57,480 nt of DNA from Neocallimastix lanati (nom. inval.) (lineage: Eukaryota > Neocallimastigomycota > Neocallimastigomycetes > Neocallimastigales > Neocallimastigaceae), in the NCBI GenBank assembly GCA_016946835.1, contig JACVTC010000291.1:1-57480 (forward strand), read 5' to 3'. Positions 1 through 57,480 of the stretch are shown one piece after another. Both the position numbers and the translations under genes were made by a program. The notes beneath the pieces are model-generated. The model had not been told where the DNA came from. It did not search any database and saw nothing but the letters and a program-made list of their open reading frames with translations. Position 1 is the stretch's first letter; each line of letters begins with the position of its first letter.

Positions 1-200
1 AAATAAAATCTTTATATACTCTCATGTTTATTATCTAAATAAAGTCTTTATATACTTTCCATGTTTATTATCTAAATAAAAAAATAAATTAATTAAACAA
101 AATAAAATCTTTACATACTTTCATGTTTATTATCGGATAAAAAAAAAAATAAAATCTTTATATACTCTCATGTTTATTATCTAAATAAAAAAAAAAAATA
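1..200. repeat. AT-rich tandem repeat with a CATGTTTATTATC core
   Basis: Four imperfect copies of a roughly 45-60 bp unit follow one another. Each has an 'ATCTTTATATACT' block and then a 'CATGTTTATTATCTAAATAAA' type block, with variable A runs between units. Related blocks recur at about 3400-3420, 3660-3720 and 3900-4080, so the repeat flanks the coiled-coil gene on both sides. I see no coding potential. Confidence 0.6.
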
Positions 201-289
201 AAGTGGGATGTATTTCGATAAGGATAATAATAATTTTAGTACTCGTCAAAGAGTGTCACAATACAGCTCGAATCTCACAGTGGAAAATA

Positions 290-2357
290 ATGAAGGTTCT
301 AGGAGAAGGAGTAGACAATCAGATTGCCAATTTAAGTTCACAAATTAACTGGTTGACTCGGCAAGTACAAGATCTTAATGGTAAAATGATGTCGATGTTT
401 GCAAGAATTGAGGAGCAAGATCTATCATTGGAAGAATCTAATACTAATGTTGGACGGATTGAATTCCAAAATCACTGATTTGACTAAGCAAGTACAGGAT
501 GTGTATGGAGGAAGTACAGATATGACTCGACAAGTACAAGATCTTAATGGTAAAATGATATCGATGTTTGAAAGAATTGAGAAGCAAGATAAATCATTGG
601 AAGAGTCCAATAACAATGTTGACGGATTGAATTCCAAATCACTGATCTTACTAAGCAAGTACAGGATGTGTATGGAGGAAGTACAGATATGACCAGACAA
701 GTACAAGATCTTAATGGTAAAATGATATCGATGTTTGAAAGAATTGAGAAACAAGATCAATCATTGGAAGAGTCCAATAACAATGTTGACGGATTGAATT
801 CTAAAAATCACTGATCTTACAAAGCAAGTACAGGATGTGTTTGGAGGAAGTACAGATATGACCAGACAAGTACAAGAAATTAACAGTAAAATGACGTCAA
901 TGTTTGAAAGAATTGAGAAGCAAGATAAATCATTGGAAGAGTCCAATAACAATGTTGACGGATTGAATTCCAAAAATCACTGATTTGACTAAGCAAGTAC
1001 AGGATGTGTATGGAGGAAGTACAGATATAACTCGACAAGTACAAGATCTTAATGGTAAAATGATATCGATGTTTGAAAGAATTGAGAAGCAAGATAAATC
1101 ATTGGAAGAATCTAATAATAATGTTGACGGATTGAATTCCAAAATCACTGATCTTACTAAGCAAGTACAGGATGTGTATGGAGGAAGTACAGATATGACC
1201 AGACAAGTACAAGATCTTAATGGTAAAATGACGTCGGTGTTTGAAAGAATTGAGAAGCAAGATAAATCATTGGAAGAATCTAATAATAATGTTGACGGAT
1301 TGAATTCCAAAATCACTGATCTTACTAAGCAAGTACAGGATGTGTATGGAGGAAGTACAGATATGACCAGACAAGTACAAGATCTTAATGGTAAAATGAC
1401 GTCGGTGTTTGAAAGAATTGAGAAGCAAGATAAATCATTGGAAGAGTCTAATAGCAATGTTGCTGGATTGAATTCTAAAATCAATAATCTGACTAAGCAT
1501 GTGTATGGAAAAAGTACGGATCAGATTAGTGATTTAGTTCAAAAACTTCAGGATTTAAACAATAAAATGTCTGAACAGAAGCAATTTTCGGAAGCTTTAA
1601 ATAATGATCTTCTGACCTTTTGGGAAAGGCAACAAAAGAACAGCAAGAAAAGCTGAAGCAGCAGAAAAAAGATCAGGAATTACAAATTGCTGATTTATCC
1701 CGACAGATGCAAGGTTTAAACCATGAAGTGTCATCAATATATGAAAAAATGGGAGGACAAAATAGGTTAATGGAAACATTTAAAAATGAGCTCATGAAAT
1801 TAGTGGGAAAACAGGAGGAAAGAAAATGGTCAGAGAAAAATGAACAAAAGGGATTGAGGAAAGAAAAGGTGAGAGAAAGAATATTAAGAGAAGACTCAGA
1901 TGAAAGCGAAGAAGAGTCAGAAGAAGATGAATTCGATTTAAAAAAAAGAATTAAAGAGATAATCGGAGAACTACATAGTGAAAAAGATGAAGAAGAGGCG
2001 ATAGCCAAAGTTTCCGAAATATTGAATGTTCCTACTGAATTTTTGGTTATTCCGCAAACTACCTACGGAGAAAAAGGAAAAAAGGAAGTGTGTTTGATAA
2101 ACCCTCAGAATAATCAAATATCAAACCGCAGTCTGCTTGTAGTATTTAAGGAATATGAACAAAAACTTCAAGGTATTCTTTCTACGTATGTCATTCCTTT
2201 TACTCTAAAGGATAACGCAAAAACAAAGGCCAAAAAACAAGCTTATTACAAAAAGTCGGGTGAACTTTTTAATATGAAAAAGTATCAAGAAATTAATAGT
2301 TATTACCAAATGCCAACTGAAGAGAAGATTTGGAGAAAGATAGAAAAATATGAATAA
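290..2357 (+). pseudogene. Frame-disrupted coiled-coil repeat protein gene
   Basis: Seven direct repeats start at 365, 534, 701, 870, 1039, 1207 and 1375. The basic unit is 168 bp, which is 56 residues or exactly eight heptads, and the first and fourth positions of each heptad are mostly Val, Leu, Ile or Met, so a long parallel coiled coil is expected. The reading frame changes four times within the array: an extra G near 455 and A-run length changes near 634, 800 and 972. It changes again in a T run near 1617. The 3' part (1620-2357) encodes more coiled coil, an acidic Ser/Glu block, and a C-terminal region of about 120 residues that I do not recognise. The Met at 290 is the best visible start. 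With five frame changes it is either a pseudogene or a gene damaged by homopolymer sequencing errors. Confidence 0.6.
365..1540 (+). repeat. 168-bp tandem repeat array (seven copies)
   Basis: Distances between successive unit starts are 169, 167, 169, 169, 168 and 168 bp. The deviations from 168 are single-base indels, mostly in the short A run before ATCACTGAT. The last units (from 1039) are the most alike and stay in one frame. The fourth unit is the most diverged at its start (AAGAAATTAACAG in place of AAGATCTTAATGG). Confidence 0.85.
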
Positions 2358-2458
2358 AATCAGTTACTAAATTGTTACTTGCGGAGCCTTCAAACCAGAT
2401 TTCATCGGCCCAGAAACATTCAACCTCTCATTGAATAAAATCTGAAGCTGAGAGTATA

Positions 2459-3000
2459 TTACACCTTAATTAGAGATTTTCGGAGTCCATTTTCTCTCAA
2501 GCACTTAATCAGGGACTCTTCGTCAGAAAAAAGACGGACGATTTTTCTTAACTTTTCGCAAACACTGATTAAAACTCTTAATTGGATTTGTGGTATATAG
2601 CAATCTCCGAATTTCGTCAGGATAAGATCAAAAAGTGGAGAGTTGCTCCCAATTGTCACACCAACTCCTTGAAATATAAGTATATTTGTCATCCCATTTT
2701 TCAGAAAAATCATTTAAAATTTCCAGTCCAATATCAGCACTTGGAGCTGTGTAAATTTTTTTTTCAAATACGCACAAACTTCCTTTAATTCTTGTATTCG
2801 ATGTGTTTTCCTGAATTTCGAATCTGGTGGATTATACATTATTTGATGGTCGGATTGTGAATAATAAATCTTGATAGCCTCTGAAATTCCATTCAGATTT
2901 TCGGAGCAAAAATATCAAAACATTCTGAGCTCCGCGACTTTTTGAGATCTTTCATCACGCTAATCCAATATTTTGCGCTCTCAACCCCTCCAATATATGA
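2459..3000 (-). pseudogene. Degraded IS256-family transposase
   Basis: Reading the minus strand and allowing frame changes gives the order of motifs typical of IS256-type (Mutator-superfamily) transposases. These are AKYWISVMKDLKK, LNGISEAIKIYY with an SDHQ following, ELKEVCAYLKK, IYTAPSADIGLEIL, an EKWDDKY block, SWCDNWEQLSTFF, and then DEIRRLLYTTNPIKSFN with LRKVKKNRPSF and SDEESLIKCL. The YTTN-P/A-I-x-S-N signature and the following LRK-V-x-K block are characteristic of the family. At least four frameshifts or stops interrupt it: TGA near the DG-like position, an A run, TGA after the STF motif, and a T run before SDEES. The N-terminal half is missing. It lies between the coiled-coil gene and a fragment of that gene. 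The family call rests on recalled motifs. Confidence 0.6.
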
Positions 3001-3039
3001 AAGTTTAACACTTCCTTTTTCCCGTCTAAATCTGAAAAA

Positions 3040-3140
3040 CCCTTAACAATGATCTCATGAAAATAGTGGGAAAACATAAGGAAAGAGAAAGATTAGAGAA
3101 AGAAGAAAAAGAGAAGGCAGTAGTAGAAAGGAAAAGGTAA
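3040..3140 (+). pseudogene. Fragment of the coiled-coil gene
   Basis: The stretch from about 3048 (ATGATCTCATGAAAATAGTGGG) resembles 1785-1830 of the upstream coiled-coil gene (ATGAGCTCATGAAATTAGTGGG). It continues into Lys/Glu-rich codons before a TAA. It looks like a partial duplication separated from the main copy by the transposase relic. Confidence 0.5.
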
Positions 3141-3299
3141 AAAGTACTAATATTTTTGCTTTAGTAAATGTAAAAAAGTAATTGTTAGTGATAGTAGTGG
3201 CTCATTTAACAATATTAAATAAAAGTATTATAGTTGCAATATTTAGGTTGTATTAAACATGAAGACATCACCTGAAGAAAAATCAAGAATTAGTTGTGC

Positions 3300-4276
3300 A
3301 TGTAAGAATCTCATCATTGATTTAGTTAATTTAATTATTTTTGAATTACTTCTTCATTTAAATCCTAGAATGTTTCTAGATGAATTTTTGATCAAGTTAT
3401 TTTCATGATTATTTTCTAAATAGAATTCTCTATACACTTTTCTAATAAATTTTATGCAAAAAAAAACATTGATTTAGTTAATTTAATTATTCTTGAATTA
3501 CTACATTTAAATCATAAAATGTTTAATGATGAATTTTTGATCAAGTTATTTAGTAGATATCAATCTCTTTTAATAAACACTGATTATGTACATTTTAGCA
3601 AAAAAAATTAAAAATAAATTCTTTAAATAAAATTTTAAAAAAAAAAACAATTATTTTTTTTTTTAACTTTCATGTTTATTTTCTAAATAGAATTCCATAT
3701 ATTCCTTTCTAATAAATTTTATACTAAAAAAATTATTGATTTACTTAATTTAATTATTCTTGAATTATTTCATTTAGATTTTAAAATGTTTAAAGATGAG
3801 TTTTTGATCAAGTTATTTAGTATATATTAATCTCATTTCATAAACACTGATTATATACATTTTTACAAAAATATAATTTTTTTACAAAAAAAATTAAAAA
3901 AAAGTAAAATAAAATCAAATCTTTATATACTTTTATATATACTTTATGTTTATTACCTAAATAAAAATCTCTGTATTCTTTTTATATATTTTCATGTTTA
4001 TTATCTAAATAAAATTCTCCTTATTCTTTTCTAATAAATTTTAAACAAAAAACAAATTAAAATAAAAATCTTTATATAAAATTTTTAGTACTTTAAAAAA
4101 AAATAATAAAATCTATATATTGCCAGTGCTTTTCGTTAATTGAAAATATTAAATGAACAAATAAATAAATTAATGAAAATATGATTAATATTGATGTATT
4201 TATTTGTTTAAAGCAAATATTTAAATAATAAAAAATTTTTTTTTTTAATATATAGATATCTTTACTATCTTTACAG
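3300..4276. repeat. Diverged AT-rich tandem repeats, no gene seen
   Basis: A block beginning ATTGATTTAGTTAATTTAAT and continuing to TTTTTGATCAAGTTATTTAG occurs three times, at about 3316, 3468 and 3732, diverged by substitutions. It is interleaved with the CATGTTTATTATCTAAAT repeats also found at 1-200. I see nothing coding. Confidence 0.5.
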
Positions 4277-4600
4277 ATATCTCTCCGAGTTTATTAGATT
4301 AATCAGAATACTTCAGCTTTTGGATGAAACTAAAAGGCTATTATTGGTACAGCAAGAAAGACCTTCGGTCCGGGAAGCTTTTTATGACATAGCTGCTGAA
4401 AAACAAACATTAGAAGGTTATGTAACATGTTTAAGAAGATGTAATACTTTCCCCGCGGATTATAAATACAAGTACTTAGAAAGATATGAGTATAATCGCG
4501 AAAGGAAGATAGCCATCATGGCCCTGCTAGGAATGATGGACCCGCGAAGACCCTCCAAGGATATAGAAACCAAAAGAAGGAGGAACAGAAATAATAATTT
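4277..4600 (+). CDS. Possible 3' exon of an unrecognised host gene
   Basis: An open frame with much higher GC than its surroundings follows a T-rich stretch ending TTTACAG at 4276, which looks like an intron 3' splice site. Read from 4278, the predicted peptide starts YLSEFIRLIRILQLLDETK. It continues through a mixed-composition region of about 90 residues to a basic, Asn-rich end (KRRRNRNNN). The rest of the open frame to 4700 is low-complexity Phe/Ile/Leu and is probably not coding. I see no upstream exon and do not recognise the family. It could also be a decayed element. Confidence 0.35.
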
Positions 4601-4867
4601 ATTTAAATTATTAATTTTTATACATTTAATTTTTCAAAAAAAATTTTTATTTTTTTATTTTATTTTTATTATTCTTTATATATTTAAAGAAATTAAGTGA
4701 ACAAATAGATATCAACTAAATAAATTTAAATAAGTGAATGGATCAATAATTATTTAGATAAATATTAACTAAGTGAATACATTAATATAAATTAAATAAA
4801 TTTATAACAAAAGTAAATGGATAAAAAGAGAAAAACACTAAAGCACCCGATAATACTAGGAAAACCA

Positions 4868-5629
4868 CATTCACTTTCTGACAAAAGTTTACATAAACTG
4901 TTTAAAGTCGGATGAATAAATAAACAATGATCGATTTGAGTCTTAAAGTTTATTAACATATCATAAAAAGAATCTTCTTTTTCAATAATTCTAAAGTCTG
5001 CATTAAATTCATAATTATTAATTTTTACTGGTGATCGAACAACAATTCCTTCTGAGTATTCTTCATTTTGTGCTGCTAGTTGGATTCTTCCACGACTTTT
5101 TCCAACTGTTTCATATTCACCAGGTAATTTATCAAAATACTGTTTAGTAACGATGCTAAGATTACTACAAGAATCAATTAAAAGATTTCCTAGTACTCCA
5201 TCAACACTTACATTAACCATTGCTAAGTCTTCTTCAGCTACTTCATTACTTTTACTTATGTAGCTATGATCATAGTTATTTACTAATAAGGTTCGTGCTA
5301 TTACATTTATTACATTGTCTACAGTTCCAATTATTTTAGATTTTTCTAACTTTAAGCCTTGAGTTAATTGTGAACGAATTTTCGGACATGTATTCAAGAG
5401 TTGACCTATCGTAATACTGGATTTAAGATTATTTAAATCATCCATTATATTGTAAGGTTCTTTATTATTCATCATTTTGATATTCCTCTTTACTAACTAA
5501 GTATTTCCATTATTAGTTTCTTTAGTTTTTGTTGAAATTAATTTTTCCAAAGTATTAGTTTTATTTTGTTGATTATCTTTATTCATTTCTATATCTTCTA
5601 TTTCATTATCGATTACAAGTATATCTTCA
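4868..5629 (-). pseudogene. Truncated E-family pol fragment (protease region)
   Basis: This is a diverged copy of the 5' part of element E pol (compare 43375-44125), covering the linker and the retropepsin domain with the LIDSCSN active-site motif. The upstream frame is broken by a CAG to TAG change just before NIKM, and a 12-bp duplication adds four residues near ARTLL. Homology stops abruptly at both ends: on the left after LLSESE, and on the right near 5629, where family-C LTR sequence begins. It has no flanking E LTR, so it is a rearranged relic rather than an insertion in its own right. Confidence 0.8.
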
Positions 5630-5631
5630 AA

Positions 5632-5873
5632 TAATAATTATATACTAATAATTCAACTTTTATTAAATAAATAAATATTTTATAAATCTTCAAATAAATT
5701 ATTGTTTAAATTATTCATTAAATATTAAGTGTTTAAATAAATTAATTATTTAACTTATTATATTTTAATTATTATTTTATTATTAATTAATTATTGATTA
5801 TTAATATATAATTCAACATATTAACCTAGTAACGTTAGTAATTATAAAGCTATTTTATATCTTAATTTTAACA
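5632..5873 (+). repeat. Truncated family-C-like LTR (3' part)
   Basis: This matches the last 230 bp or so of the element C LTR (30203-30432). It shares the CATATTAACCTAGTAACGTTA block and the ...CTTAATTTTAACA terminus. It is fused directly to the E-family pol fragment on its left. The following 60 bp (5874-5934) end in ATTTATCA, like the ends of other LTRs here, and may be the last piece of a further LTR. Confidence 0.65.
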
Positions 5874-5938
5874 GAATTTATTATATATTATTTATTTTAA
5901 TTTTTATAATTTCATTATTTATCAAAAATGGTACATTA

Positions 5939-6321
5939 CAAAAGAAATTCTCAATTTACAATTAATTATCTTGATATATATTAGTAAGAAAAAACAATTT
6001 GCAATAATATAACTATTTAAAACACTAATTTAAAAATCAGAATTATTTTAGTTTCAAATTGTCTTTATTAATTTTTAGTAATTTCAATTTTGAGATCTCA
6101 TTGATCTCAATTTTACATTTAAATTATTTTTTGATAAATTTTTACTATTTAAAAAATAAACATTGGTTGTTAAAAAAAAATTATTTCTTTCTCTTTCTAT
6201 TTTAAATTAATTTTTTTTTTTTTTTAATTTAACTTTTTATGGATTAATGTTGTTATATTTCTAGATTTTCTTAATTATAATTTATAAATTAAATTTAAAT
6301 ATTTCATTCGGTTTTGTACCA
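5939..6321. repeat. Solo LTR H
   Basis: A 383-bp unit begins TGGTAC and ends GTACCA, and is flanked on each side by AAAA (5935-5938 and 6322-6325), consistent with a 4-bp target duplication. It has no coding content. The right end resembles the sequence ending at 8916. Confidence 0.6.
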
Positions 6322-6325
6322 AAAA

Positions 6326-8100
6326 TGATATGGACTGGGATTGAAACACTAAGATATTCAAAACAAAAAAATAAATATTAACACATAACTATAAAAATAA
6401 ATTTGGAAACAAGAAAAAAATTAAATTTTAAAATATTCTTTATTTAAATTTAAAATTAAAATTATTTGTTCCTAGTATTAAAAAGAAAGAAATTTATTCT
6501 TCTTTTTATACTTTTATTTTAATACATTTTATTTATTATTAATATATTCTTTATTAAAAAAACTATTATAACTATTTTATTTTAATTTTTAACTATTATT
6601 TTAAATTATTTTCTAAAAAAAAAATAACATTTATTAAATTAAAATATAAAAATTAATTTAGAGATTGTATCACGAAGGGCATTCCGGGCGGTAGCTTCTT
6701 CTTGATATTGTTTTCAGAGAGAGAATTATACAGAATTGATATTTTCTGTATTTTAGATCATTTTTATTATTGGAATTCTTCTGTATTTTAGTTCATTTTT
6801 ATTTTAATAAAGATTTAATTTATTTTTGATTTTTGTTTTATTTTTAGTTTATTTCAAAGGTTTAGAAAATATTATACAGAAACTTATAATTCTGTATTTT
6901 ATATCAAATATTTATTGAAATAGGTTTTTATTATTCTTAATATAAAAATAAGAATTAGTAATGATTTAAATATTATATAATTTTTAATAAGAATATTTAG
7001 TAATAATTTTTATTATATTTAATATTAATAAAATATTTAATAATTATTTTTATTATATTTAACATTAATAAAAGAAATTTATATGAATATTTAATAATAA
7101 TTTTTATTATATTTAATATTAATAAAAGAAATTTGTAAGAATATTTAATAATAATTTTTATTATATTTAATATTAATAAAAGAAATTTATAAGAATATTT
7201 AATAATAATTTTTATTATATTTAATATTAATAAAAGTAATTCATAAGAATATTTAATAATAATTTTTATTATATTTAATATTAATAAAAGAATTTTATAA
7301 GAATATTTAATAATAATTTTATTATATTTAATATTAATAAAAGAATTTTATAAGAATATTTAATAATAATTTTTATTATATTTAATATTAATAAAAGAAT
7401 TTTATAAGAATATTTAATAATAATTTTTATTAGATTTGATATTAATAAAAGATTTTAATAAGAATATTTAATAATAATTTTTATTATATTTAATATTAAT
7501 AAAAGAAATTTATAAGAATATTTAATAATAATTTTTATTATATTTAATATTAATAAAAGTAATATATATTAAATATTTATATTATTATCTTATTTTATAT
7601 TATCAATATCAAATATAAATAAAATATAAGAATATAATATTAGCTAAATATTATATTTTATAATAAAAATATAATATGTAGAAATTAATTTAATTGATAT
7701 AAAACAAATACGTGTAGTAACATATTTGTATATTTAATAATAATTATTAAATATTATATAAATTAAATTTATATCTTTTTGATAATAATTATTTTATTTT
7801 ATTTTATTTCAATATGTGTTCAATATGTATTATTATAATTATAATAATTATAATACTTTATTTCATATAAAATTTATATATTTCTATATATTAGAATATA
7901 TAATTAATATATTACCTATTTCTTATAAATAGATTAGATTATTTATATTAGAAATAGAGAACTCTCTTGTAAATTTTTAGGAATTAGAATTATTATTTTA
8001 ATTGTACGAATATTATAATATTATTAATAAAATTTACTAAACTACCATTATTTAAAACCCACTGCTTATAAATTATTGCACATAAAAGTCCCGTATATCA
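6326..8100. repeat. Solo LTR I (F-related), with internal minisatellite
   Basis: It begins TGATATGGACTGGG, separated from LTR H by AAAA. For about 1.2 kb it is closely similar to LTR F at 10356, including a GC-richer island at about 6661-6720 (GAAGGGCATTCCGGGCGG) and a tandem array. The likely end is CCCGTATATCA at 8100, resembling the F end CCCCGTATCA. The right-hand third differs from F, so it may be a recombinant and the end is uncertain. Confidence 0.45.
6985..7560. repeat. 54-bp minisatellite inside LTR I
   Basis: About ten tandem copies of a roughly 54-bp AT-only unit are present. Each combines AATATTTAATAATAA, TTTTTATTATATTTAATATT and AATAAAAGAA-type segments. The unit recurs in LTR F. 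Confidence 0.75.
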
Positions 8101-8149
8101 TAATGACAATCACGTGTTTACATTATTGATATATGGGACTTTTATGTGC
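8078..8149. repeat. 23-bp inverted repeat with 26-nt loop
   Basis: The left arm 8078-8100 (GCACATAAAAGTCCC plus GTATATCA) and the right arm 8127-8149 match at 22 of 23 positions as a palindrome, with a 26-nt loop containing CACGTG. The left arm carries a plausible LTR end (ATATCA) and the right arm a plausible LTR start (TGATAT). Confidence 0.7.
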
Positions 8150-8916
8150 TATATTTTTATTATAATAATATAGTTATATCTTTATTTAATTTATTATTCC
8201 TTTTCCTAAAAACTAAAAAAACCCCCTTTCTAAATTAATTTATTAGAAATTGGTTATTATTAAGAAATTACATTTTAAAATTATAAAATTTAATAGTATG
8301 AAATATATTTTAAACATATAATATAAATTATATATATATAAGAATACAATATCTATATTTAAATAATAAATGTATATTATATGTAAAATAAAAAATAAAT
8401 ATAAAATAATACATAATAATATATTGTATAATATAATAAAAATCCTATTAAAGTTAAATATAAAAATATTATTATATTTTAATATAATAATATATAATTA
8501 TAAAATAAATAATATAATATAATATATTATAAAATAATATGTAATTTAATATATATTATAATAGTAATTATAATATAATAATGAATAATTAATAATATAT
8601 TATAAAAATTATTATCAAAAGATATAAATTTAATATTTAATAATTATTATTAAATATATAAATTAATATAATATATATTAATTTAATATATATTAATTTC
8701 AATATGTTAATAATATTTAGTAATTAGTTGGCCTAGACTATTTCCTAAATATTTTAATAATATTATTATTTTATTATTAATTATTAATATTGAAATTCAA
8801 ATAACTGAATTATTGAAATTGAAATTGAAATTGAATTAAATGTAAATTCAGTTATTATCTTAACATTCCACTCTAAGGCTATATTAATTTTATGGATTTC
8901 AATCGGTCTTGTACCA
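8104..8916. repeat. Probable LTR remnant J
   Basis: This stretch lies between the ATATCA end at 8100 (spacer TAA) and a CTTGTACCA terminus at 8916. The terminus resembles the end of LTR H (CGGTTTTGTACCA). The left boundary is weak. It contains no ORF. Confidence 0.3.
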
Positions 8917-8919
8917 ATT

Positions 8920-9400
8920 TGTAAGAAATTACTTATAAAATTAATTATAAATAATTTCTTAACTACAAATTAACATTAATTATTACTAATTAACATTAAT
9001 TTGAGAAAATAAAATTAAATATAATTAAATAAATATAAAATAAAATAAATAAATAATTATACTTAACTTAAATATAAGATAGAGTTTATTATAGAAAGTT
9101 TATAATAAACAATAACACAAAAGGAATAAAAGACACAAATATTTATAGAATATGTTTTATTAAAAAGGGTTTTGTTTATTAATTAATTATTTCATTTGAA
9201 TTATTATTTATTATAAAAATTCTAAAATAATAACTCTTGATTTCTCGAAGAGAACTCAAGAGAATCAAATATATATAAATTAATAATTAAATATTATTGG
9301 TTAAAATAAATACAATAATTTAATAATTTAATGTATTAAATTAATGTATTAAATAAGAAAGATAGATAAATTTATAATAAATTTATCTAAGTTTCTTACA
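8920..9400. repeat. Solo LTR-like unit K with 9-bp terminal inverted repeats
   Basis: This 481-bp unit starts TGTAAGAAA and ends TTTCTTACA, a perfect 9-bp inverted pair. CAATT lies on both sides (8915-8919 and 9401-9405), a 5-bp target duplication. The left copy overlaps the CA end of the preceding LTR, so the insertion went into the edge of an older LTR. A MITE is an alternative to a solo LTR. Confidence 0.55.
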
Positions 9401-9405
9401 CAATT

Positions 9406-10351
9406 TGGTAGACTCGGGGTGATTCTTATTGATTTAAAATCAAGCAGGGGGGGGACGGGTATTACCCTGCTTTGATTTTAACAAAGAAAAAATTTTTTTT
9501 ATTAAAAAGTGTTTATTATTTATTAATATAAAATTTTATTATTTAAAGTACACATATTTAATTTTTAAGAAATTGTTACAATATTTATATTTTTTTATAA
9601 ATTTAAAGTATAATTAATTGTTTATAATTTAAGTAATTTTATAGAATTATTGAATTAATTTTATATCAATAATTCATTTTTGTTTTAATTTTTATAAATA
9701 TAATAATATAATATTCAAATATAATTTAATTAAAAATAATTATAAAATAAATATATAGAAAATAGTTTTTACTATTTTCTTTGATATTTTTAAGTTAAAT
9801 AAATTGTTTTTAAAGATTAATATAATAAATTTAATAATCTTTAATTATTTTAAATAATACTTGTAATTATTTTCAAAATAAAATAAAATTTTTATAATAT
9901 TTAATTAATAAATTTGATAATAATAATTTTTATAATAAGTAAAAATTTTTAATAATAATTTTTAATAATAAATTTAATTAATAATCTTAATAATTTTATA
10001 ATAATATTTAATAGTTATAATAAATAAATTTTTATAATAATATTTAATAATTATAATATTAATAATTTATAATAATTTTTAGAATAATATTTAATTAATA
10101 GTTTTAATAATTTAGTATCTTAAAAGTATAATTTTAATATTTACAATTGTATTTTAATATACATATATTTAATAATATAACAATAAAGTAATTAATTAAA
10201 ATTTATTTACATTATTTACAAGTTAAAATTAATTTATATCAAAATAAATTAAATTTTATTATTAAGTTTAGGTTATCAAGAATATAGGAAAGTACAATTT
10301 AGTAAAGAATTATTAATAATAAAATAAAGGTTATTAATTCATTCTTTACCA
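9406..10351. repeat. Solo LTR L
   Basis: This 946-bp unit starts TGGTAGACTCGGGG and ends TTCTTTACCA, with AATT on both sides (9402-9405 and 10352-10355). It has a GC-rich hairpin near its left end (9436-9479). It shares the TTCTTTACCA terminus with the LTR of element A, suggesting relatedness. Confidence 0.6.
9436..9479. other. G-rich hairpin in LTR L
   Basis: The arms AAAATCAAGCAGGG and CCCTGCTTTGATTTT pair almost perfectly (one bulged A) around a loop that begins with a run of G residues. It stands out in sequence of very high AT content. Confidence 0.6.
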
Positions 10352-10355
10352 AATT

Positions 10356-12159
10356 TGATACAGGCTGGGGTTGAAACACTAAGATATTCAAAACAAAAAA
10401 AAATAAATATTAACACATAACTATAAAAATAAGTTTGGAAACAAGAAAAAAAAAATTAAATTTTAAAATATTCTTTATTTAAATTTAAAATTAAAATTAT
10501 TTGTTCCAAGTATTAAAAAGAAAGAAATTTATTCTTCTTTTTATACTATTATTTTAATACATTTTATTTATTATTAATATATTCTTTTATAAAAAAAAAA
10601 AAAACTATTATAACTATTTTATTTTAATTTTTAACTATTATTTTAAATTATTTTTTTAAAAAAAAAAAATAACATTTATTAAATTAAAATATAAAAAATT
10701 AATTTAGAGCTTGTATCACGAAGGGCATTCCGGGCGGTAGCTTCTTCTTGATATTGTTATTCAGAGAGAAAATTATACAGAATTGATATTTTCTGTATTT
10801 TAGATCATTTTTATTATTGGAATTCTTCTGTATTTTAGTTCATTTTTATTTTAATAAAGATTTAATTTATTTTTAATTTTTGTTTTTAGTTTATTTCAAA
10901 GGTTTTAGAAAATATTATACAGAAACTTATAATTCTGTATTTTATATCAAATATTTATTGAAATAGGTTTTTATTATTCTTAATATAAAAATAAGAATTA
11001 GTAATGATTTAAATATTATATAATTTTTAATAAGAATATTTAGTAATAATTTTTATTATATTTAATATTAATAAAATATTTAATAATTATTTTTATTAGA
11101 TTTGATATTAATAAAAGATTTTAGTAAGAATATTTAATAATAATTTTTATTATATTTAATATTAATAAAAGAATTTATAAGAATATTTAATAATAATTTT
11201 TATTATATTTGATATTAATAAATGATTTTAATAAGAATATTTAATAATAATTTTTATTAGATTTGATATTAATAAAAGAATATTTAATAAGAATATTTAA
11301 TAATAATTTTTATTAGATTTGATATTAATAAAAGAATATTTAATAAGAATATTTAATAATAATTTTTATTATATTTAATATTAATAAAAGATTTTTATTA
11401 GAATATTTAATAATTTTTATTATATTTGATATTAATAAAAGATTTTAATAAGAATATTTAATAATAATTTTTATTATAAAAGATTTTAATAAGAATATTT
11501 AATAATAATTTTTATTATATTTAATATTAATAAGAGATTTTTATTAGAATATTTAATAATTTTTATTATATTTGATATTAATAAAAGATTTTAATAAGAA
11601 TATTTAATAATAATTTTTATTATATTTAATATTAATAAAAGAAATTTATAAGAATATTTAATAATAATTTTTATTATATTTAATATTAATAAAAGAAATT
11701 TATAAGAATATTTAATAATAATTTTTATTATATTTAATATTAATAAAAGATTTTTATTAGAATATTTAATAATTTTTATTATATTTGATATTAATAAAAG
11801 ATTTTAATAAGAATATTTAATAATAATTTTTATTATATTTAATATTAATAAGAGATTTTTATTAGAATATTTAATAATTTTTATTATATTTGATATTAAT
11901 AAAAGATTTTAATAAGAATATTTAATAATAATTTTTATTATATTTAATATTAATAAAAGAAATTTATAAGAATATTTAATAATAATTTTTATTATATTTA
12001 ATATTAATAAAAGAAATTTATAAGAATATTTAATAATAATTTTTATTATATTTGATATTAATAAAAGATTTTAATAAGAATATTTAATAATAATTTTATT
12101 TTATTATTATTAAGAGTATTTAATAAGAAATACAAGGTATTTAGTGACACCCCGTATCA
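10356..12159. repeat. Solo LTR F, with internal minisatellite
   Basis: This roughly 1.8-kb unit starts TGATACAGGCTGGGG and ends CACCCCGTATCA, with TGATAC/GTATCA inverted ends. It abuts LTR L on the left (spacer AATT) and the element A LTR on the right (spacer AA). Its first 700 bp are nearly the same as LTR I. It has no coding content and no second copy with internal sequence in this window. Confidence 0.6.
11040..12110. repeat. Minisatellite inside LTR F
   Basis: Roughly 18-20 copies of the LTR I unit are present, with unit lengths of about 40-56 bp and mixed variants (TATATTTAATATT versus TAGATTTGATATT). Higher-order repetition is visible: 11390-11600 is largely repeated at 11740-11940. 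Confidence 0.75.
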
Positions 12160-12161
12160 AA

Positions 12162-12990
12162 TGTTATGGTTCGGGTTTTATTAGAATTTTATTTAATTAT
12201 TTATTTTTAATATTTTTCTGTCTACATTTTAACTATTGAAAAACTTCACTTATTTATACTTTTTAAAAAAAAATAAATATGTAAAGCCTTTCTACATTTT
12301 ATTATCATATTTAAAAAAAAATATTTACTATTACTAATTACTTAAAATTTTATATTAATTTAAATTAACTAATTCATAAGTATTTTTATTTTAATAAATT
12401 TTGTTTATATAATTTTATATTATTTTTCATATACTAAAACTAAATTATTTAATATATACGAAAAGTAACAAACAAAATTTAAAAAGATTTTACAGAAAAG
12501 TAAAGTTATTTTAATCAAGAATGTTAATATAATATTCTTATATTTTATATAAATTAAATTTAAAAACTATAATATATTTAATATTTATTATTAATCAATT
12601 AAGATTTGATTTTATTTGTGGGGAATAAAAATATAAAATAATCAATTTAAAAATAAAATAAAATACTAAGAAGAATACAAGTTTAATATTGATACAATAT
12701 AATAATAATATAATAATATATTTGAAAATAAAAATAAAATATTAATATTGATAATAAACACTTTAATAAAATAATAAAATTTAAGGTTAAATTATAGATA
12801 TTGATATTAAAAATATAGAATTATTGATAATATTTTAGAAACTTTTAATAAAAATATAAAAAAAATATATTTAGAAAATATTTTAGTATAGAAAATATAG
12901 TAAAGTAATATTAAGTAAAGAATAATATAATGGATTCTAAAGTAAGTTGAAATTCTAATTAATAATCCATTATATGTTCGTTCTTTACCA
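12162..12990 (-). repeat. Element A 3' LTR
   Basis: In plus orientation it begins TGTTATGGTTCGGG and ends TTCTTTACCA. It is 829 bp and nearly identical to 20230-21057. Confidence 0.85.
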
Positions 12991-13003
12991 AGATGCCCCC
13001 ACT
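12991..13003 (-). promoter_or_regulatory. Element A polypurine tract
   Basis: Minus-strand AGTGGGGGCATCT lies immediately before the 3' LTR start TGGTAAAG, the expected site of plus-strand DNA priming. The same core (AGTGGGGGC) precedes the 3' LTR of element D. Confidence 0.7.
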
Positions 13004-13013
13004 AAGACTCAAG

Positions 13014-16000
13014 CTAATCTATAGCTGAGTTATACTTTACTATATTCTTCAAATGAACATTACGATTCATTTGAATCATAGTATTTGGGTCCGCAAGTGT
13101 TACGGTATTAAATTGTTTTTTTATTACTTTTAAAGGACCGACAAAATAAGGTTCTAATTTAGAACGACTAAAATTTCGAACAAGAACTAAATCACCGATT
13201 CTTATGTTTTTGGAATTTTTCATGCTATTTTTTTCTTCCCTTCGATTGGCCCAATATTTACTTGCGTTCTTTACATTTTCAGCTGCTTCCATGGTCCACC
13301 TATAATGTGAGATAAATTTTTCTAAAAGAATTTCATCTGAAGATTTATTCACTCCTTGTGTAGGTCTAGCAGCAATGTCGAAAGGCTGTTGATCCTCACG
13401 ACCATAAACTAATTCGAAGCTAGAATGTTTGGTTACAGAATTCTTTGTAGTTCTAAGGGCCCACAAGGCTGAAGGTAATACCTCATCCCAGTCTTTATTT
13501 TCTTCACCAAGTAATCTCAATAATTTACCAATTTCTTTATTCCTATTTTCAACCAATTCATTACTTTCTGGGTGATAGGTAGTGGTAAATTTTACGTAAA
13601 CATCATATAGTCCAGGAATATTTTAGTCATATCCGATGTGAATTGAACGCCATTATCCGTTGTAATGACTTGAGGAACTCCATGTCTAGCGAAAACATTT
13701 ATTAAAAACTTAATAATGTCCTTAGATGTAATATTTACAGTAGGTTCAGCCTCCACCCACTTTGTGAAATAATCCACCGCAACAATGATATATTGGTTTT
13801 TATTACCAGTCTTTATTAAGGTACCAATAATATCAAGTCCAAGATGAGTAAAAGGGCCTTCAACTTCTGTTGGAATGTTTTCGGTTGGTTCTGGATATGG
13901 CTGAGGGCGATTTAACTGACATTTTTCGCATTTTGAAATTATCCGTTTTATATCGTTGACCATATCATTCCAGTAGTAACTTTTTCTAAGTCTTTGATAT
14001 GTTTTATAATAACCTTCATGGCCAACATGATGTGCTTCGAGAATTAATTTTAGTTTTTCATTTGTTTCGGTAACAAGTTTTCTATAATTATTTCCATCTA
14101 TAAAATAATCTATACCATCAATCTTTGTAAATTTTTCTTCAATAAATTCTTTAATTACTTTAGAAAGTGAATCATTTTCATCATCTTTATTCGTTTTTAT
14201 AGCTAATACCTTTTGTTCTTTATCGTTCTTCATTCTAGATAAAGCGTCGGCTACTACATTCTTTTTACCTTGCTCATAGCGAATATCCACTTTTAGCATA
14301 CTTGCAGTCAAACACCATCTTGTTTGTCGTGCATTATTCGGTTCCTTATTATTAAATAAACCTAGTAGAGGTTTGTGATCTGTAAAAACTATGGTTCTAA
14401 AGGGGCTTCCCATAATATAAGGTTTTAATTTAGTAATACAATAATATAAAGCCGTTCCTTCCAAATCGGTTATTCCATAATTCTTTTCTGCTTTGGTTAA
14501 GCTACGGCTAATGAAATGAATCGGGTGTTCTATTTCCGATTCGTCTTTCTGCAATAAAACTCCACCAATACCTTCATATGATGCATCTGTTCGAATAATG
14601 AATTCTTTGGAAAAATCAGGATATTTTAAAATAGGAGCATTAATTAATTTTTCTTTTAATTTGGTAAAACTTTGTTTTTGTTCATTATTCCATTTATATT
14701 TTACGCCTTTTCTTAATAGCTTACAAAGAGGAGCTGAGGTTTGAGCATATTCATTTATAAAGTTCCTATAATATCCTACAGCACCTAAGAATGATCTTAA
14801 CTCATGTATATTCGTGGGTTCTTTCCAGGCTTTAATTGCTTCAATTTTACTATTTTGAGGACTAAGACCCTTAGTAGAAATCTTGCGACCAAGAACTTCA
14901 ACTTCCGTTTGCATAAAGTGACATTTTTCAATATTAATTTTTAATTTATGTTCCTTGAAGATTGCTAATACTTGTTTTATGTGTTGGATATGTTCTTCGA
15001 CAGTTTTTGAATATATAAGTATATCATCAATAAAGTTGAAAACACATTTTCCAATTAAAGGAAATAAAATTCTATTCATTTCCCGTTGGAAGGTAGCCGG
15101 AGCTCCAGTTAATCCAAAAGGCATAACTTTGAATTGGTAGTTGCCAAATTTGGTTGTAAAACTGGTTATTTCAACACTTTCTTCGTCCATTAGGATTTGA
15201 TGGTAACCTGAGTATAGATCCATAGTAGTAAAGATTTTGGCACCATCTAGACTGTCAAATATCTCGTCAATATAAGGAAGGGCATAAGAGTCTTTTTCGG
15301 TTAGATCATTCACCTTGCGGTAGTCCACACACAATCTCCATTTTCCATTAGCCTTTGGGACCACAACAACAGGTGAAGACCATTCTGAATATGATGGTAC
15401 AACTAGCTTTTTCTTAATAAGTTTAATTAGTTCTTCTTTAATAATATCAGATTTAAATTTGGTTACTCTGTAACATCTTTGTTTAACAGGTTTTGCGTTC
15501 GCTTTCAAGTTAATTTTATGAGGGGCCAAGTCTGACGGTGTTAATTCTTCAGAAGATGTCGCTATAATGTCCAAGTTTTCTTCAAGTAATTTTACTATTA
15601 CATCTTTATAATCTTTACAAAGGCTTGCTAAAAATTTTTCATCATGGATATACTCTTGCGGAGATAGACCTTCAAGTTTCTTTAATTCATTAGTTGTGTC
15701 TTCATCTTCAAGTATTTTCCTTACTATACATACTAATTTTTCTTCTTCTTGGAAATTATTATTAATAGGAGCTATAACGTCGATTAGTCCTTGAGAATTA
15801 AATTGACATAAACTATATCTTATAGGATGGATAAAAAGATTGTGTTCTACTTGAGTTTGAAAATTAATCAACAAATCATAAAATGGGTCATCATCATCAA
15901 TTATTCGAAAATCTACTATCATTTTATAATCATTAATCTTAACAGGTATTCGTACAATGATTCCTTCCGAATACTCATCATTCTTAGTCGCTAAACGTAT

Positions 16001-17117
16001 CCTTCCACGACTAATACCTACTTCTTCATAATTTCCAGGTAATTTCTCATAAAATTTTTTTGTGATAACATTGAGGTTACTACAAGAATCAATAAGTGCT
16101 TTACCAGGAATTTCATCTACTGTTACATCAACCATGGCAATATCTTCTTCTGAGGTTTCCTTACTTTTGCTAATATAAGAGTGATCAATATTATTTACCA
16201 AAGTAGCAGCAGCAATAGTATTGTTTAATGCACCTATTATTTTCTTTTCAGGTTTTTCTAATTTTAATCCTTGACTTACTTGACTTCTGACTTTTGGAGA
16301 AACATTGAGGAGCTGACCGAAACTAATATTACACTTGGTTTCATTCAAATCTTGTAAAACATCATATTCTTCCTGATCCTTACACATCTTGATGTTCCTA
16401 AGCGTTCTACTAATTGTTGCTTTTTCTTTAGGCTCTTGAAAATCTATGAGCTTCTGTAATGTAATATTCTCATGACCTTCGTCATTAAGCTTTTCAGGAA
16501 CTTCAATAACTTCCATTTCATTGATTTGTTTTGTTTTAATAATTTTATCGTTTTCATTATCGATTAATTTATTTAATCGTTGATGCATTTTATCACTAGT
16601 AGTACTGATGCTATTTCTTTGTTTTGAAGAATCCAGACTTTGCTTTTCTCTTATAGTAATATTATCCTCCCTTTCCTTCCTTTTTCCCTTGTTATTTCCA
16701 AAGTTAGCTCTTTCTTTATTCCGAATTTGTTTTTCTTTGGCTTTCTCAATATTTATATTAGGCTGCGCCATTATCGAAGGATGTAGTTGATTTTTATTTT
16801 TAACAATTATTCTATTTTCTATTTCCTTCTCTTTTATCTTTCTTATTGCAAGAGTTGTTATAGGGTAGAATTATCTTTGAGACTTTTACGTTGTCTCTTT
16901 TCATTATTTTCACTAGTTTCATCGTTAGTCGTCAACTTCCTTTTTGTCGCACTAACTATAAATTCTACATCATTCTCATTATCGGATTCTTTGTGAGTTT
17001 CATTAGTATAGGAAGCATCTTCTTTTTCTTCCTTATTATAATCATTTGTACTACTAGGAATGGATTTGTATTGTAATGAAGCTATTTTATTTTTATAGGG
17101 AGTGCTTCCTCTCCCTT
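13014..17117 (-). pseudogene. Element A pol (protease-RT-RNase H-integrase), two frameshifts
   Basis: The main open frame (13592-16771) has a retropepsin with LIDSCSN, RT with PFGLTGAPATFQ and FIDD (about residue 600), RNase H (RTDASYEG, FTDHKPLLG), and integrase with an H2C2 finger (HHVGHEG ... CEKC) and TTDNGVQF. The integrase end continues in another frame at 13014-13556 and finishes with a GPLKVI (GPY/F-like) motif and no chromodomain. Comparison with element E shows a one-base deletion near 13590 (after KIFLD) and another near 16860 (after KSLKDNS). The second cuts the frame between the frameshift site at 17124-17130 and the protease. Apart from these, the protein aligns with E throughout, so inactivation looks recent. 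Confidence 0.85.
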
Positions 17118-17130
17118 TTAGTGGTTTAAA
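17078..17130 (-). promoter_or_regulatory. Element A gag-pol -1 frameshift signal with pseudoknot
   Basis: On the minus strand, gag ends TCT TTA AAC CAC TAA, giving the slippery heptamer T TTA AAC (17124-17130). An 8-nt spacer leads to stem 1, GGGAG/CTCCC (17111-17115 with 17098-17102 in plus coordinates). The stem 1 loop carries GAAGC, which can pair with GCTTC (17078-17082) after a 15-nt loop, forming an H-type pseudoknot. Pol is open in the -1 frame from here to the first frame lesion. Confidence 0.8.
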
Positions 17131-18011
17131 GATTTTCCACTATATAACCGTTTCTTATTTTCTTGAATAATTGCATTTAACTTAGGACAATTATACTGCA
17201 AATGTCCTGGATCGCTACAATAAAAACAGGCTTTAATGGTAAGATTTTTCATTTTTTTTGTTAAGTCCTCCAATTCGTAATCTTTATTTCTTTTTGGGCT
17301 TCTAACTTCATAATTCTCTCTTACTACCTTTCTGTTGTTTTGATAATTATTCCTGATATTTATTCTTGGGTTGACAATTTCAGTTGAGTACTCTTTTGAG
17401 GGTCTCAAATTCATTACTCTATCAACTTTTTCGGCAATGTCAAACGCCCGATTTAAAGAAATGTCATCCTTAAGGGAGACCTTTTTCCAAGCTTCTTCAT
17501 TGTTCCTAAGAGCATCAATATAATCGAGAACACTGACTCGCTTCTTTCTTTTCTTATCTAATTTCAAATATATGGATCGGAAACGAGTATTAAAGTCTTT
17601 TACTCGCTCATTTCTTTTAATTCTTAAAGCACGGAGCTCACGAAGTAACATATTCTGGTCTTCTTTAAGACCATAAAAAGTTTCTATTGCTTCTACAATT
17701 TCCTTTAAGGAAGGATATTCATCTTTTTTCTTTTCTTCTGAATCAGATTCTTCTTCTTCTTCGTCCTCACTTTCTGATTCAGAATCGGTACTGTAACTTT
17801 CAATTAAATCCTGGATAACTTCGCGAGGCTCTCCAGTAGACGTGAGTAAGCAGGCGGTAAAAATCTTTTTGGGATCAGTAACTTCCTCAAGTTTTATCCA
17901 TAATCGGATTTCTGATTCCCAAGATTTGATATCGAGATTTTCCTTTGAAATTTTCTCGATATCTTTTAATTCCTTTTTTAATTCTTTAAAATTGATTTTA
18001 TTTTCAGCCAT
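17118..18011 (-). CDS. gag: Element A Gag
   Basis: The capsid/nucleocapsid precursor that forms the virus-like particle. The start is placed at the internal Met at 18011 (MAENKINFKELKKELKDI), because it aligns with the element E Gag start; an in-frame Met 13 codons upstream is less likely. The N-terminal capsid-like region includes LDIKSW and WIKLEE. There is an acidic insert of about 30 residues (SESESEDEEEEE type), then a conserved stretch with LRALRIKRNERVKDFNTRF, and a single CCHC knuckle (CFYCSDPGHLQYNC) near the C terminus. The last codons form the slippery site for entry into pol. Confidence 0.85.
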   Translation of the reverse strand: MAENKINFKELKKELKDIEKISKENLDIKSWESEIRLWIKLEEVTDPKKIFTACLLTSTGEPREVIQDLIESYSTDSESESEDEEEEESDSEEKKKDEYPSLKEIVEAIETFYGLKEDQNMLLRELRALRIKRNERVKDFNTRFRSIYLKLDKKRKKRVSVLDYIDALRNNEEAWKKVSLKDDISLNRAFDIAEKVDRVMNLRPSKEYSTEIVNPRINIRNNYQNNRKVVRENYEVRSPKRNKDYELEDLTKKMKNLTIKACFYCSDPGHLQYNCPKLNAIIQENKKRLYSGKSLNH

Positions 18012-18132
18012 TTGAAAATTTAAAAATGGTATTAATGCTATGATATCCAATTTAAAAATATGTTTACTTTAAAAATATATTTAATAACAAAAAAAAAATA
18101 AATTTATCTTTGTTTTATACTAATATAATTAT

Positions 18133-18303
18133 GGACTCAGAAAACCCTCTGACAATTCAATTCTTTATTCCAATAATAATTCAGACTCAGAATCTCTCTC
18201 TGAAAATCTGATAAATTAATTCAGACTCGAAAACACCCTTCGAAAATCTGAAACTAAAAAAAAAATAAATTCAGACTCAAAAACGCAATTTGAAAATCTG
18301 AAG
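18133..18303 (-). other. Four tandem covarying hairpins upstream of gag A
   Basis: Four imperfect repeats start near 18133, 18180, 18220 and 18270. In units 2-4 an outer TTCAGA/TCTGAA stem encloses an inner 4-bp stem with a 7-nt loop. The inner stem is CAGA/TCTG in units 1 and 2, CGAA/TTCG in unit 3 and CAAA/TTTG in unit 4, so pairing is kept while sequence changes. The position between leader and gag suggests an RNA role such as packaging or dimerisation. That role is inference. Confidence 0.75.
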
Positions 18304-19217
18304 CTTTTTATTATGAATTTTAATGTTTATTATACTCTCTTAAGCATTAATACACAAAATATGTATATCTTAATCTTTTTTTTTAAATTTATTTGTAGTA
18401 ATAACTTCTTTATTTAATTTTATTTAATATATTTATTTCCTTTATTAAAATAATTAATATAACATAAAGCAAATTGTATAAATACTTAAATAATAATAAT
18501 AATGTATATTTATTTTTATTTTTATTTCTTTTTTGTATATATTTATTATTCTATTAATTCTTTGTTATAACATTTAATGAAATATTAAATAAAAAGTTAA
18601 AATACAAGCCAAACTATATAGTGTTGAACCATCAAATATATAGCTTGTTAACCCTTCTTACAATAAGTCCCCTTAGCTCTTTATTGATAAGTTGATAATG
18701 TCGATTGTTAATTATTAAGAAACTTAATAAAAAGAAGGTAGCAATATTAAATTCTTTTTAATTTGGCTAACTTATTGTTAGTAATAAAGAAGATAATAAC
18801 GTATCCTTCCCAGTATCAACAAGATCAAAACAATAAAGTATTATGTGTGGGTGTTCAACTATCCCGCGTAGAGAGTTGTAAGACAGCTTATTTATATTTT
18901 TCTTTTTAATTAAAATTTAATTAATTATATAACGAATAATAGAAAATTTAACACACACAAAAAAAAAAATTTCAATTATAAAAATTTCAAAAAAAAATTT
19001 AATTATATAAAATCATAAAAATAATAATAATAATCTAATTTTATATATTCTATATATATATTGTACATGTATATATTAAAAAAAATAAAATAAACTGATA
19101 AACATAAAAAAAAATTACAATTTATTATTTAGAATTATTAATATAAAAAAAATTAAAAATTTGTACTACAAAAAAAATTTTTTTTTTGCTTATTATTTTA
19201 ATATTTATCATTAATTA

Positions 19218-19256
<39 letters not shown>

Positions 19257-19297
19257 TATATAAATATATATCTATGATAATACTATTGGTTAAAAAA

Positions 19298-19335
<38 letters not shown>

Positions 19336-19500
19336 GTTTGTTCTACACTAAAGAAAAATTTAATTTATTATTTATTAAAAAAAATTTATTAATGAAATAT
19401 TTATTATTTTAATAAAAGGAAAAAAAAAATAAAAATAATAATAATAATAATAGGCGAACAAATTTATAAAAGCCTAAAATAAAAATAAAAAAAAACTATA
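18304..19500 (-). other. Element A leader, AT-rich part
   Basis: Non-coding leader. A slightly GC-richer island at about 18600-18890 has no ORF. It is followed by AT-rich sequence with T runs of about 34 (from 19219) and 27 (from 19303) bases. I see no gene. Confidence 0.5.
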
Positions 19501-19504
19501 TATT

Positions 19505-19770
19505 TTAACGTCACTTCGCAAGAATGACCAGGGTTTTATCAGGGATCGAACCTGACCCACCTCTTATTTTCTGCGCGAGTGAACAAACTATCACCTGTTG
19601 AAGTGTGTAGTTGCCTTCAGCGTGAAGGTTTTATAGTTCTAGGGCGTATTTGCCTAATTGTCAAGGATTTGTTCCTTGAGATACTCGCGTTTACAATCTA
19701 CAAAACCTTGCAAAATTGTAAATAAGAGTTTATGAAATTAATATCCTGCAAGCTAACACTGTCTTACTCG
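19505..19770 (-). other. GC-richer structured leader segment of A with a B-box-like T arm
   Basis: An island of much higher GC than the flanks, with hairpins such as CCTTC...GAAGG (19615-19629). On the minus strand, 19542-19552 reads GGTTCGATCCC, a perfect match to the Pol III B box GGTTCGANNCC. It sits in a 5-bp stem/7-nt loop T-arm shape (TCAGG-TTCGATC-CCTGA). No full tRNA cloverleaf or A box was found around it. Confidence 0.5.
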
Positions 19771-19881
19771 AATATTAACTTCGTAAATTTGTTAACTTTT
19801 TATTATTTTTTTTTTTATTATTATTTTTTTATCTATAATCTATAATTAAATAAAGTTACTACAAAAACTAAAGTTTTTCAA

Positions 19882-19921
<40 letters not shown>

Positions 19922-19990
19922 TATAACTTTTATTATTATTAATATTAATATTAAATTATTAATTATTATTATTTAACAAAACTTATGGAT

Positions 19991-20142
19991 AATCTGATAG
20001 TATACCCTGTCTGACGTGCAGCTTGCCTCTTCACGGCGTCATGCCACGCGGGTACCACGGCTACTGTATTCAATATAAAATACAGCAGTCCAGAGCCTAC
20101 TAGCCCAATTACTATGTAGGTTAAACTTAGCCCGGAAATCTA
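19991..20142 (-). ncRNA. Conserved structured leader element (A copy)
   Basis: About 150 nt of near-50% GC sequence that is strongly conserved with the leader of element E (46052-46200 and 54086-54234), although the surrounding leaders do not align. A 7-bp hairpin (20064-20070 with 20079-20085, CTGTATT/AATACAG) changes to CTATATT/AATATAG in E with the same loop, a compensatory change. It is a candidate packaging, dimerisation or translation signal in the genomic RNA. Function is not shown by sequence. Confidence 0.65.
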
Positions 20143-20205
20143 TATCCAAGGCTTTGTTAAATAATTTAATTAATAAATAATATTAAATTTTATTTTTCTA
20201 ATATT

Positions 20206-20223
20206 CCCCGATATCTCCACCAT
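20206..20223 (-). promoter_or_regulatory. Element A primer-binding site
   Basis: Minus-strand TGGTGGAGATATCGGGGA lies 7 nt inside the 5' LTR. It is complementary to a tRNA 3' end reading ...CCCCGATATCTCCACCA. The same site occurs in both E copies. I cannot name the tRNA. Confidence 0.65.
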
Positions 20224-20229
20224 AAATTA

Positions 20230-21057
20230 TGTTATGGTTCGGGTTTTATTAGAATTTTATTTAATTATTTATTTTTAATATTTTTCTGTCTACATTTTAA
20301 TTATTGAAAAACTTCACTTATTTATACTTTTTAAAAAAAAATAAATATGTAAAGCCTTTCTACATTTTATTATCATATTTAAAAAAAATATTTACTATTA
20401 CTAATTACTTAAAATTTTATATTAATTTAAATTAACTAATTCATAAGTATTTTTATTTTAATAAATTTTGTTTACATAATTTTATATTATTTTTCATATA
20501 CTAAAACTAAATTATTTAATATATACGAAAAGTAACAAACAAAATTTAAAAAGATTTTACAGAAAAGTAAAGTTATTTTAATCAAGAATGTTAATATAAT
20601 ATTCTTATATTTTATATAAATTAAATTTAAAAACTATAATATATTTAATATTTATTATTAATCAATTAAGATTTGATTTTATTTGTGGGGAATAAAAATA
20701 TAAAATAATCAATTTAAAAATAAAATAAAATACTAAGAAGAATACAAGTTTAATATTGATACAATATAATAATAATATAATAATATATTTGAAAATAAAA
20801 ATAAAATATTAATATTGATAATAAACACTTTAATAAAATAATAAAATTTAAGGTTAAATTATAGATATTGATATTAAAAATATAGAATTATTGATAATAT
20901 TTTAGAAACTTTTAATAAAAATATAAAAAAAATATATTTAGGAAATATTTTAGTATAGAAAATATAGTAAAGTAATATTAAGTAAAGAATAATATAATGG
21001 ATTCTAAAGTAAGTTGAAATTCTAATTAATAATCCATTATATGTTCGTTCTTTACCA
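20230..21057 (-). repeat. Element A 5' LTR
   Basis: 828 bp with TG...CA ends, nearly identical to 12162-12990. It should carry the element promoter. It abuts the 3' LTR of element B with AAAAA between. Confidence 0.85.
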
Positions 21058-21062
21058 AAAAA

Positions 21063-21817
21063 TGATAAATTTTAGAAATTATCTTAATTTTAATATAGAA
21101 TTAAAAAGTGATAATTTCAATTTATTTTAATAATAACTGTATAAGTTATTTATGAATTAAAAATGTTTTATTAAAAATAACACTAAAAATTTGGTTTATT
21201 AGAACACTTGTTTTCTAATATTTTATTTTATAAATCTTTTATTAAAATTTATTAAACATTACAAAATTTAAAGTGATTATTAAAATTATAAAATTAATTA
21301 ATAATAATAATAAAAATAATAATATTTACATGAAATATTTACAAGTATTTATATTTTTCTTTAAAATTAAACTATTTATAATTTATAAATAAAAAGAATA
21401 ATTAAATAAAATAAAAGTAATAAAATTAATAATAAAATAAATATTTAATAATAAAATAAATAAATTTGTTTATTATAAAAATAATTAAAAATATTTTGTT
21501 ATTTAAATTAATAAATTTTGTTATTATAAAATTATTATTTAATTATAAAATTAATTATAAAAATTATTATAAAACTAATTATTAAAACTAATTATTTTAT
21601 TTTAAATTTAATCTTAATATTTTTATTTTGAAAAATATATAATATTTCTTTCATATCTTAGTATTAATGTAATTTTTAAGTGTAATTTATTTGTTTTAAT
21701 TAATTAATTAATTAATTTTTTTTTTTATTTTATTAAATTATTATTAAACTTGGCTAAGGTTAGTTTTGATTTTATGTATAATAAATTTTCAAGATTTATT
21801 AATTTTGTTATTTATCA
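21063..21817 (-). repeat. Element B 3' LTR
   Basis: 755 bp, beginning TGATAAATTTTAG and ending GTTATTTATCA in plus orientation. It pairs with 27429-28181. The sequence preceding it in element order is not a typical purine tract (minus-strand CCGCCGAAGAAT). Confidence 0.85.
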
Positions 21818-21829
21818 ATTCTTCGGCGG

Positions 21830-24800
21830 TTAAGATTGAACTTCGTCCCTTGAAGTTAATTCTTTTTCTGGAATGATATAAGGAAAAACATTTTTAATAT
21901 GTACATTTCGATCAAGAAGTTTTCCTGTTTGAGGATCTTCGAGGACAACTGTATTGAATTTTTGTTTGTTAACTACTTTATATGGTCCATAAAAGTAAAG
22001 ATTTAACTTACTTCTTCCAATTAATCTTATCATCACATAATCTCCGGGTTTATAATTTTTCTTTAGTGATTTCGATAGTCCAATGCGATGTTCCCAATAT
22101 TGATTTGCGTAATCCGAATATTCTGTTGCTTGTTTCACCCAATTCTGATGTCTAAGGAATCTTCTAAAAATATATTCTTCATCTGTTTCATTTGGATCTT
22201 TGTAAATATCTGGAAACATTACTTCTAATGGCCAGGTGTCTTTTCTCCCATAAAGTAATTCAAAGCTGCTAAATTTTGTTTTGGAATTTTTTGTTGTTCT
22301 AAGAGCCCAAAGTGCGGATGGTAAATATTCATCCCATTCACTTTCGTTTTCAACTAAGAGTCTTAGAATTTTCTCTACTTCTCTATTACGGTTTTCAATC
22401 ATACCATTTGATTCTGGATGATGTGGAGATACAAAGTGCACCCATGACCCATAAAGATCGATCATCATTTTAGTAATATCTGATGCGAACGAACTTCCAT
22501 TATCTGTAACAATTATTTCTGGAGGACCATGTCTTGATATAACTTCAGTTAAAAATTTTATAACTTCTTCAGTCTTTGTGTTTGGAATGGCTTTAGCTTC
22601 AACCCATTTTGTGAAGTAGTCAACCAATGTAATAATATACATATTTCCATTTTTAGTAATTGGAAGAGGACCAATCGTATCAAGTCCAACACGAGTAAAT
22701 GGTTGTTCAACTGGTGTTACATTATCTGCAGTGTTTTTCGGGATTGGTTTTGGTCTACAAAGTTGACATTTTCTGCAAGATTTGATCCACATCCTAACGT
22801 CATTCCAAATGCCGGGCCAATAATATGAATTTAGTATTCTGTTTACAGTTTTTTCGGCTCCTTCATGTCCTACAGAATGAGCACGATTAATTATATCCTT
22901 TTTGTCTTCATCACGGTAGATAACTTTTAAATAAGTATCATTTTTCTTATAATATAAGGTGTTATCAACAACTTGATAATTCTTAGTGAAGTATTTGATT
23001 ATTCCTTCTGGTAGGTTTAAATCTTTTGGATTAAGATCAGCTAAAATTGTATTAATACATTTTATAATATCTTCGTTGTCTTTTGAAGGTAGTCTTGAAA
23101 GAGCGTCTGCGAAAACATTTTTCTTTCCTTTTTCATATTTTAGTTCAATTTTATATTTGTTAAATTCTTCTATCCAACGCATGTGTCTTCCTTTATTTGG
23201 AATAGTATTTTTGTAAAATCCTAAGAGTGGTTTATGATCCGTAATGAATATAGTTGGTTTCTTGTTACTAATTAAGTACTGACGGAATTTTTGGATTGTG
23301 TAATTAATAGCCAAACCTTCAAGATCAGTTACAGAGTAATTTCTTTCTGGAGGTGATAAAGTACGACTTACACAACAAATTGGGTGTTCCAATTTGTCTT
23401 CCTCCACCTGTAAGAGGACAGCACCGATACCTTGAGTAGAGGCGTCTGTTCTAACAATAAATTCTTTATCAAAGTCAGGATAACATAATATAGGGTCAGA
23501 CAATAAACAGTGACGTATGTCTTCAAAAGCTTCATTACGATCAGAAGTCCATATATATGGTTGATTTTTCTTAAGTAGTTTAAAAAGAGAGTCAGCTCTT
23601 ATAGAGAAATTTTGTATAAATTTTCTGTAATAACTAGCAAGACCAAGGAAGGACCTGAGCTCATTAACATTTTTGGGAGCTTCCCAAAGGGCTATACTTT
23701 GAACTTTAGAAGGAACAGTTTTTAAACCATTAGGGGTAAGAACATGACCTAAGACTTCAATTGATTCTTGGAAAAATTTGCATTTTTGAAGATTGAGGGA
23801 GAGATTATACTTGGAGAATATTTCAAATACTTGTTTTAAATGTTCAAGATGTTCTTCAATAGAAGTAGAATATACAACTATGTCATCGATGTAAACGAAT
23901 AAGCATTTACCAATGAGGGGTAAAAGGATTCTGTTCATCTCCCTTTGAAAGGTAGCGGGAGCATTAGTTAAACCGAAAGGCATAACAACAAAATTATAGT
24001 TTCCAAATTTTGTTGTGAAAGAAGTTTTTTCGATATCTCTGGGATTCATTGGGATTTGGTGATAACCCGAATATAAGTCAAGGGCTGAAAATATTTTAGC
24101 ACCTCTAACTGAAGAGACAAGTTCATCGATGAAAGGAAGTGCATATGAATCTTTAATAGTGATTTCATTAAGCCTTCTGTAATCTATACATAGTCTCCAT
24201 TTCCCATTTTTCTTTCTGACTAATAAAACAGGAAATGACCAAGGGGAATGCGAGGGAATAATTAAGCCTTTATTAAGTAAGGATATAATTTCTTCTTTTA
24301 GACTATCAGAATGCTCTTTTGATAATTTATAAGGTTTTAGCTTAATAGGTTTTTCAGTAGTAGTAATTATTGAATGTAGTTCAAGGTTAGCAGTTGTTAG
24401 CTGACTTAGTGATGTTGCCATACAATTTTTGTATTGATTAATAAGACTTTCAAATTTTGATTTAACTTTATCTGGAACAGAATTGAGAATTTCGTTTAAG
24501 GTAGAGTTAAATTCACGAATTTCTTCATCTTCTTTAGATACATAAATAGCATTCATTAAGGGAATATTATTTGTATTATTTGAGTTAATTATCTGGATTA
24601 TCTTTTTAAGACCTTTTCTTGTTTTCTGATATATGAAATCATCATCTGGATCAATAAGTAATCTATATTTCTTTTGGATACTTCTTCCAAAAATAATATC
24701 AAAGTATGGATTATCTTGATTTATAATATAAAATTTTTCATAAATGTTGCAAGAATCATTAATGTTAATTTTCAATGGAACATAGTATTTAGTAGGTACT

Positions 24801-25708
24801 GTAGATCCATTTGCTAAAGTAATATTTTGTTCTATTATATCTTCTTCAATTTTCACATCATTAAATTTATTTAAACATCCTGTTGTTATAACATTTACAT
24901 TTGCTCCTGTATCGTAAAGAATTTTTAAAAATACTTCTTTCGTTTTTCCAATAAAGATTGGAATAGGAATATTATAAAGAGAGCATAATACATTATCTAT
25001 TTTTGGCTTACATCCTTGTCCTAATTCCTTCCTAAGAGTAGGACTAATAGAAAGTAATTGTGCAAGACTAATTTTCGGAAACAAGTTGTTGGCTTCCTTA
25101 ATTATACTAAATTTATTACCTGGTTCTAACATTTGTATATCTGTCATACTTCTTTTTCTGGTTTGTTTAGTTTGACTGAGAGATTGACTATGTGTTAGAA
25201 CGTCTTTGGTATTATTTTCATTATTTATTTTTCTATGTTCATCAATTATGTTAATTACATTATTCTTATTATTTTCATTATTACTTTCATTATTATTTCC
25301 ATTATTGTTTTCTGAATTATTTTTCATTTCAGAATCTTTTGTATTTTCCTTTGTATTATTTGGTTCATCAATAATAATTTCATCATTATCATTTAATTCA
25401 TGGTCATTTTGTTTTTCATTATTAAGTTCTTCACTTATTTTTCTTCTTCTTGTATTCCTAATTGCTTTCTTTTGATGTTTAACTTTCTTAATATTTGGTT
25501 GATTGAGAATGGATGGTTTAACTATACTTTTATTATTTGGAGAGATTTTATTCTTATCCAAAGTACTTGTAGGCACTTTCTTTTTCTGGGCTACATTAAT
25601 TTGAGGGATTTGATTATTTTCGTTATTAAGGTAATTTATTGATTGATTTGATGATGCAATTTTAGTTATTTTGGGAGATTGCTTACTCCCATAATTTAAT
25701 TTAAACAC
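21830..25708 (-). CDS. pol: Element B Pol polyprotein
   Basis: 1292 codons, uninterrupted. Domains in order: retropepsin with canonical LYDTGANVNV (about residue 265), RT with LDLYSGYHQI, PFGLTNAPATFQ and YIDD (about 609), RNase H (RTDASTQG about 751, ITDHKPLLG about 822), and integrase with H2C2 zinc finger (HSVGHEG ... CRKC, about 943-982). The integrase core follows with GLDTIGPL, VTDNGSSF and the HPESNGMIENRN glutamate, then a GPYKVV motif (about 1239). The protein ends about 45 residues later without a chromodomain. It is expressed by -1 frameshifting from gag; the frame overlaps the gag end, and no separate start is needed. Confidence 0.92.
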   Translation of the reverse strand: MFKLNYGSKQSPKITKIASSNQSINYLNNENNQIPQINVAQKKKVPTSTLDKNKISPNNKSIVKPSILNQPNIKKVKHQKKAIRNTRRRKISEELNNEKQNDHELNDNDEIIIDEPNNTKENTKDSEMKNNSENNNGNNNESNNENNKNNVINIIDEHRKINNENNTKDVLTHSQSLSQTKQTRKRSMTDIQMLEPGNKFSIIKEANNLFPKISLAQLLSISPTLRKELGQGCKPKIDNVLCSLYNIPIPIFIGKTKEVFLKILYDTGANVNVITTGCLNKFNDVKIEEDIIEQNITLANGSTVPTKYYVPLKININDSCNIYEKFYIINQDNPYFDIIFGRSIQKKYRLLIDPDDDFIYQKTRKGLKKIIQIINSNNTNNIPLMNAIYVSKEDEEIREFNSTLNEILNSVPDKVKSKFESLINQYKNCMATSLSQLTTANLELHSIITTTEKPIKLKPYKLSKEHSDSLKEEIISLLNKGLIIPSHSPWSFPVLLVRKKNGKWRLCIDYRRLNEITIKDSYALPFIDELVSSVRGAKIFSALDLYSGYHQIPMNPRDIEKTSFTTKFGNYNFVVMPFGLTNAPATFQREMNRILLPLIGKCLFVYIDDIVVYSTSIEEHLEHLKQVFEIFSKYNLSLNLQKCKFFQESIEVLGHVLTPNGLKTVPSKVQSIALWEAPKNVNELRSFLGLASYYRKFIQNFSIRADSLFKLLKKNQPYIWTSDRNEAFEDIRHCLLSDPILCYPDFDKEFIVRTDASTQGIGAVLLQVEEDKLEHPICCVSRTLSPPERNYSVTDLEGLAINYTIQKFRQYLISNKKPTIFITDHKPLLGFYKNTIPNKGRHMRWIEEFNKYKIELKYEKGKKNVFADALSRLPSKDNEDIIKCINTILADLNPKDLNLPEGIIKYFTKNYQVVDNTLYYKKNDTYLKVIYRDEDKKDIINRAHSVGHEGAEKTVNRILNSYYWPGIWNDVRMWIKSCRKCQLCRPKPIPKNTADNVTPVEQPFTRVGLDTIGPLPITKNGNMYIITLVDYFTKWVEAKAIPNTKTEEVIKFLTEVISRHGPPEIIVTDNGSSFASDITKMMIDLYGSWVHFVSPHHPESNGMIENRNREVEKILRLLVENESEWDEYLPSALWALRTTKNSKTKFSSFELLYGRKDTWPLEVMFPDIYKDPNETDEEYIFRRFLRHQNWVKQATEYSDYANQYWEHRIGLSKSLKKNYKPGDYVMIRLIGRSKLNLYFYGPYKVVNKQKFNTVVLEDPQTGKLLDRNVHIKNVFPYIIPEKELTSRDEVQS
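25656..25705 (-). promoter_or_regulatory. Element B gag-pol -1 frameshift signal with pseudoknot
   Basis: gag ends TGT TTA AAT TAA, heptamer T TTA AAT (25699-25705). An 8-nt spacer leads to stem 1 GGGAG/CTCCC (25686-25690 with 25673-25677). Its loop is TAAGCAAT, and GCAAT pairs with ATTGC (25656-25660) across a 12-nt loop. Stem 1 is the same as in A and E, while stem 2 has a different sequence but is still 5 bp. Confidence 0.8.
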
Positions 25709-26589
25709 TCTTCTTCTAATTCAGGGCAATCATCTTTAACATGACCTATTCTTTGACAATTTAAGCATACATTGATTTTTAAATCAGCAAGTTTCTGAGT
25801 TATTTCTTGTAATTCATCATCTTGAAGTTGTGTAGGTTTCAATGTGATTTTTCTATTTTCAACATTTTGATTAATATAATTATGAGTAGGTTTTATATTA
25901 TTATTATATTTTTGGTAATTATTGTTGTGACTATTATTTATATTATTATTCTTATTATTAAATGTATTATTTTTATTATAAGTACTTGTATAATATGTTC
26001 CATAATTATTTTGAGTGTTAGATTTTATATTTCTTTTGTTTGGTTCTCCTTTATCTTTGGATCTATTTGATTCTACTAATTTATATATCTTCTCCTTTTT
26101 AGACGTTATTTTCATTGCATCTTTTAAGTTTTGCGGTTCTGCTTCTAATAAAGCCTCATAGGTTTTAGTTAAAGTCCGAAATGCATTAATATAATAAGAG
26201 ATTATAACTTCCTTATTTAAATCAATTCTAATTTTATTTAAAAGTGTTTCAAACCTTATGTTGAATTCTGCAACACTTTCACCTTTCTTAATTGTAGCTG
26301 TTGAAAGTTCTAATAACCTTGAATTTTTAGGAAGAGAACCCTTGTAATGTTCCTGTAATTTACTTATAATGGTATCATATTTATCTGGGGTAGTTTTATT
26401 TAATGAATTTATTACTATCTTTCTTGCAATACCAGTAGTAATTGAAATTAAACATTCTATCTTTTCTTCTTCGTCAATTTTATTGGAATTACACCAACGA
26501 GTATATGAGAAATTCCAATCATCAAATTCTACAGTCGGTTGACCTAATATAGGAATTCTGTTGAAATTAATTGATTTTAAATCGGACAT
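25696..26589 (-). CDS. gag: Element B Gag
   Basis: 297 residues. An N-terminal capsid-like region contains FDDWNFSYTRWC and a helix-rich block with ESVAEFNIRFETLL. An Asn-rich stretch of about 60 residues follows, then one zinc knuckle (CLNCQRIGHVKDDC) at the extreme C terminus. It lacks the acidic insert of the A and E Gags. The Asn-rich part is low complexity and probably disordered. Confidence 0.88.
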   Translation of the reverse strand: MSDLKSINFNRIPILGQPTVEFDDWNFSYTRWCNSNKIDEEEKIECLISITTGIARKIVINSLNKTTPDKYDTIISKLQEHYKGSLPKNSRLLELSTATIKKGESVAEFNIRFETLLNKIRIDLNKEVIISYYINAFRTLTKTYEALLEAEPQNLKDAMKITSKKEKIYKLVESNRSKDKGEPNKRNIKSNTQNNYGTYYTSTYNKNNTFNNKNNNINNSHNNNYQKYNNNIKPTHNYINQNVENRKITLKPTQLQDDELQEITQKLADLKINVCLNCQRIGHVKDDCPELEEECLN

Positions 26590-27421
26590 TTTACTCTGGA
26601 ATTTAGAAGTAATTTTGTTTTCTCCTTTATATAATTTATATACTTTATTTTATATAATAATTTATTCACTAACAAAATATTTATATATTTAAATTTAATT
26701 ATTTAATCAAATTTTTAATTAATTAAAATTTTATATATCAATTTCAATTTATTTATTCATTCACTTATTATACGTTTCTTTAATAAGTTATTTTTTTTTT
26801 TTTTTTTTTTTTTTTGTATATCTTCTTTAAAGTATTATATTTAGGAAACAGAGTTATATATAAGGTGGCACAAAATTTTCGTAGCCTTTTTATTAAATTT
26901 TCGACCTCCACGTATTATATATACTCTCTTTATTAGTTTTCACACTATTATTGTAAAGTTTTGCCTTCTCTAAATTAGAGTATCGATACAATAATATGCT
27001 ATTCTCCTAATAAATTTTCTATTCTATACGTGCTCTACTCTCTATAATAAAAATCTACTACTCTCTTTCACCTATTCTAATTTATAGTATGTTAACTCAA
27101 CCTAGAATCTAGTTCCAATAGTGTGTTGTTAACAAACTATAAACCTATATAACCCTTATTTTTTTTTTACTAATTTATTTATTTTTATTTATTATTTTAT
27201 TATTATATTATTATATATATATACATATATATATTTTATTTTTAATTTTAAATTATGAATTTTTATACTAGTTCATACTCTAGTTTTTATTTTTAAATAG
27301 TATTATATAATAAATATTATTTATCCTTTATTTTAATATTATGAATTTTTATACTAGTTCATACTCTAGTGTTAATAAATAATACTTATTAATAATAAGT
27401 TAGCTGCCTCTCCGGTTCGAA
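26590..27421 (-). other. Element B leader
   Basis: Non-coding leader between gag and the primer site. It contains a T run of about 25 (from 26791) and a 33-bp direct duplication (ATTATGAATTTTTATACTAG and following) at about 27254 and 27341. It has none of the conserved leader elements of A and E. Confidence 0.5.
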
Positions 27422-27427
27422 GGACCA
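27407..27427 (-). promoter_or_regulatory. Element B candidate primer-binding site
   Basis: Minus-strand TGGTCCTTCGAACCGGAGA begins 1 nt inside the 5' LTR. It differs completely from the A/E/D sites. The complement does not fold into an obvious canonical tRNA T arm plus acceptor, so the primer is uncertain. Confidence 0.5.
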
Positions 27428-27428
27428 C

Positions 27429-28181
27429 TGATAAATTTTAGAAATTATCTTAATTTTAATATAGAATTAAAAAGTGATAATTTCAATTTATTTTAATAAT
27501 AACTGTATAAGTTATTTATGAATTAAAAATGTTTTATTAAAAATAACACTAAAAATTTGGTTTATTAGAACACTTGTTTTCTAATATTTTATTTTATAAA
27601 TCTTTTATTAAAATTTATTAAACATTACAAAATTTAAAGTGATTATTAAAATTATAAAATTAATTAATAATAATAATAAAAATAATAATATTTACATGAA
27701 ATATTTACAAGTATTTATATTTTTCTTTAAAATTAAACTATTTATAATTTATAAATAAAAAGAATAATTAAATAAAATAAAAGTAATAAAATTAATAATA
27801 AAATAAATATTTAATAATAAAATAAATAAATTTGTTTATTATAAAAATAATTAAAAATATTTTGTTATTTAAATTAATAAATTTTGTTATTATAAAATTA
27901 TTATTTAATTATAAAATTAATTATAAAAATTATTATAAAACTAATTATTAAAACTAATTATTTTATTTTAAATTTAATCTTAATATTTTTATTTTGAAAA
28001 ATATATAATATTTCTTTCATATCTTAGTATTAATGTAATTTTTAAGTGTAATTTATTTGTTTTAATTAATTAATTAATTAATTTTTTTTTATTTTATTAA
28101 ATTATTATTAAACTTGGCTAAATTTAGTTTTGATTTTATGTATAATAAATTTTCAAGATTTATTAATTTTGTTATTTATCA
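27429..28181 (-). repeat. Element B 5' LTR
   Basis: 753 bp with TG...CA ends, nearly identical to 21063-21817. Confidence 0.85.
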
Positions 28182-28184
28182 AAA

Positions 28185-29208
28185 TGGTTTGGTTCGGGGT
28201 TTTTATAAAAATTATTCAAAAATTATAAATAAAATTAAAACAATAATAAAAATAAAAATAAAAGATTAATATAAACAAATAAAAATAAATAAACAATATA
28301 ACTTTTTAAAATTTGATTTTTATAATTCTTTTATTAAATTTTTTTATTTAAAAATTATAATGTTAGAATTACAATATAAAAAAAATACAATTTTTTTTAC
28401 TGTTATTTATATTTTTTTCTTAAAATAATAGAAATGGTAAAGCCATTTCTTTGTATAATAAAAATTAATTATTATTAATAATTTTTATATTATTTTTTTT
28501 TTTTTATTGTTAATATAATTATTATTTACTTATAATAAATAATGCTTATATATTAATCTATTACTAATTATTTATTACTAATCTACTTAATTATATATTT
28601 TAAAAGACAATTTTTTTATTTTACAGAAATTAATTCTGTGGTTTAGTAATATTTATTTAATCCTAAAGTTTAATTTTACTAAGTTTAGAAAAATAATATT
28701 ATTTAAATTGTTAATATAAAATTTATAATCATTTCATCAAATTTATAATATAATATTTATAATAAAACATATAATAATAATATAACTATTTTCTTTTATG
28801 TTTAATTTTTTTTTTTTTTTTTTTTTTTATTAGTAATCATTAATACAATATTTAATCTGGAATTTTCCAAAGAAATAATTAATATTGATAAGTTTACTAT
28901 TAATAAAAGAATTATTGATAAGATTTTGATAATTAAGAAAATTGATAAAATAAACTATATAATATTGATAAGGATTTTAATAATAATAAAATATAGATAA
29001 GAATAATAAAAGTAGTATAGATAAGGAATTAATATTAAATACACTTTTTTAAATAGTATAATTTAATTTGTACTAATTAGGAATATAGATGAATTTATTA
29101 GAATATAGAAAGTTCCAAAAGAATAAAGAATCAAATAATTTATTTAAGGGTTAAATAAATCATTTAAGATGAATAACCAAAAGAACATTATTTGGGCATT
29201 CTTCATCA
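28185..29208. repeat. Solo LTR M
   Basis: About 1.0 kb, beginning TGGTTTGGTTCGGGG and ending GCATTCTTCATCA. It abuts element B on the left (spacer AAA) and LTR G on the right (spacer AAAA). No ORF. Its start resembles the LTR start of element A (TTCGGG after TG). Confidence 0.5.
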
Positions 29209-29212
29209 AAAA

Positions 29213-29696
29213 TGATACGTTATTTTATTAATCTTTATTATTAATATTTTAGTATCAATATTTTTGTGAGTTTGCAAGATAGTATAAAATAAAATAGTAT
29301 ATTCTAATATAGAAATATATAATTACTACACACTTTATTTTAAAACAGAATTTTAAGAATTATTTTTGTCGTTTTATTTTATTTTATTTAATTTATTATG
29401 TCGTAATACAATTTTATAATAAAGTATTATAAAAAAAATCTTATTAACTATTTATTTCTAACTTATTACTATATTATATTTTATAAATAAATATATTCCC
29501 CGAATATATTTATCTTAACTAATGTATATCTATTTTCTCCAAAAAAAACCACCCTTTAAAAAATTTATAATAATTTTTCTTTTTATACTTTTAATTTACT
29601 ATAATTTAAATCCTATTGGCTGTTAATTAATTAAATAAATTTGAATAATTTTATATTATTATTTATTATTGTGATATAATTAATTATTATATTTTA
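29213..29696. repeat. LTR G, left part (interrupted by element C)
   Basis: It begins TGATACGTTATTTTATT, similar to the LTR of element D (TGATACGGTATTTTATT). Element C is inserted after 29696, and the sequence resumes at 36743 and ends at about 36788 (GTAGCA). It is a solo LTR of a D-related family. Confidence 0.55.
29692..29696. other. Target-site duplication of element C (left copy)
   Basis: TTTTA lies directly before the element C 5' LTR and again directly after its 3' LTR (36738-36742). A 5-bp duplication is typical of Ty3/gypsy integration. Confidence 0.85.
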
Positions 29697-30135
29697 TGTT
29701 GAAATTATAACTGAATTGAAATCTCAATTTCAGTTATTTACATTTCAATAGTTAACAAATATTATTTATTTAATTATAAATAATATATATATTTAAATAA
29801 TTAATAATTAATATAAATTCTTATTTAATATTTAAGGAATTATCTTAGGCCTAATAATTCTGAGAATATTAGTAAATAAGATTTATATTAATAATTTCAA
29901 TTATCTACATATGACGTCACATGTATTTATTTATATTATGTTTATATATATGTTTACATCATATATATTAACTACTATTTTTAATTATTCAAATTAATTA
30001 TATAATTATAAATTAAATTTATTTAGTTATATTAAATATTTTAAACATATCGATATTGTTATTATCTTAATATTTTACTAATATTCATATTACTATATTA
30101 TTAATATCTTATAATTAAATATTATTATTATGTAA

Positions 30136-30189
30136 CTTACAAAGTATAAAAGAAAGATGTAAAAATCTATCTTTTATGTTCTTTGTAAG
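30136..30189 (+). promoter_or_regulatory. TATA-containing inverted repeat in LTR C
   Basis: CTTACAAAG (30136-30144) and CTTTGTAAG (30181-30189) are perfect inverted arms. Inside them ATAAAAGA and TCTTTTAT also pair, and the TATA-like box lies in the left arm. Transcription about 30-40 bp downstream would start near the right arm. Confidence 0.6.
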
Positions 30190-30197
30190 GTTATTGT
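30185..30197 (+). promoter_or_regulatory. Probable transcript 5' end acting as self-primer
   Basis: GTAAGGTTATTGT is complementary to ACAATAACCTTAC at 30430-30442, across the LTR/internal boundary where a primer site should be. In fission yeast Tf1 the 5' end of the transcript primes reverse transcription in this way. The start site here is inferred from the TATA position. Confidence 0.6.
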
Positions 30198-30432
30198 ACT
30201 TACAATAATTATATACTAATAATTCAATAAATAAAAATTTTCATAAATCCTTCAAAGAAATTATTATTTAAAATATTCTTAGATATTAAGTGTTTAAATA
30301 ACCTAACTATTTATCTTATATTATTTTTATATTATTATTAATTAATTATTGTTGGATTATTAATATATAATTCAACATATTAACCTAGTAACGTTATTAA
30401 TCATAAAACTATTTTATATCTTAATTTTAACA

Positions 30433-30442
30433 ATAACCTTAC
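30433..30442 (+). promoter_or_regulatory. Element C primer-binding site (self-complementary)
   Basis: ATAACCTTAC immediately follows the 5' LTR. It pairs, with the final ACA of the LTR, to 13 nt at 30185-30197. No tRNA-type TGG site is present at this position. Confidence 0.6.
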
Positions 30443-30465
30443 CGAGTTTTGGTTACTACTTTAAT

Positions 30466-31542
30466 ATGTCTTTTTACAATAATGTATGGGCTGACATTGC
30501 TCCAATGTCAGAAGTTAATAAATTAAGGTCTGACGCCCAAGTTACTGTATCCGAATTGGCTTCTTCTGTTAATGATAGTTTTTTATTAAAAGAAGATTTT
30601 AATGAATATAACAAGGACTTACAAAAAAAACTTTATACACTTTACAAAGATAATAAAAATATTATTAATCAATTATCTAATTTAACAAAAATTTTAGATG
30701 AAAAGTTAAATATAAATATTGCTACAAATGATATTCCTTCTACTAGTCAAACACAAGAGGATAATGTATCTACCACTACTAGACGTGATGATGACAATGA
30801 TGTTATTATGAGGAATGCTTTTTCAAACCGTTTACAACAAGTTCCTGAACCTGGATTTTTCTCTGGAGATACTAAAGAAACTGATCTATTCTGTCAACTT
30901 TGTGAAGATACTTTTAAAACATATCCAAATTCAGAAGCTACAGAAGATATCAAAATTAACTTTATTAAATCCCGTTTGAGGGATGGCGCTCGTAATTGGT
31001 ATCTAGCTACGTACAAGGATACTAACCCAAAAACTCTTTCTGAATTGACTACTGAATTAAGAAAAGCATTTTCCAACGTTGCAAGCAAAAAATTAGCTAA
31101 GATTCAATTAATAAAATTGAAACATAATTATGGGAAAATAAATGATTATATTGAACAATTTAGAACTCTTTCGAATGGTCTTGGATTCAGTGAAGAAGCC
31201 TTAGTTTTAATTTTTTATAATGGGTTACATTCAAAATTCCAAGAAGTAATTGAAGAAATGGAAGAATTCCCTGTTGATCTTGGTACTATTTATACTAAAT
31301 GTATTTTACTTGAAAATACATTAAAAACAAAAAATCAAATAAAAACAAATAATGGTAATTCAAAACTTTTTAGAAGCAGTAATAATAAACATTCAAAACA
31401 CGTTAGTACCCATATTAATCATGATAAAAATTATAATTCTAATAACAATTATAATAACAAAAGTAATTATAATAATAATTACAATAATAACAATTATAAT
31501 AGTAATAAAACTAGTAGCAATAGTAATAAAACAAAAAACTAA
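30466..31542 (+). CDS. gag: Element C Gag
   Basis: 358 residues. A helical N-terminal region is followed by a retrotransposon-Gag-like domain at about residues 120-270 (GFFSGDTKETDLF, RLRDGARNWY, LRKAFSNV, YIEQFRTLSNGL, LIFYNGLHSKFQE). An Asn/Lys-rich tail follows, and there is no zinc knuckle, unlike A, B and E. The tail probably binds nucleic acid through its Lys residues. It ends AAA AAC TAA, which forms the slippery site for pol. Confidence 0.88.
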   Translation: MSFYNNVWADIAPMSEVNKLRSDAQVTVSELASSVNDSFLLKEDFNEYNKDLQKKLYTLYKDNKNIINQLSNLTKILDEKLNINIATNDIPSTSQTQEDNVSTTTRRDDDNDVIMRNAFSNRLQQVPEPGFFSGDTKETDLFCQLCEDTFKTYPNSEATEDIKINFIKSRLRDGARNWYLATYKDTNPKTLSELTTELRKAFSNVASKKLAKIQLIKLKHNYGKINDYIEQFRTLSNGLGFSEEALVLIFYNGLHSKFQEVIEEMEEFPVDLGTIYTKCILLENTLKTKNQIKTNNGNSKLFRSSNNKHSKHVSTHINHDKNYNSNNNYNNKSNYNNNYNNNNYNSNKTSSNSNKTKN

Positions 31543-31566
31543 ACAATGGACTTCAACAGAAGTCCA
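31533..31566 (+). promoter_or_regulatory. Element C gag-pol -1 frameshift signal
   Basis: Heptamer A AAA AAC (31533-31539) in the gag frame, with the gag stop immediately after. An 8-nt spacer leads to a perfect 7-bp hairpin TGGACTT/AAGTCCA (31547-31553 with 31560-31566) with loop CAACAG. The -1 frame is open from 31530 into pol. No downstream partner for the loop was seen, so this is a simple hairpin rather than a pseudoknot. Confidence 0.85.
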
Positions 31567-31736
31567 ATATAATAAAAAACACAAGAATTCTTCATTATAA
31601 TTTTCCTACATTTAATAATGTAGTAAATAAAAAATTACCTTCAACTTTCCTTTTATTTGATACATATATTCCAACAACATTTTCAAATAATATAAAAAAT
31701 ATTAAAAATGATAATAATAAATTAAAAACTGAATCG

Positions 31737-34700
31737 ATGTTAGATTCAGGCTCCTTCTGTAATTTTATTACAGAAGAATTAGTAAAAACATTAAAATTGA
31801 AAAAATATAATTTAAAATCAAAAATTTTAGTCAAAGGAATTTCTGGTGATACAACCCAGATAAAGAATTATGTTTGGCTAAAATTTCAAATCAAAATTAA
31901 TGAAAATAAAAGAGTTTATTTTAAAAATTTCAGAGAAAAATTTTTAATTTCGAATTGTATCCCAACAAAACTACTTTTTGGAAACCAATTTATGAGGAAG
32001 TTTAATATTCATTATGACTATGATAAAAACTTCCTATATTCTTATTTAAATTCTCACTTTTATAACAAAATTAATAAAAATACTAATAAAAATCCACAAT
32101 ATTATTCTCGGTTTAATTCAGTGATAAAAAGATTTTTAAAAAATTATTTTTTAAAACATAAATTCATAAAAAAATTTAATTATACAAAAAATTCAAAAAA
32201 TTTCAAAAATTTTAATCAAAATAAATTAAATTTTAAACTTAATAAATATAAAAAATTTCTTCATAAAAAATTTAATTTTTTAACCAATAAAATATTTTTT
32301 AAATTAAAAAACAATCACCAAAATAAAAAATATAAAATTAATAATAAATTTAACTATAATTATTTAATTTATTCATTTTTAACAAATAAAGAAAATTATG
32401 AAGAAGATATTGAAGATATAAAAATCGAAAATATTCCGCTTCAATATCGAGATTTGGCTGTTGTATTTAGTAAGAAAGAAGCAGATAAACTACCGCCACA
32501 TCGTTTAACTGACTGTAAAATAGTTTTAGAAAAGGATGCTTCTCTTCATTACGGACCTATCTACCCATTATCTGAAGAAGAAAATAAAGTTTTAAAAGAA
32601 TATATAGAAGAAAATTTAAAGAAGGGATTTATTAGACCTTCTGAATCTCCAGCTGGTTATCCTGTCTTATTTCAAAAAAAGAAAGATGGTTCTTTAAGAT
32701 TGTGTGTGGATTACAAAAAGTTAAACGCTGTTACCATTAGAAATTCATATCCTCTTCCACTTATTAATGATATTATTGAAAAGGTTAAAGGTGCAAAATA
32801 TTTCACAAAATTAGATCTAAGATCTGCCTATAACCTAATTCGTATAAAAGAGGGGGATGAATATAAAACAGCTTTTCGAACTAAATATGGTCATTACGAA
32901 TATCTCGTAATGCCTTTTGGGTTGAAAAATGCCCCAGCCACTTTTCAATCATTTATTAATTCTGTACTCAGACCTTATTTGGAAAAAAGTGTTATTTTAT
33001 ATTTGGATGATATTTTAATTTATTCTGAGGATTTGGAAGAACATCACAAACAAGTAAGAAATGTATTACAAACTTTAATTAATAATAATTTATACGCAAA
33101 ATTAGAAAAATGTGAATTCGATAAAGAAAAAGTTGAATTCCTAGGTTACATTTTATCTGGTGATGGTGTATCTACTGACCCAAAGAAAATTAAATCTATA
33201 GAAGAGTGGCCAACTCCGAAAAATATTAAAGAAGTACAACGATTTTTAGGCTTATGTAATTACTATAGGAGATTTGTAAAAAATTTTGCAAAAATAGCTA
33301 AGCCTCTCCATAATTTAACAAGAAAAAATACAAAATTTATTTGGGATACAAATTGTGGAAATTCATTTAAATTATTAAAAAGTAAATTAACTACTTCTCC
33401 AGTACTGCATCACCCAGATGTAACTAAACCATTCATAGTAGAATGTGATGCAAGTAACTATGCTATAGGTGCTGTTTTATCTCAGAAAGATGAAAATAAT
33501 AAATTACATCCTGTTGCTTACTTTTCAAGAAGTTTACAAGGCTCCGAAATAAATTATACCATTACAGAAAAAGAGTTATTAGCTATTAGAGATTCTTTCT
33601 TAACTTGGCGACATCTTTTACTTGGTGCAAAACATAAAATTACTGTCTATACTGACCATAGAAATTTAATCTATACTTTAGGAGGAAAAGTTGGTAATCA
33701 AAGACAGCATAGATGGCACTTATTCTTTCAGGAATATGATTTCCAACTTATATATAGACAAGGAACAAAAAATGGGAAACCAGATAGTCTTTCAAGAAGA
33801 CCTGACTATATGAAGAATAACGAAGATATTAAACCAGAAAATATATTAGATATTAAAAATGTAAAAGAAGTTCCCTGTTTTATAGGAATTATGAGTAATT
33901 TACTAGAAAAAATTATTGATGCTATTAAAGAAGATGCTACTGCTGAAGATATTAAATTATACTTTAGTGAAAACAATGTTAAAAATAATTATGCTTATAA
34001 ACCATTTAGGAAAATGGAAAGATTTAAAATAAAAGATAATATTATATTATATAACAATTTAATTTATATTCCTGAATCACTTAGATTAGAAATTTTAGAA
34101 AAATATCATGAAAAACCCACTTCTGGACATCTTGGTATAAGAAGAACTTTAGAACTAATTACAAGAAACTTTTGGTGGCCAAAAATACATGAAGATGTTA
34201 CAAGTTATGTTAATTCTTGTGAATGTTGTGCAAGAAACAAGGTTAATAGACATAGGAAATATGGTCTTTTACAACCTTTAGATACTCCCGATAGACCTTG
34301 GAAGTCTATCGAAATTGATTTCCTATGTGGTCTTCCTTATTCTAAAGGATACACCGTTATTATGGTAGTTGTTGATCGTTTCTCTAAGATGATACATTTA
34401 ATTCCATTTAAACAAATACCTGATGCCAAACAAACTGCCAAAGCTTTCATTACAAATATATTTAAACTACACGGATTGCCTTGTGATTTGTATACAGATA
34501 GAGGATCTCAATTTACAAGCGCTCTTTGGAAAGAAGTAATGGAATATTTAAACATTAAATCAAAAATCGCTACAACTGACCATCATGAAACAGTTGGTCA
34601 AGTTGAAAGATGTAATTCTTTTATTGAACAATATTTAAGAGCTTACTCAAGATCATATTATCATGATGATTGGATTGAATGGATTCACCTTGCTGAATTT

Positions 34701-35369
34701 GTTTATAATAACTCCATTAATGAATCTACAAAAGAAACACCCTTCTTTATTAATTATGGGTTTCATCCATCTATGGATGAATTTTTCTTATTACCTGATA
34801 TTGATACTAATAATAAAATTATTAAGGACTTAAGTATGAACTTTAATCATATTAAAGATGTTTTATTAAGGTCAAAAGAACTATATAAAATACACGCAGA
34901 TAAAAAGAGAATGCCACCTCCAATATTTAAAGAAAATGATTTAGTTTGGATACAAGCTCCTCCATCACTAAATATCGAAGATAGTTCAAAGTTAGCTCCT
35001 TGTAAATATGGACCATATAAAGTAATAGATGTTCTGAATAATCATAATTATAAAATAGATATTAAAAGGTCACCTTTTCCAAAACATCATCCTATATTCC
35101 ATGTTTCGGAGTTAGAACCTTTTATTCCAACGCCTCAAAAGTTTTTAAAAAGAAGAACTCATGATGAATCTGTTAATGATATAATTGAAATCTCAGGATT
35201 TAGAACTAATTATAAAAAGAATCAATATGAATACAGAATCAGGTATAAATATAGAACTGCTTACAATTGGGTTCCTTCAGACGAAGTTGAAAATAACCCC
35301 CGAAATCAAAATATTTATTTACAATATTTACAAAATGGAAGAAAACCTATTTCAATAGCTTATAACTAA
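31737..35369 (+). CDS. pol: Element C Pol polyprotein with chromodomain
   Basis: 1210 codons from the first Met, but the frame is open back to 31530, so the real N terminus comes from frameshifting and the protease begins upstream of this Met. Protease active site MLDSGSFCNF (start). A basic Lys/Asn/Phe-rich linker lies at about residues 105-215. RT has LDLRSAYN, PFGLKNAPATFQ and YLDD (about 422). RNase H has VECDASNYAIG (about 566) and YTDHRNL (about 641). Integrase has H2C2 (YHEKPTSGHLG ... CECC, about 790-835), IEIDFLCGL, YTDRGSQF and a QVER glutamate, then a GPYKVID motif (about 1092). A C-terminal chromodomain-like segment (VNDIIEI ... YEYRIRYKYR ... WVPSDEV, about 1145-1190) follows. 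Confidence 0.92.
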   Translation: MLDSGSFCNFITEELVKTLKLKKYNLKSKILVKGISGDTTQIKNYVWLKFQIKINENKRVYFKNFREKFLISNCIPTKLLFGNQFMRKFNIHYDYDKNFLYSYLNSHFYNKINKNTNKNPQYYSRFNSVIKRFLKNYFLKHKFIKKFNYTKNSKNFKNFNQNKLNFKLNKYKKFLHKKFNFLTNKIFFKLKNNHQNKKYKINNKFNYNYLIYSFLTNKENYEEDIEDIKIENIPLQYRDLAVVFSKKEADKLPPHRLTDCKIVLEKDASLHYGPIYPLSEEENKVLKEYIEENLKKGFIRPSESPAGYPVLFQKKKDGSLRLCVDYKKLNAVTIRNSYPLPLINDIIEKVKGAKYFTKLDLRSAYNLIRIKEGDEYKTAFRTKYGHYEYLVMPFGLKNAPATFQSFINSVLRPYLEKSVILYLDDILIYSEDLEEHHKQVRNVLQTLINNNLYAKLEKCEFDKEKVEFLGYILSGDGVSTDPKKIKSIEEWPTPKNIKEVQRFLGLCNYYRRFVKNFAKIAKPLHNLTRKNTKFIWDTNCGNSFKLLKSKLTTSPVLHHPDVTKPFIVECDASNYAIGAVLSQKDENNKLHPVAYFSRSLQGSEINYTITEKELLAIRDSFLTWRHLLLGAKHKITVYTDHRNLIYTLGGKVGNQRQHRWHLFFQEYDFQLIYRQGTKNGKPDSLSRRPDYMKNNEDIKPENILDIKNVKEVPCFIGIMSNLLEKIIDAIKEDATAEDIKLYFSENNVKNNYAYKPFRKMERFKIKDNIILYNNLIYIPESLRLEILEKYHEKPTSGHLGIRRTLELITRNFWWPKIHEDVTSYVNSCECCARNKVNRHRKYGLLQPLDTPDRPWKSIEIDFLCGLPYSKGYTVIMVVVDRFSKMIHLIPFKQIPDAKQTAKAFITNIFKLHGLPCDLYTDRGSQFTSALWKEVMEYLNIKSKIATTDHHETVGQVERCNSFIEQYLRAYSRSYYHDDWIEWIHLAEFVYNNSINESTKETPFFINYGFHPSMDEFFLLPDIDTNNKIIKDLSMNFNHIKDVLLRSKELYKIHADKKRMPPPIFKENDLVWIQAPPSLNIEDSSKLAPCKYGPYKVIDVLNNHNYKIDIKRSPFPKHHPIFHVSELEPFIPTPQKFLKRRTHDESVNDIIEISGFRTNYKKNQYEYRIRYKYRTAYNWVPSDEVENNPRNQNIYLQYLQNGRKPISIAYN

Positions 35370-35390
35370 AATGATAATAATAATAATATT

Positions 35391-35397
<7 letters not shown>

Positions 35398-35456
<59 letters not shown>
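35398..35456 (+). repeat. Long poly(A) tract in element C 3' untranslated region
   Basis: About 58 consecutive A residues start 28 bp after the pol stop and continue into AT-rich 3' sequence. It is internal to the element, well before the purine tract at 35990-36001, so it is not a retrotransposed tail. Confidence 0.8.
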
Positions 35457-35460
<4 letters not shown>

Positions 35461-35947
35461 GAAATTTTATTTTTATTAATTTGTTTTTAAATTTTATTTT
35501 ATTATTATCAATTTTTCAGTCAAATTTCAATTTCAAAATTTCGAAATTTTCAAAATTTTCAAAATTCAAAAACATAGCTATGTTACACTTACATCTATCA
35601 ATTTATAATCTAATTTTATTCATAAATTCATTAATTATTATAATTTTCAATTTTTAAAGTTAATGCATAAAATTAAAAAGTTAATTGAAATTAAAATTTC
35701 AAAATTTCAATTTCAAAAATTTTTAATCAAAAACATTTAAAAATGGTACCATCATATTCTTAAACATCAATTTTCATAATAAAATTTTAATTTTATTAAA
35801 TTTTAGAGATTTCAAAATTTCAATGAAATGGCCACTTATAAAGGGTTTCCTTTAAAAATTTAAAAGGACTCAAGTGACCTTCCTCTTTCATAAATTAAAA
35901 ATTTTTAATTTAAGAAATTCCAAAAAATTTTTTAACAAAAATTTAAT

Positions 35948-36001
35948 CCTCCTTATCGTTACACAAAAATCGTCTTGAATCCGATTTTTATGGGAGGGCA
36001 T
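35948..36001 (+). promoter_or_regulatory. Element C polypurine tract with adjacent hairpin
   Basis: GGGAGGGCAT directly precedes the 3' LTR and should prime plus-strand DNA. Just before it, AAAAATCG (35965-35972) and CGATTTTT (35982-35989) form a perfect 8-bp hairpin. CCTCC (35948-35952) can also pair with the purine tract itself. Confidence 0.6.
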
Positions 36002-36737
36002 TGTTGAAATTATAACTGAATTGAAATCTCAATTTCAGTTATTTACATTTCAATAGTTAACAAATATTATTTATTTAATTATAAATAATATATATATTTA
36101 AATAATTAATAATTAATATAAATTCTTATTTAATATTTAAGGAATTATCTTAGGCCTAATAATTCTGAGAATATTAGTAAATAAGATTTATATTAATAAT
36201 TTCAATTATCTACATATGACGTCACATGTATTTATTTATATTATGTTTATATATATGTTTACATCATATATATTAACTACTATTTTTAATTATTCAAATT
36301 AATTATATAATTATAAATTAAATTTATTTAGTTATATTAAATATTTTAAACATATCGATATTGTTATTATCTTAATATTTTACTAATATTCATATTACTA
36401 TATTATTAATATCTTATAATTAAATATTATTATTATGTAACTTACAAAGTATAAAAGAAAGATGTAAAAATCTATCTTTTATGTTCTTTGTAAGGTTATT
36501 GTACTTACAATAATTATATACTAATAATTCAATAAATAAAAATTTTCATAAATCCTTCAAAGAAATTATTATTTAAAATATTCTTAGATATTAAGTGTTT
36601 AAATAACCTAACTATTTATCTTATATTATTTTTATATTATTATTAATTAATTATTGTTGGATTATTAATATATAATTCAACATATTAACCTAGTAACGTT
36701 ATTAATCATAAAACTATTTTATATCTTAATTTTAACA
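36002..36737 (+). repeat. Element C 3' LTR
   Basis: 736 bp, apparently identical to 29697-30432, followed by the TTTTA duplication. Confidence 0.92.
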
Positions 36738-36788
36738 TTTTATTACAATTTTATTGACAATTTTCATTTTTATTTAAATACTGTAGCA
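36738..36788. repeat. TSD copy and right end of LTR G
   Basis: TTTTA (36738-36742) and then the resumed sequence of LTR G to GTAGCA at 36788. The spacer TAAA (36789-36792) separates it from the LTR of element D. Confidence 0.5.
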
Positions 36789-36792
36789 TAAA

Positions 36793-37257
36793 TGATACGG
36801 TATTTTATTTATGTATCTAAATTAATATTTATTTATGGGCAATGACAATAAGGAATTATGACAAAATAATATATTCTAATATTAATTAGAAATAACACAT
36901 ACAATAATACAAAATAAAGTAATAAATATATCTTTTTAATGTTCTCTTTATTTATTATTAATTATTAATTATTACATAAATTATTATTATTACTCTCTTA
37001 TATAAATATTATAATTAATTATCTCAAATATATATAATATCTCTTTTTAACTTTACTAAAATAAAATATAAAATAGCTATTTATGTGAATTAATTTATCA
37101 TAAGTATAAACTTATAAATAAAAGAATTCTCCGTTTAATAATTATTATTCTAAAATTATATATATTATTATAAAATTATTATTGACCAATAATATTTAAG
37201 TACTTCTTTAACCTAAAGAATCTACCTAAATACCATTTTTATAGTGGTCACGTATCA
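36793..37257 (-). repeat. Element D 3' LTR
   Basis: 465 bp, TGATACGGTATTTTATT to GTGGTCACGTATCA. Confidence 0.85.
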
Positions 37258-37270
37258 AGACGCCCCCACT
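37258..37270 (-). promoter_or_regulatory. Element D polypurine tract
   Basis: Minus-strand AGTGGGGGCGTCT lies directly before the 3' LTR. It differs by one base from the element A tract. Confidence 0.7.
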
Positions 37271-37312
37271 TAAATTAGACTTCGTCCCCTGAAGTCTCAA
37301 TAACAATATAAT

Positions 37313-37318
<6 letters not shown>

Positions 37319-37353
<35 letters not shown>
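37319..37353 (-). repeat. Poly(T) tract in element D
   Basis: About 35 consecutive T residues, which is poly(A) in element sense, between the gag stop and the purine tract. The rest of 37271-37539 is AT-rich and non-coding. Confidence 0.8.
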
Positions 37354-37355
<2 letters not shown>

Positions 37356-37539
37356 TAAAATTTAATTATTGGATTTATTATTTTTTTTTTTTTTTAAAAA
37401 AAATTAAATTTTTGAATTAATGATTATTTTAATTTTTGAAATTCGAAATCTTGAAATTTCGAATTAATTTAATTTAAATTATTGTTATATATATATAATT
37501 ATTTATTTATTAATACTTCATCATAATTAAATTATTTAT

Positions 37540-39009
37540 TTATTTTTTATTTTTTTTTTTTTTATTATTATTATTTTTTTTTTTATGATTATTATTATTA
37601 TTACTGTTATTATTGTTATTATTATTATTGTTTTTATTATAATTTATTTCAATAACATTATTAACATTTTTATTTTCGTTATTTGTATAATTAGTATTGT
37701 TATTAGTATTGTTATTATTAAAACTATTATTATTTCCTAATGAATTTATGTTTCTACTATATCCATTATTGTTTTTATTTATATTATTTCCAATTATATT
37801 ATCCTGAATATTATTTATATTTGAATTAAACGTATTTTCTACACAATTAGTATTTAAATTATTGTTGAAATTAATTTCATTTCCAATATTAACATCTTTA
37901 TTTTCTTGCTTATTATAATTTATACCATGATTATTGCTGATTCTATATTTTATTGTATTTATATTCTCATTTAAATTACTGTTATTGTTATTGGTACCAA
38001 AATTTTTATTTAAATCATAATTACTTTTATATAGATAATTATTTAAATTATTATAATTATTATAATTATTATTACCAAAATTATTATTTAAATTATAATT
38101 ATTTCTATAAATTTCTCTATTCACATTATGCTTTTTACCAAAACTAGTCATATTATGATGATTTTCAGTAATACTACTATTTAAATTATAATTTCTACGA
38201 TAATAATTATTATAGTTTTTATTTCTATCATATAAATTAAATTTATAATTATAATTATTATGGTTTCCAGGTATAAAATTTCTTCTTTTATTTATTTCCA
38301 AAATTCCAGTTCTTTCTAATTCCGCTAATTCTTTAAATGTGTGTCTACAATTAACAGCTTTATGACCTAACTCATAGCATCTAAAGCACATAATTTTATT
38401 ATTCTTATTGTTTATATTACTATTTAATTTATTCATTTTGAAATTATTATTATTCCATTTTTGTTTATTATTCTTATAAATATTATTTAAATTTAAATTT
38501 AATTTCTTTTCAATTCTTTCAACTTTTTCTGCATACTTGAGAGCTTCGTTTATATCTTCGATTTCTTCTTCTAATATTCTTAAACAAGGATATATTCTAG
38601 ACTTAATTGAATTAACATAATTATTAACAGTAATTAATTTCTTTATATTATTATCAATATCATTATATTTTCTTAAGTATTTATAATTAAAATTACTAAT
38701 TGATTCATTTGAATTAATTTTCAAATTAATTAAGTTCCAATATTTCACGCTTGGTGTTATTTCTAGATATTCTTCTAAGGCTATTTTTATTTCTTTTAAG
38801 CTAGGAACCTGATTCTTTTCTTCCTTTAATTCATCAAGAACATACCTAATTTCTTTATTTACACATTCTTTACATAAAATAAATCTTCTTTCTTGTTCTT
38901 TTATATCCCAAAATTCAAATGACTCGGTTAATTCTTCTATCCATTCATTGATATCATTATTATAATTTTCTAATAATGGTAACGTACTTAATATCTTAAA
39001 AACATTCAT
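37540..39009 (-). CDS. gag: Element D Gag
   Basis: 489 residues. The N-terminal capsid-like region includes INEWIEELTESF, the middle has ISNFNYKYLRKYND, and there is one zinc knuckle (CFRCYELGHKAVNC, about residues 208-221). A very long tail of about 260 residues follows, dominated by Asn with Tyr, Lys and Ile, and ends in a Lys/Asn run. The tail is low complexity and its length is unusual for Gag. No slippery heptamer or pol frame follows, as expected for a gag-only element. Confidence 0.8.
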   Translation of the reverse strand: MNVFKILSTLPLLENYNNDINEWIEELTESFEFWDIKEQERRFILCKECVNKEIRYVLDELKEEKNQVPSLKEIKIALEEYLEITPSVKYWNLINLKINSNESISNFNYKYLRKYNDIDNNIKKLITVNNYVNSIKSRIYPCLRILEEEIEDINEALKYAEKVERIEKKLNLNLNNIYKNNKQKWNNNNFKMNKLNSNINNKNNKIMCFRCYELGHKAVNCRHTFKELAELERTGILEINKRRNFIPGNHNNYNYKFNLYDRNKNYNNYYRRNYNLNSSITENHHNMTSFGKKHNVNREIYRNNYNLNNNFGNNNYNNYNNLNNYLYKSNYDLNKNFGTNNNNSNLNENINTIKYRISNNHGINYNKQENKDVNIGNEINFNNNLNTNCVENTFNSNINNIQDNIIGNNINKNNNGYSRNINSLGNNNSFNNNNTNNNTNYTNNENKNVNNVIEINYNKNNNNNNNNNSNNNNNHKKKNNNNKKKKNKK

Positions 39010-39221
39010 CTTTAAAAATTTTATTTATTCTTATATATATTTTTTATTACAATTTTCTAATTCAATTTAATATTATTATAACTATTACTATTATAATTAT
39101 TAATAACTAATTTAAACTAATTAAATTCTTTTTATATATATACTAAATAATATTTATTATATATTTATTATGTAGATGTATTATTTTATTAATATTATTT
39201 TCATATTATTTTGCTATTGTC

Positions 39222-39241
39222 ACGCCCGGATTCTCCACCAA
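39222..39241 (-). promoter_or_regulatory. Element D primer-binding site
   Basis: Minus-strand TGGTGGAGAATCCGGGCGTG lies 4 nt inside the 5' LTR. It is complementary to a tRNA 3' end ...CCCGGATTCTCCACCA, related to but different from the A/E site. Confidence 0.65.
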
Positions 39242-39245
39242 ATTT

Positions 39246-39709
39246 GATACGGTATTTTATTTATGTATCTAAATTAATATTTATTTATGGGCAATGACAA
39301 TAAGGAATTATGACAAAATAATATATTCTAATATTAATTAGAAATAACACATACAATAATACAAAATAAAGTAATAAATATATCTTTTTAATGTTCTCTT
39401 TATTTATTATTAATTATTAATTATTACATAAATTATTATTATTACTCTCTTATATAAATATTATAATTAATTATCTCAAATATATATAATATCTCTTTTT
39501 AACTTTACTAAAATAAAATATAAAATAGCTATTTATGTGAATTAATTTATCATAAGTATAAACTTATAAATAAAAGAATTCTCCGTTTAATAATTATTAT
39601 TCTAAAATTATATATATTATTATAAAATTATTATTGACCAATAATATTTAAGTACTTCTTTAACCTAAAGAATCTACCTAAATACCATTTTTATAGTGGT
39701 CACGTATCA
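39246..39709 (-). repeat. Element D 5' LTR
   Basis: 464 bp, nearly identical to 36793-37257. It is followed by TAAAA and the first E-family LTR. Confidence 0.85.
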
Positions 39710-39714
39710 TAAAA

Positions 39715-40013
39715 TGTTAAGGTTTTAGAGAATTAAATAAAAATAAAGTAAGGAAACACAAATTTTATTTATTTATTTATTATTTTTATTTATAAATTTA
39801 TTTGATTTTATTTGATGATATTTAAAAATTAGTAGCAAAATTTACAACTATTTATACTTTTTTTCAAGGCATAAAAGTTGTTCTTGCCACTAAATTACAT
39901 TTTATTTATTTTTTTTTTTTAAAAACTATTAAATTTAAATTGATTTTTATAATTAATTATATAAAATTTAATTATAACAATATAAATAAAATACATTTAT
40001 AATATTAATAAAA

Positions 40014-40088
<75 letters not shown>

Positions 40089-40584
40089 TTATTTATTTAA
40101 AAATATCTAAAATATTACTAATAAGAATTTATTTAATTGGCTATAATTTTTATTACAATCTGTTAAAATATTCAAATAAAAATAAAAATACTATTCTAAT
40201 ATAAAGGTTTTTAATAAAATAAAATATTTTTCAATATAAAATAAAACATTTCGATATAAAATTTTATAATAAAAAGTTAAAATATAATATATAAATTTTT
40301 AATTATCAATATATAAAAATATTATTAATATAAATTTTCATTATTAATATAAAAAAAATAAGATTTATTATTAATATTGCTAATATAAGTTTTAAATATA
40401 TAAAAATATTACTATTAATATAAGATTTAATATAAAAATATAAAGTTTAATATAATTTTTGATTTAATTTTTGATCTTTGGATTTAAAAATTTATTAAAG
40501 TACAAAAATAATAATGTACACATAATGTATTAGAAATAAATCGTAGATTTAATTAAGAATGCATTATTTAGTACATTCTTATCA
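39715..40584 (-). repeat. Element E copy 1, 3' LTR
   Basis: TGTTAAGGTTTTAGAG to CATTCTTATCA, with a run of about 70 T (40017-40086). Confidence 0.88.
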
Positions 40585-40599
40585 AGATGCCCCGACGAA
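40585..40599 (-). promoter_or_regulatory. Element E copy 1 polypurine tract
   Basis: Minus-strand CGTCGGGGCATCT lies directly before the 3' LTR, similar in its GGGGCATCT core to element A. Confidence 0.55.
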
Positions 40600-40602
40600 G
40601 AC

Positions 40603-43600
40603 TCAAGCTTCTCTGTAAGCGGAGTTAAACTTTACTAAATTTTTAAAGTGAACATTCCTATCGAGTTGCTTTCCAGTCTTCTGATCGATTAGGGTTGCCG
40701 TGTTGAATTGAATTTTTAAAATTTTAAATGGTCCATTGTAATATGGTTCTAGCTTAGTGCGGCTAAAGTTTCTAACAAGAACAAGATCACCAGCCTTTAA
40801 TTCTTTTCCTTTTTTCATACTTATTTGTTCTTCTCGTCTTGTTGCCCAATACTTGTTAGCATTCTTCACATTTTCGCATGCTTCTCTAGTCCATTGATAA
40901 TGACGAACAAATTTTTCCATTAAGATTTCATCATATGATTTACCTGCATTTTCAATTGTTCTTATGGCTATATCATAAGGCTGTTGGTCTTCTCTTCCAT
41001 ATACTAATTCAAAACTAGAATGTCCAGTAGCTGTATTTTTGGTAGTTCGAAGTGCCCATAAAGCAGAAGGTAAAACTTCATCCCAATCTTGATTTTTCCT
41101 TCCTAATAAACGGAGTAATTTTCCAATTTCTTTATTTCGATTTTCAGTAAGGCCATTTGATTCAGGGTGGTAAGTAGCTACAAATTTAACATATACATCA
41201 TAAAGATCAAGAAAGATTTTAGTCATATCAGAAGTGAATTGGACTCCATTATCAGTAGTAATAACTTGAGGTACACCATGTCTTGCAAAAACGTTTATTA
41301 AAAATTTAATTATATCAGAGGAAGTTATGTTTTCAGTGGGTTCGGCTTCAACCCATTTGGTAAAGTAATCAACAGTTACTATAATATATTGATTATTATT
41401 TCTTGTTTTTGGTAACGGTCCTATAATATCTAATCCTAAATGCACAAAGGGACCCTCCACTTTAGTTGGATGGTTTTCGGTTGGTTCTGGATATGGTTGA
41501 GGACGATTTAATTGGCATTTTTCACAATTACTAACAATTCTTTTGATATCTTTAATCATATGATTCCAATAAAAGTTTTTCTTAAGTCTTTGATATGTTT
41601 TGTAATATCCTTCGTGGCCAATATTATGAGCTTCTAAAATTAATTTAAACCTTTCATTTTCGTCCGTTATTAATTTTCTATAATTTCCATTGTCGATAAA
41701 GTAATCTTCACCATCAATAACAGTAAACTTTTCATTAATAAATTCCTTTATAACCTTAGATAATAATTCTTCATTATTTCCATTAGTAATTTTTGTTAAT
41801 AATATCTTTCTCTCTTCCTTACTTTTCATTCTTGAAAGAGCATCAGCTAACACATTCTTTTTGCCTGATTCATATTTTATATTAATTCCAAGCATACTAG
41901 CGGTTAGACACCATCTTGTTTGCCTTGCATTCAAAGGTTCTTTATTCTTAAATAAACCAACTAATGGTTTATGATCTGTGTAAATAGTTGTAGGTAATGG
42001 ATTTCCTTCAATATAAGATTTAAATTTAGTCATACAGTAAAATAAAGCTGTTCCTTCCAAATCTGTGATACCATAATTCTTTTCAGTTTTCTTCAAACTT
42101 CTACTTATAAAGTGTATTGGATGCTCCTTACCGGTTTCTTCTTCTTTTTGTAAAAGAACTCCACCAATTCCATTATACGAAGCATCAGTTCTAATGATAA
42201 AAGGTTTGTCAAATGACGGAAATTTTAGAATAGGTGCATTGATTAATTTTTCTTTTAGGAGTTCAAAGCTTTCTTGTTGTTCTTTATTCCATTCATATTT
42301 AGTATTCTTTTTCAATAATTTACATAAAGGTGAGGTAATTTGAGCATATTTAGGGATAAAGTCACGATAATACCCTATTGCTCCTAGAAATGATCTTAAT
42401 TCATGAATTGATGAAGGGGCTTCCCACTTCTTAATAGCTGTTATTTTACTTTCCATGGGACTTAATCCTTTAGTAGTAAGTTTGTGACCTAATACATCAA
42501 CTTCAGTTTGAAGAAAATGGCACTTTTCAATATTAATTTTTAACTTGTTTTCTTTAAATACTTCTAATACTTGTTTAATATGAATTAAATGTTCTTCGAT
42601 ACTTTTTGAATAGATCAAAACATCATCAATAAATACATAAACAAATTCACCAATAAAAGGGAATAAAATTTTATTCATTTCTCTTTGGAAGGTTGAGGGA
42701 GCTCCAGTAAGTCCAAAAGGCATAACCTTAAATTGATAATTTCCAAACTTAGTAGTGAAAGTGGTTACTTCAACGCTTTCTTCATCCATTAAGATTTGGT
42801 GAAAACCAGAAAATAAATCAAGAGTTGTAAATATTTTAGATCCTCCGAGACTATCAAAAATTTCATCTATATATGGAACTGAATAAGAATCTTTTTCTGT
42901 CATATCATTGACTTTTCGGTAGTCAATACACAAGCGCCACTTTCCATTGTGTTTTAGAATGAGTACTACTGGAGATGACCATTCTGAACAGGATGGTTCT
43001 ATCAATCCTTTCTTAATAAGCTTTGTAAGTTCTTCTTTTAAGATATCTGATTTTAATTTAGTTAACCTATAACTTCTTAATTTTACTGGCTTTGCATTTG
43101 CTTTCAAACGGATCTTATGTGGTGAAAGTTTAGAAGGAGTTAGTTCTTCTGTTGAAGTGGCAACTATGTCAATCATTTCTTTGAGAATTTTAATAATTTG
43201 TTCTTTATAATCTTTATTTAAGGTACTTAAAAATTCATCACTCTCAATAAATTCCATTGGAGTTAATTCCTTTATAATTTCCTTTTCATTATTCGTTTCT
43301 TTAACTTTTCTAATAGTGCAAATTATACTTTCTTCATCATAATATTGATTATTTATTTTAGCTATTTCTTCGTATTCACTTTCTGACAAAAGTTTACATA
43401 AACTGTTTAAGGTCGGATGAATAAATAAACAATGATCGATTTGAGTTTTAAAGTTTATTAACATATCATAAAATGAGTCTTCTTTCTCAATAATTCTAAA
43501 GTCCGCATTAAATTCATAATTATTAATTTTTACTGGTAATTGAACAATAATTCCTTCCGAGTATTCTTCATCTTGTGTTGCTAGTTGGATTCTTCCACGA

Positions 43601-44418
43601 CTTTTTCCAACTGTTTCATATTCACCAGGTAATTTATCAAAATACTGCTTAGTAACGATGCTTAGGTTACTACAAGAATCAATTAAAAGTTTTCCTAGTA
43701 CTCCGTCAACACTTGCATCAACCATTGCTAAGTCTTCTTCGGCTACTTCATTACTTTTACTTATGTAGCTATGATCATAGTTATTCACTAATAAAGTTCG
43801 TGCTATTACATTGTCTACAGTTCCAATTATTTTAGATTTTTCTAACTTTAAACCTTGAGTTAATTGTGAACGAATTTTCGGACATGCATTCAAGAGTTGA
43901 CCTATCGTAATACTGGATTTAAGATTATTTAAATCATCCATAATATTGTAAGGTTCTTTATTATTCATCATTTTGATATTCCTTTTTACTAACTGAGTAT
44001 TTTCATTATTAGTTTCTTTAGTTTTTGTTGAAATTAATTTTTCCAAAGTATTAGTTTTATTTTGTTGATTATCTTTATTCATTTCTATATCTTCTATTTC
44101 ATTATCGATTACAAGTATATCTTCAGATTCAACTTTTTTCTTTCCTTTTGATGAATAATTGTTGTTTTCTTCTTTACTTTCTCTTACTCTTGTTATATTT
44201 CTTAATTCCTTTTCTTTTTGTTTTTCTTTGTTAATATTTGGTTGAGTTAAAATTGAAGGAAGTATTTGATTTTTATAAACTTTATTTGGTTTATTATGTA
44301 GCTCATTTTCTTTCTTCTTTCTTAAAGCAGGAGTTGCGAAAGGACGTGGATTATCTTTTAAACTTTTATGTACTTTCTTGGAATTATTTTCTTCCTTTTC
44401 GCTGTTATTATCATTCAT
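40603..44418 (-). CDS. pol: Element E copy 1 Pol polyprotein
   Basis: 1271 codons from the first Met. The frame is open upstream to the frameshift site at 44607-44613, adding about 60 acidic, Asn-rich residues. Domains: retropepsin with LLIDSCSNL (about residue 245; Cys where Gly is normal), RT with LDLFSGFHQI, PFGLTGAPSTFQ and FIDD (about 598), RNase H (RTDASYNG about 743, YTDHKPLVG about 816), integrase H2C2 (HNIGHEG ... CEKC, about 930-966), core GLDIIGPL (about 998), TTDNGVQF (about 1058) and HPESNGLTENRN (about 1086). It ends with an FNGP-like/PFKIL segment (YYNGPFKIL) and no chromodomain. It should yield mature enzymes by protease cleavage. Confidence 0.92.
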   Translation of the reverse strand: MNDNNSEKEENNSKKVHKSLKDNPRPFATPALRKKKENELHNKPNKVYKNQILPSILTQPNINKEKQKEKELRNITRVRESKEENNNYSSKGKKKVESEDILVIDNEIEDIEMNKDNQQNKTNTLEKLISTKTKETNNENTQLVKRNIKMMNNKEPYNIMDDLNNLKSSITIGQLLNACPKIRSQLTQGLKLEKSKIIGTVDNVIARTLLVNNYDHSYISKSNEVAEEDLAMVDASVDGVLGKLLIDSCSNLSIVTKQYFDKLPGEYETVGKSRGRIQLATQDEEYSEGIIVQLPVKINNYEFNADFRIIEKEDSFYDMLINFKTQIDHCLFIHPTLNSLCKLLSESEYEEIAKINNQYYDEESIICTIRKVKETNNEKEIIKELTPMEFIESDEFLSTLNKDYKEQIIKILKEMIDIVATSTEELTPSKLSPHKIRLKANAKPVKLRSYRLTKLKSDILKEELTKLIKKGLIEPSCSEWSSPVVLILKHNGKWRLCIDYRKVNDMTEKDSYSVPYIDEIFDSLGGSKIFTTLDLFSGFHQILMDEESVEVTTFTTKFGNYQFKVMPFGLTGAPSTFQREMNKILFPFIGEFVYVFIDDVLIYSKSIEEHLIHIKQVLEVFKENKLKINIEKCHFLQTEVDVLGHKLTTKGLSPMESKITAIKKWEAPSSIHELRSFLGAIGYYRDFIPKYAQITSPLCKLLKKNTKYEWNKEQQESFELLKEKLINAPILKFPSFDKPFIIRTDASYNGIGGVLLQKEEETGKEHPIHFISRSLKKTEKNYGITDLEGTALFYCMTKFKSYIEGNPLPTTIYTDHKPLVGLFKNKEPLNARQTRWCLTASMLGINIKYESGKKNVLADALSRMKSKEERKILLTKITNGNNEELLSKVIKEFINEKFTVIDGEDYFIDNGNYRKLITDENERFKLILEAHNIGHEGYYKTYQRLKKNFYWNHMIKDIKRIVSNCEKCQLNRPQPYPEPTENHPTKVEGPFVHLGLDIIGPLPKTRNNNQYIIVTVDYFTKWVEAEPTENITSSDIIKFLINVFARHGVPQVITTDNGVQFTSDMTKIFLDLYDVYVKFVATYHPESNGLTENRNKEIGKLLRLLGRKNQDWDEVLPSALWALRTTKNTATGHSSFELVYGREDQQPYDIAIRTIENAGKSYDEILMEKFVRHYQWTREACENVKNANKYWATRREEQISMKKGKELKAGDLVLVRNFSRTKLEPYYNGPFKILKIQFNTATLIDQKTGKQLDRNVHFKNLVKFNSAYREA

Positions 44419-44560
44419 TTTTCTTTTTATAGCATTTATAATGATATTATCCTCACTTTCAGTTGTGTCACTAAAATCAGATTCTTCAGATTCTTTATTA
44501 AAGGAATTATTATCAATTGGGGTATTCTTGGTAAAAGTATTATTTTGTAAATTATTTAAT

Positions 44561-44613
44561 GAAGCTATTGTTTTGTCATTGGGAGTGCTTCTGCTCCCAT
44601 TTAGAAGTTTAAA
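44561..44613 (-). promoter_or_regulatory. Element E copy 1 gag-pol -1 frameshift signal with pseudoknot
   Basis: gag ends TCT TTA AAC TTC TAA, heptamer T TTA AAC (44607-44613). An 8-nt spacer leads to stem 1 GGGAG/CTCCC (44594-44598 with 44581-44585). The loop contains GAAGC, which pairs with GCTTC (44561-44565) across 15 nt. Geometry is the same as in A although the spacer and loop sequences differ. The same signal is at 52592-52644 in copy 2. Confidence 0.82.
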
Positions 44614-45506
44614 GACTTTTTGGAATATATTTCTTTTTTATTTTTTTCCATAATCTTATTTAATTGAGGGCAATAGTATGAGTAATGACCTTCTTCCTTA
44701 CAGAAGAAGCAAGTTTTAACAGATAAATTTCTCATTTTCTGGGTTGATTCTTCTATAATATCTTGAGGTTTCAGTTTATTATTTGTTTGACTTGTTTGGA
44801 AAGTTTCGTTTCTTCTTTTAGGATAAAGTCTTGAAGTAGTACTGTTTTGATTATTTTGATTATGCTGGGAATTATTAACATTATAGGTATTAATATTATT
44901 GTTCCTTACAGAAAGTCTATCTACTTTCTCGGCAATTTTGAAAGCTTTCTCCATACTTATATCATCTTTAAGGGATAATTTCTTCCAGGCTTCATAATTA
45001 TTTTGAATAGAGTCAATATAATCTAGTACACCAATGCGCTTTCTTCTCTTTTTATCAAGTTTAGTGTACAAAGTTCTATATCTTACATTAAAGTCTTTAA
45101 TCTTTTCGTTTCTTTTAATTCGCATTGCACGAAGTTCTTTAAGAAGTAAATTTTGGTCTTCTTTAATACCGTAAAAATTTTCAAGACTTGAAATAATTTT
45201 TTCAAGAGAAGGAAATTTATCATCATCAACATTTTCTTCTTCATCATCTTCTTCTTCATCTGATGAATCATCACTTTCATCATCACTATCTTCTCCCAAA
45301 TCTTCAATAACGCGTTGTACTTCACCAGAGCTGGTAAGTAAACAAGCATTAAATATTGTTTCCGGATCTGTGATACCTTGTATCTTGATCCAAAGTTTTA
45401 ATTCAGTAGCCCAGGACTTTATATCTAAATTGTCCTTGCTAAGCTTCACTATGTCTCGTAATTCTTTCTTTAATTCTTTAAAACTTAAAGTACTTTTAGT
45501 AGACAT
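44601..45506 (-). CDS. gag: Element E copy 1 Gag
   Basis: 301 residues. MSTKSTLSFKELKKELRDI aligns with the A Gag start. An acidic insert (about residues 70-95, DSDDESDDSSDEEEDDEEE) follows the first capsid-like block. Then LRAMRIKRNEKIKDFNVRY, and one knuckle CFFCKEEGHYSYYC near the C terminus. The identical protein is encoded by copy 2. Confidence 0.9.
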   Translation of the reverse strand: MSTKSTLSFKELKKELRDIVKLSKDNLDIKSWATELKLWIKIQGITDPETIFNACLLTSSGEVQRVIEDLGEDSDDESDDSSDEEEDDEEENVDDDKFPSLEKIISSLENFYGIKEDQNLLLKELRAMRIKRNEKIKDFNVRYRTLYTKLDKKRRKRIGVLDYIDSIQNNYEAWKKLSLKDDISMEKAFKIAEKVDRLSVRNNNINTYNVNNSQHNQNNQNSTTSRLYPKRRNETFQTSQTNNKLKPQDIIEESTQKMRNLSVKTCFFCKEEGHYSYYCPQLNKIMEKNKKEIYSKKSLNF

Positions 45507-45688
45507 TTCGTTTTTAGTTAATAATTTTTTTATTGTAAATTAACGAGGTTATTAAATACGAATAAATTTGAAAGTCCAACTTTAAAAATATAATTTAACA
45601 AGTAATTTAATATCGAATCAAATTTTAAAACAATATATCTTAGTAATTTTTGAAAATAATAATTTTATTTGCTTTCTTTAGTAAGTAT

Positions 45689-45876
45689 AAGCTCGAAATC
45701 CTTATCGACAACTTAGTAGAAATTATAAAGCACGAGGTTCTTTTCGACTACTTTTTTAAGAATAATTTTAAGTTCGAAATCTTTATCGACAACTTAATAG
45801 AATAATTTTAAGTTCGAAATCTTTATCGACAACTTAATAGAATATTTTTCAAGCTCGAAATCTTTATCGACCACTT
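45689..45876 (-). other. Five tandem hairpin repeats upstream of gag E (copy 1)
   Basis: 26-bp units start at 45689, 45728, 45770, 45810 and 45851, period 39-42 bp. Each begins AAG and ends CTT. Units 3 and 4 have AAGTT/AACTT outer arms and a TCG/CGA inner pair. The layout (direct repeats of a hairpin just upstream of gag) parallels element A, but the sequences are unrelated. Confidence 0.65.
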
Positions 45877-46051
45877 GAATTTTGTAATTTAGTATATTTG
45901 TAGTAATAAATTTAGAAGCAAAGTTTTATTTATTATTTTCACCTTTCAAAAATTTTTCTTTTTAAACGATAAATATTGTATTGTTATAGCTAATAAAATT
46001 ATTAATTAATTATAATTATTAAATACAAAAAAATAATCTTTATTGTCGTAC

Positions 46052-46200
46052 AATCTGATAGTACACACTGTCTGACGTGCAGCTTACCTAATGGTGTCAT
46101 GCCACGCGTGTGCCACGATTACTATATTCAATATAAAATATAGCAGTTCAGAGCCCACTAGCCCAATTACTATGTAGGATAAACTTAATCCGATAATCTA
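46052..46200 (-). ncRNA. Conserved structured leader element (E copy 1)
   Basis: This aligns with 19991-20142 of element A. The 7-bp hairpin is CTATATT/AATATAG here (46122-46128 with 46137-46143), compensating the A sequence. Flanks do not align with A, which supports selection on this segment. Confidence 0.65.
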
Positions 46201-46359
46201 TGTACGGAATAAAAAAATTTTAAAAGTATTCAATAATATTTTTATTAACTAATAAAAATTAACTAAAAACACAATATTTTCAAAGTAAATTAAGATTCTA
46301 TTACAGGAATTATATAACAAATAAAGTACCAGTAATAAAAAAAAATAAAAAAAATTTAA

Positions 46360-46740
46360 ATGGCGAAGTTAGCCAAAGTCTGATACTTTATATAATAAAG
46401 TGCCTTATAACTAGCACAAAGAAAAGTAAAAAAAATTATATAAAAAAAACAATCTTACGCCTTCGGTGACGTAAGCTCCTTATTCGCCAGTGCTTGGAAA
46501 GTACCCGCACCTTCGTGTGTTGAAACGTTGAAGGTTGAACTATTATTACCGGGTCGGTAACCAAATACCTTCGTCTACTTTCCAATTAATCTCCAAATTA
46601 ACTACTATTCAATAACCTACTATGAATAGAGTTAATTTGTTGCTATCTGAGAATACACTGTGTATGAGCTCTATCCGCTCCTTGTTATAATTTTACAAAA
46701 TTTGTTTTTTTAGAATCTTAATTTTACTTATTTAAAAAAA
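46360..46740 (-). other. GC-richer leader segment of E copy 1
   Basis: A non-coding island with hairpins, for example CTTACG...CGTAAG (46454-46475) and CCTTC...GAAGG. It occupies the same place as 19505-19770 in A but is not clearly alignable. It is repeated in copy 2 at about 54390-54775. Confidence 0.5.
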
Positions 46741-46873
46741 ATTTTTTTTATATATATATATCAAACAAGCGCCATGGGTTAATCAAAGGATTAACGACTT
46801 ACTTGTTTATCAATATAAAATAAAAAAAAAATTAAAAAAAAATCTATGTTATTTACTATTATTTCTATTTAAT

Positions 46874-46891
46874 TCCCCGATATCTCCACCA
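46874..46891 (-). promoter_or_regulatory. Element E copy 1 primer-binding site
   Basis: Minus-strand TGGTGGAGATATCGGGGA, 6 nt inside the 5' LTR, identical to the A site. The same site is at 54909-54926 in copy 2. Confidence 0.7.
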
Positions 46892-46897
46892 TATAAA

Positions 46898-47196
46898 TGT
46901 TAAGGTTTTAGAGAATTAAATAAAAATAAAGTAAGGAAACACAAATTTTATTTATTTATTTATTATTTTTATTTATAAATTTATTTGATTTTATTTGATG
47001 ATATTTAAAAATTAGTAGCAAAATTTACAACTATTTATACTTTTTTTCAAGGCATAAAAGTTGTTCTTGCCACTAAATTACATTTTATTTATTTTTTTTT
47101 TTTAAAAACTATTAAATTTAAATTGATTTTTATAATTAATTATATAAAATTTAATTATAACAATATAAATAAAATACATTTATAATATTAATAAAA

Positions 47197-47262
<66 letters not shown>

Positions 47263-47758
47263 TTATTTATTTAAAAATATCTAAAATATTACTAATAAGA
47301 ATTTATTTAATTGGCTATAATTTTTATTACAATCTGTTAAAATATTCAAATAAAAATAAAAATACTATTCTAATATAAAGGTTTTTAATAAAATAAAATA
47401 TTTTTCAATATAAAATAAAACATTTCGATATAAAATTTTATAATAAAAAGTTAAAATATAATATATAAATTTTTAATTATCAATATATAAAAATATTATT
47501 AATATAAATTTTCATTATTAATATAAAAAAAATAAGATTTATTATTAATATTGCTAATATAAGTTTTAAATATATAAAAATATTACTATTAATATAAGAT
47601 TTAATATAAAAATATAAAGTTTAATATAATTTTTGATTTAATTTTTGATCTTTGGATTTAAAAATTTATTAAAGTACAAAAATAATAATGTACACATAAT
47701 GTATTAGAAATAAATCGTAGATTTAATTAAGAATGCATTATTTAGTACATTCTTATCA
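46898..47758 (-). repeat. Element E copy 1, 5' LTR
   Basis: 861 bp with a T run of about 60. It is nearly identical to 39715-40584 apart from run length. Confidence 0.88.
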
Positions 47759-47761
47759 TAA

Positions 47762-48067
47762 TGTTAAGGTTTTAGAGAATTAAATAAAAATAAAGTAAGG
47801 AAACACAAATTTTATTTATTTATTTATTATTTTTATTTATAAATTTATTTGATTTTATTTGATGATATTTAAAAATTAGTAGCAAAATTTACAACTATTT
47901 ATACTTTTTTTCAAGGCATAAAAGTTGTTCTTGCCACTAAATTACATTTTATTATTATTTTTCTTTTTATATATAAAAACTATTAAATTTAAATTGATTT
48001 TTATAATCAATTATATAAAATTTAATTATAACAATATAAATAAAATACATTTATAATATTAATAAAA

Positions 48068-48120
<53 letters not shown>

Positions 48121-48614
48121 TTATTCTAAATCTATCTAAAATATTACTAATAAGAATTTATTTAATTGGCTATAATTTTTATTACAATCTGTTAAAATAT
48201 TCAAATAAAAATAAAAATACTATTCTAATATAAAGGTTTTTAATAAAATAAAATATTTTTCAATATAAAATAAAACATTTCGATATAAAATTTTATAATA
48301 AAAGTTAAAATATAATATATAAATTTTTAATTATCAATATATAAAAATATTATTAATATAAATTTTCATTATTAATATAAAAAAAAAAATAAGATTTATT
48401 ATTAATATTGCTAATATAAGTTTTAAATATATAAAAATATTACTATTAATATAAGATTTAATATAAAAATATAAAGTTTAATATAATTTTTGATTTAATT
48501 TTTGATCTTTGGATTTAAAAATTTATTAAAGTACAAAAATAATAATGTACACATAATGTATTAGAAATAAATCGTAGATTTAATTAAGAATGCATTATTT
48601 AGTACATTCTTATC
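47762..48614 (-). repeat. Element E copy 2, 3' LTR
   Basis: TGTTAAGG to CTTATCA, with a T run of about 50 at 48070 and a variant TTATTATTTTTCTTTTTATA segment at 47950 not seen in the other E LTRs. Confidence 0.85.
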
Positions 48615-48633
48615 AAGATGCCCCGACGAAGAC

Positions 48634-51600
48634 TCAAGCTTCTCTGTAAGCGGAGTTAAACTTTACTAAATTTTTAAAGTGAACATTCCTATCGAGTTGC
48701 TTTCCAGTCTTCTGATCGATTAAGGTTGCCGTGTTGAATTGAATTTTTAAAATTTTAAATGGTCCATTGTAATATGGTTCTAGCTTAGTGCGGCTAAAGT
48801 TTCTAACAAGAACAAGATCACCAGCCTTTAATTCTTTTCCTTTTTTCATACTTATTTGTTCTTCTCGTCTTGTTGCCCAATACTTGTTAGCATTCTTCAC
48901 ATTTTCGCATGCTTCTCTAGTCCATTGATAATGACGAACAAATTTTTCCATTAAAATTTCATCATATGATTTACCTGCATTTTCAATTGTTCTTATGGCT
49001 ATATCATAAGGCTGTTGGTCTTCTCTTCCATATACTAATTCAAAACTAGAATGTCCAGTAGCTGTATTTTTGGTAGTTCGAAGTGCCCATAAAGCAGAAG
49101 GTAAAACTTCATCCCAATCTTGATTTTTCCTTCCTAATAAACGAAGTAATTTTCCAATTTCTTTATTTCGATTTTCAGTAAGGCCATTTGATTCAGGGTG
49201 GTAAGTAGCTACAAATTTAACATATACATCATAAAGATCAAGAAAGATTTTAGTCATATCAGAAGTGAATTGGACTCCATTATCAGTAGTAATAACTTGA
49301 GGTACACCATGTCTTGCAAAAACGTTTATTAAAAATTTAATTATATCAGAGGAAGTTATGTTTTCAGTGGGTTCGGCTTCAACCCATTTGGTAAAGTAAT
49401 CAACAGTTACTATAATATATTGATTATTATTTCTTGTTTTTGGTAACGGTCCTATAATATCTAATCCTAAATGCACAAAGGGACCCTCCACTTTAGTTGG
49501 ATGGTTTTCGGTTGGTTCTGGATATGGTTGAGGACGATTTAACTGGCATTTTTCACAATTACTAACAATTCTTTTGATATCTTTAATCATATGATTCCAA
49601 TAAAAGTTTTTCTTAAGTCTTTGATATGTTTTGTAATATCCTTCGTGGCCAATATTATGAGCTTCTAAAATTAATTTAAACCTTTCATTTTCGTCCGTTA
49701 TTAATTTTCTATAATTTCCATTGTCGATAAAGTAATCTTCACCATCAATAACAGTAAACTTTTCATTAATAAATTCCTTTATAACTTTAGATAATAATTC
49801 TTCATTATTTCCATTAGTAATTTTTGTTAATAATATCTTTCTCTCTTCCTTACTTTTCATTCTTGAAAGAGCATCAGCTAACACATTCTTTTTGCCTGAT
49901 TCATATTTTATATTAATTCCAAGCATACTAGCGGTTAGACACCATCTTGTTTGCCTTGCATTCAAAGGTTCTTTATTCTTAAATAAACCAACTAATGGTT
50001 TATGATCTGTGTAAATAGTTGTAGGTAATGGATTTCCTTCAATATAAGATTTAAATTTAGTCATACAGTAAAACAAAGCGGTTCCTTCTAAATCGGTAAT
50101 ACCATAATTCTTTTCAGCTTTCTTTAAACTTCTACTTATAAAGTGTATTGGATGCTCCTTACCGGTTTCTTCTTCTTTTTGTAAAAGAACTCCACCAATT
50201 CCATTATACGAAGCATCAGTTCTAATGATAAAAGGTTTGTCAAATGACGGAAATTTTAGAATAGGTGCATTGATTAATTTTTCTTTTAGGAGTTCAAAGC
50301 TTTCTTGTTGTTCTTTATTCCATTCATATTTAGGTATTCTTTTTCAATAATTTACATAAAGGTGAGGTAATTTGAGCATATTTAGGAATAAAAGTCACGA
50401 TAATATCCCTACTGCTCCTAGAAATGATCTTAATTCATGAAGTGATGAAGGGGCTTCCCACTTCTTAATAGCTGTTATCTTACTTTCCATGGGACTTAAT
50501 CCTTTAGTAGTAAGTTTGTGACCTAATACATCAACTTCAGTTTGAAGAAAATGGCACTTTTCAATATTAATTTTTAACTTGTTTTCTTTAAATACTTCTA
50601 ATACTTGTTTAATATGAATTAAATGTTCTTCGATACTTTTTGAATAGATCAAAACATCATCAATAAATACATAAACAAATTCACCAATAAAAGGGAATAA
50701 AATTTTATTCATTTCTCTTTGGAAGGTTGAGGGAGCTCCAGTAAGTCCAAAAGGCATAACCTTAAATTGATAATTTCCAAACTTAGTAGTGAAAGTGGTT
50801 ACTTCAACGCTTTCTTCATCCATTAAGATTTGGTGAAAACCAGAAAATAAATCAAGAGTTGTAAATATTTTAGCTCCTCCGAGACTATCAAAAATTTCAT
50901 CTATATATGGAACTGAATAAGAATCTTTTTCTGTCATATCATTGACTTTTCGGTAGTCAATGCACAAGCGCCACTTTCCATTGTGTTTTAGAATGAGTAC
51001 TACTGGAGATGACCATTCTGAACAGGATGGTTCTATCAATCCTTTCTTAATAAGCTTTGTAAGTTCTTCTTTTAAGATATCTGATTTTAATTTAGTTAAC
51101 CTATAACTTCTTAATTTTACTGGCTTTGCATTTGCTTTCAAACGGATCTTATGTGGTGAAAGTTTAGAAGGAGTTAGTTCTTCTGTTGAAGTGGCAACTA
51201 TGTCAATCATTTCTTTGAGAATTTTAATAATTTGTTCTTTATAATCTTTATTTAAGGTACTTAAAAATTCATCACTCTCAATAAATTCCATTGGAGTTAA
51301 TTCCTTTATAATTTCCTTTTCATTATTCGTTTCTTCAACTTTTCTAATAGTGCAGATTATACTTTCTTCATCATAATATTGATTATTTATTTTAGCTATT
51401 TCTTCGTATTCACTTTCTGACAAAAGTTTACATAGACTGTTTAAGGTTGGATGAATAAATAAACAATGATCGATTTGAGTTTTAAAGTTTATTAACATAT
51501 CATAAAATGAGTCTTCTTTCTCAATAATTCTAAAGTCCGCATTAAATTCATAATTATTAATTTTTACTGGTAATCGAACAATAATTCCTTCCGAGTATTC

Positions 51601-52452
51601 TTCATCTTGTGTTGCTAGTTGGATTCTTCCACGACTTTTTCCAACTGTTTCATATTCACCAGGTAATTTATCAAAATACTGCTTAGTAACGATGCTTAGG
51701 TTACTACAAGAATCAATTAAAAGTTTTCCTAGTACTCCGTCAACACTTGCATCAACCATTGCTAAGTCTTCTTCGGCTACTTCATTACTTTTACTTATGT
51801 AGCTATGGTCATAGTTATTTACTAATAAAGTTCGTGCTATTACATTGTCTACAGTTCCAATTATTTTAGACTTTTCTAACTTTAAACCTTGAGTTAATTG
51901 TGAACGAATTTTAGGACATGCATTCAAGAGTTGACCTATCGTAATACTGGATTTAAGATTATTTAAATCATCCATAATATTGTAAGGTTCTTTATTATTC
52001 ATCATTTTGATATTCCTTTTTACTAATTGAGTATTTCCATTATTAGTTTCCTTAGTTTTTGTTGAAATTAATTTTTCCAAAGTATTAGTTTTATTTTGTT
52101 GATTATCTTTATTCATTTCTAGATCTTCTATTTCATTATCGATTACAAGTATATCTTCAGATTCAACTTTTTCCTTTCCTTTTGATGAATAATTGTTGTT
52201 TTCTTCTTTACTTTCTCTTACTCTTGTCATATTTCTTAATTCCTTTTCTTTTTGTTTTTCTTTGTTAATATTTGGTTGAGTTAAAATTGAAGGAAGTATT
52301 TGATTTTTATAAACTTTATTTGGTTTATTATGCAGCTCATTTTCTTTCTTCTTTCTTAAAGCAGGAGTTGCAAAAGGACGTGGATTATCTTTTAAACTTT
52401 TATGTACTTTCTTGGAATTATTTTCTTCTTTTTCGCTGTTATTATCATTCAT
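48634..52452 (-). pseudogene. Element E copy 2 pol, disrupted between RT and RNase H
   Basis: The protein is almost identical to copy 1. The protease and RT part (50395-52452) stops at AVGILS, and the RNase H and integrase part resumes in frame (open from 50076 to 48634). Compared with copy 1, single bases are inserted near 50333 (TAGGTATT), 50391 (ATAAAAG) and 50404 (AATATCCC). Together they restore the original frame but leave a 70-bp window out of frame with a stop. It is either a real knockout or a local consensus error. The LIDSCSN protease motif and all other catalytic motifs are present. Confidence 0.85.
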
Positions 52453-52591
52453 TTTTCTTTTTACAGCATTTATAATGATATCATCCTCACTTCAGTTGTC
52501 ACTAAAATCAGATTCTTCAGATTCTTCGTTAAAGGAATTATTATCAATTGGAGTATTCTTAGTAAAAGTATTATTTTGTAAATTATTTAAT

Positions 52592-52644
52592 GAAGCTATT
52601 GTTTTGTCATTGGGAGTGCTTCTGCTCCCATTTAGAAGTTTAAA
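52592..52644 (-). promoter_or_regulatory. Element E copy 2 frameshift signal
   Basis: Same T TTA AAC heptamer (52638-52644), 8-nt spacer, GGGAG/CTCCC stem and GAAGC/GCTTC second stem as copy 1. Confidence 0.8.
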
Positions 52645-53537
52645 GACTTTTTGGAATATATTTCTTTTTTATTTTTTTCCATAATCTTATTTAATTGAGG
52701 GCAATAGTATGAGTAATGACCTTCTTCCTTACAGAAGAAGCAAGTTTTAACGGATAAATTTCTCATTTTCTGGGTTGATTCTTCTATAATATCTTGAGGT
52801 TTCAGTTTATTATTTGTTTGACTTGTTTGGAAAGTTTCGTTTCTTCTTTTAGGATAAAGTCTTGAAGTAGTACTGTTTTGATTATTTTGATTATGCTGGG
52901 AATTATTAACATTATAGGTATTAATATTATTGTTCCTTACAGAAAGTCTATCTACTTTCTCGGCAATTTTGAAAGCTTTCTCCATACTTATATCATCTTT
53001 AAGGGATAATTTCTTCCAGGCTTCATAATTATTTTGAATAGAATCAATATAATCTAGTACACCAATGCGCTTTCTTCTCTTTTTATCAAGTTTAGTGTAC
53101 AAAGTTCTATATCTTACATTAAAGTCTTTAATCTTTTCGTTTCTTTTAATTCGCATTGCACGAAGTTCTTTAAGAAGTAAATTTTGGTCTTCTTTAATAC
53201 CGTAAAAATTTTCAAGACTTGAAATAATTTTTTCAAGAGAAGGAAATTTATCATCATCAACATTTTCTTCTTCATCATCTTCTTCTTCATCTGATGAATC
53301 ATCACTTTCATCATCACTATCTTCTCCCAAATCTTCAATAACGCGTTGTACTTCACCAGAGCTGGTAAGTAAACAAGCATTAAATATTGTTTCCGGATCT
53401 GTGATACCTTGTATCTTGATCCAAAGTTTTAATTCAGTAGCCCAGGACTTTATATCTAAATTGTCCTTGCTAAGCTTCACTATGTCTCGTAATTCTTTCT
53501 TTAATTCTTTAAAACTTAAAGTACTTTTAGTAGACAT
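52632..53537 (-). CDS. gag: Element E copy 2 Gag
   Basis: 301 residues, identical to copy 1 Gag, with acidic insert and CFFCKEEGHYSYYC knuckle. Intact, so this copy could still supply Gag although its pol is broken. Confidence 0.9.
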   Translation of the reverse strand: MSTKSTLSFKELKKELRDIVKLSKDNLDIKSWATELKLWIKIQGITDPETIFNACLLTSSGEVQRVIEDLGEDSDDESDDSSDEEEDDEEENVDDDKFPSLEKIISSLENFYGIKEDQNLLLKELRAMRIKRNEKIKDFNVRYRTLYTKLDKKRRKRIGVLDYIDSIQNNYEAWKKLSLKDDISMEKAFKIAEKVDRLSVRNNNINTYNVNNSQHNQNNQNSTTSRLYPKRRNETFQTSQTNNKLKPQDIIEESTQKMRNLSVKTCFFCKEEGHYSYYCPQLNKIMEKNKKEIYSKKSLNF

Positions 53538-53722
53538 TTCGTTTTTAGTTAATAATTTTTTTTTATTAGTAAATTAACGAGGTTATTAAATACGAATAAA
53601 TTTGAAAGTCCAACTTTAAAAATATAATTTAACAAGTAATTTAATATCGAATCAAATTTTAAAACAATATATCTTAGTAATTTTTGAAAATAATAATTTT
53701 ATTTGCTTTCTTTAGTAAGTAT

Positions 53723-53910
53723 AAGCTCGAAATCCTTATCGACAACTTAGTAGAAATTATAAAGCACGAGGTTCTTTTCGACTACTTTTTTAAGAATAAT
53801 TTTAAGTTCGAAATCTTTATCGACAACTTAATAGAATAATTTTAAGTTCGAAATCTTTATCGACAACTTAATAGAATATTTTTCAAGCTCGAAATCTTTA
53901 TCGACCACTT
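53723..53910 (-). other. Five tandem hairpin repeats upstream of gag E (copy 2)
   Basis: Same five units as copy 1, at 53723, 53762, 53804, 53844 and 53885. Confidence 0.65.
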
Positions 53911-54085
53911 GAATTTTGTAATTTAGTATATTTGTAGTAATAAATTTAGAAGCAAAGTTTTATTTATTATTTTCACCTTTCAAAAATTTTTCTTTTTAAA
54001 CGATAAATATTGTATTGTTATAGCTAATAAAATTATTAATTAATTATAATTATTAAATACAAAAAAATAATCTTTATTGTCGTAC

Positions 54086-54234
54086 AATCTGATAGTACAC
54101 ACTGTCTGACGTGCAGCTTACCTAATGGTGTCATGCCACGCGTGTGCCACGATTACTATATTCAATATAAAATATAGCAGTTCAGAGCCCACTAGCCCAA
54201 TTACTATGTAGGATAAACTTAATCCGATAATCTA
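54086..54234 (-). ncRNA. Conserved structured leader element (E copy 2)
   Basis: Same sequence as the copy 1 element at 46052-46200. Confidence 0.65.
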
Positions 54235-54932
54235 TGTACGGAATAAAAAAATTTTAAAAGTATTCAATAATATTTTTATTAACTAATAAAAATTAACTAA
54301 AAACACAATATTTTCAAAGTAAATTAAGATTCTATTACAGGAATTATATAACAAATAAAGTACCAGTAATAAAAAAAAATAAAAAAAATTTAAATGGCGA
54401 AGTTAGCCAAAGTCTGATACTTTATATAATAAAGTGCCTTATAACTAGCACAAAGAAAAGTAAAAAAAATTATATAAAAAAAACAATCTTACGCCTTCGG
54501 TGACGTAAGCTCCTTATTCGCCAGTGCTTGGAAAGTACCCGCACCTTCGTGTGTTGAAACGTTGAAGGTTGAACTATTATTACCGGGTCGGTAACCAAAT
54601 ACCTTCGTCTACTTTCCAATTAATCTCCAAATTAACTACTATTCAATAACCTACTATGAATAGAGTTAATTTGTTGCTATCTGAGAATACACTGTGTATG
54701 AGCTCTATCCGCTCCTTGTTATAATTTTACAAAATTTGTTTTTTTTTAGAATCTTAATTTTACTTATTTAAAAAAAATTTTTTTTATATATATATCAAAC
54801 AAGCGCCATAGGTTAATCAAAGGATTAACGACTTACTTGTTTATCAATATAAAATAAAAAAAAATTAAAAAAAAAAATCTATGTTATTTACTATTATTTC
54901 TATTTAATTCCCCGATATCTCCACCATATAAA

Positions 54933-55234
54933 TGTTAAGGTTTTAGAGAATTAAATAAAAATAAAGTAAGGAAACACAAATTTTATTCATTTATTATTAT
55001 TTATTTATTTATTTTATTAATTTTACTTGATGATATTTAAAAATTAGTAGCAAAATTTACAACTATTTATACTTTTTTTTCAAGGCATAAAAGTTGTTCT
55101 TGCCACTAAATTACATTTTATTTATTTTTTTTTTTTTTTATAAAAACTATTAAATTTAAATTGATTTTTATAATTAATTATATAAAATTTAATTATAACA
55201 ATATAAATAAAATACATTTATAATATTAATAAAA

Positions 55235-55288
<54 letters not shown>

Positions 55289-55787
55289 TTATTTATTTAA
55301 AAATATCTAAAATATTACTAATAAGAATTTATTTAATTGGCTATAATTTTTATTACAATCTGTTAAAATATTCAAATAAAAATAAAAATACTATTCTAAT
55401 ATAAAGGTTTTTAATAAAATAAAATATTTTTCAATATAAAATAAAACATTTCGATATAAAATTTTATAATAAAAGTTAAAATATAATATATAAATTTTTA
55501 ATTATCAATATATAAAAATATTATTAATATAAATTTTCATTATTAATATAAAAAAAAAATAAGATTTATTATTAATATTGCTAATATAAGTTTTAAATAT
55601 ATAAAAATATTACTATTTAATATAAGATTTAATATAAAAATATAAAGTTTAATATAATATTTTGATTTAATTTTGATCTTTGGATTTAAAAATTTATTAA
55701 AGTACAAAAATAATAATGTACACATAATGTATTAGAAATAAATCGTAGATTTAATTAAGAATGCATTATTTAGTACATTTCTTATCA
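54933..55787 (-). repeat. Element E copy 2, 5' LTR
   Basis: TGTTAAGG to TTCTTATCA, with a T run of about 48 (from 55239). It diverges from the other three E LTRs near 54985-55025 and has an extra T near the right end. It is the LTR nearest the tRNA gene. Confidence 0.85.
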
Positions 55788-55802
55788 TCAAAAAGTAACA
55801 TA

Positions 55803-55882
55803 GTCACTTTGGCGGAGTGGTTAACGCGGTGGCCTGCTAAGCCATTTCCCTTTGGAGCGCAGGTTCGAGTCCTGCAGTGACG
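55803..55882 (+). tRNA. tRNA-Ser (anticodon GCU)
   Basis: GTCACT acceptor start, D arm GCG/CGC with GAGTGGTTAA, anticodon loop CTGCTAA (anticodon GCT, Ser AGY codons), a long variable arm (TCC-CTTT-GGA), and a T arm GCAGG-TTCGAGT-CCTGC with a good B box. AGTGAC and discriminator G follow. The 3' acceptor strand is one base shorter than usual (six pairs instead of seven). The D stem keeps pairing with a GCG/CGC combination unlike the common fungal GCC/GGC. No intron. Confidence 0.92.
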
Positions 55883-55887
55883 AGTAA

Positions 55888-55894
55888 TTTTTTT
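55888..55894 (+). terminator. RNA polymerase III terminator
   Basis: Seven consecutive T residues start six bases after the tRNA 3' end, as expected for Pol III termination. Confidence 0.8.
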
Positions 55895-55895
55895 A

Positions 55896-57125
55896 TTTTA
55901 TTTTTATATATATATATATTTAATTTATATATATAGAGAGTATGAAAAAAAAAATAAAAATATATATATATATTTTTTTTTTATTTTTTATTTTTTTATT
56001 TTTATTCATAAAATAGTGATCATTTTGAATACTTTAATAAAACCATTCTCTATTCATTAAAAGATGGACTATGATGGTAGTCAACTTAAAAATGTTAAAA
56101 AACATCTGATTTTTAGGAATGACGCTATCCGTTCTTCTACATAGACCTTTTATAATTTACTTTTTATTCTGACATCATAATCAAAATTTCAAGTGAAGTA
56201 TTTTTTTTTTGGTTCTAAATAAATTATATTAATGAATAAAATAAAATAAAATAAAATAAATTATAAATTTCTCCCGAAATAGAGATAAAACGAACCTGAA
56301 AGAGTTTATCACTATTTAATATAATTAATTTTATATATATTAATAAGATTATATTATAAAAAATTTTTTTTAATTGGAATAATTATTAATATTATTGGTA
56401 TTTTTTTTATTATAAAAAGTATTTTTTTTCATTTCTTATTATTTCATTTCTTATTAATCAATATAATGACATTTCAATTGGCCAAAAGAACTATTTAGAG
56501 TCCTAATTAAAACTTTATTAAATTTTAAAAATGAAAAAAAGAATTTTCAACTATAACTAATTTATTGTTATATTAAATTGAGGAAGAAATAATAATAGTA
56601 TTAATTTTAGAATTATATAGTTTTATGGCAGTTTTAATATACTTTTTGTATTTAATGAGGTAAAAAAAAAAAAAATTCTTTTTTCTTTTGATATAACAAA
56701 TTATTTTATAAATTTGGAAGATTCTTTTTTTTCTTTTTTTTTTATCTTTTAATAAAAACAATTTTTTAATATTTTGTATTTATTATTTTATTATTTTTAT
56801 TTTATTTAAACTTTTTTTTTTTTATGATTGAAAATAAGAATTAATTTTTAAAAAATTAGTAGTAATTAATAATAGAAATAATTAAATAATATTCATAATA
56901 GTTAATATTATAAATGTAAATTAATGTCAAATATGTTTATTAATAAAACTTTTTATTTTTTATTTTATTATTTTTTTTTTGAAATAATGTTATAATTAAT
57001 TATAAATTATATTAGTTTAAGTAGTTTCAAATCTTTAAATGAATAAATGAAAATAAAAAGAATTTATTTTATTCTAAAAAAAATTAAAAAAAAAAAAAAA
57101 TTAAATTTAATTTAATTTAATTAAT

Positions 57126-57158
<33 letters not shown>

Positions 57159-57480
57159 TTAAAAAAATTAAATATTAGAAAAAAAAATTTTTTTTTGTTT
57201 CCCAAAATTTTAAAATAAAAAAAATTAATTTTTGTGGAATAATTTTTAAATTAGTCTAAATTTTTTAATTTTTTTTAATTTTTCCTTTTTTTCCATATTT
57301 GTCATTTATTCATCTTTGTTTTTTTTTTTTTTTTTTTCTGTTTATTAGAATTTAAACCCACCAAAGATGAAAGATGAAAGATGAATAGAATAAATTTAGA
57401 TATTAATTTTTTACTTTTAATAAATAATCTTTTGGTATAATTCTTGGTTAGAAGATGTTATTGTTGGTATTAATTATATT
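55896..57480. other. AT-rich tail of the window, no gene seen
   Basis: Low-complexity A/T sequence with TA dinucleotide runs (55900-55975) and A and T runs near 57080-57200. A slightly GC-richer stretch at 56040-56170 has no convincing ORF. No LTR ends were recognised on this side of the tRNA. Confidence 0.5.

Follow-up and report, generated by a model that had tools for sequence, protein, structure and literature searches.

Abutting LTR elements upstream of a tRNA-Ser gene in Neocallimastix lanati: a probable record of repeated Pol III-targeted integration

What process places LTR elements end to end over tens of kilobases and stops just short of a tRNA gene? The window analysed here, a stretch of 57,480 nt from the very AT-rich genome of the anaerobic gut fungus Neocallimastix lanati, comprises an entire small contig (C214) and contains 14 LTR units or complete elements linked by 13 junctions of 2-5 nt. 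A first-pass annotation of this DNA had reported at least fourteen abutting TG...CA units and had read them as an insertion record at one Pol III locus. We examined the chain, its support in other contigs, and the genomic surroundings of its element families.

Structure of the chain

All 13 spacers named in the first-pass annotation were found. The final unit ends at 55787 and the tRNA-Ser(GCT) gene starts at 55803 according to Rfam, reproducing the 15-nt gap reported earlier, while the beginning of the chain moved from 5935 to 5925 (first spacer) or 5929 (first unit). Spacer coordinates were read by eye:

5925-5928, AAAA, before the first unit (5929-6321)
6322-6325, AAAA
8101-8103, TAA
8917-8919, ATT
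9401-9405, CAATT
10352-10355, AATT
12160-12161, AA
21058-21062, AAAAA
28182-28184, AAA
29209-29212, AAAA
36789-36792, TAAA
39710-39714, TAAAA
47759-47761, TAA

Elements A, B, C, D, E1 and E2 were delimited by their LTR pairs, the right ends of F, X and the unit at 9406-10351 were set by copies elsewhere in the genome, and the units at 5929-6321, 6326-8100 and 8104-8916 were delimited by a TG..CA reading alone. The features are:

5925..12159, no strand assigned: left part of the chain, with units 5929-6321, 6326-8100, 8104-8916, 8920-9400, 9406-10351 and 10356-12159 (X)
12162..21057, minus strand: element A, a full-length element of Ty3/gypsy type; 99.5% identity between its LTRs; pol present as two separate ORFs in the window
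21063..28181, minus strand: element B, full-length; LTRs 99.5% identical; gag and pol ORFs
28185..29208, minus strand (strand inferred from copies with a visible internal side): solo LTR of family F
29213..36788, no strand assigned: solo LTR G, interrupted by C
29697..36737, plus strand: element C, full-length, nested; LTRs 100% identical; 5-bp duplication TTTTA
36793..39709, minus strand: element D, short; one 489-aa ORF, no pol; LTRs 100% identical; duplication TAAA/TAAA
39715..47758, minus strand: element E1, full-length; gag and pol ORFs both open; duplication AAAA after removal of E2
47762..55787, minus strand: element E2, full-length; duplication TCAA on contig C757
55788..55802, plus strand: leader of 15 nt that separates the last LTR from the tRNA
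55803..55882, plus strand: tRNA-Ser(GCT) gene, the Pol III target, as placed by Rfam (ARAGORN start 55801)

Pfam matches between the LTRs of A, B, C and E1 follow the RT-RNaseH-integrase order of Ty3/gypsy elements (Metaviridae). D has no pol, and F, G and X are represented in the window by LTRs only. The gag ORF of B gave a Ty3_capsid match below the curated cut-off. Within the left part, positions 6317-7694 are similar to 10347-11716, and the right end of the 9406-10351 unit recurs 14 nt before another tRNA-Ser. A G-like LTR start was seen by eye at locus L089, as was a G-like end in the left flank of an E copy (L136). The five coding elements previously described as pointing away from the tRNA (A, B, D and two E) do so, but that count was incomplete, as a sixth, C, reads towards it. 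C is nested in a solo LTR and has its own 5-bp duplication, and is therefore no link of the chain.

Assembly support

We considered whether the chain had been stitched together from repeats during assembly. C214 is a small contig that probably bears consensus errors at its right end, and the tRNA in the window is short of two G's relative to contig C757. Contig C449 carries the same left arm and the X/A junction and then runs straight into a tRNA-Ala gene, and therefore either C214 or C449 is chimeric or recombinant; the two A LTR edges of C449 differ in type, which points to C449 as the suspect. Against an artefact, C757 (737 kb, starting at window position 35985) bears D, E1, E2 and the tRNA, C235 (1.49 Mb) holds window positions 1-15292 including the X/A junction (98.6-100% identity at five sampled points), and the same junction types occur at many loci. 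The interval from ~15.3 to 36.0 kb has single-contig support, with no second contig seen to carry it. We consider an artefact unlikely, and one could change the length of the stack (15.3-36.0 kb) but not the process that formed it.

The comparison with C757 also bears on individual readings. The E1/E2 spacer is TAA in the window, as first annotated, but A on C757. The LTRs of E1 had 0/861 substitutions in the window and 0/877 on C757, while those of E2 had 28/848 in the window versus 1/842 on C757. The 28 differences are probably consensus error, and we rejected the window LTRs for dating E2.

Genomic distribution of LTR edges

We sampled families A, B, D, E, F and X of the chain in the 199-Mb genome, with C for comparison. 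Edge classes were assigned by one script after internal edges and repeat loci had been dropped, including one D edge (L071) that a pattern tailored to it removed as internal but that could be a genuine outer edge with no target. The 81 distinct outer edges of the six families, among them the E2 edge of the window itself, comprised 12 at tRNA genes, 14 at tRNA-like sequences with a B-box, 34 abutting an LTR and 21 unclassified. The 14 outer edges of C comprised 0, 0, 2 and 12 in the same classes. The genome-wide edge check proposed in the first-pass annotation, here run on samples, did not give the refuting outcome (60/81 edges at a tRNA, B-box or LTR, against 2/14 for C), and it supports the reading of an insertion record at one Pol III locus. 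These counts use a fuzzy LTR-start rule that passes the two C edges, one of which is a T-run; a stricter rule (exact 14-mer, repeat loci included) classed 63/96 edges and 0/17 for C. The B-box pattern had a background of 50/20,000 random 90-nt window slices. Most of the unclassified edges start N3-5-TG by eye, and one (L242) is tRNA-like.

The tRNA-class edges lay 8-16 nt before the gene as placed by ARAGORN, 11 of the 12 at 12-16 nt. The edges at true tRNA genes belonged to A (2 edges), B (2), D (3) and E (5). F edges met B-box sequences only (2/13), and none of the seven sampled X edges was scored beside a tRNA or B-box. With 26/81 edges at tRNA or B-box sequences and the pattern recurring in the samples of the six families, the sampling supports Pol III-targeted LTR retrotransposons with Ty3-like behaviour. 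Orientation bias was strong but not absolute (one reversed E among 10 copies), where right-edge queries detect only one orientation beside a tRNA and the left edge was queried for E alone.

The 34 edges that adjoin an LTR, together with LTR end bases that can fall within duplications, would also suit elements drawn to LTR ends, or to TG/CA junctions rich in A/T, that meet tRNA genes incidentally. We find this scarcely credible, since 11 of the 13 distinct outer edges of E lie directly before a tRNA or B-box, different tRNA isotypes included, and since tRNA-Ser genes picked regardless of LTRs bear different LTRs at one distance. In that LTR-blind sample, 11/20 tRNA-Ser(GCT) genes had a known repeat ending 12-18 nt upstream, with three more left uncounted because their best match was another tRNA-Ser locus. 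A tRNA-Arg sample (7 of 63 found) gave a repeat match in 1/7, and 3/7 followed another tRNA-like gene by eye. A composite query of LTR end plus tRNA is biased to tRNA neighbours and was therefore kept as a lead only, excluded from the counts.

The same pattern might arise if elements inserted anywhere and were retained only at harmless places such as tRNA flanks, which have been held to be safe sites (PMC5006619), and the genome contains many tRNA-like candidates. However, selection alone would hardly fix a distance of 12-16 nt or the 4-bp reuse of one site, and C, which has identical LTRs and lies on the same contig, had 0/14 sampled edges at a tRNA or B-box. We regard survivor bias as very improbable and retain targeted integration as the preferred reading.

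Target duplications and insertion order

The flank and target-duplication check suggested earlier, carried out on the E sample, found equal flanking 4-mers in 9/10 elements versus 3/90 swapped pairs; a 5-base match occurred in 1/10 only, and it was a run of A. On C757 the E2 duplication TCAA takes in the last three bases of E1, and E2 therefore inserted later than E1 and on the tRNA side. When first E2 and then E1 is removed, the left flanks in the window yield the duplications AAAA/AAAA (E1) and TAAA/TAAA (D), and the junction of D, TAAAA and E1 is identical on C757 (L070). The insertion order was thus D, E1, E2. For A (CAAA/AAAA), and likewise for G (AAAA/TAAA), one base departs from the expected duplication. 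Thus E2, A and G all have inexact duplications in the window, and C757 restores the reading for E2 only. LTR identity fits the order, at 99.5% for A and B, 100% for D, and the near or full identity of the E1 and E2 LTRs on C757. Elsewhere, on contig C401, D has TTCA on both sides, preceded by an LTR like the 9406-10351 unit and followed by the next LTR, and C401 and C395 each show F, then TTCA, then an LTR with the same start, so that one 4-mer was reused.

Taken with the edge sampling, these junctions make it very likely that the chain records successive targeted insertions at a single Pol III gene. The integrating elements would belong to several Ty3/gypsy families without a chromodomain. 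They would enter at a fixed position, ~12-16 nt upstream of the mature tRNA, mostly with transcription directed away from that gene, and each integration would make a 4-bp staggered cut. The next element would enter at the same distance from the tRNA, hence between the previous LTR and the gene, and would either reuse the old 4-bp duplication or slide its target 1-3 bp into the last bases of the previous LTR. Spacers of ~2-5 nt would result, with the oldest element farthest from the tRNA. The first-pass annotation had offered insertion into LTR edges as an additional contributor; LTR end bases do occur within targets, but as part of the same process with a sliding 4-bp target, not as a separate one. 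By analogy with Ty3, the distance may be set by contact of the integrase with TFIIIB assembled on the tRNA gene. A 4-bp stagger presumably extends to families beyond E and D, the solo LTRs would be recombination products, and we infer the insertion order among A, B, F and G.

Integrases and chromodomains

Ty3 carries a chromodomain behind the integrase C-terminal domain that binds Brf1, and TFIIIB binding by its integrase is helped by this vestigial domain (PMC8632968). Residues following the GPY/F motif numbered 40 in E1, 49 in B and 38 in A, compared with 116 in C. These 38-49 residues leave no room for a chromodomain, and the A, B and E integrases are therefore without one, in contrast to Ty3. 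A low-confidence model of the E integrase (pLDDT 67.3, pTM 0.35) showed no second barrel. The best PDB relative of the E pol was Ty3 (7q5b, 8.6e-105), and E pol was 40% identical to that of B and 65% to that of A.

The tail of C had no Pfam match at E 1, and many of its relatives among the 120 matches listed carry PF00385. In the model of the C integrase the C-terminus forms three strands and a helix and appears chromodomain-like, and the model matches the Ty3 integrase 7q5b over 438 columns. A putative Ty3-like chromodomain tail on C, an element not found at tRNA genes in the sample, and its absence in the targeted families suggest that the tether probably lies elsewhere, so that what a targeted integrase really needs becomes directly testable.

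tRNA-like targets and element T

Some targets are not tRNA genes but resemble them, and of these tRNA-like targets at least one kind sits at the edge of another repeated element (T). Rfam recognised a tRNA in 2/16 loci submitted, not all 16 of which hold the odd targets, and we therefore call the B-box targets tRNA-like and not tRNA genes. Among 40 matches to T, seven copy pairs lay 5.2-5.3 kb apart, and one internal piece that was read contained a gag-like ORF. The gag-like ORF and a PBS-like sequence run in opposite directions. Helenus TRIMs (PMC10886601) resemble T in having tRNA-like A and B boxes inside their LTRs, but they are short and non-autonomous, while T copies are often ~5.3 kb apart. 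The 5.2-5.3-kb pairs and the gag-like ORF speak tentatively against T as a short non-autonomous TRIM.

Comparison with known Pol III-targeted elements

Ty3 of Saccharomyces cerevisiae shares with the chain the order of RT, RNaseH and integrase and insertion just upstream of Pol III starts (PMC8632968, PMC5911963). Its kind makes a 5-bp duplication (PMC5014426) where E makes 4 bp in 9/10 cases, and E, unlike Ty3, is mostly transcribed away from the gene. The dictyostelid element DGLT-A is alike by description, being a Ty3/gypsy element without a chromodomain that inserts ~15 bp upstream of tRNA genes, but it was described in compact genomes, whereas here several families use the same base pairs in a 199-Mb genome (PMC5006619). 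Tj1 of Schizosaccharomyces japonicus also targets Pol III genes, with a fixed orientation where ours is biased; it takes the tRNA's direction and a 5-bp duplication, while E is mostly opposite with 4 bp (PMC4600332), and A, B, D and E all read away from the tRNA in the window. Yarrowia lipolytica likewise combines several Ty3/gypsy families, Tyl3, Ylt1 and Tyl6, that lie upstream of Pol III genes (PMC5911963). Tyl3 has a 5-bp duplication (PMC5014426), and the accessible text of PMC5911963 and PMC5014426 mentions no stack for the three. Titles and abstract openings in the literature covered, which mostly excludes subscription journals, reported no Pol III-targeted elements in gut fungi.

Significance

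Pol III targeting has been discussed as a route to colonising compact genomes (PMC5006619). In this repeat-rich genome of 199 Mb such targeting is common, and it spans families with pol proteins that are only 40-65% identical. We tentatively propose, with slightly less than even confidence, that a guild of LTR retrotransposons in this early-diverging fungus may share one base-pair-precise address at Pol III starts through a non-chromodomain tether, that T may carry a tRNA-like Pol III promoter in its LTR and so act as a mobile landing pad by which the target itself multiplies, and that stacks may serve as time-ordered archives of transposition. As D, E1 and E2 show, each newcomer inserts on the tRNA side, so that a stack forms a layered record open to comparison among tRNA genes, among haplotypes and among strains.

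Structure of the stack and its copies

The genome comprises 762 contigs (199,045,447 bases), and the window, which is all of contig C214, is very AT-rich (GC 9–33% in 2-kb slices). Self-comparison of the window gave LTR pairs for the coding elements of the chain, A, B, D, E1, and E2, and for C, a plus-strand Ty3/gypsy element that lies within solo LTR G, has its own 5-bp duplication, and served as the comparison family for targeting. All 13 spacers listed between chain units in the first-pass annotation were present when the junctions were read directly, and the five coding elements of the chain, said there to point away from the tRNA gene, were indeed all on the minus strand. The last LTR also lies close upstream of the tRNA, with tRNA-Ser(GCT) beginning 15 nt past E2 (Rfam). 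Pfam identified RT, RNaseH, and integrase domains in each of A, B, C, and E1, while no pol was found among the ORFs of D in the window. Individual features of the window are as follows.

354–1499: 168-bp tandem repeat, about six copies, overlapping in part a coiled-coil-like ORF (985–1656, plus strand)
4869–5629: E-family pol ORF fragment outside the chain, ~95% identity to E1 and E2
6882–7717 and 10978–12107: two related LTR units containing a 54-bp minisatellite
8080–8150: junction of two chain units, with an inverted repeat around AAAAGTCCCGTATATCA / TGATATATGGGACTTTT
47762–55787, minus strand: E2, with mosaic-looking LTRs
55801–55884: tRNA-Ser, without two G's present on contig C757

C757 starts at window position 35985 and has D-E1-E2-tRNA; the missing tRNA G's and the mosaic E2 LTRs are probable consensus errors of the small contig C214. 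The left arm, including the junction between A and X (an LTR family of the left part), was also matched at five points on C235 and at three on C449, with 98.6–100% identity. C235 stops within A. On C449, A is followed by tRNA-Ala, and the far end, by position past the window, had no match to the window. Because the A LTR edges on C449 are of two different types, we judge C449, rather than C214, to be the recombinant or chimeric contig. Window positions 15.3–36.0 kb are represented on C214 alone. Stacks in other element orders exist elsewhere, e.g. on C401, where TTCA separates an LTR of the 9406–10351 kind (one LTR unit of the chain) from D, D from the next LTR, and solo LTR family F from an LTR with the same start.

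Genome-wide distribution of element edges

For each family we searched the LTR edge on the tRNA side (right edge for C) alone, with a 200-base query (X, 100 bases; C, 238 bases), and scored only the best 40 first-look candidates out of 856 for E, 513 for A, 397 for D, 272 for B, 134 for F, 500 for X, and 312 for C. Flanks were read for 30 of the best 40 E matches, including the window's own edge. For A, B, D, F, and C we went down the match list and read 20 presumed outer edges per family, excluding the one in the window, and for X we read eight edges picked from the 40 full-length matches. Internal edges (A 2, B 1, D 1, E 14, F 4, C 3; the single D edge, L071, by a pattern written specially for it) and repeat loci with an identical flank (A 2, B 2, D 4, E 3, F 3, X 1, C 3) were removed.

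Sequence adjoining the remaining outer edges (number of edges; B-box, tRNA-like sequence)
A: tRNA 2, B-box 3, LTR start 7, unclassified 4
B: tRNA 2, B-box 1, LTR start 11, unclassified 3
D: tRNA 3, B-box 2, LTR start 6, unclassified 4 (one counted edge is on C757, the second copy of the window's stack)
E: tRNA 5, B-box 6, LTR start 0, unclassified 2
F: tRNA 0, B-box 2, LTR start 6, unclassified 5
X: tRNA 0, B-box 0, LTR start 4, unclassified 3
C: tRNA 0, B-box 0, LTR start 2, unclassified 12

The proposed association of the chain's families with Pol III genes thus recurred in these samples for A, B, D, and E, and C edges were at neither tRNAs nor B-boxes. ARAGORN distances from edge to tRNA were 8, 16, 14, 14, 15, 14, 14, 13, 13, 12, 13, and 14 nt, in which the window's own edge counts as 13 (against 15 by Rfam). 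Spacers to the next LTR were 1–6 nt among 36 scored (two of them C), most commonly 4 nt (15 cases, one C) or 3 nt (12 cases). At L083 (C290), a D edge adjoins an unusual G+C-rich sequence with no ARAGORN tRNA and no B-box match.

From the tRNA side, upstream regions were read for 20 of 40 matched tRNA-Ser genes, nine of them on the single contig C555, and repeats were recognized only by comparison with loci sampled in this analysis. A repeat known at other loci ended 12–18 nt upstream in 11/20 genes, the best match was another tRNA-Ser locus in 3/20, and 6/20 had no known-repeat match among the sampled loci. Visual inspection showed an LTR-like CA at the end of four of these six upstream regions. 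The whole genome gave 9278 first-look tRNA candidates, 63 of them scored, and the seven tRNA-Arg genes read were taken from these 63. One of these seven had an upstream repeat match; by eye, one more was LTR-end-like, three lay behind another tRNA-like gene, and two were ambiguous and mutually identical. C555 carries tRNA-Arg and tRNA-Ser genes in dense arrays.

tRNA-like targets

Many targets contained A- and B-box sequences that neither ARAGORN nor Rfam (loci submitted) called as tRNA. One recurrent tRNA-like kind formed seven same-strand pairs 5.2–5.3 kb apart among 40 matches. It lay at the edge of a repeat starting TGTAACGAAATC in 5/6 copies read, and in the sixth a B-type LTR was inserted at that edge. 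It is apparently part of the LTR of another element, T, for which one internal piece read had a gag-like ORF (Ty3_capsid, 9.7e-15). A PBS-like sequence of T appears to face the other way from this ORF. Some of the T-like loci L220, L221, L223, L224, L228, and L229 (C323, C1, and C223) have E, A, or B directly before the tRNA-like sequence.

Target duplications and order of insertion

Both flanks were read for 10 E elements, from 15 LTR pairs outside the window. Four bases were shared in 9/10 elements vs 3/90 swapped pairs, in keeping with the earlier view of the spacers as target-duplication-sized. By eye, the 5' LTR was toward the tRNA gene or tRNA-like sequence in 8/10; one copy (L144) abuts a second E in the same orientation and another (L130), adjoining a tRNA-like sequence, occupies the same position in the opposite orientation. 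On C757 the E1/E2 junction reads TTATCA/A/TG and TCAAAAAGTAAACATA lies between E2 and the tRNA, so the E2 duplication is TCAA, in part E1's own end. Setting E2 aside gives E1 the duplication AAAA/AAAA, and setting E1 aside gives D TAAA/TAAA, both with the left flanks as read in the window. On visual inspection a duplication can also be read for F (AAAA/AAAA) and B (AAAA/AAA..), and A and G are each one base short. LTR identities were 99.5% for A and B and 100% for D, with 0/877 (E1) and 1/842 (E2) differences on C757, values in line with the insertion order.

Relatives and the probable integrase tether

Few of the 120 E pol relatives listed were named. Four had eukprot names of the type jgi/Orpsp1_1, which we take to be Orpinomyces, the closest sharing 74% identity across 69% of the query; the remaining named ones were pseudoscorpion (31–44% identity). 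The host is probably an anaerobic gut fungus (Neocallimastigomycota). The literature consulted describes Ty3, Tj1, Yarrowia elements, DGLT-A, and Helenus, and the words Neocallimast and anaerobic fung are absent from the review PMC5911963. Ty3 integrase, as presented in PMC8632968, is positioned at the tRNA gene by TFIIIB, with its CTD contacting TBP and its vestigial chromodomain contacting Brf1. Unlike Ty3 integrase with this vestigial chromodomain, those of E1, B, and A end 38–49 residues after GPY/F (40, 49, and 38, respectively); C has 116. Median tails from the motif were 47 in E-side relatives with the motif (n = 115; >90 in 17) and 134 in C-side relatives (n = 39). The C structure model (pLDDT 80.5, pTM 0.62) had Ty3 7q5b as first match (438 columns), and the poor E model (pLDDT 67.3, pTM 0.35) matched foamy virus integrase first and Ty3 tenth. 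The short tails of E1, B, and A, together with the structure matches, suggest that the targeted elements probably rely on the CTD or another part as their tether.
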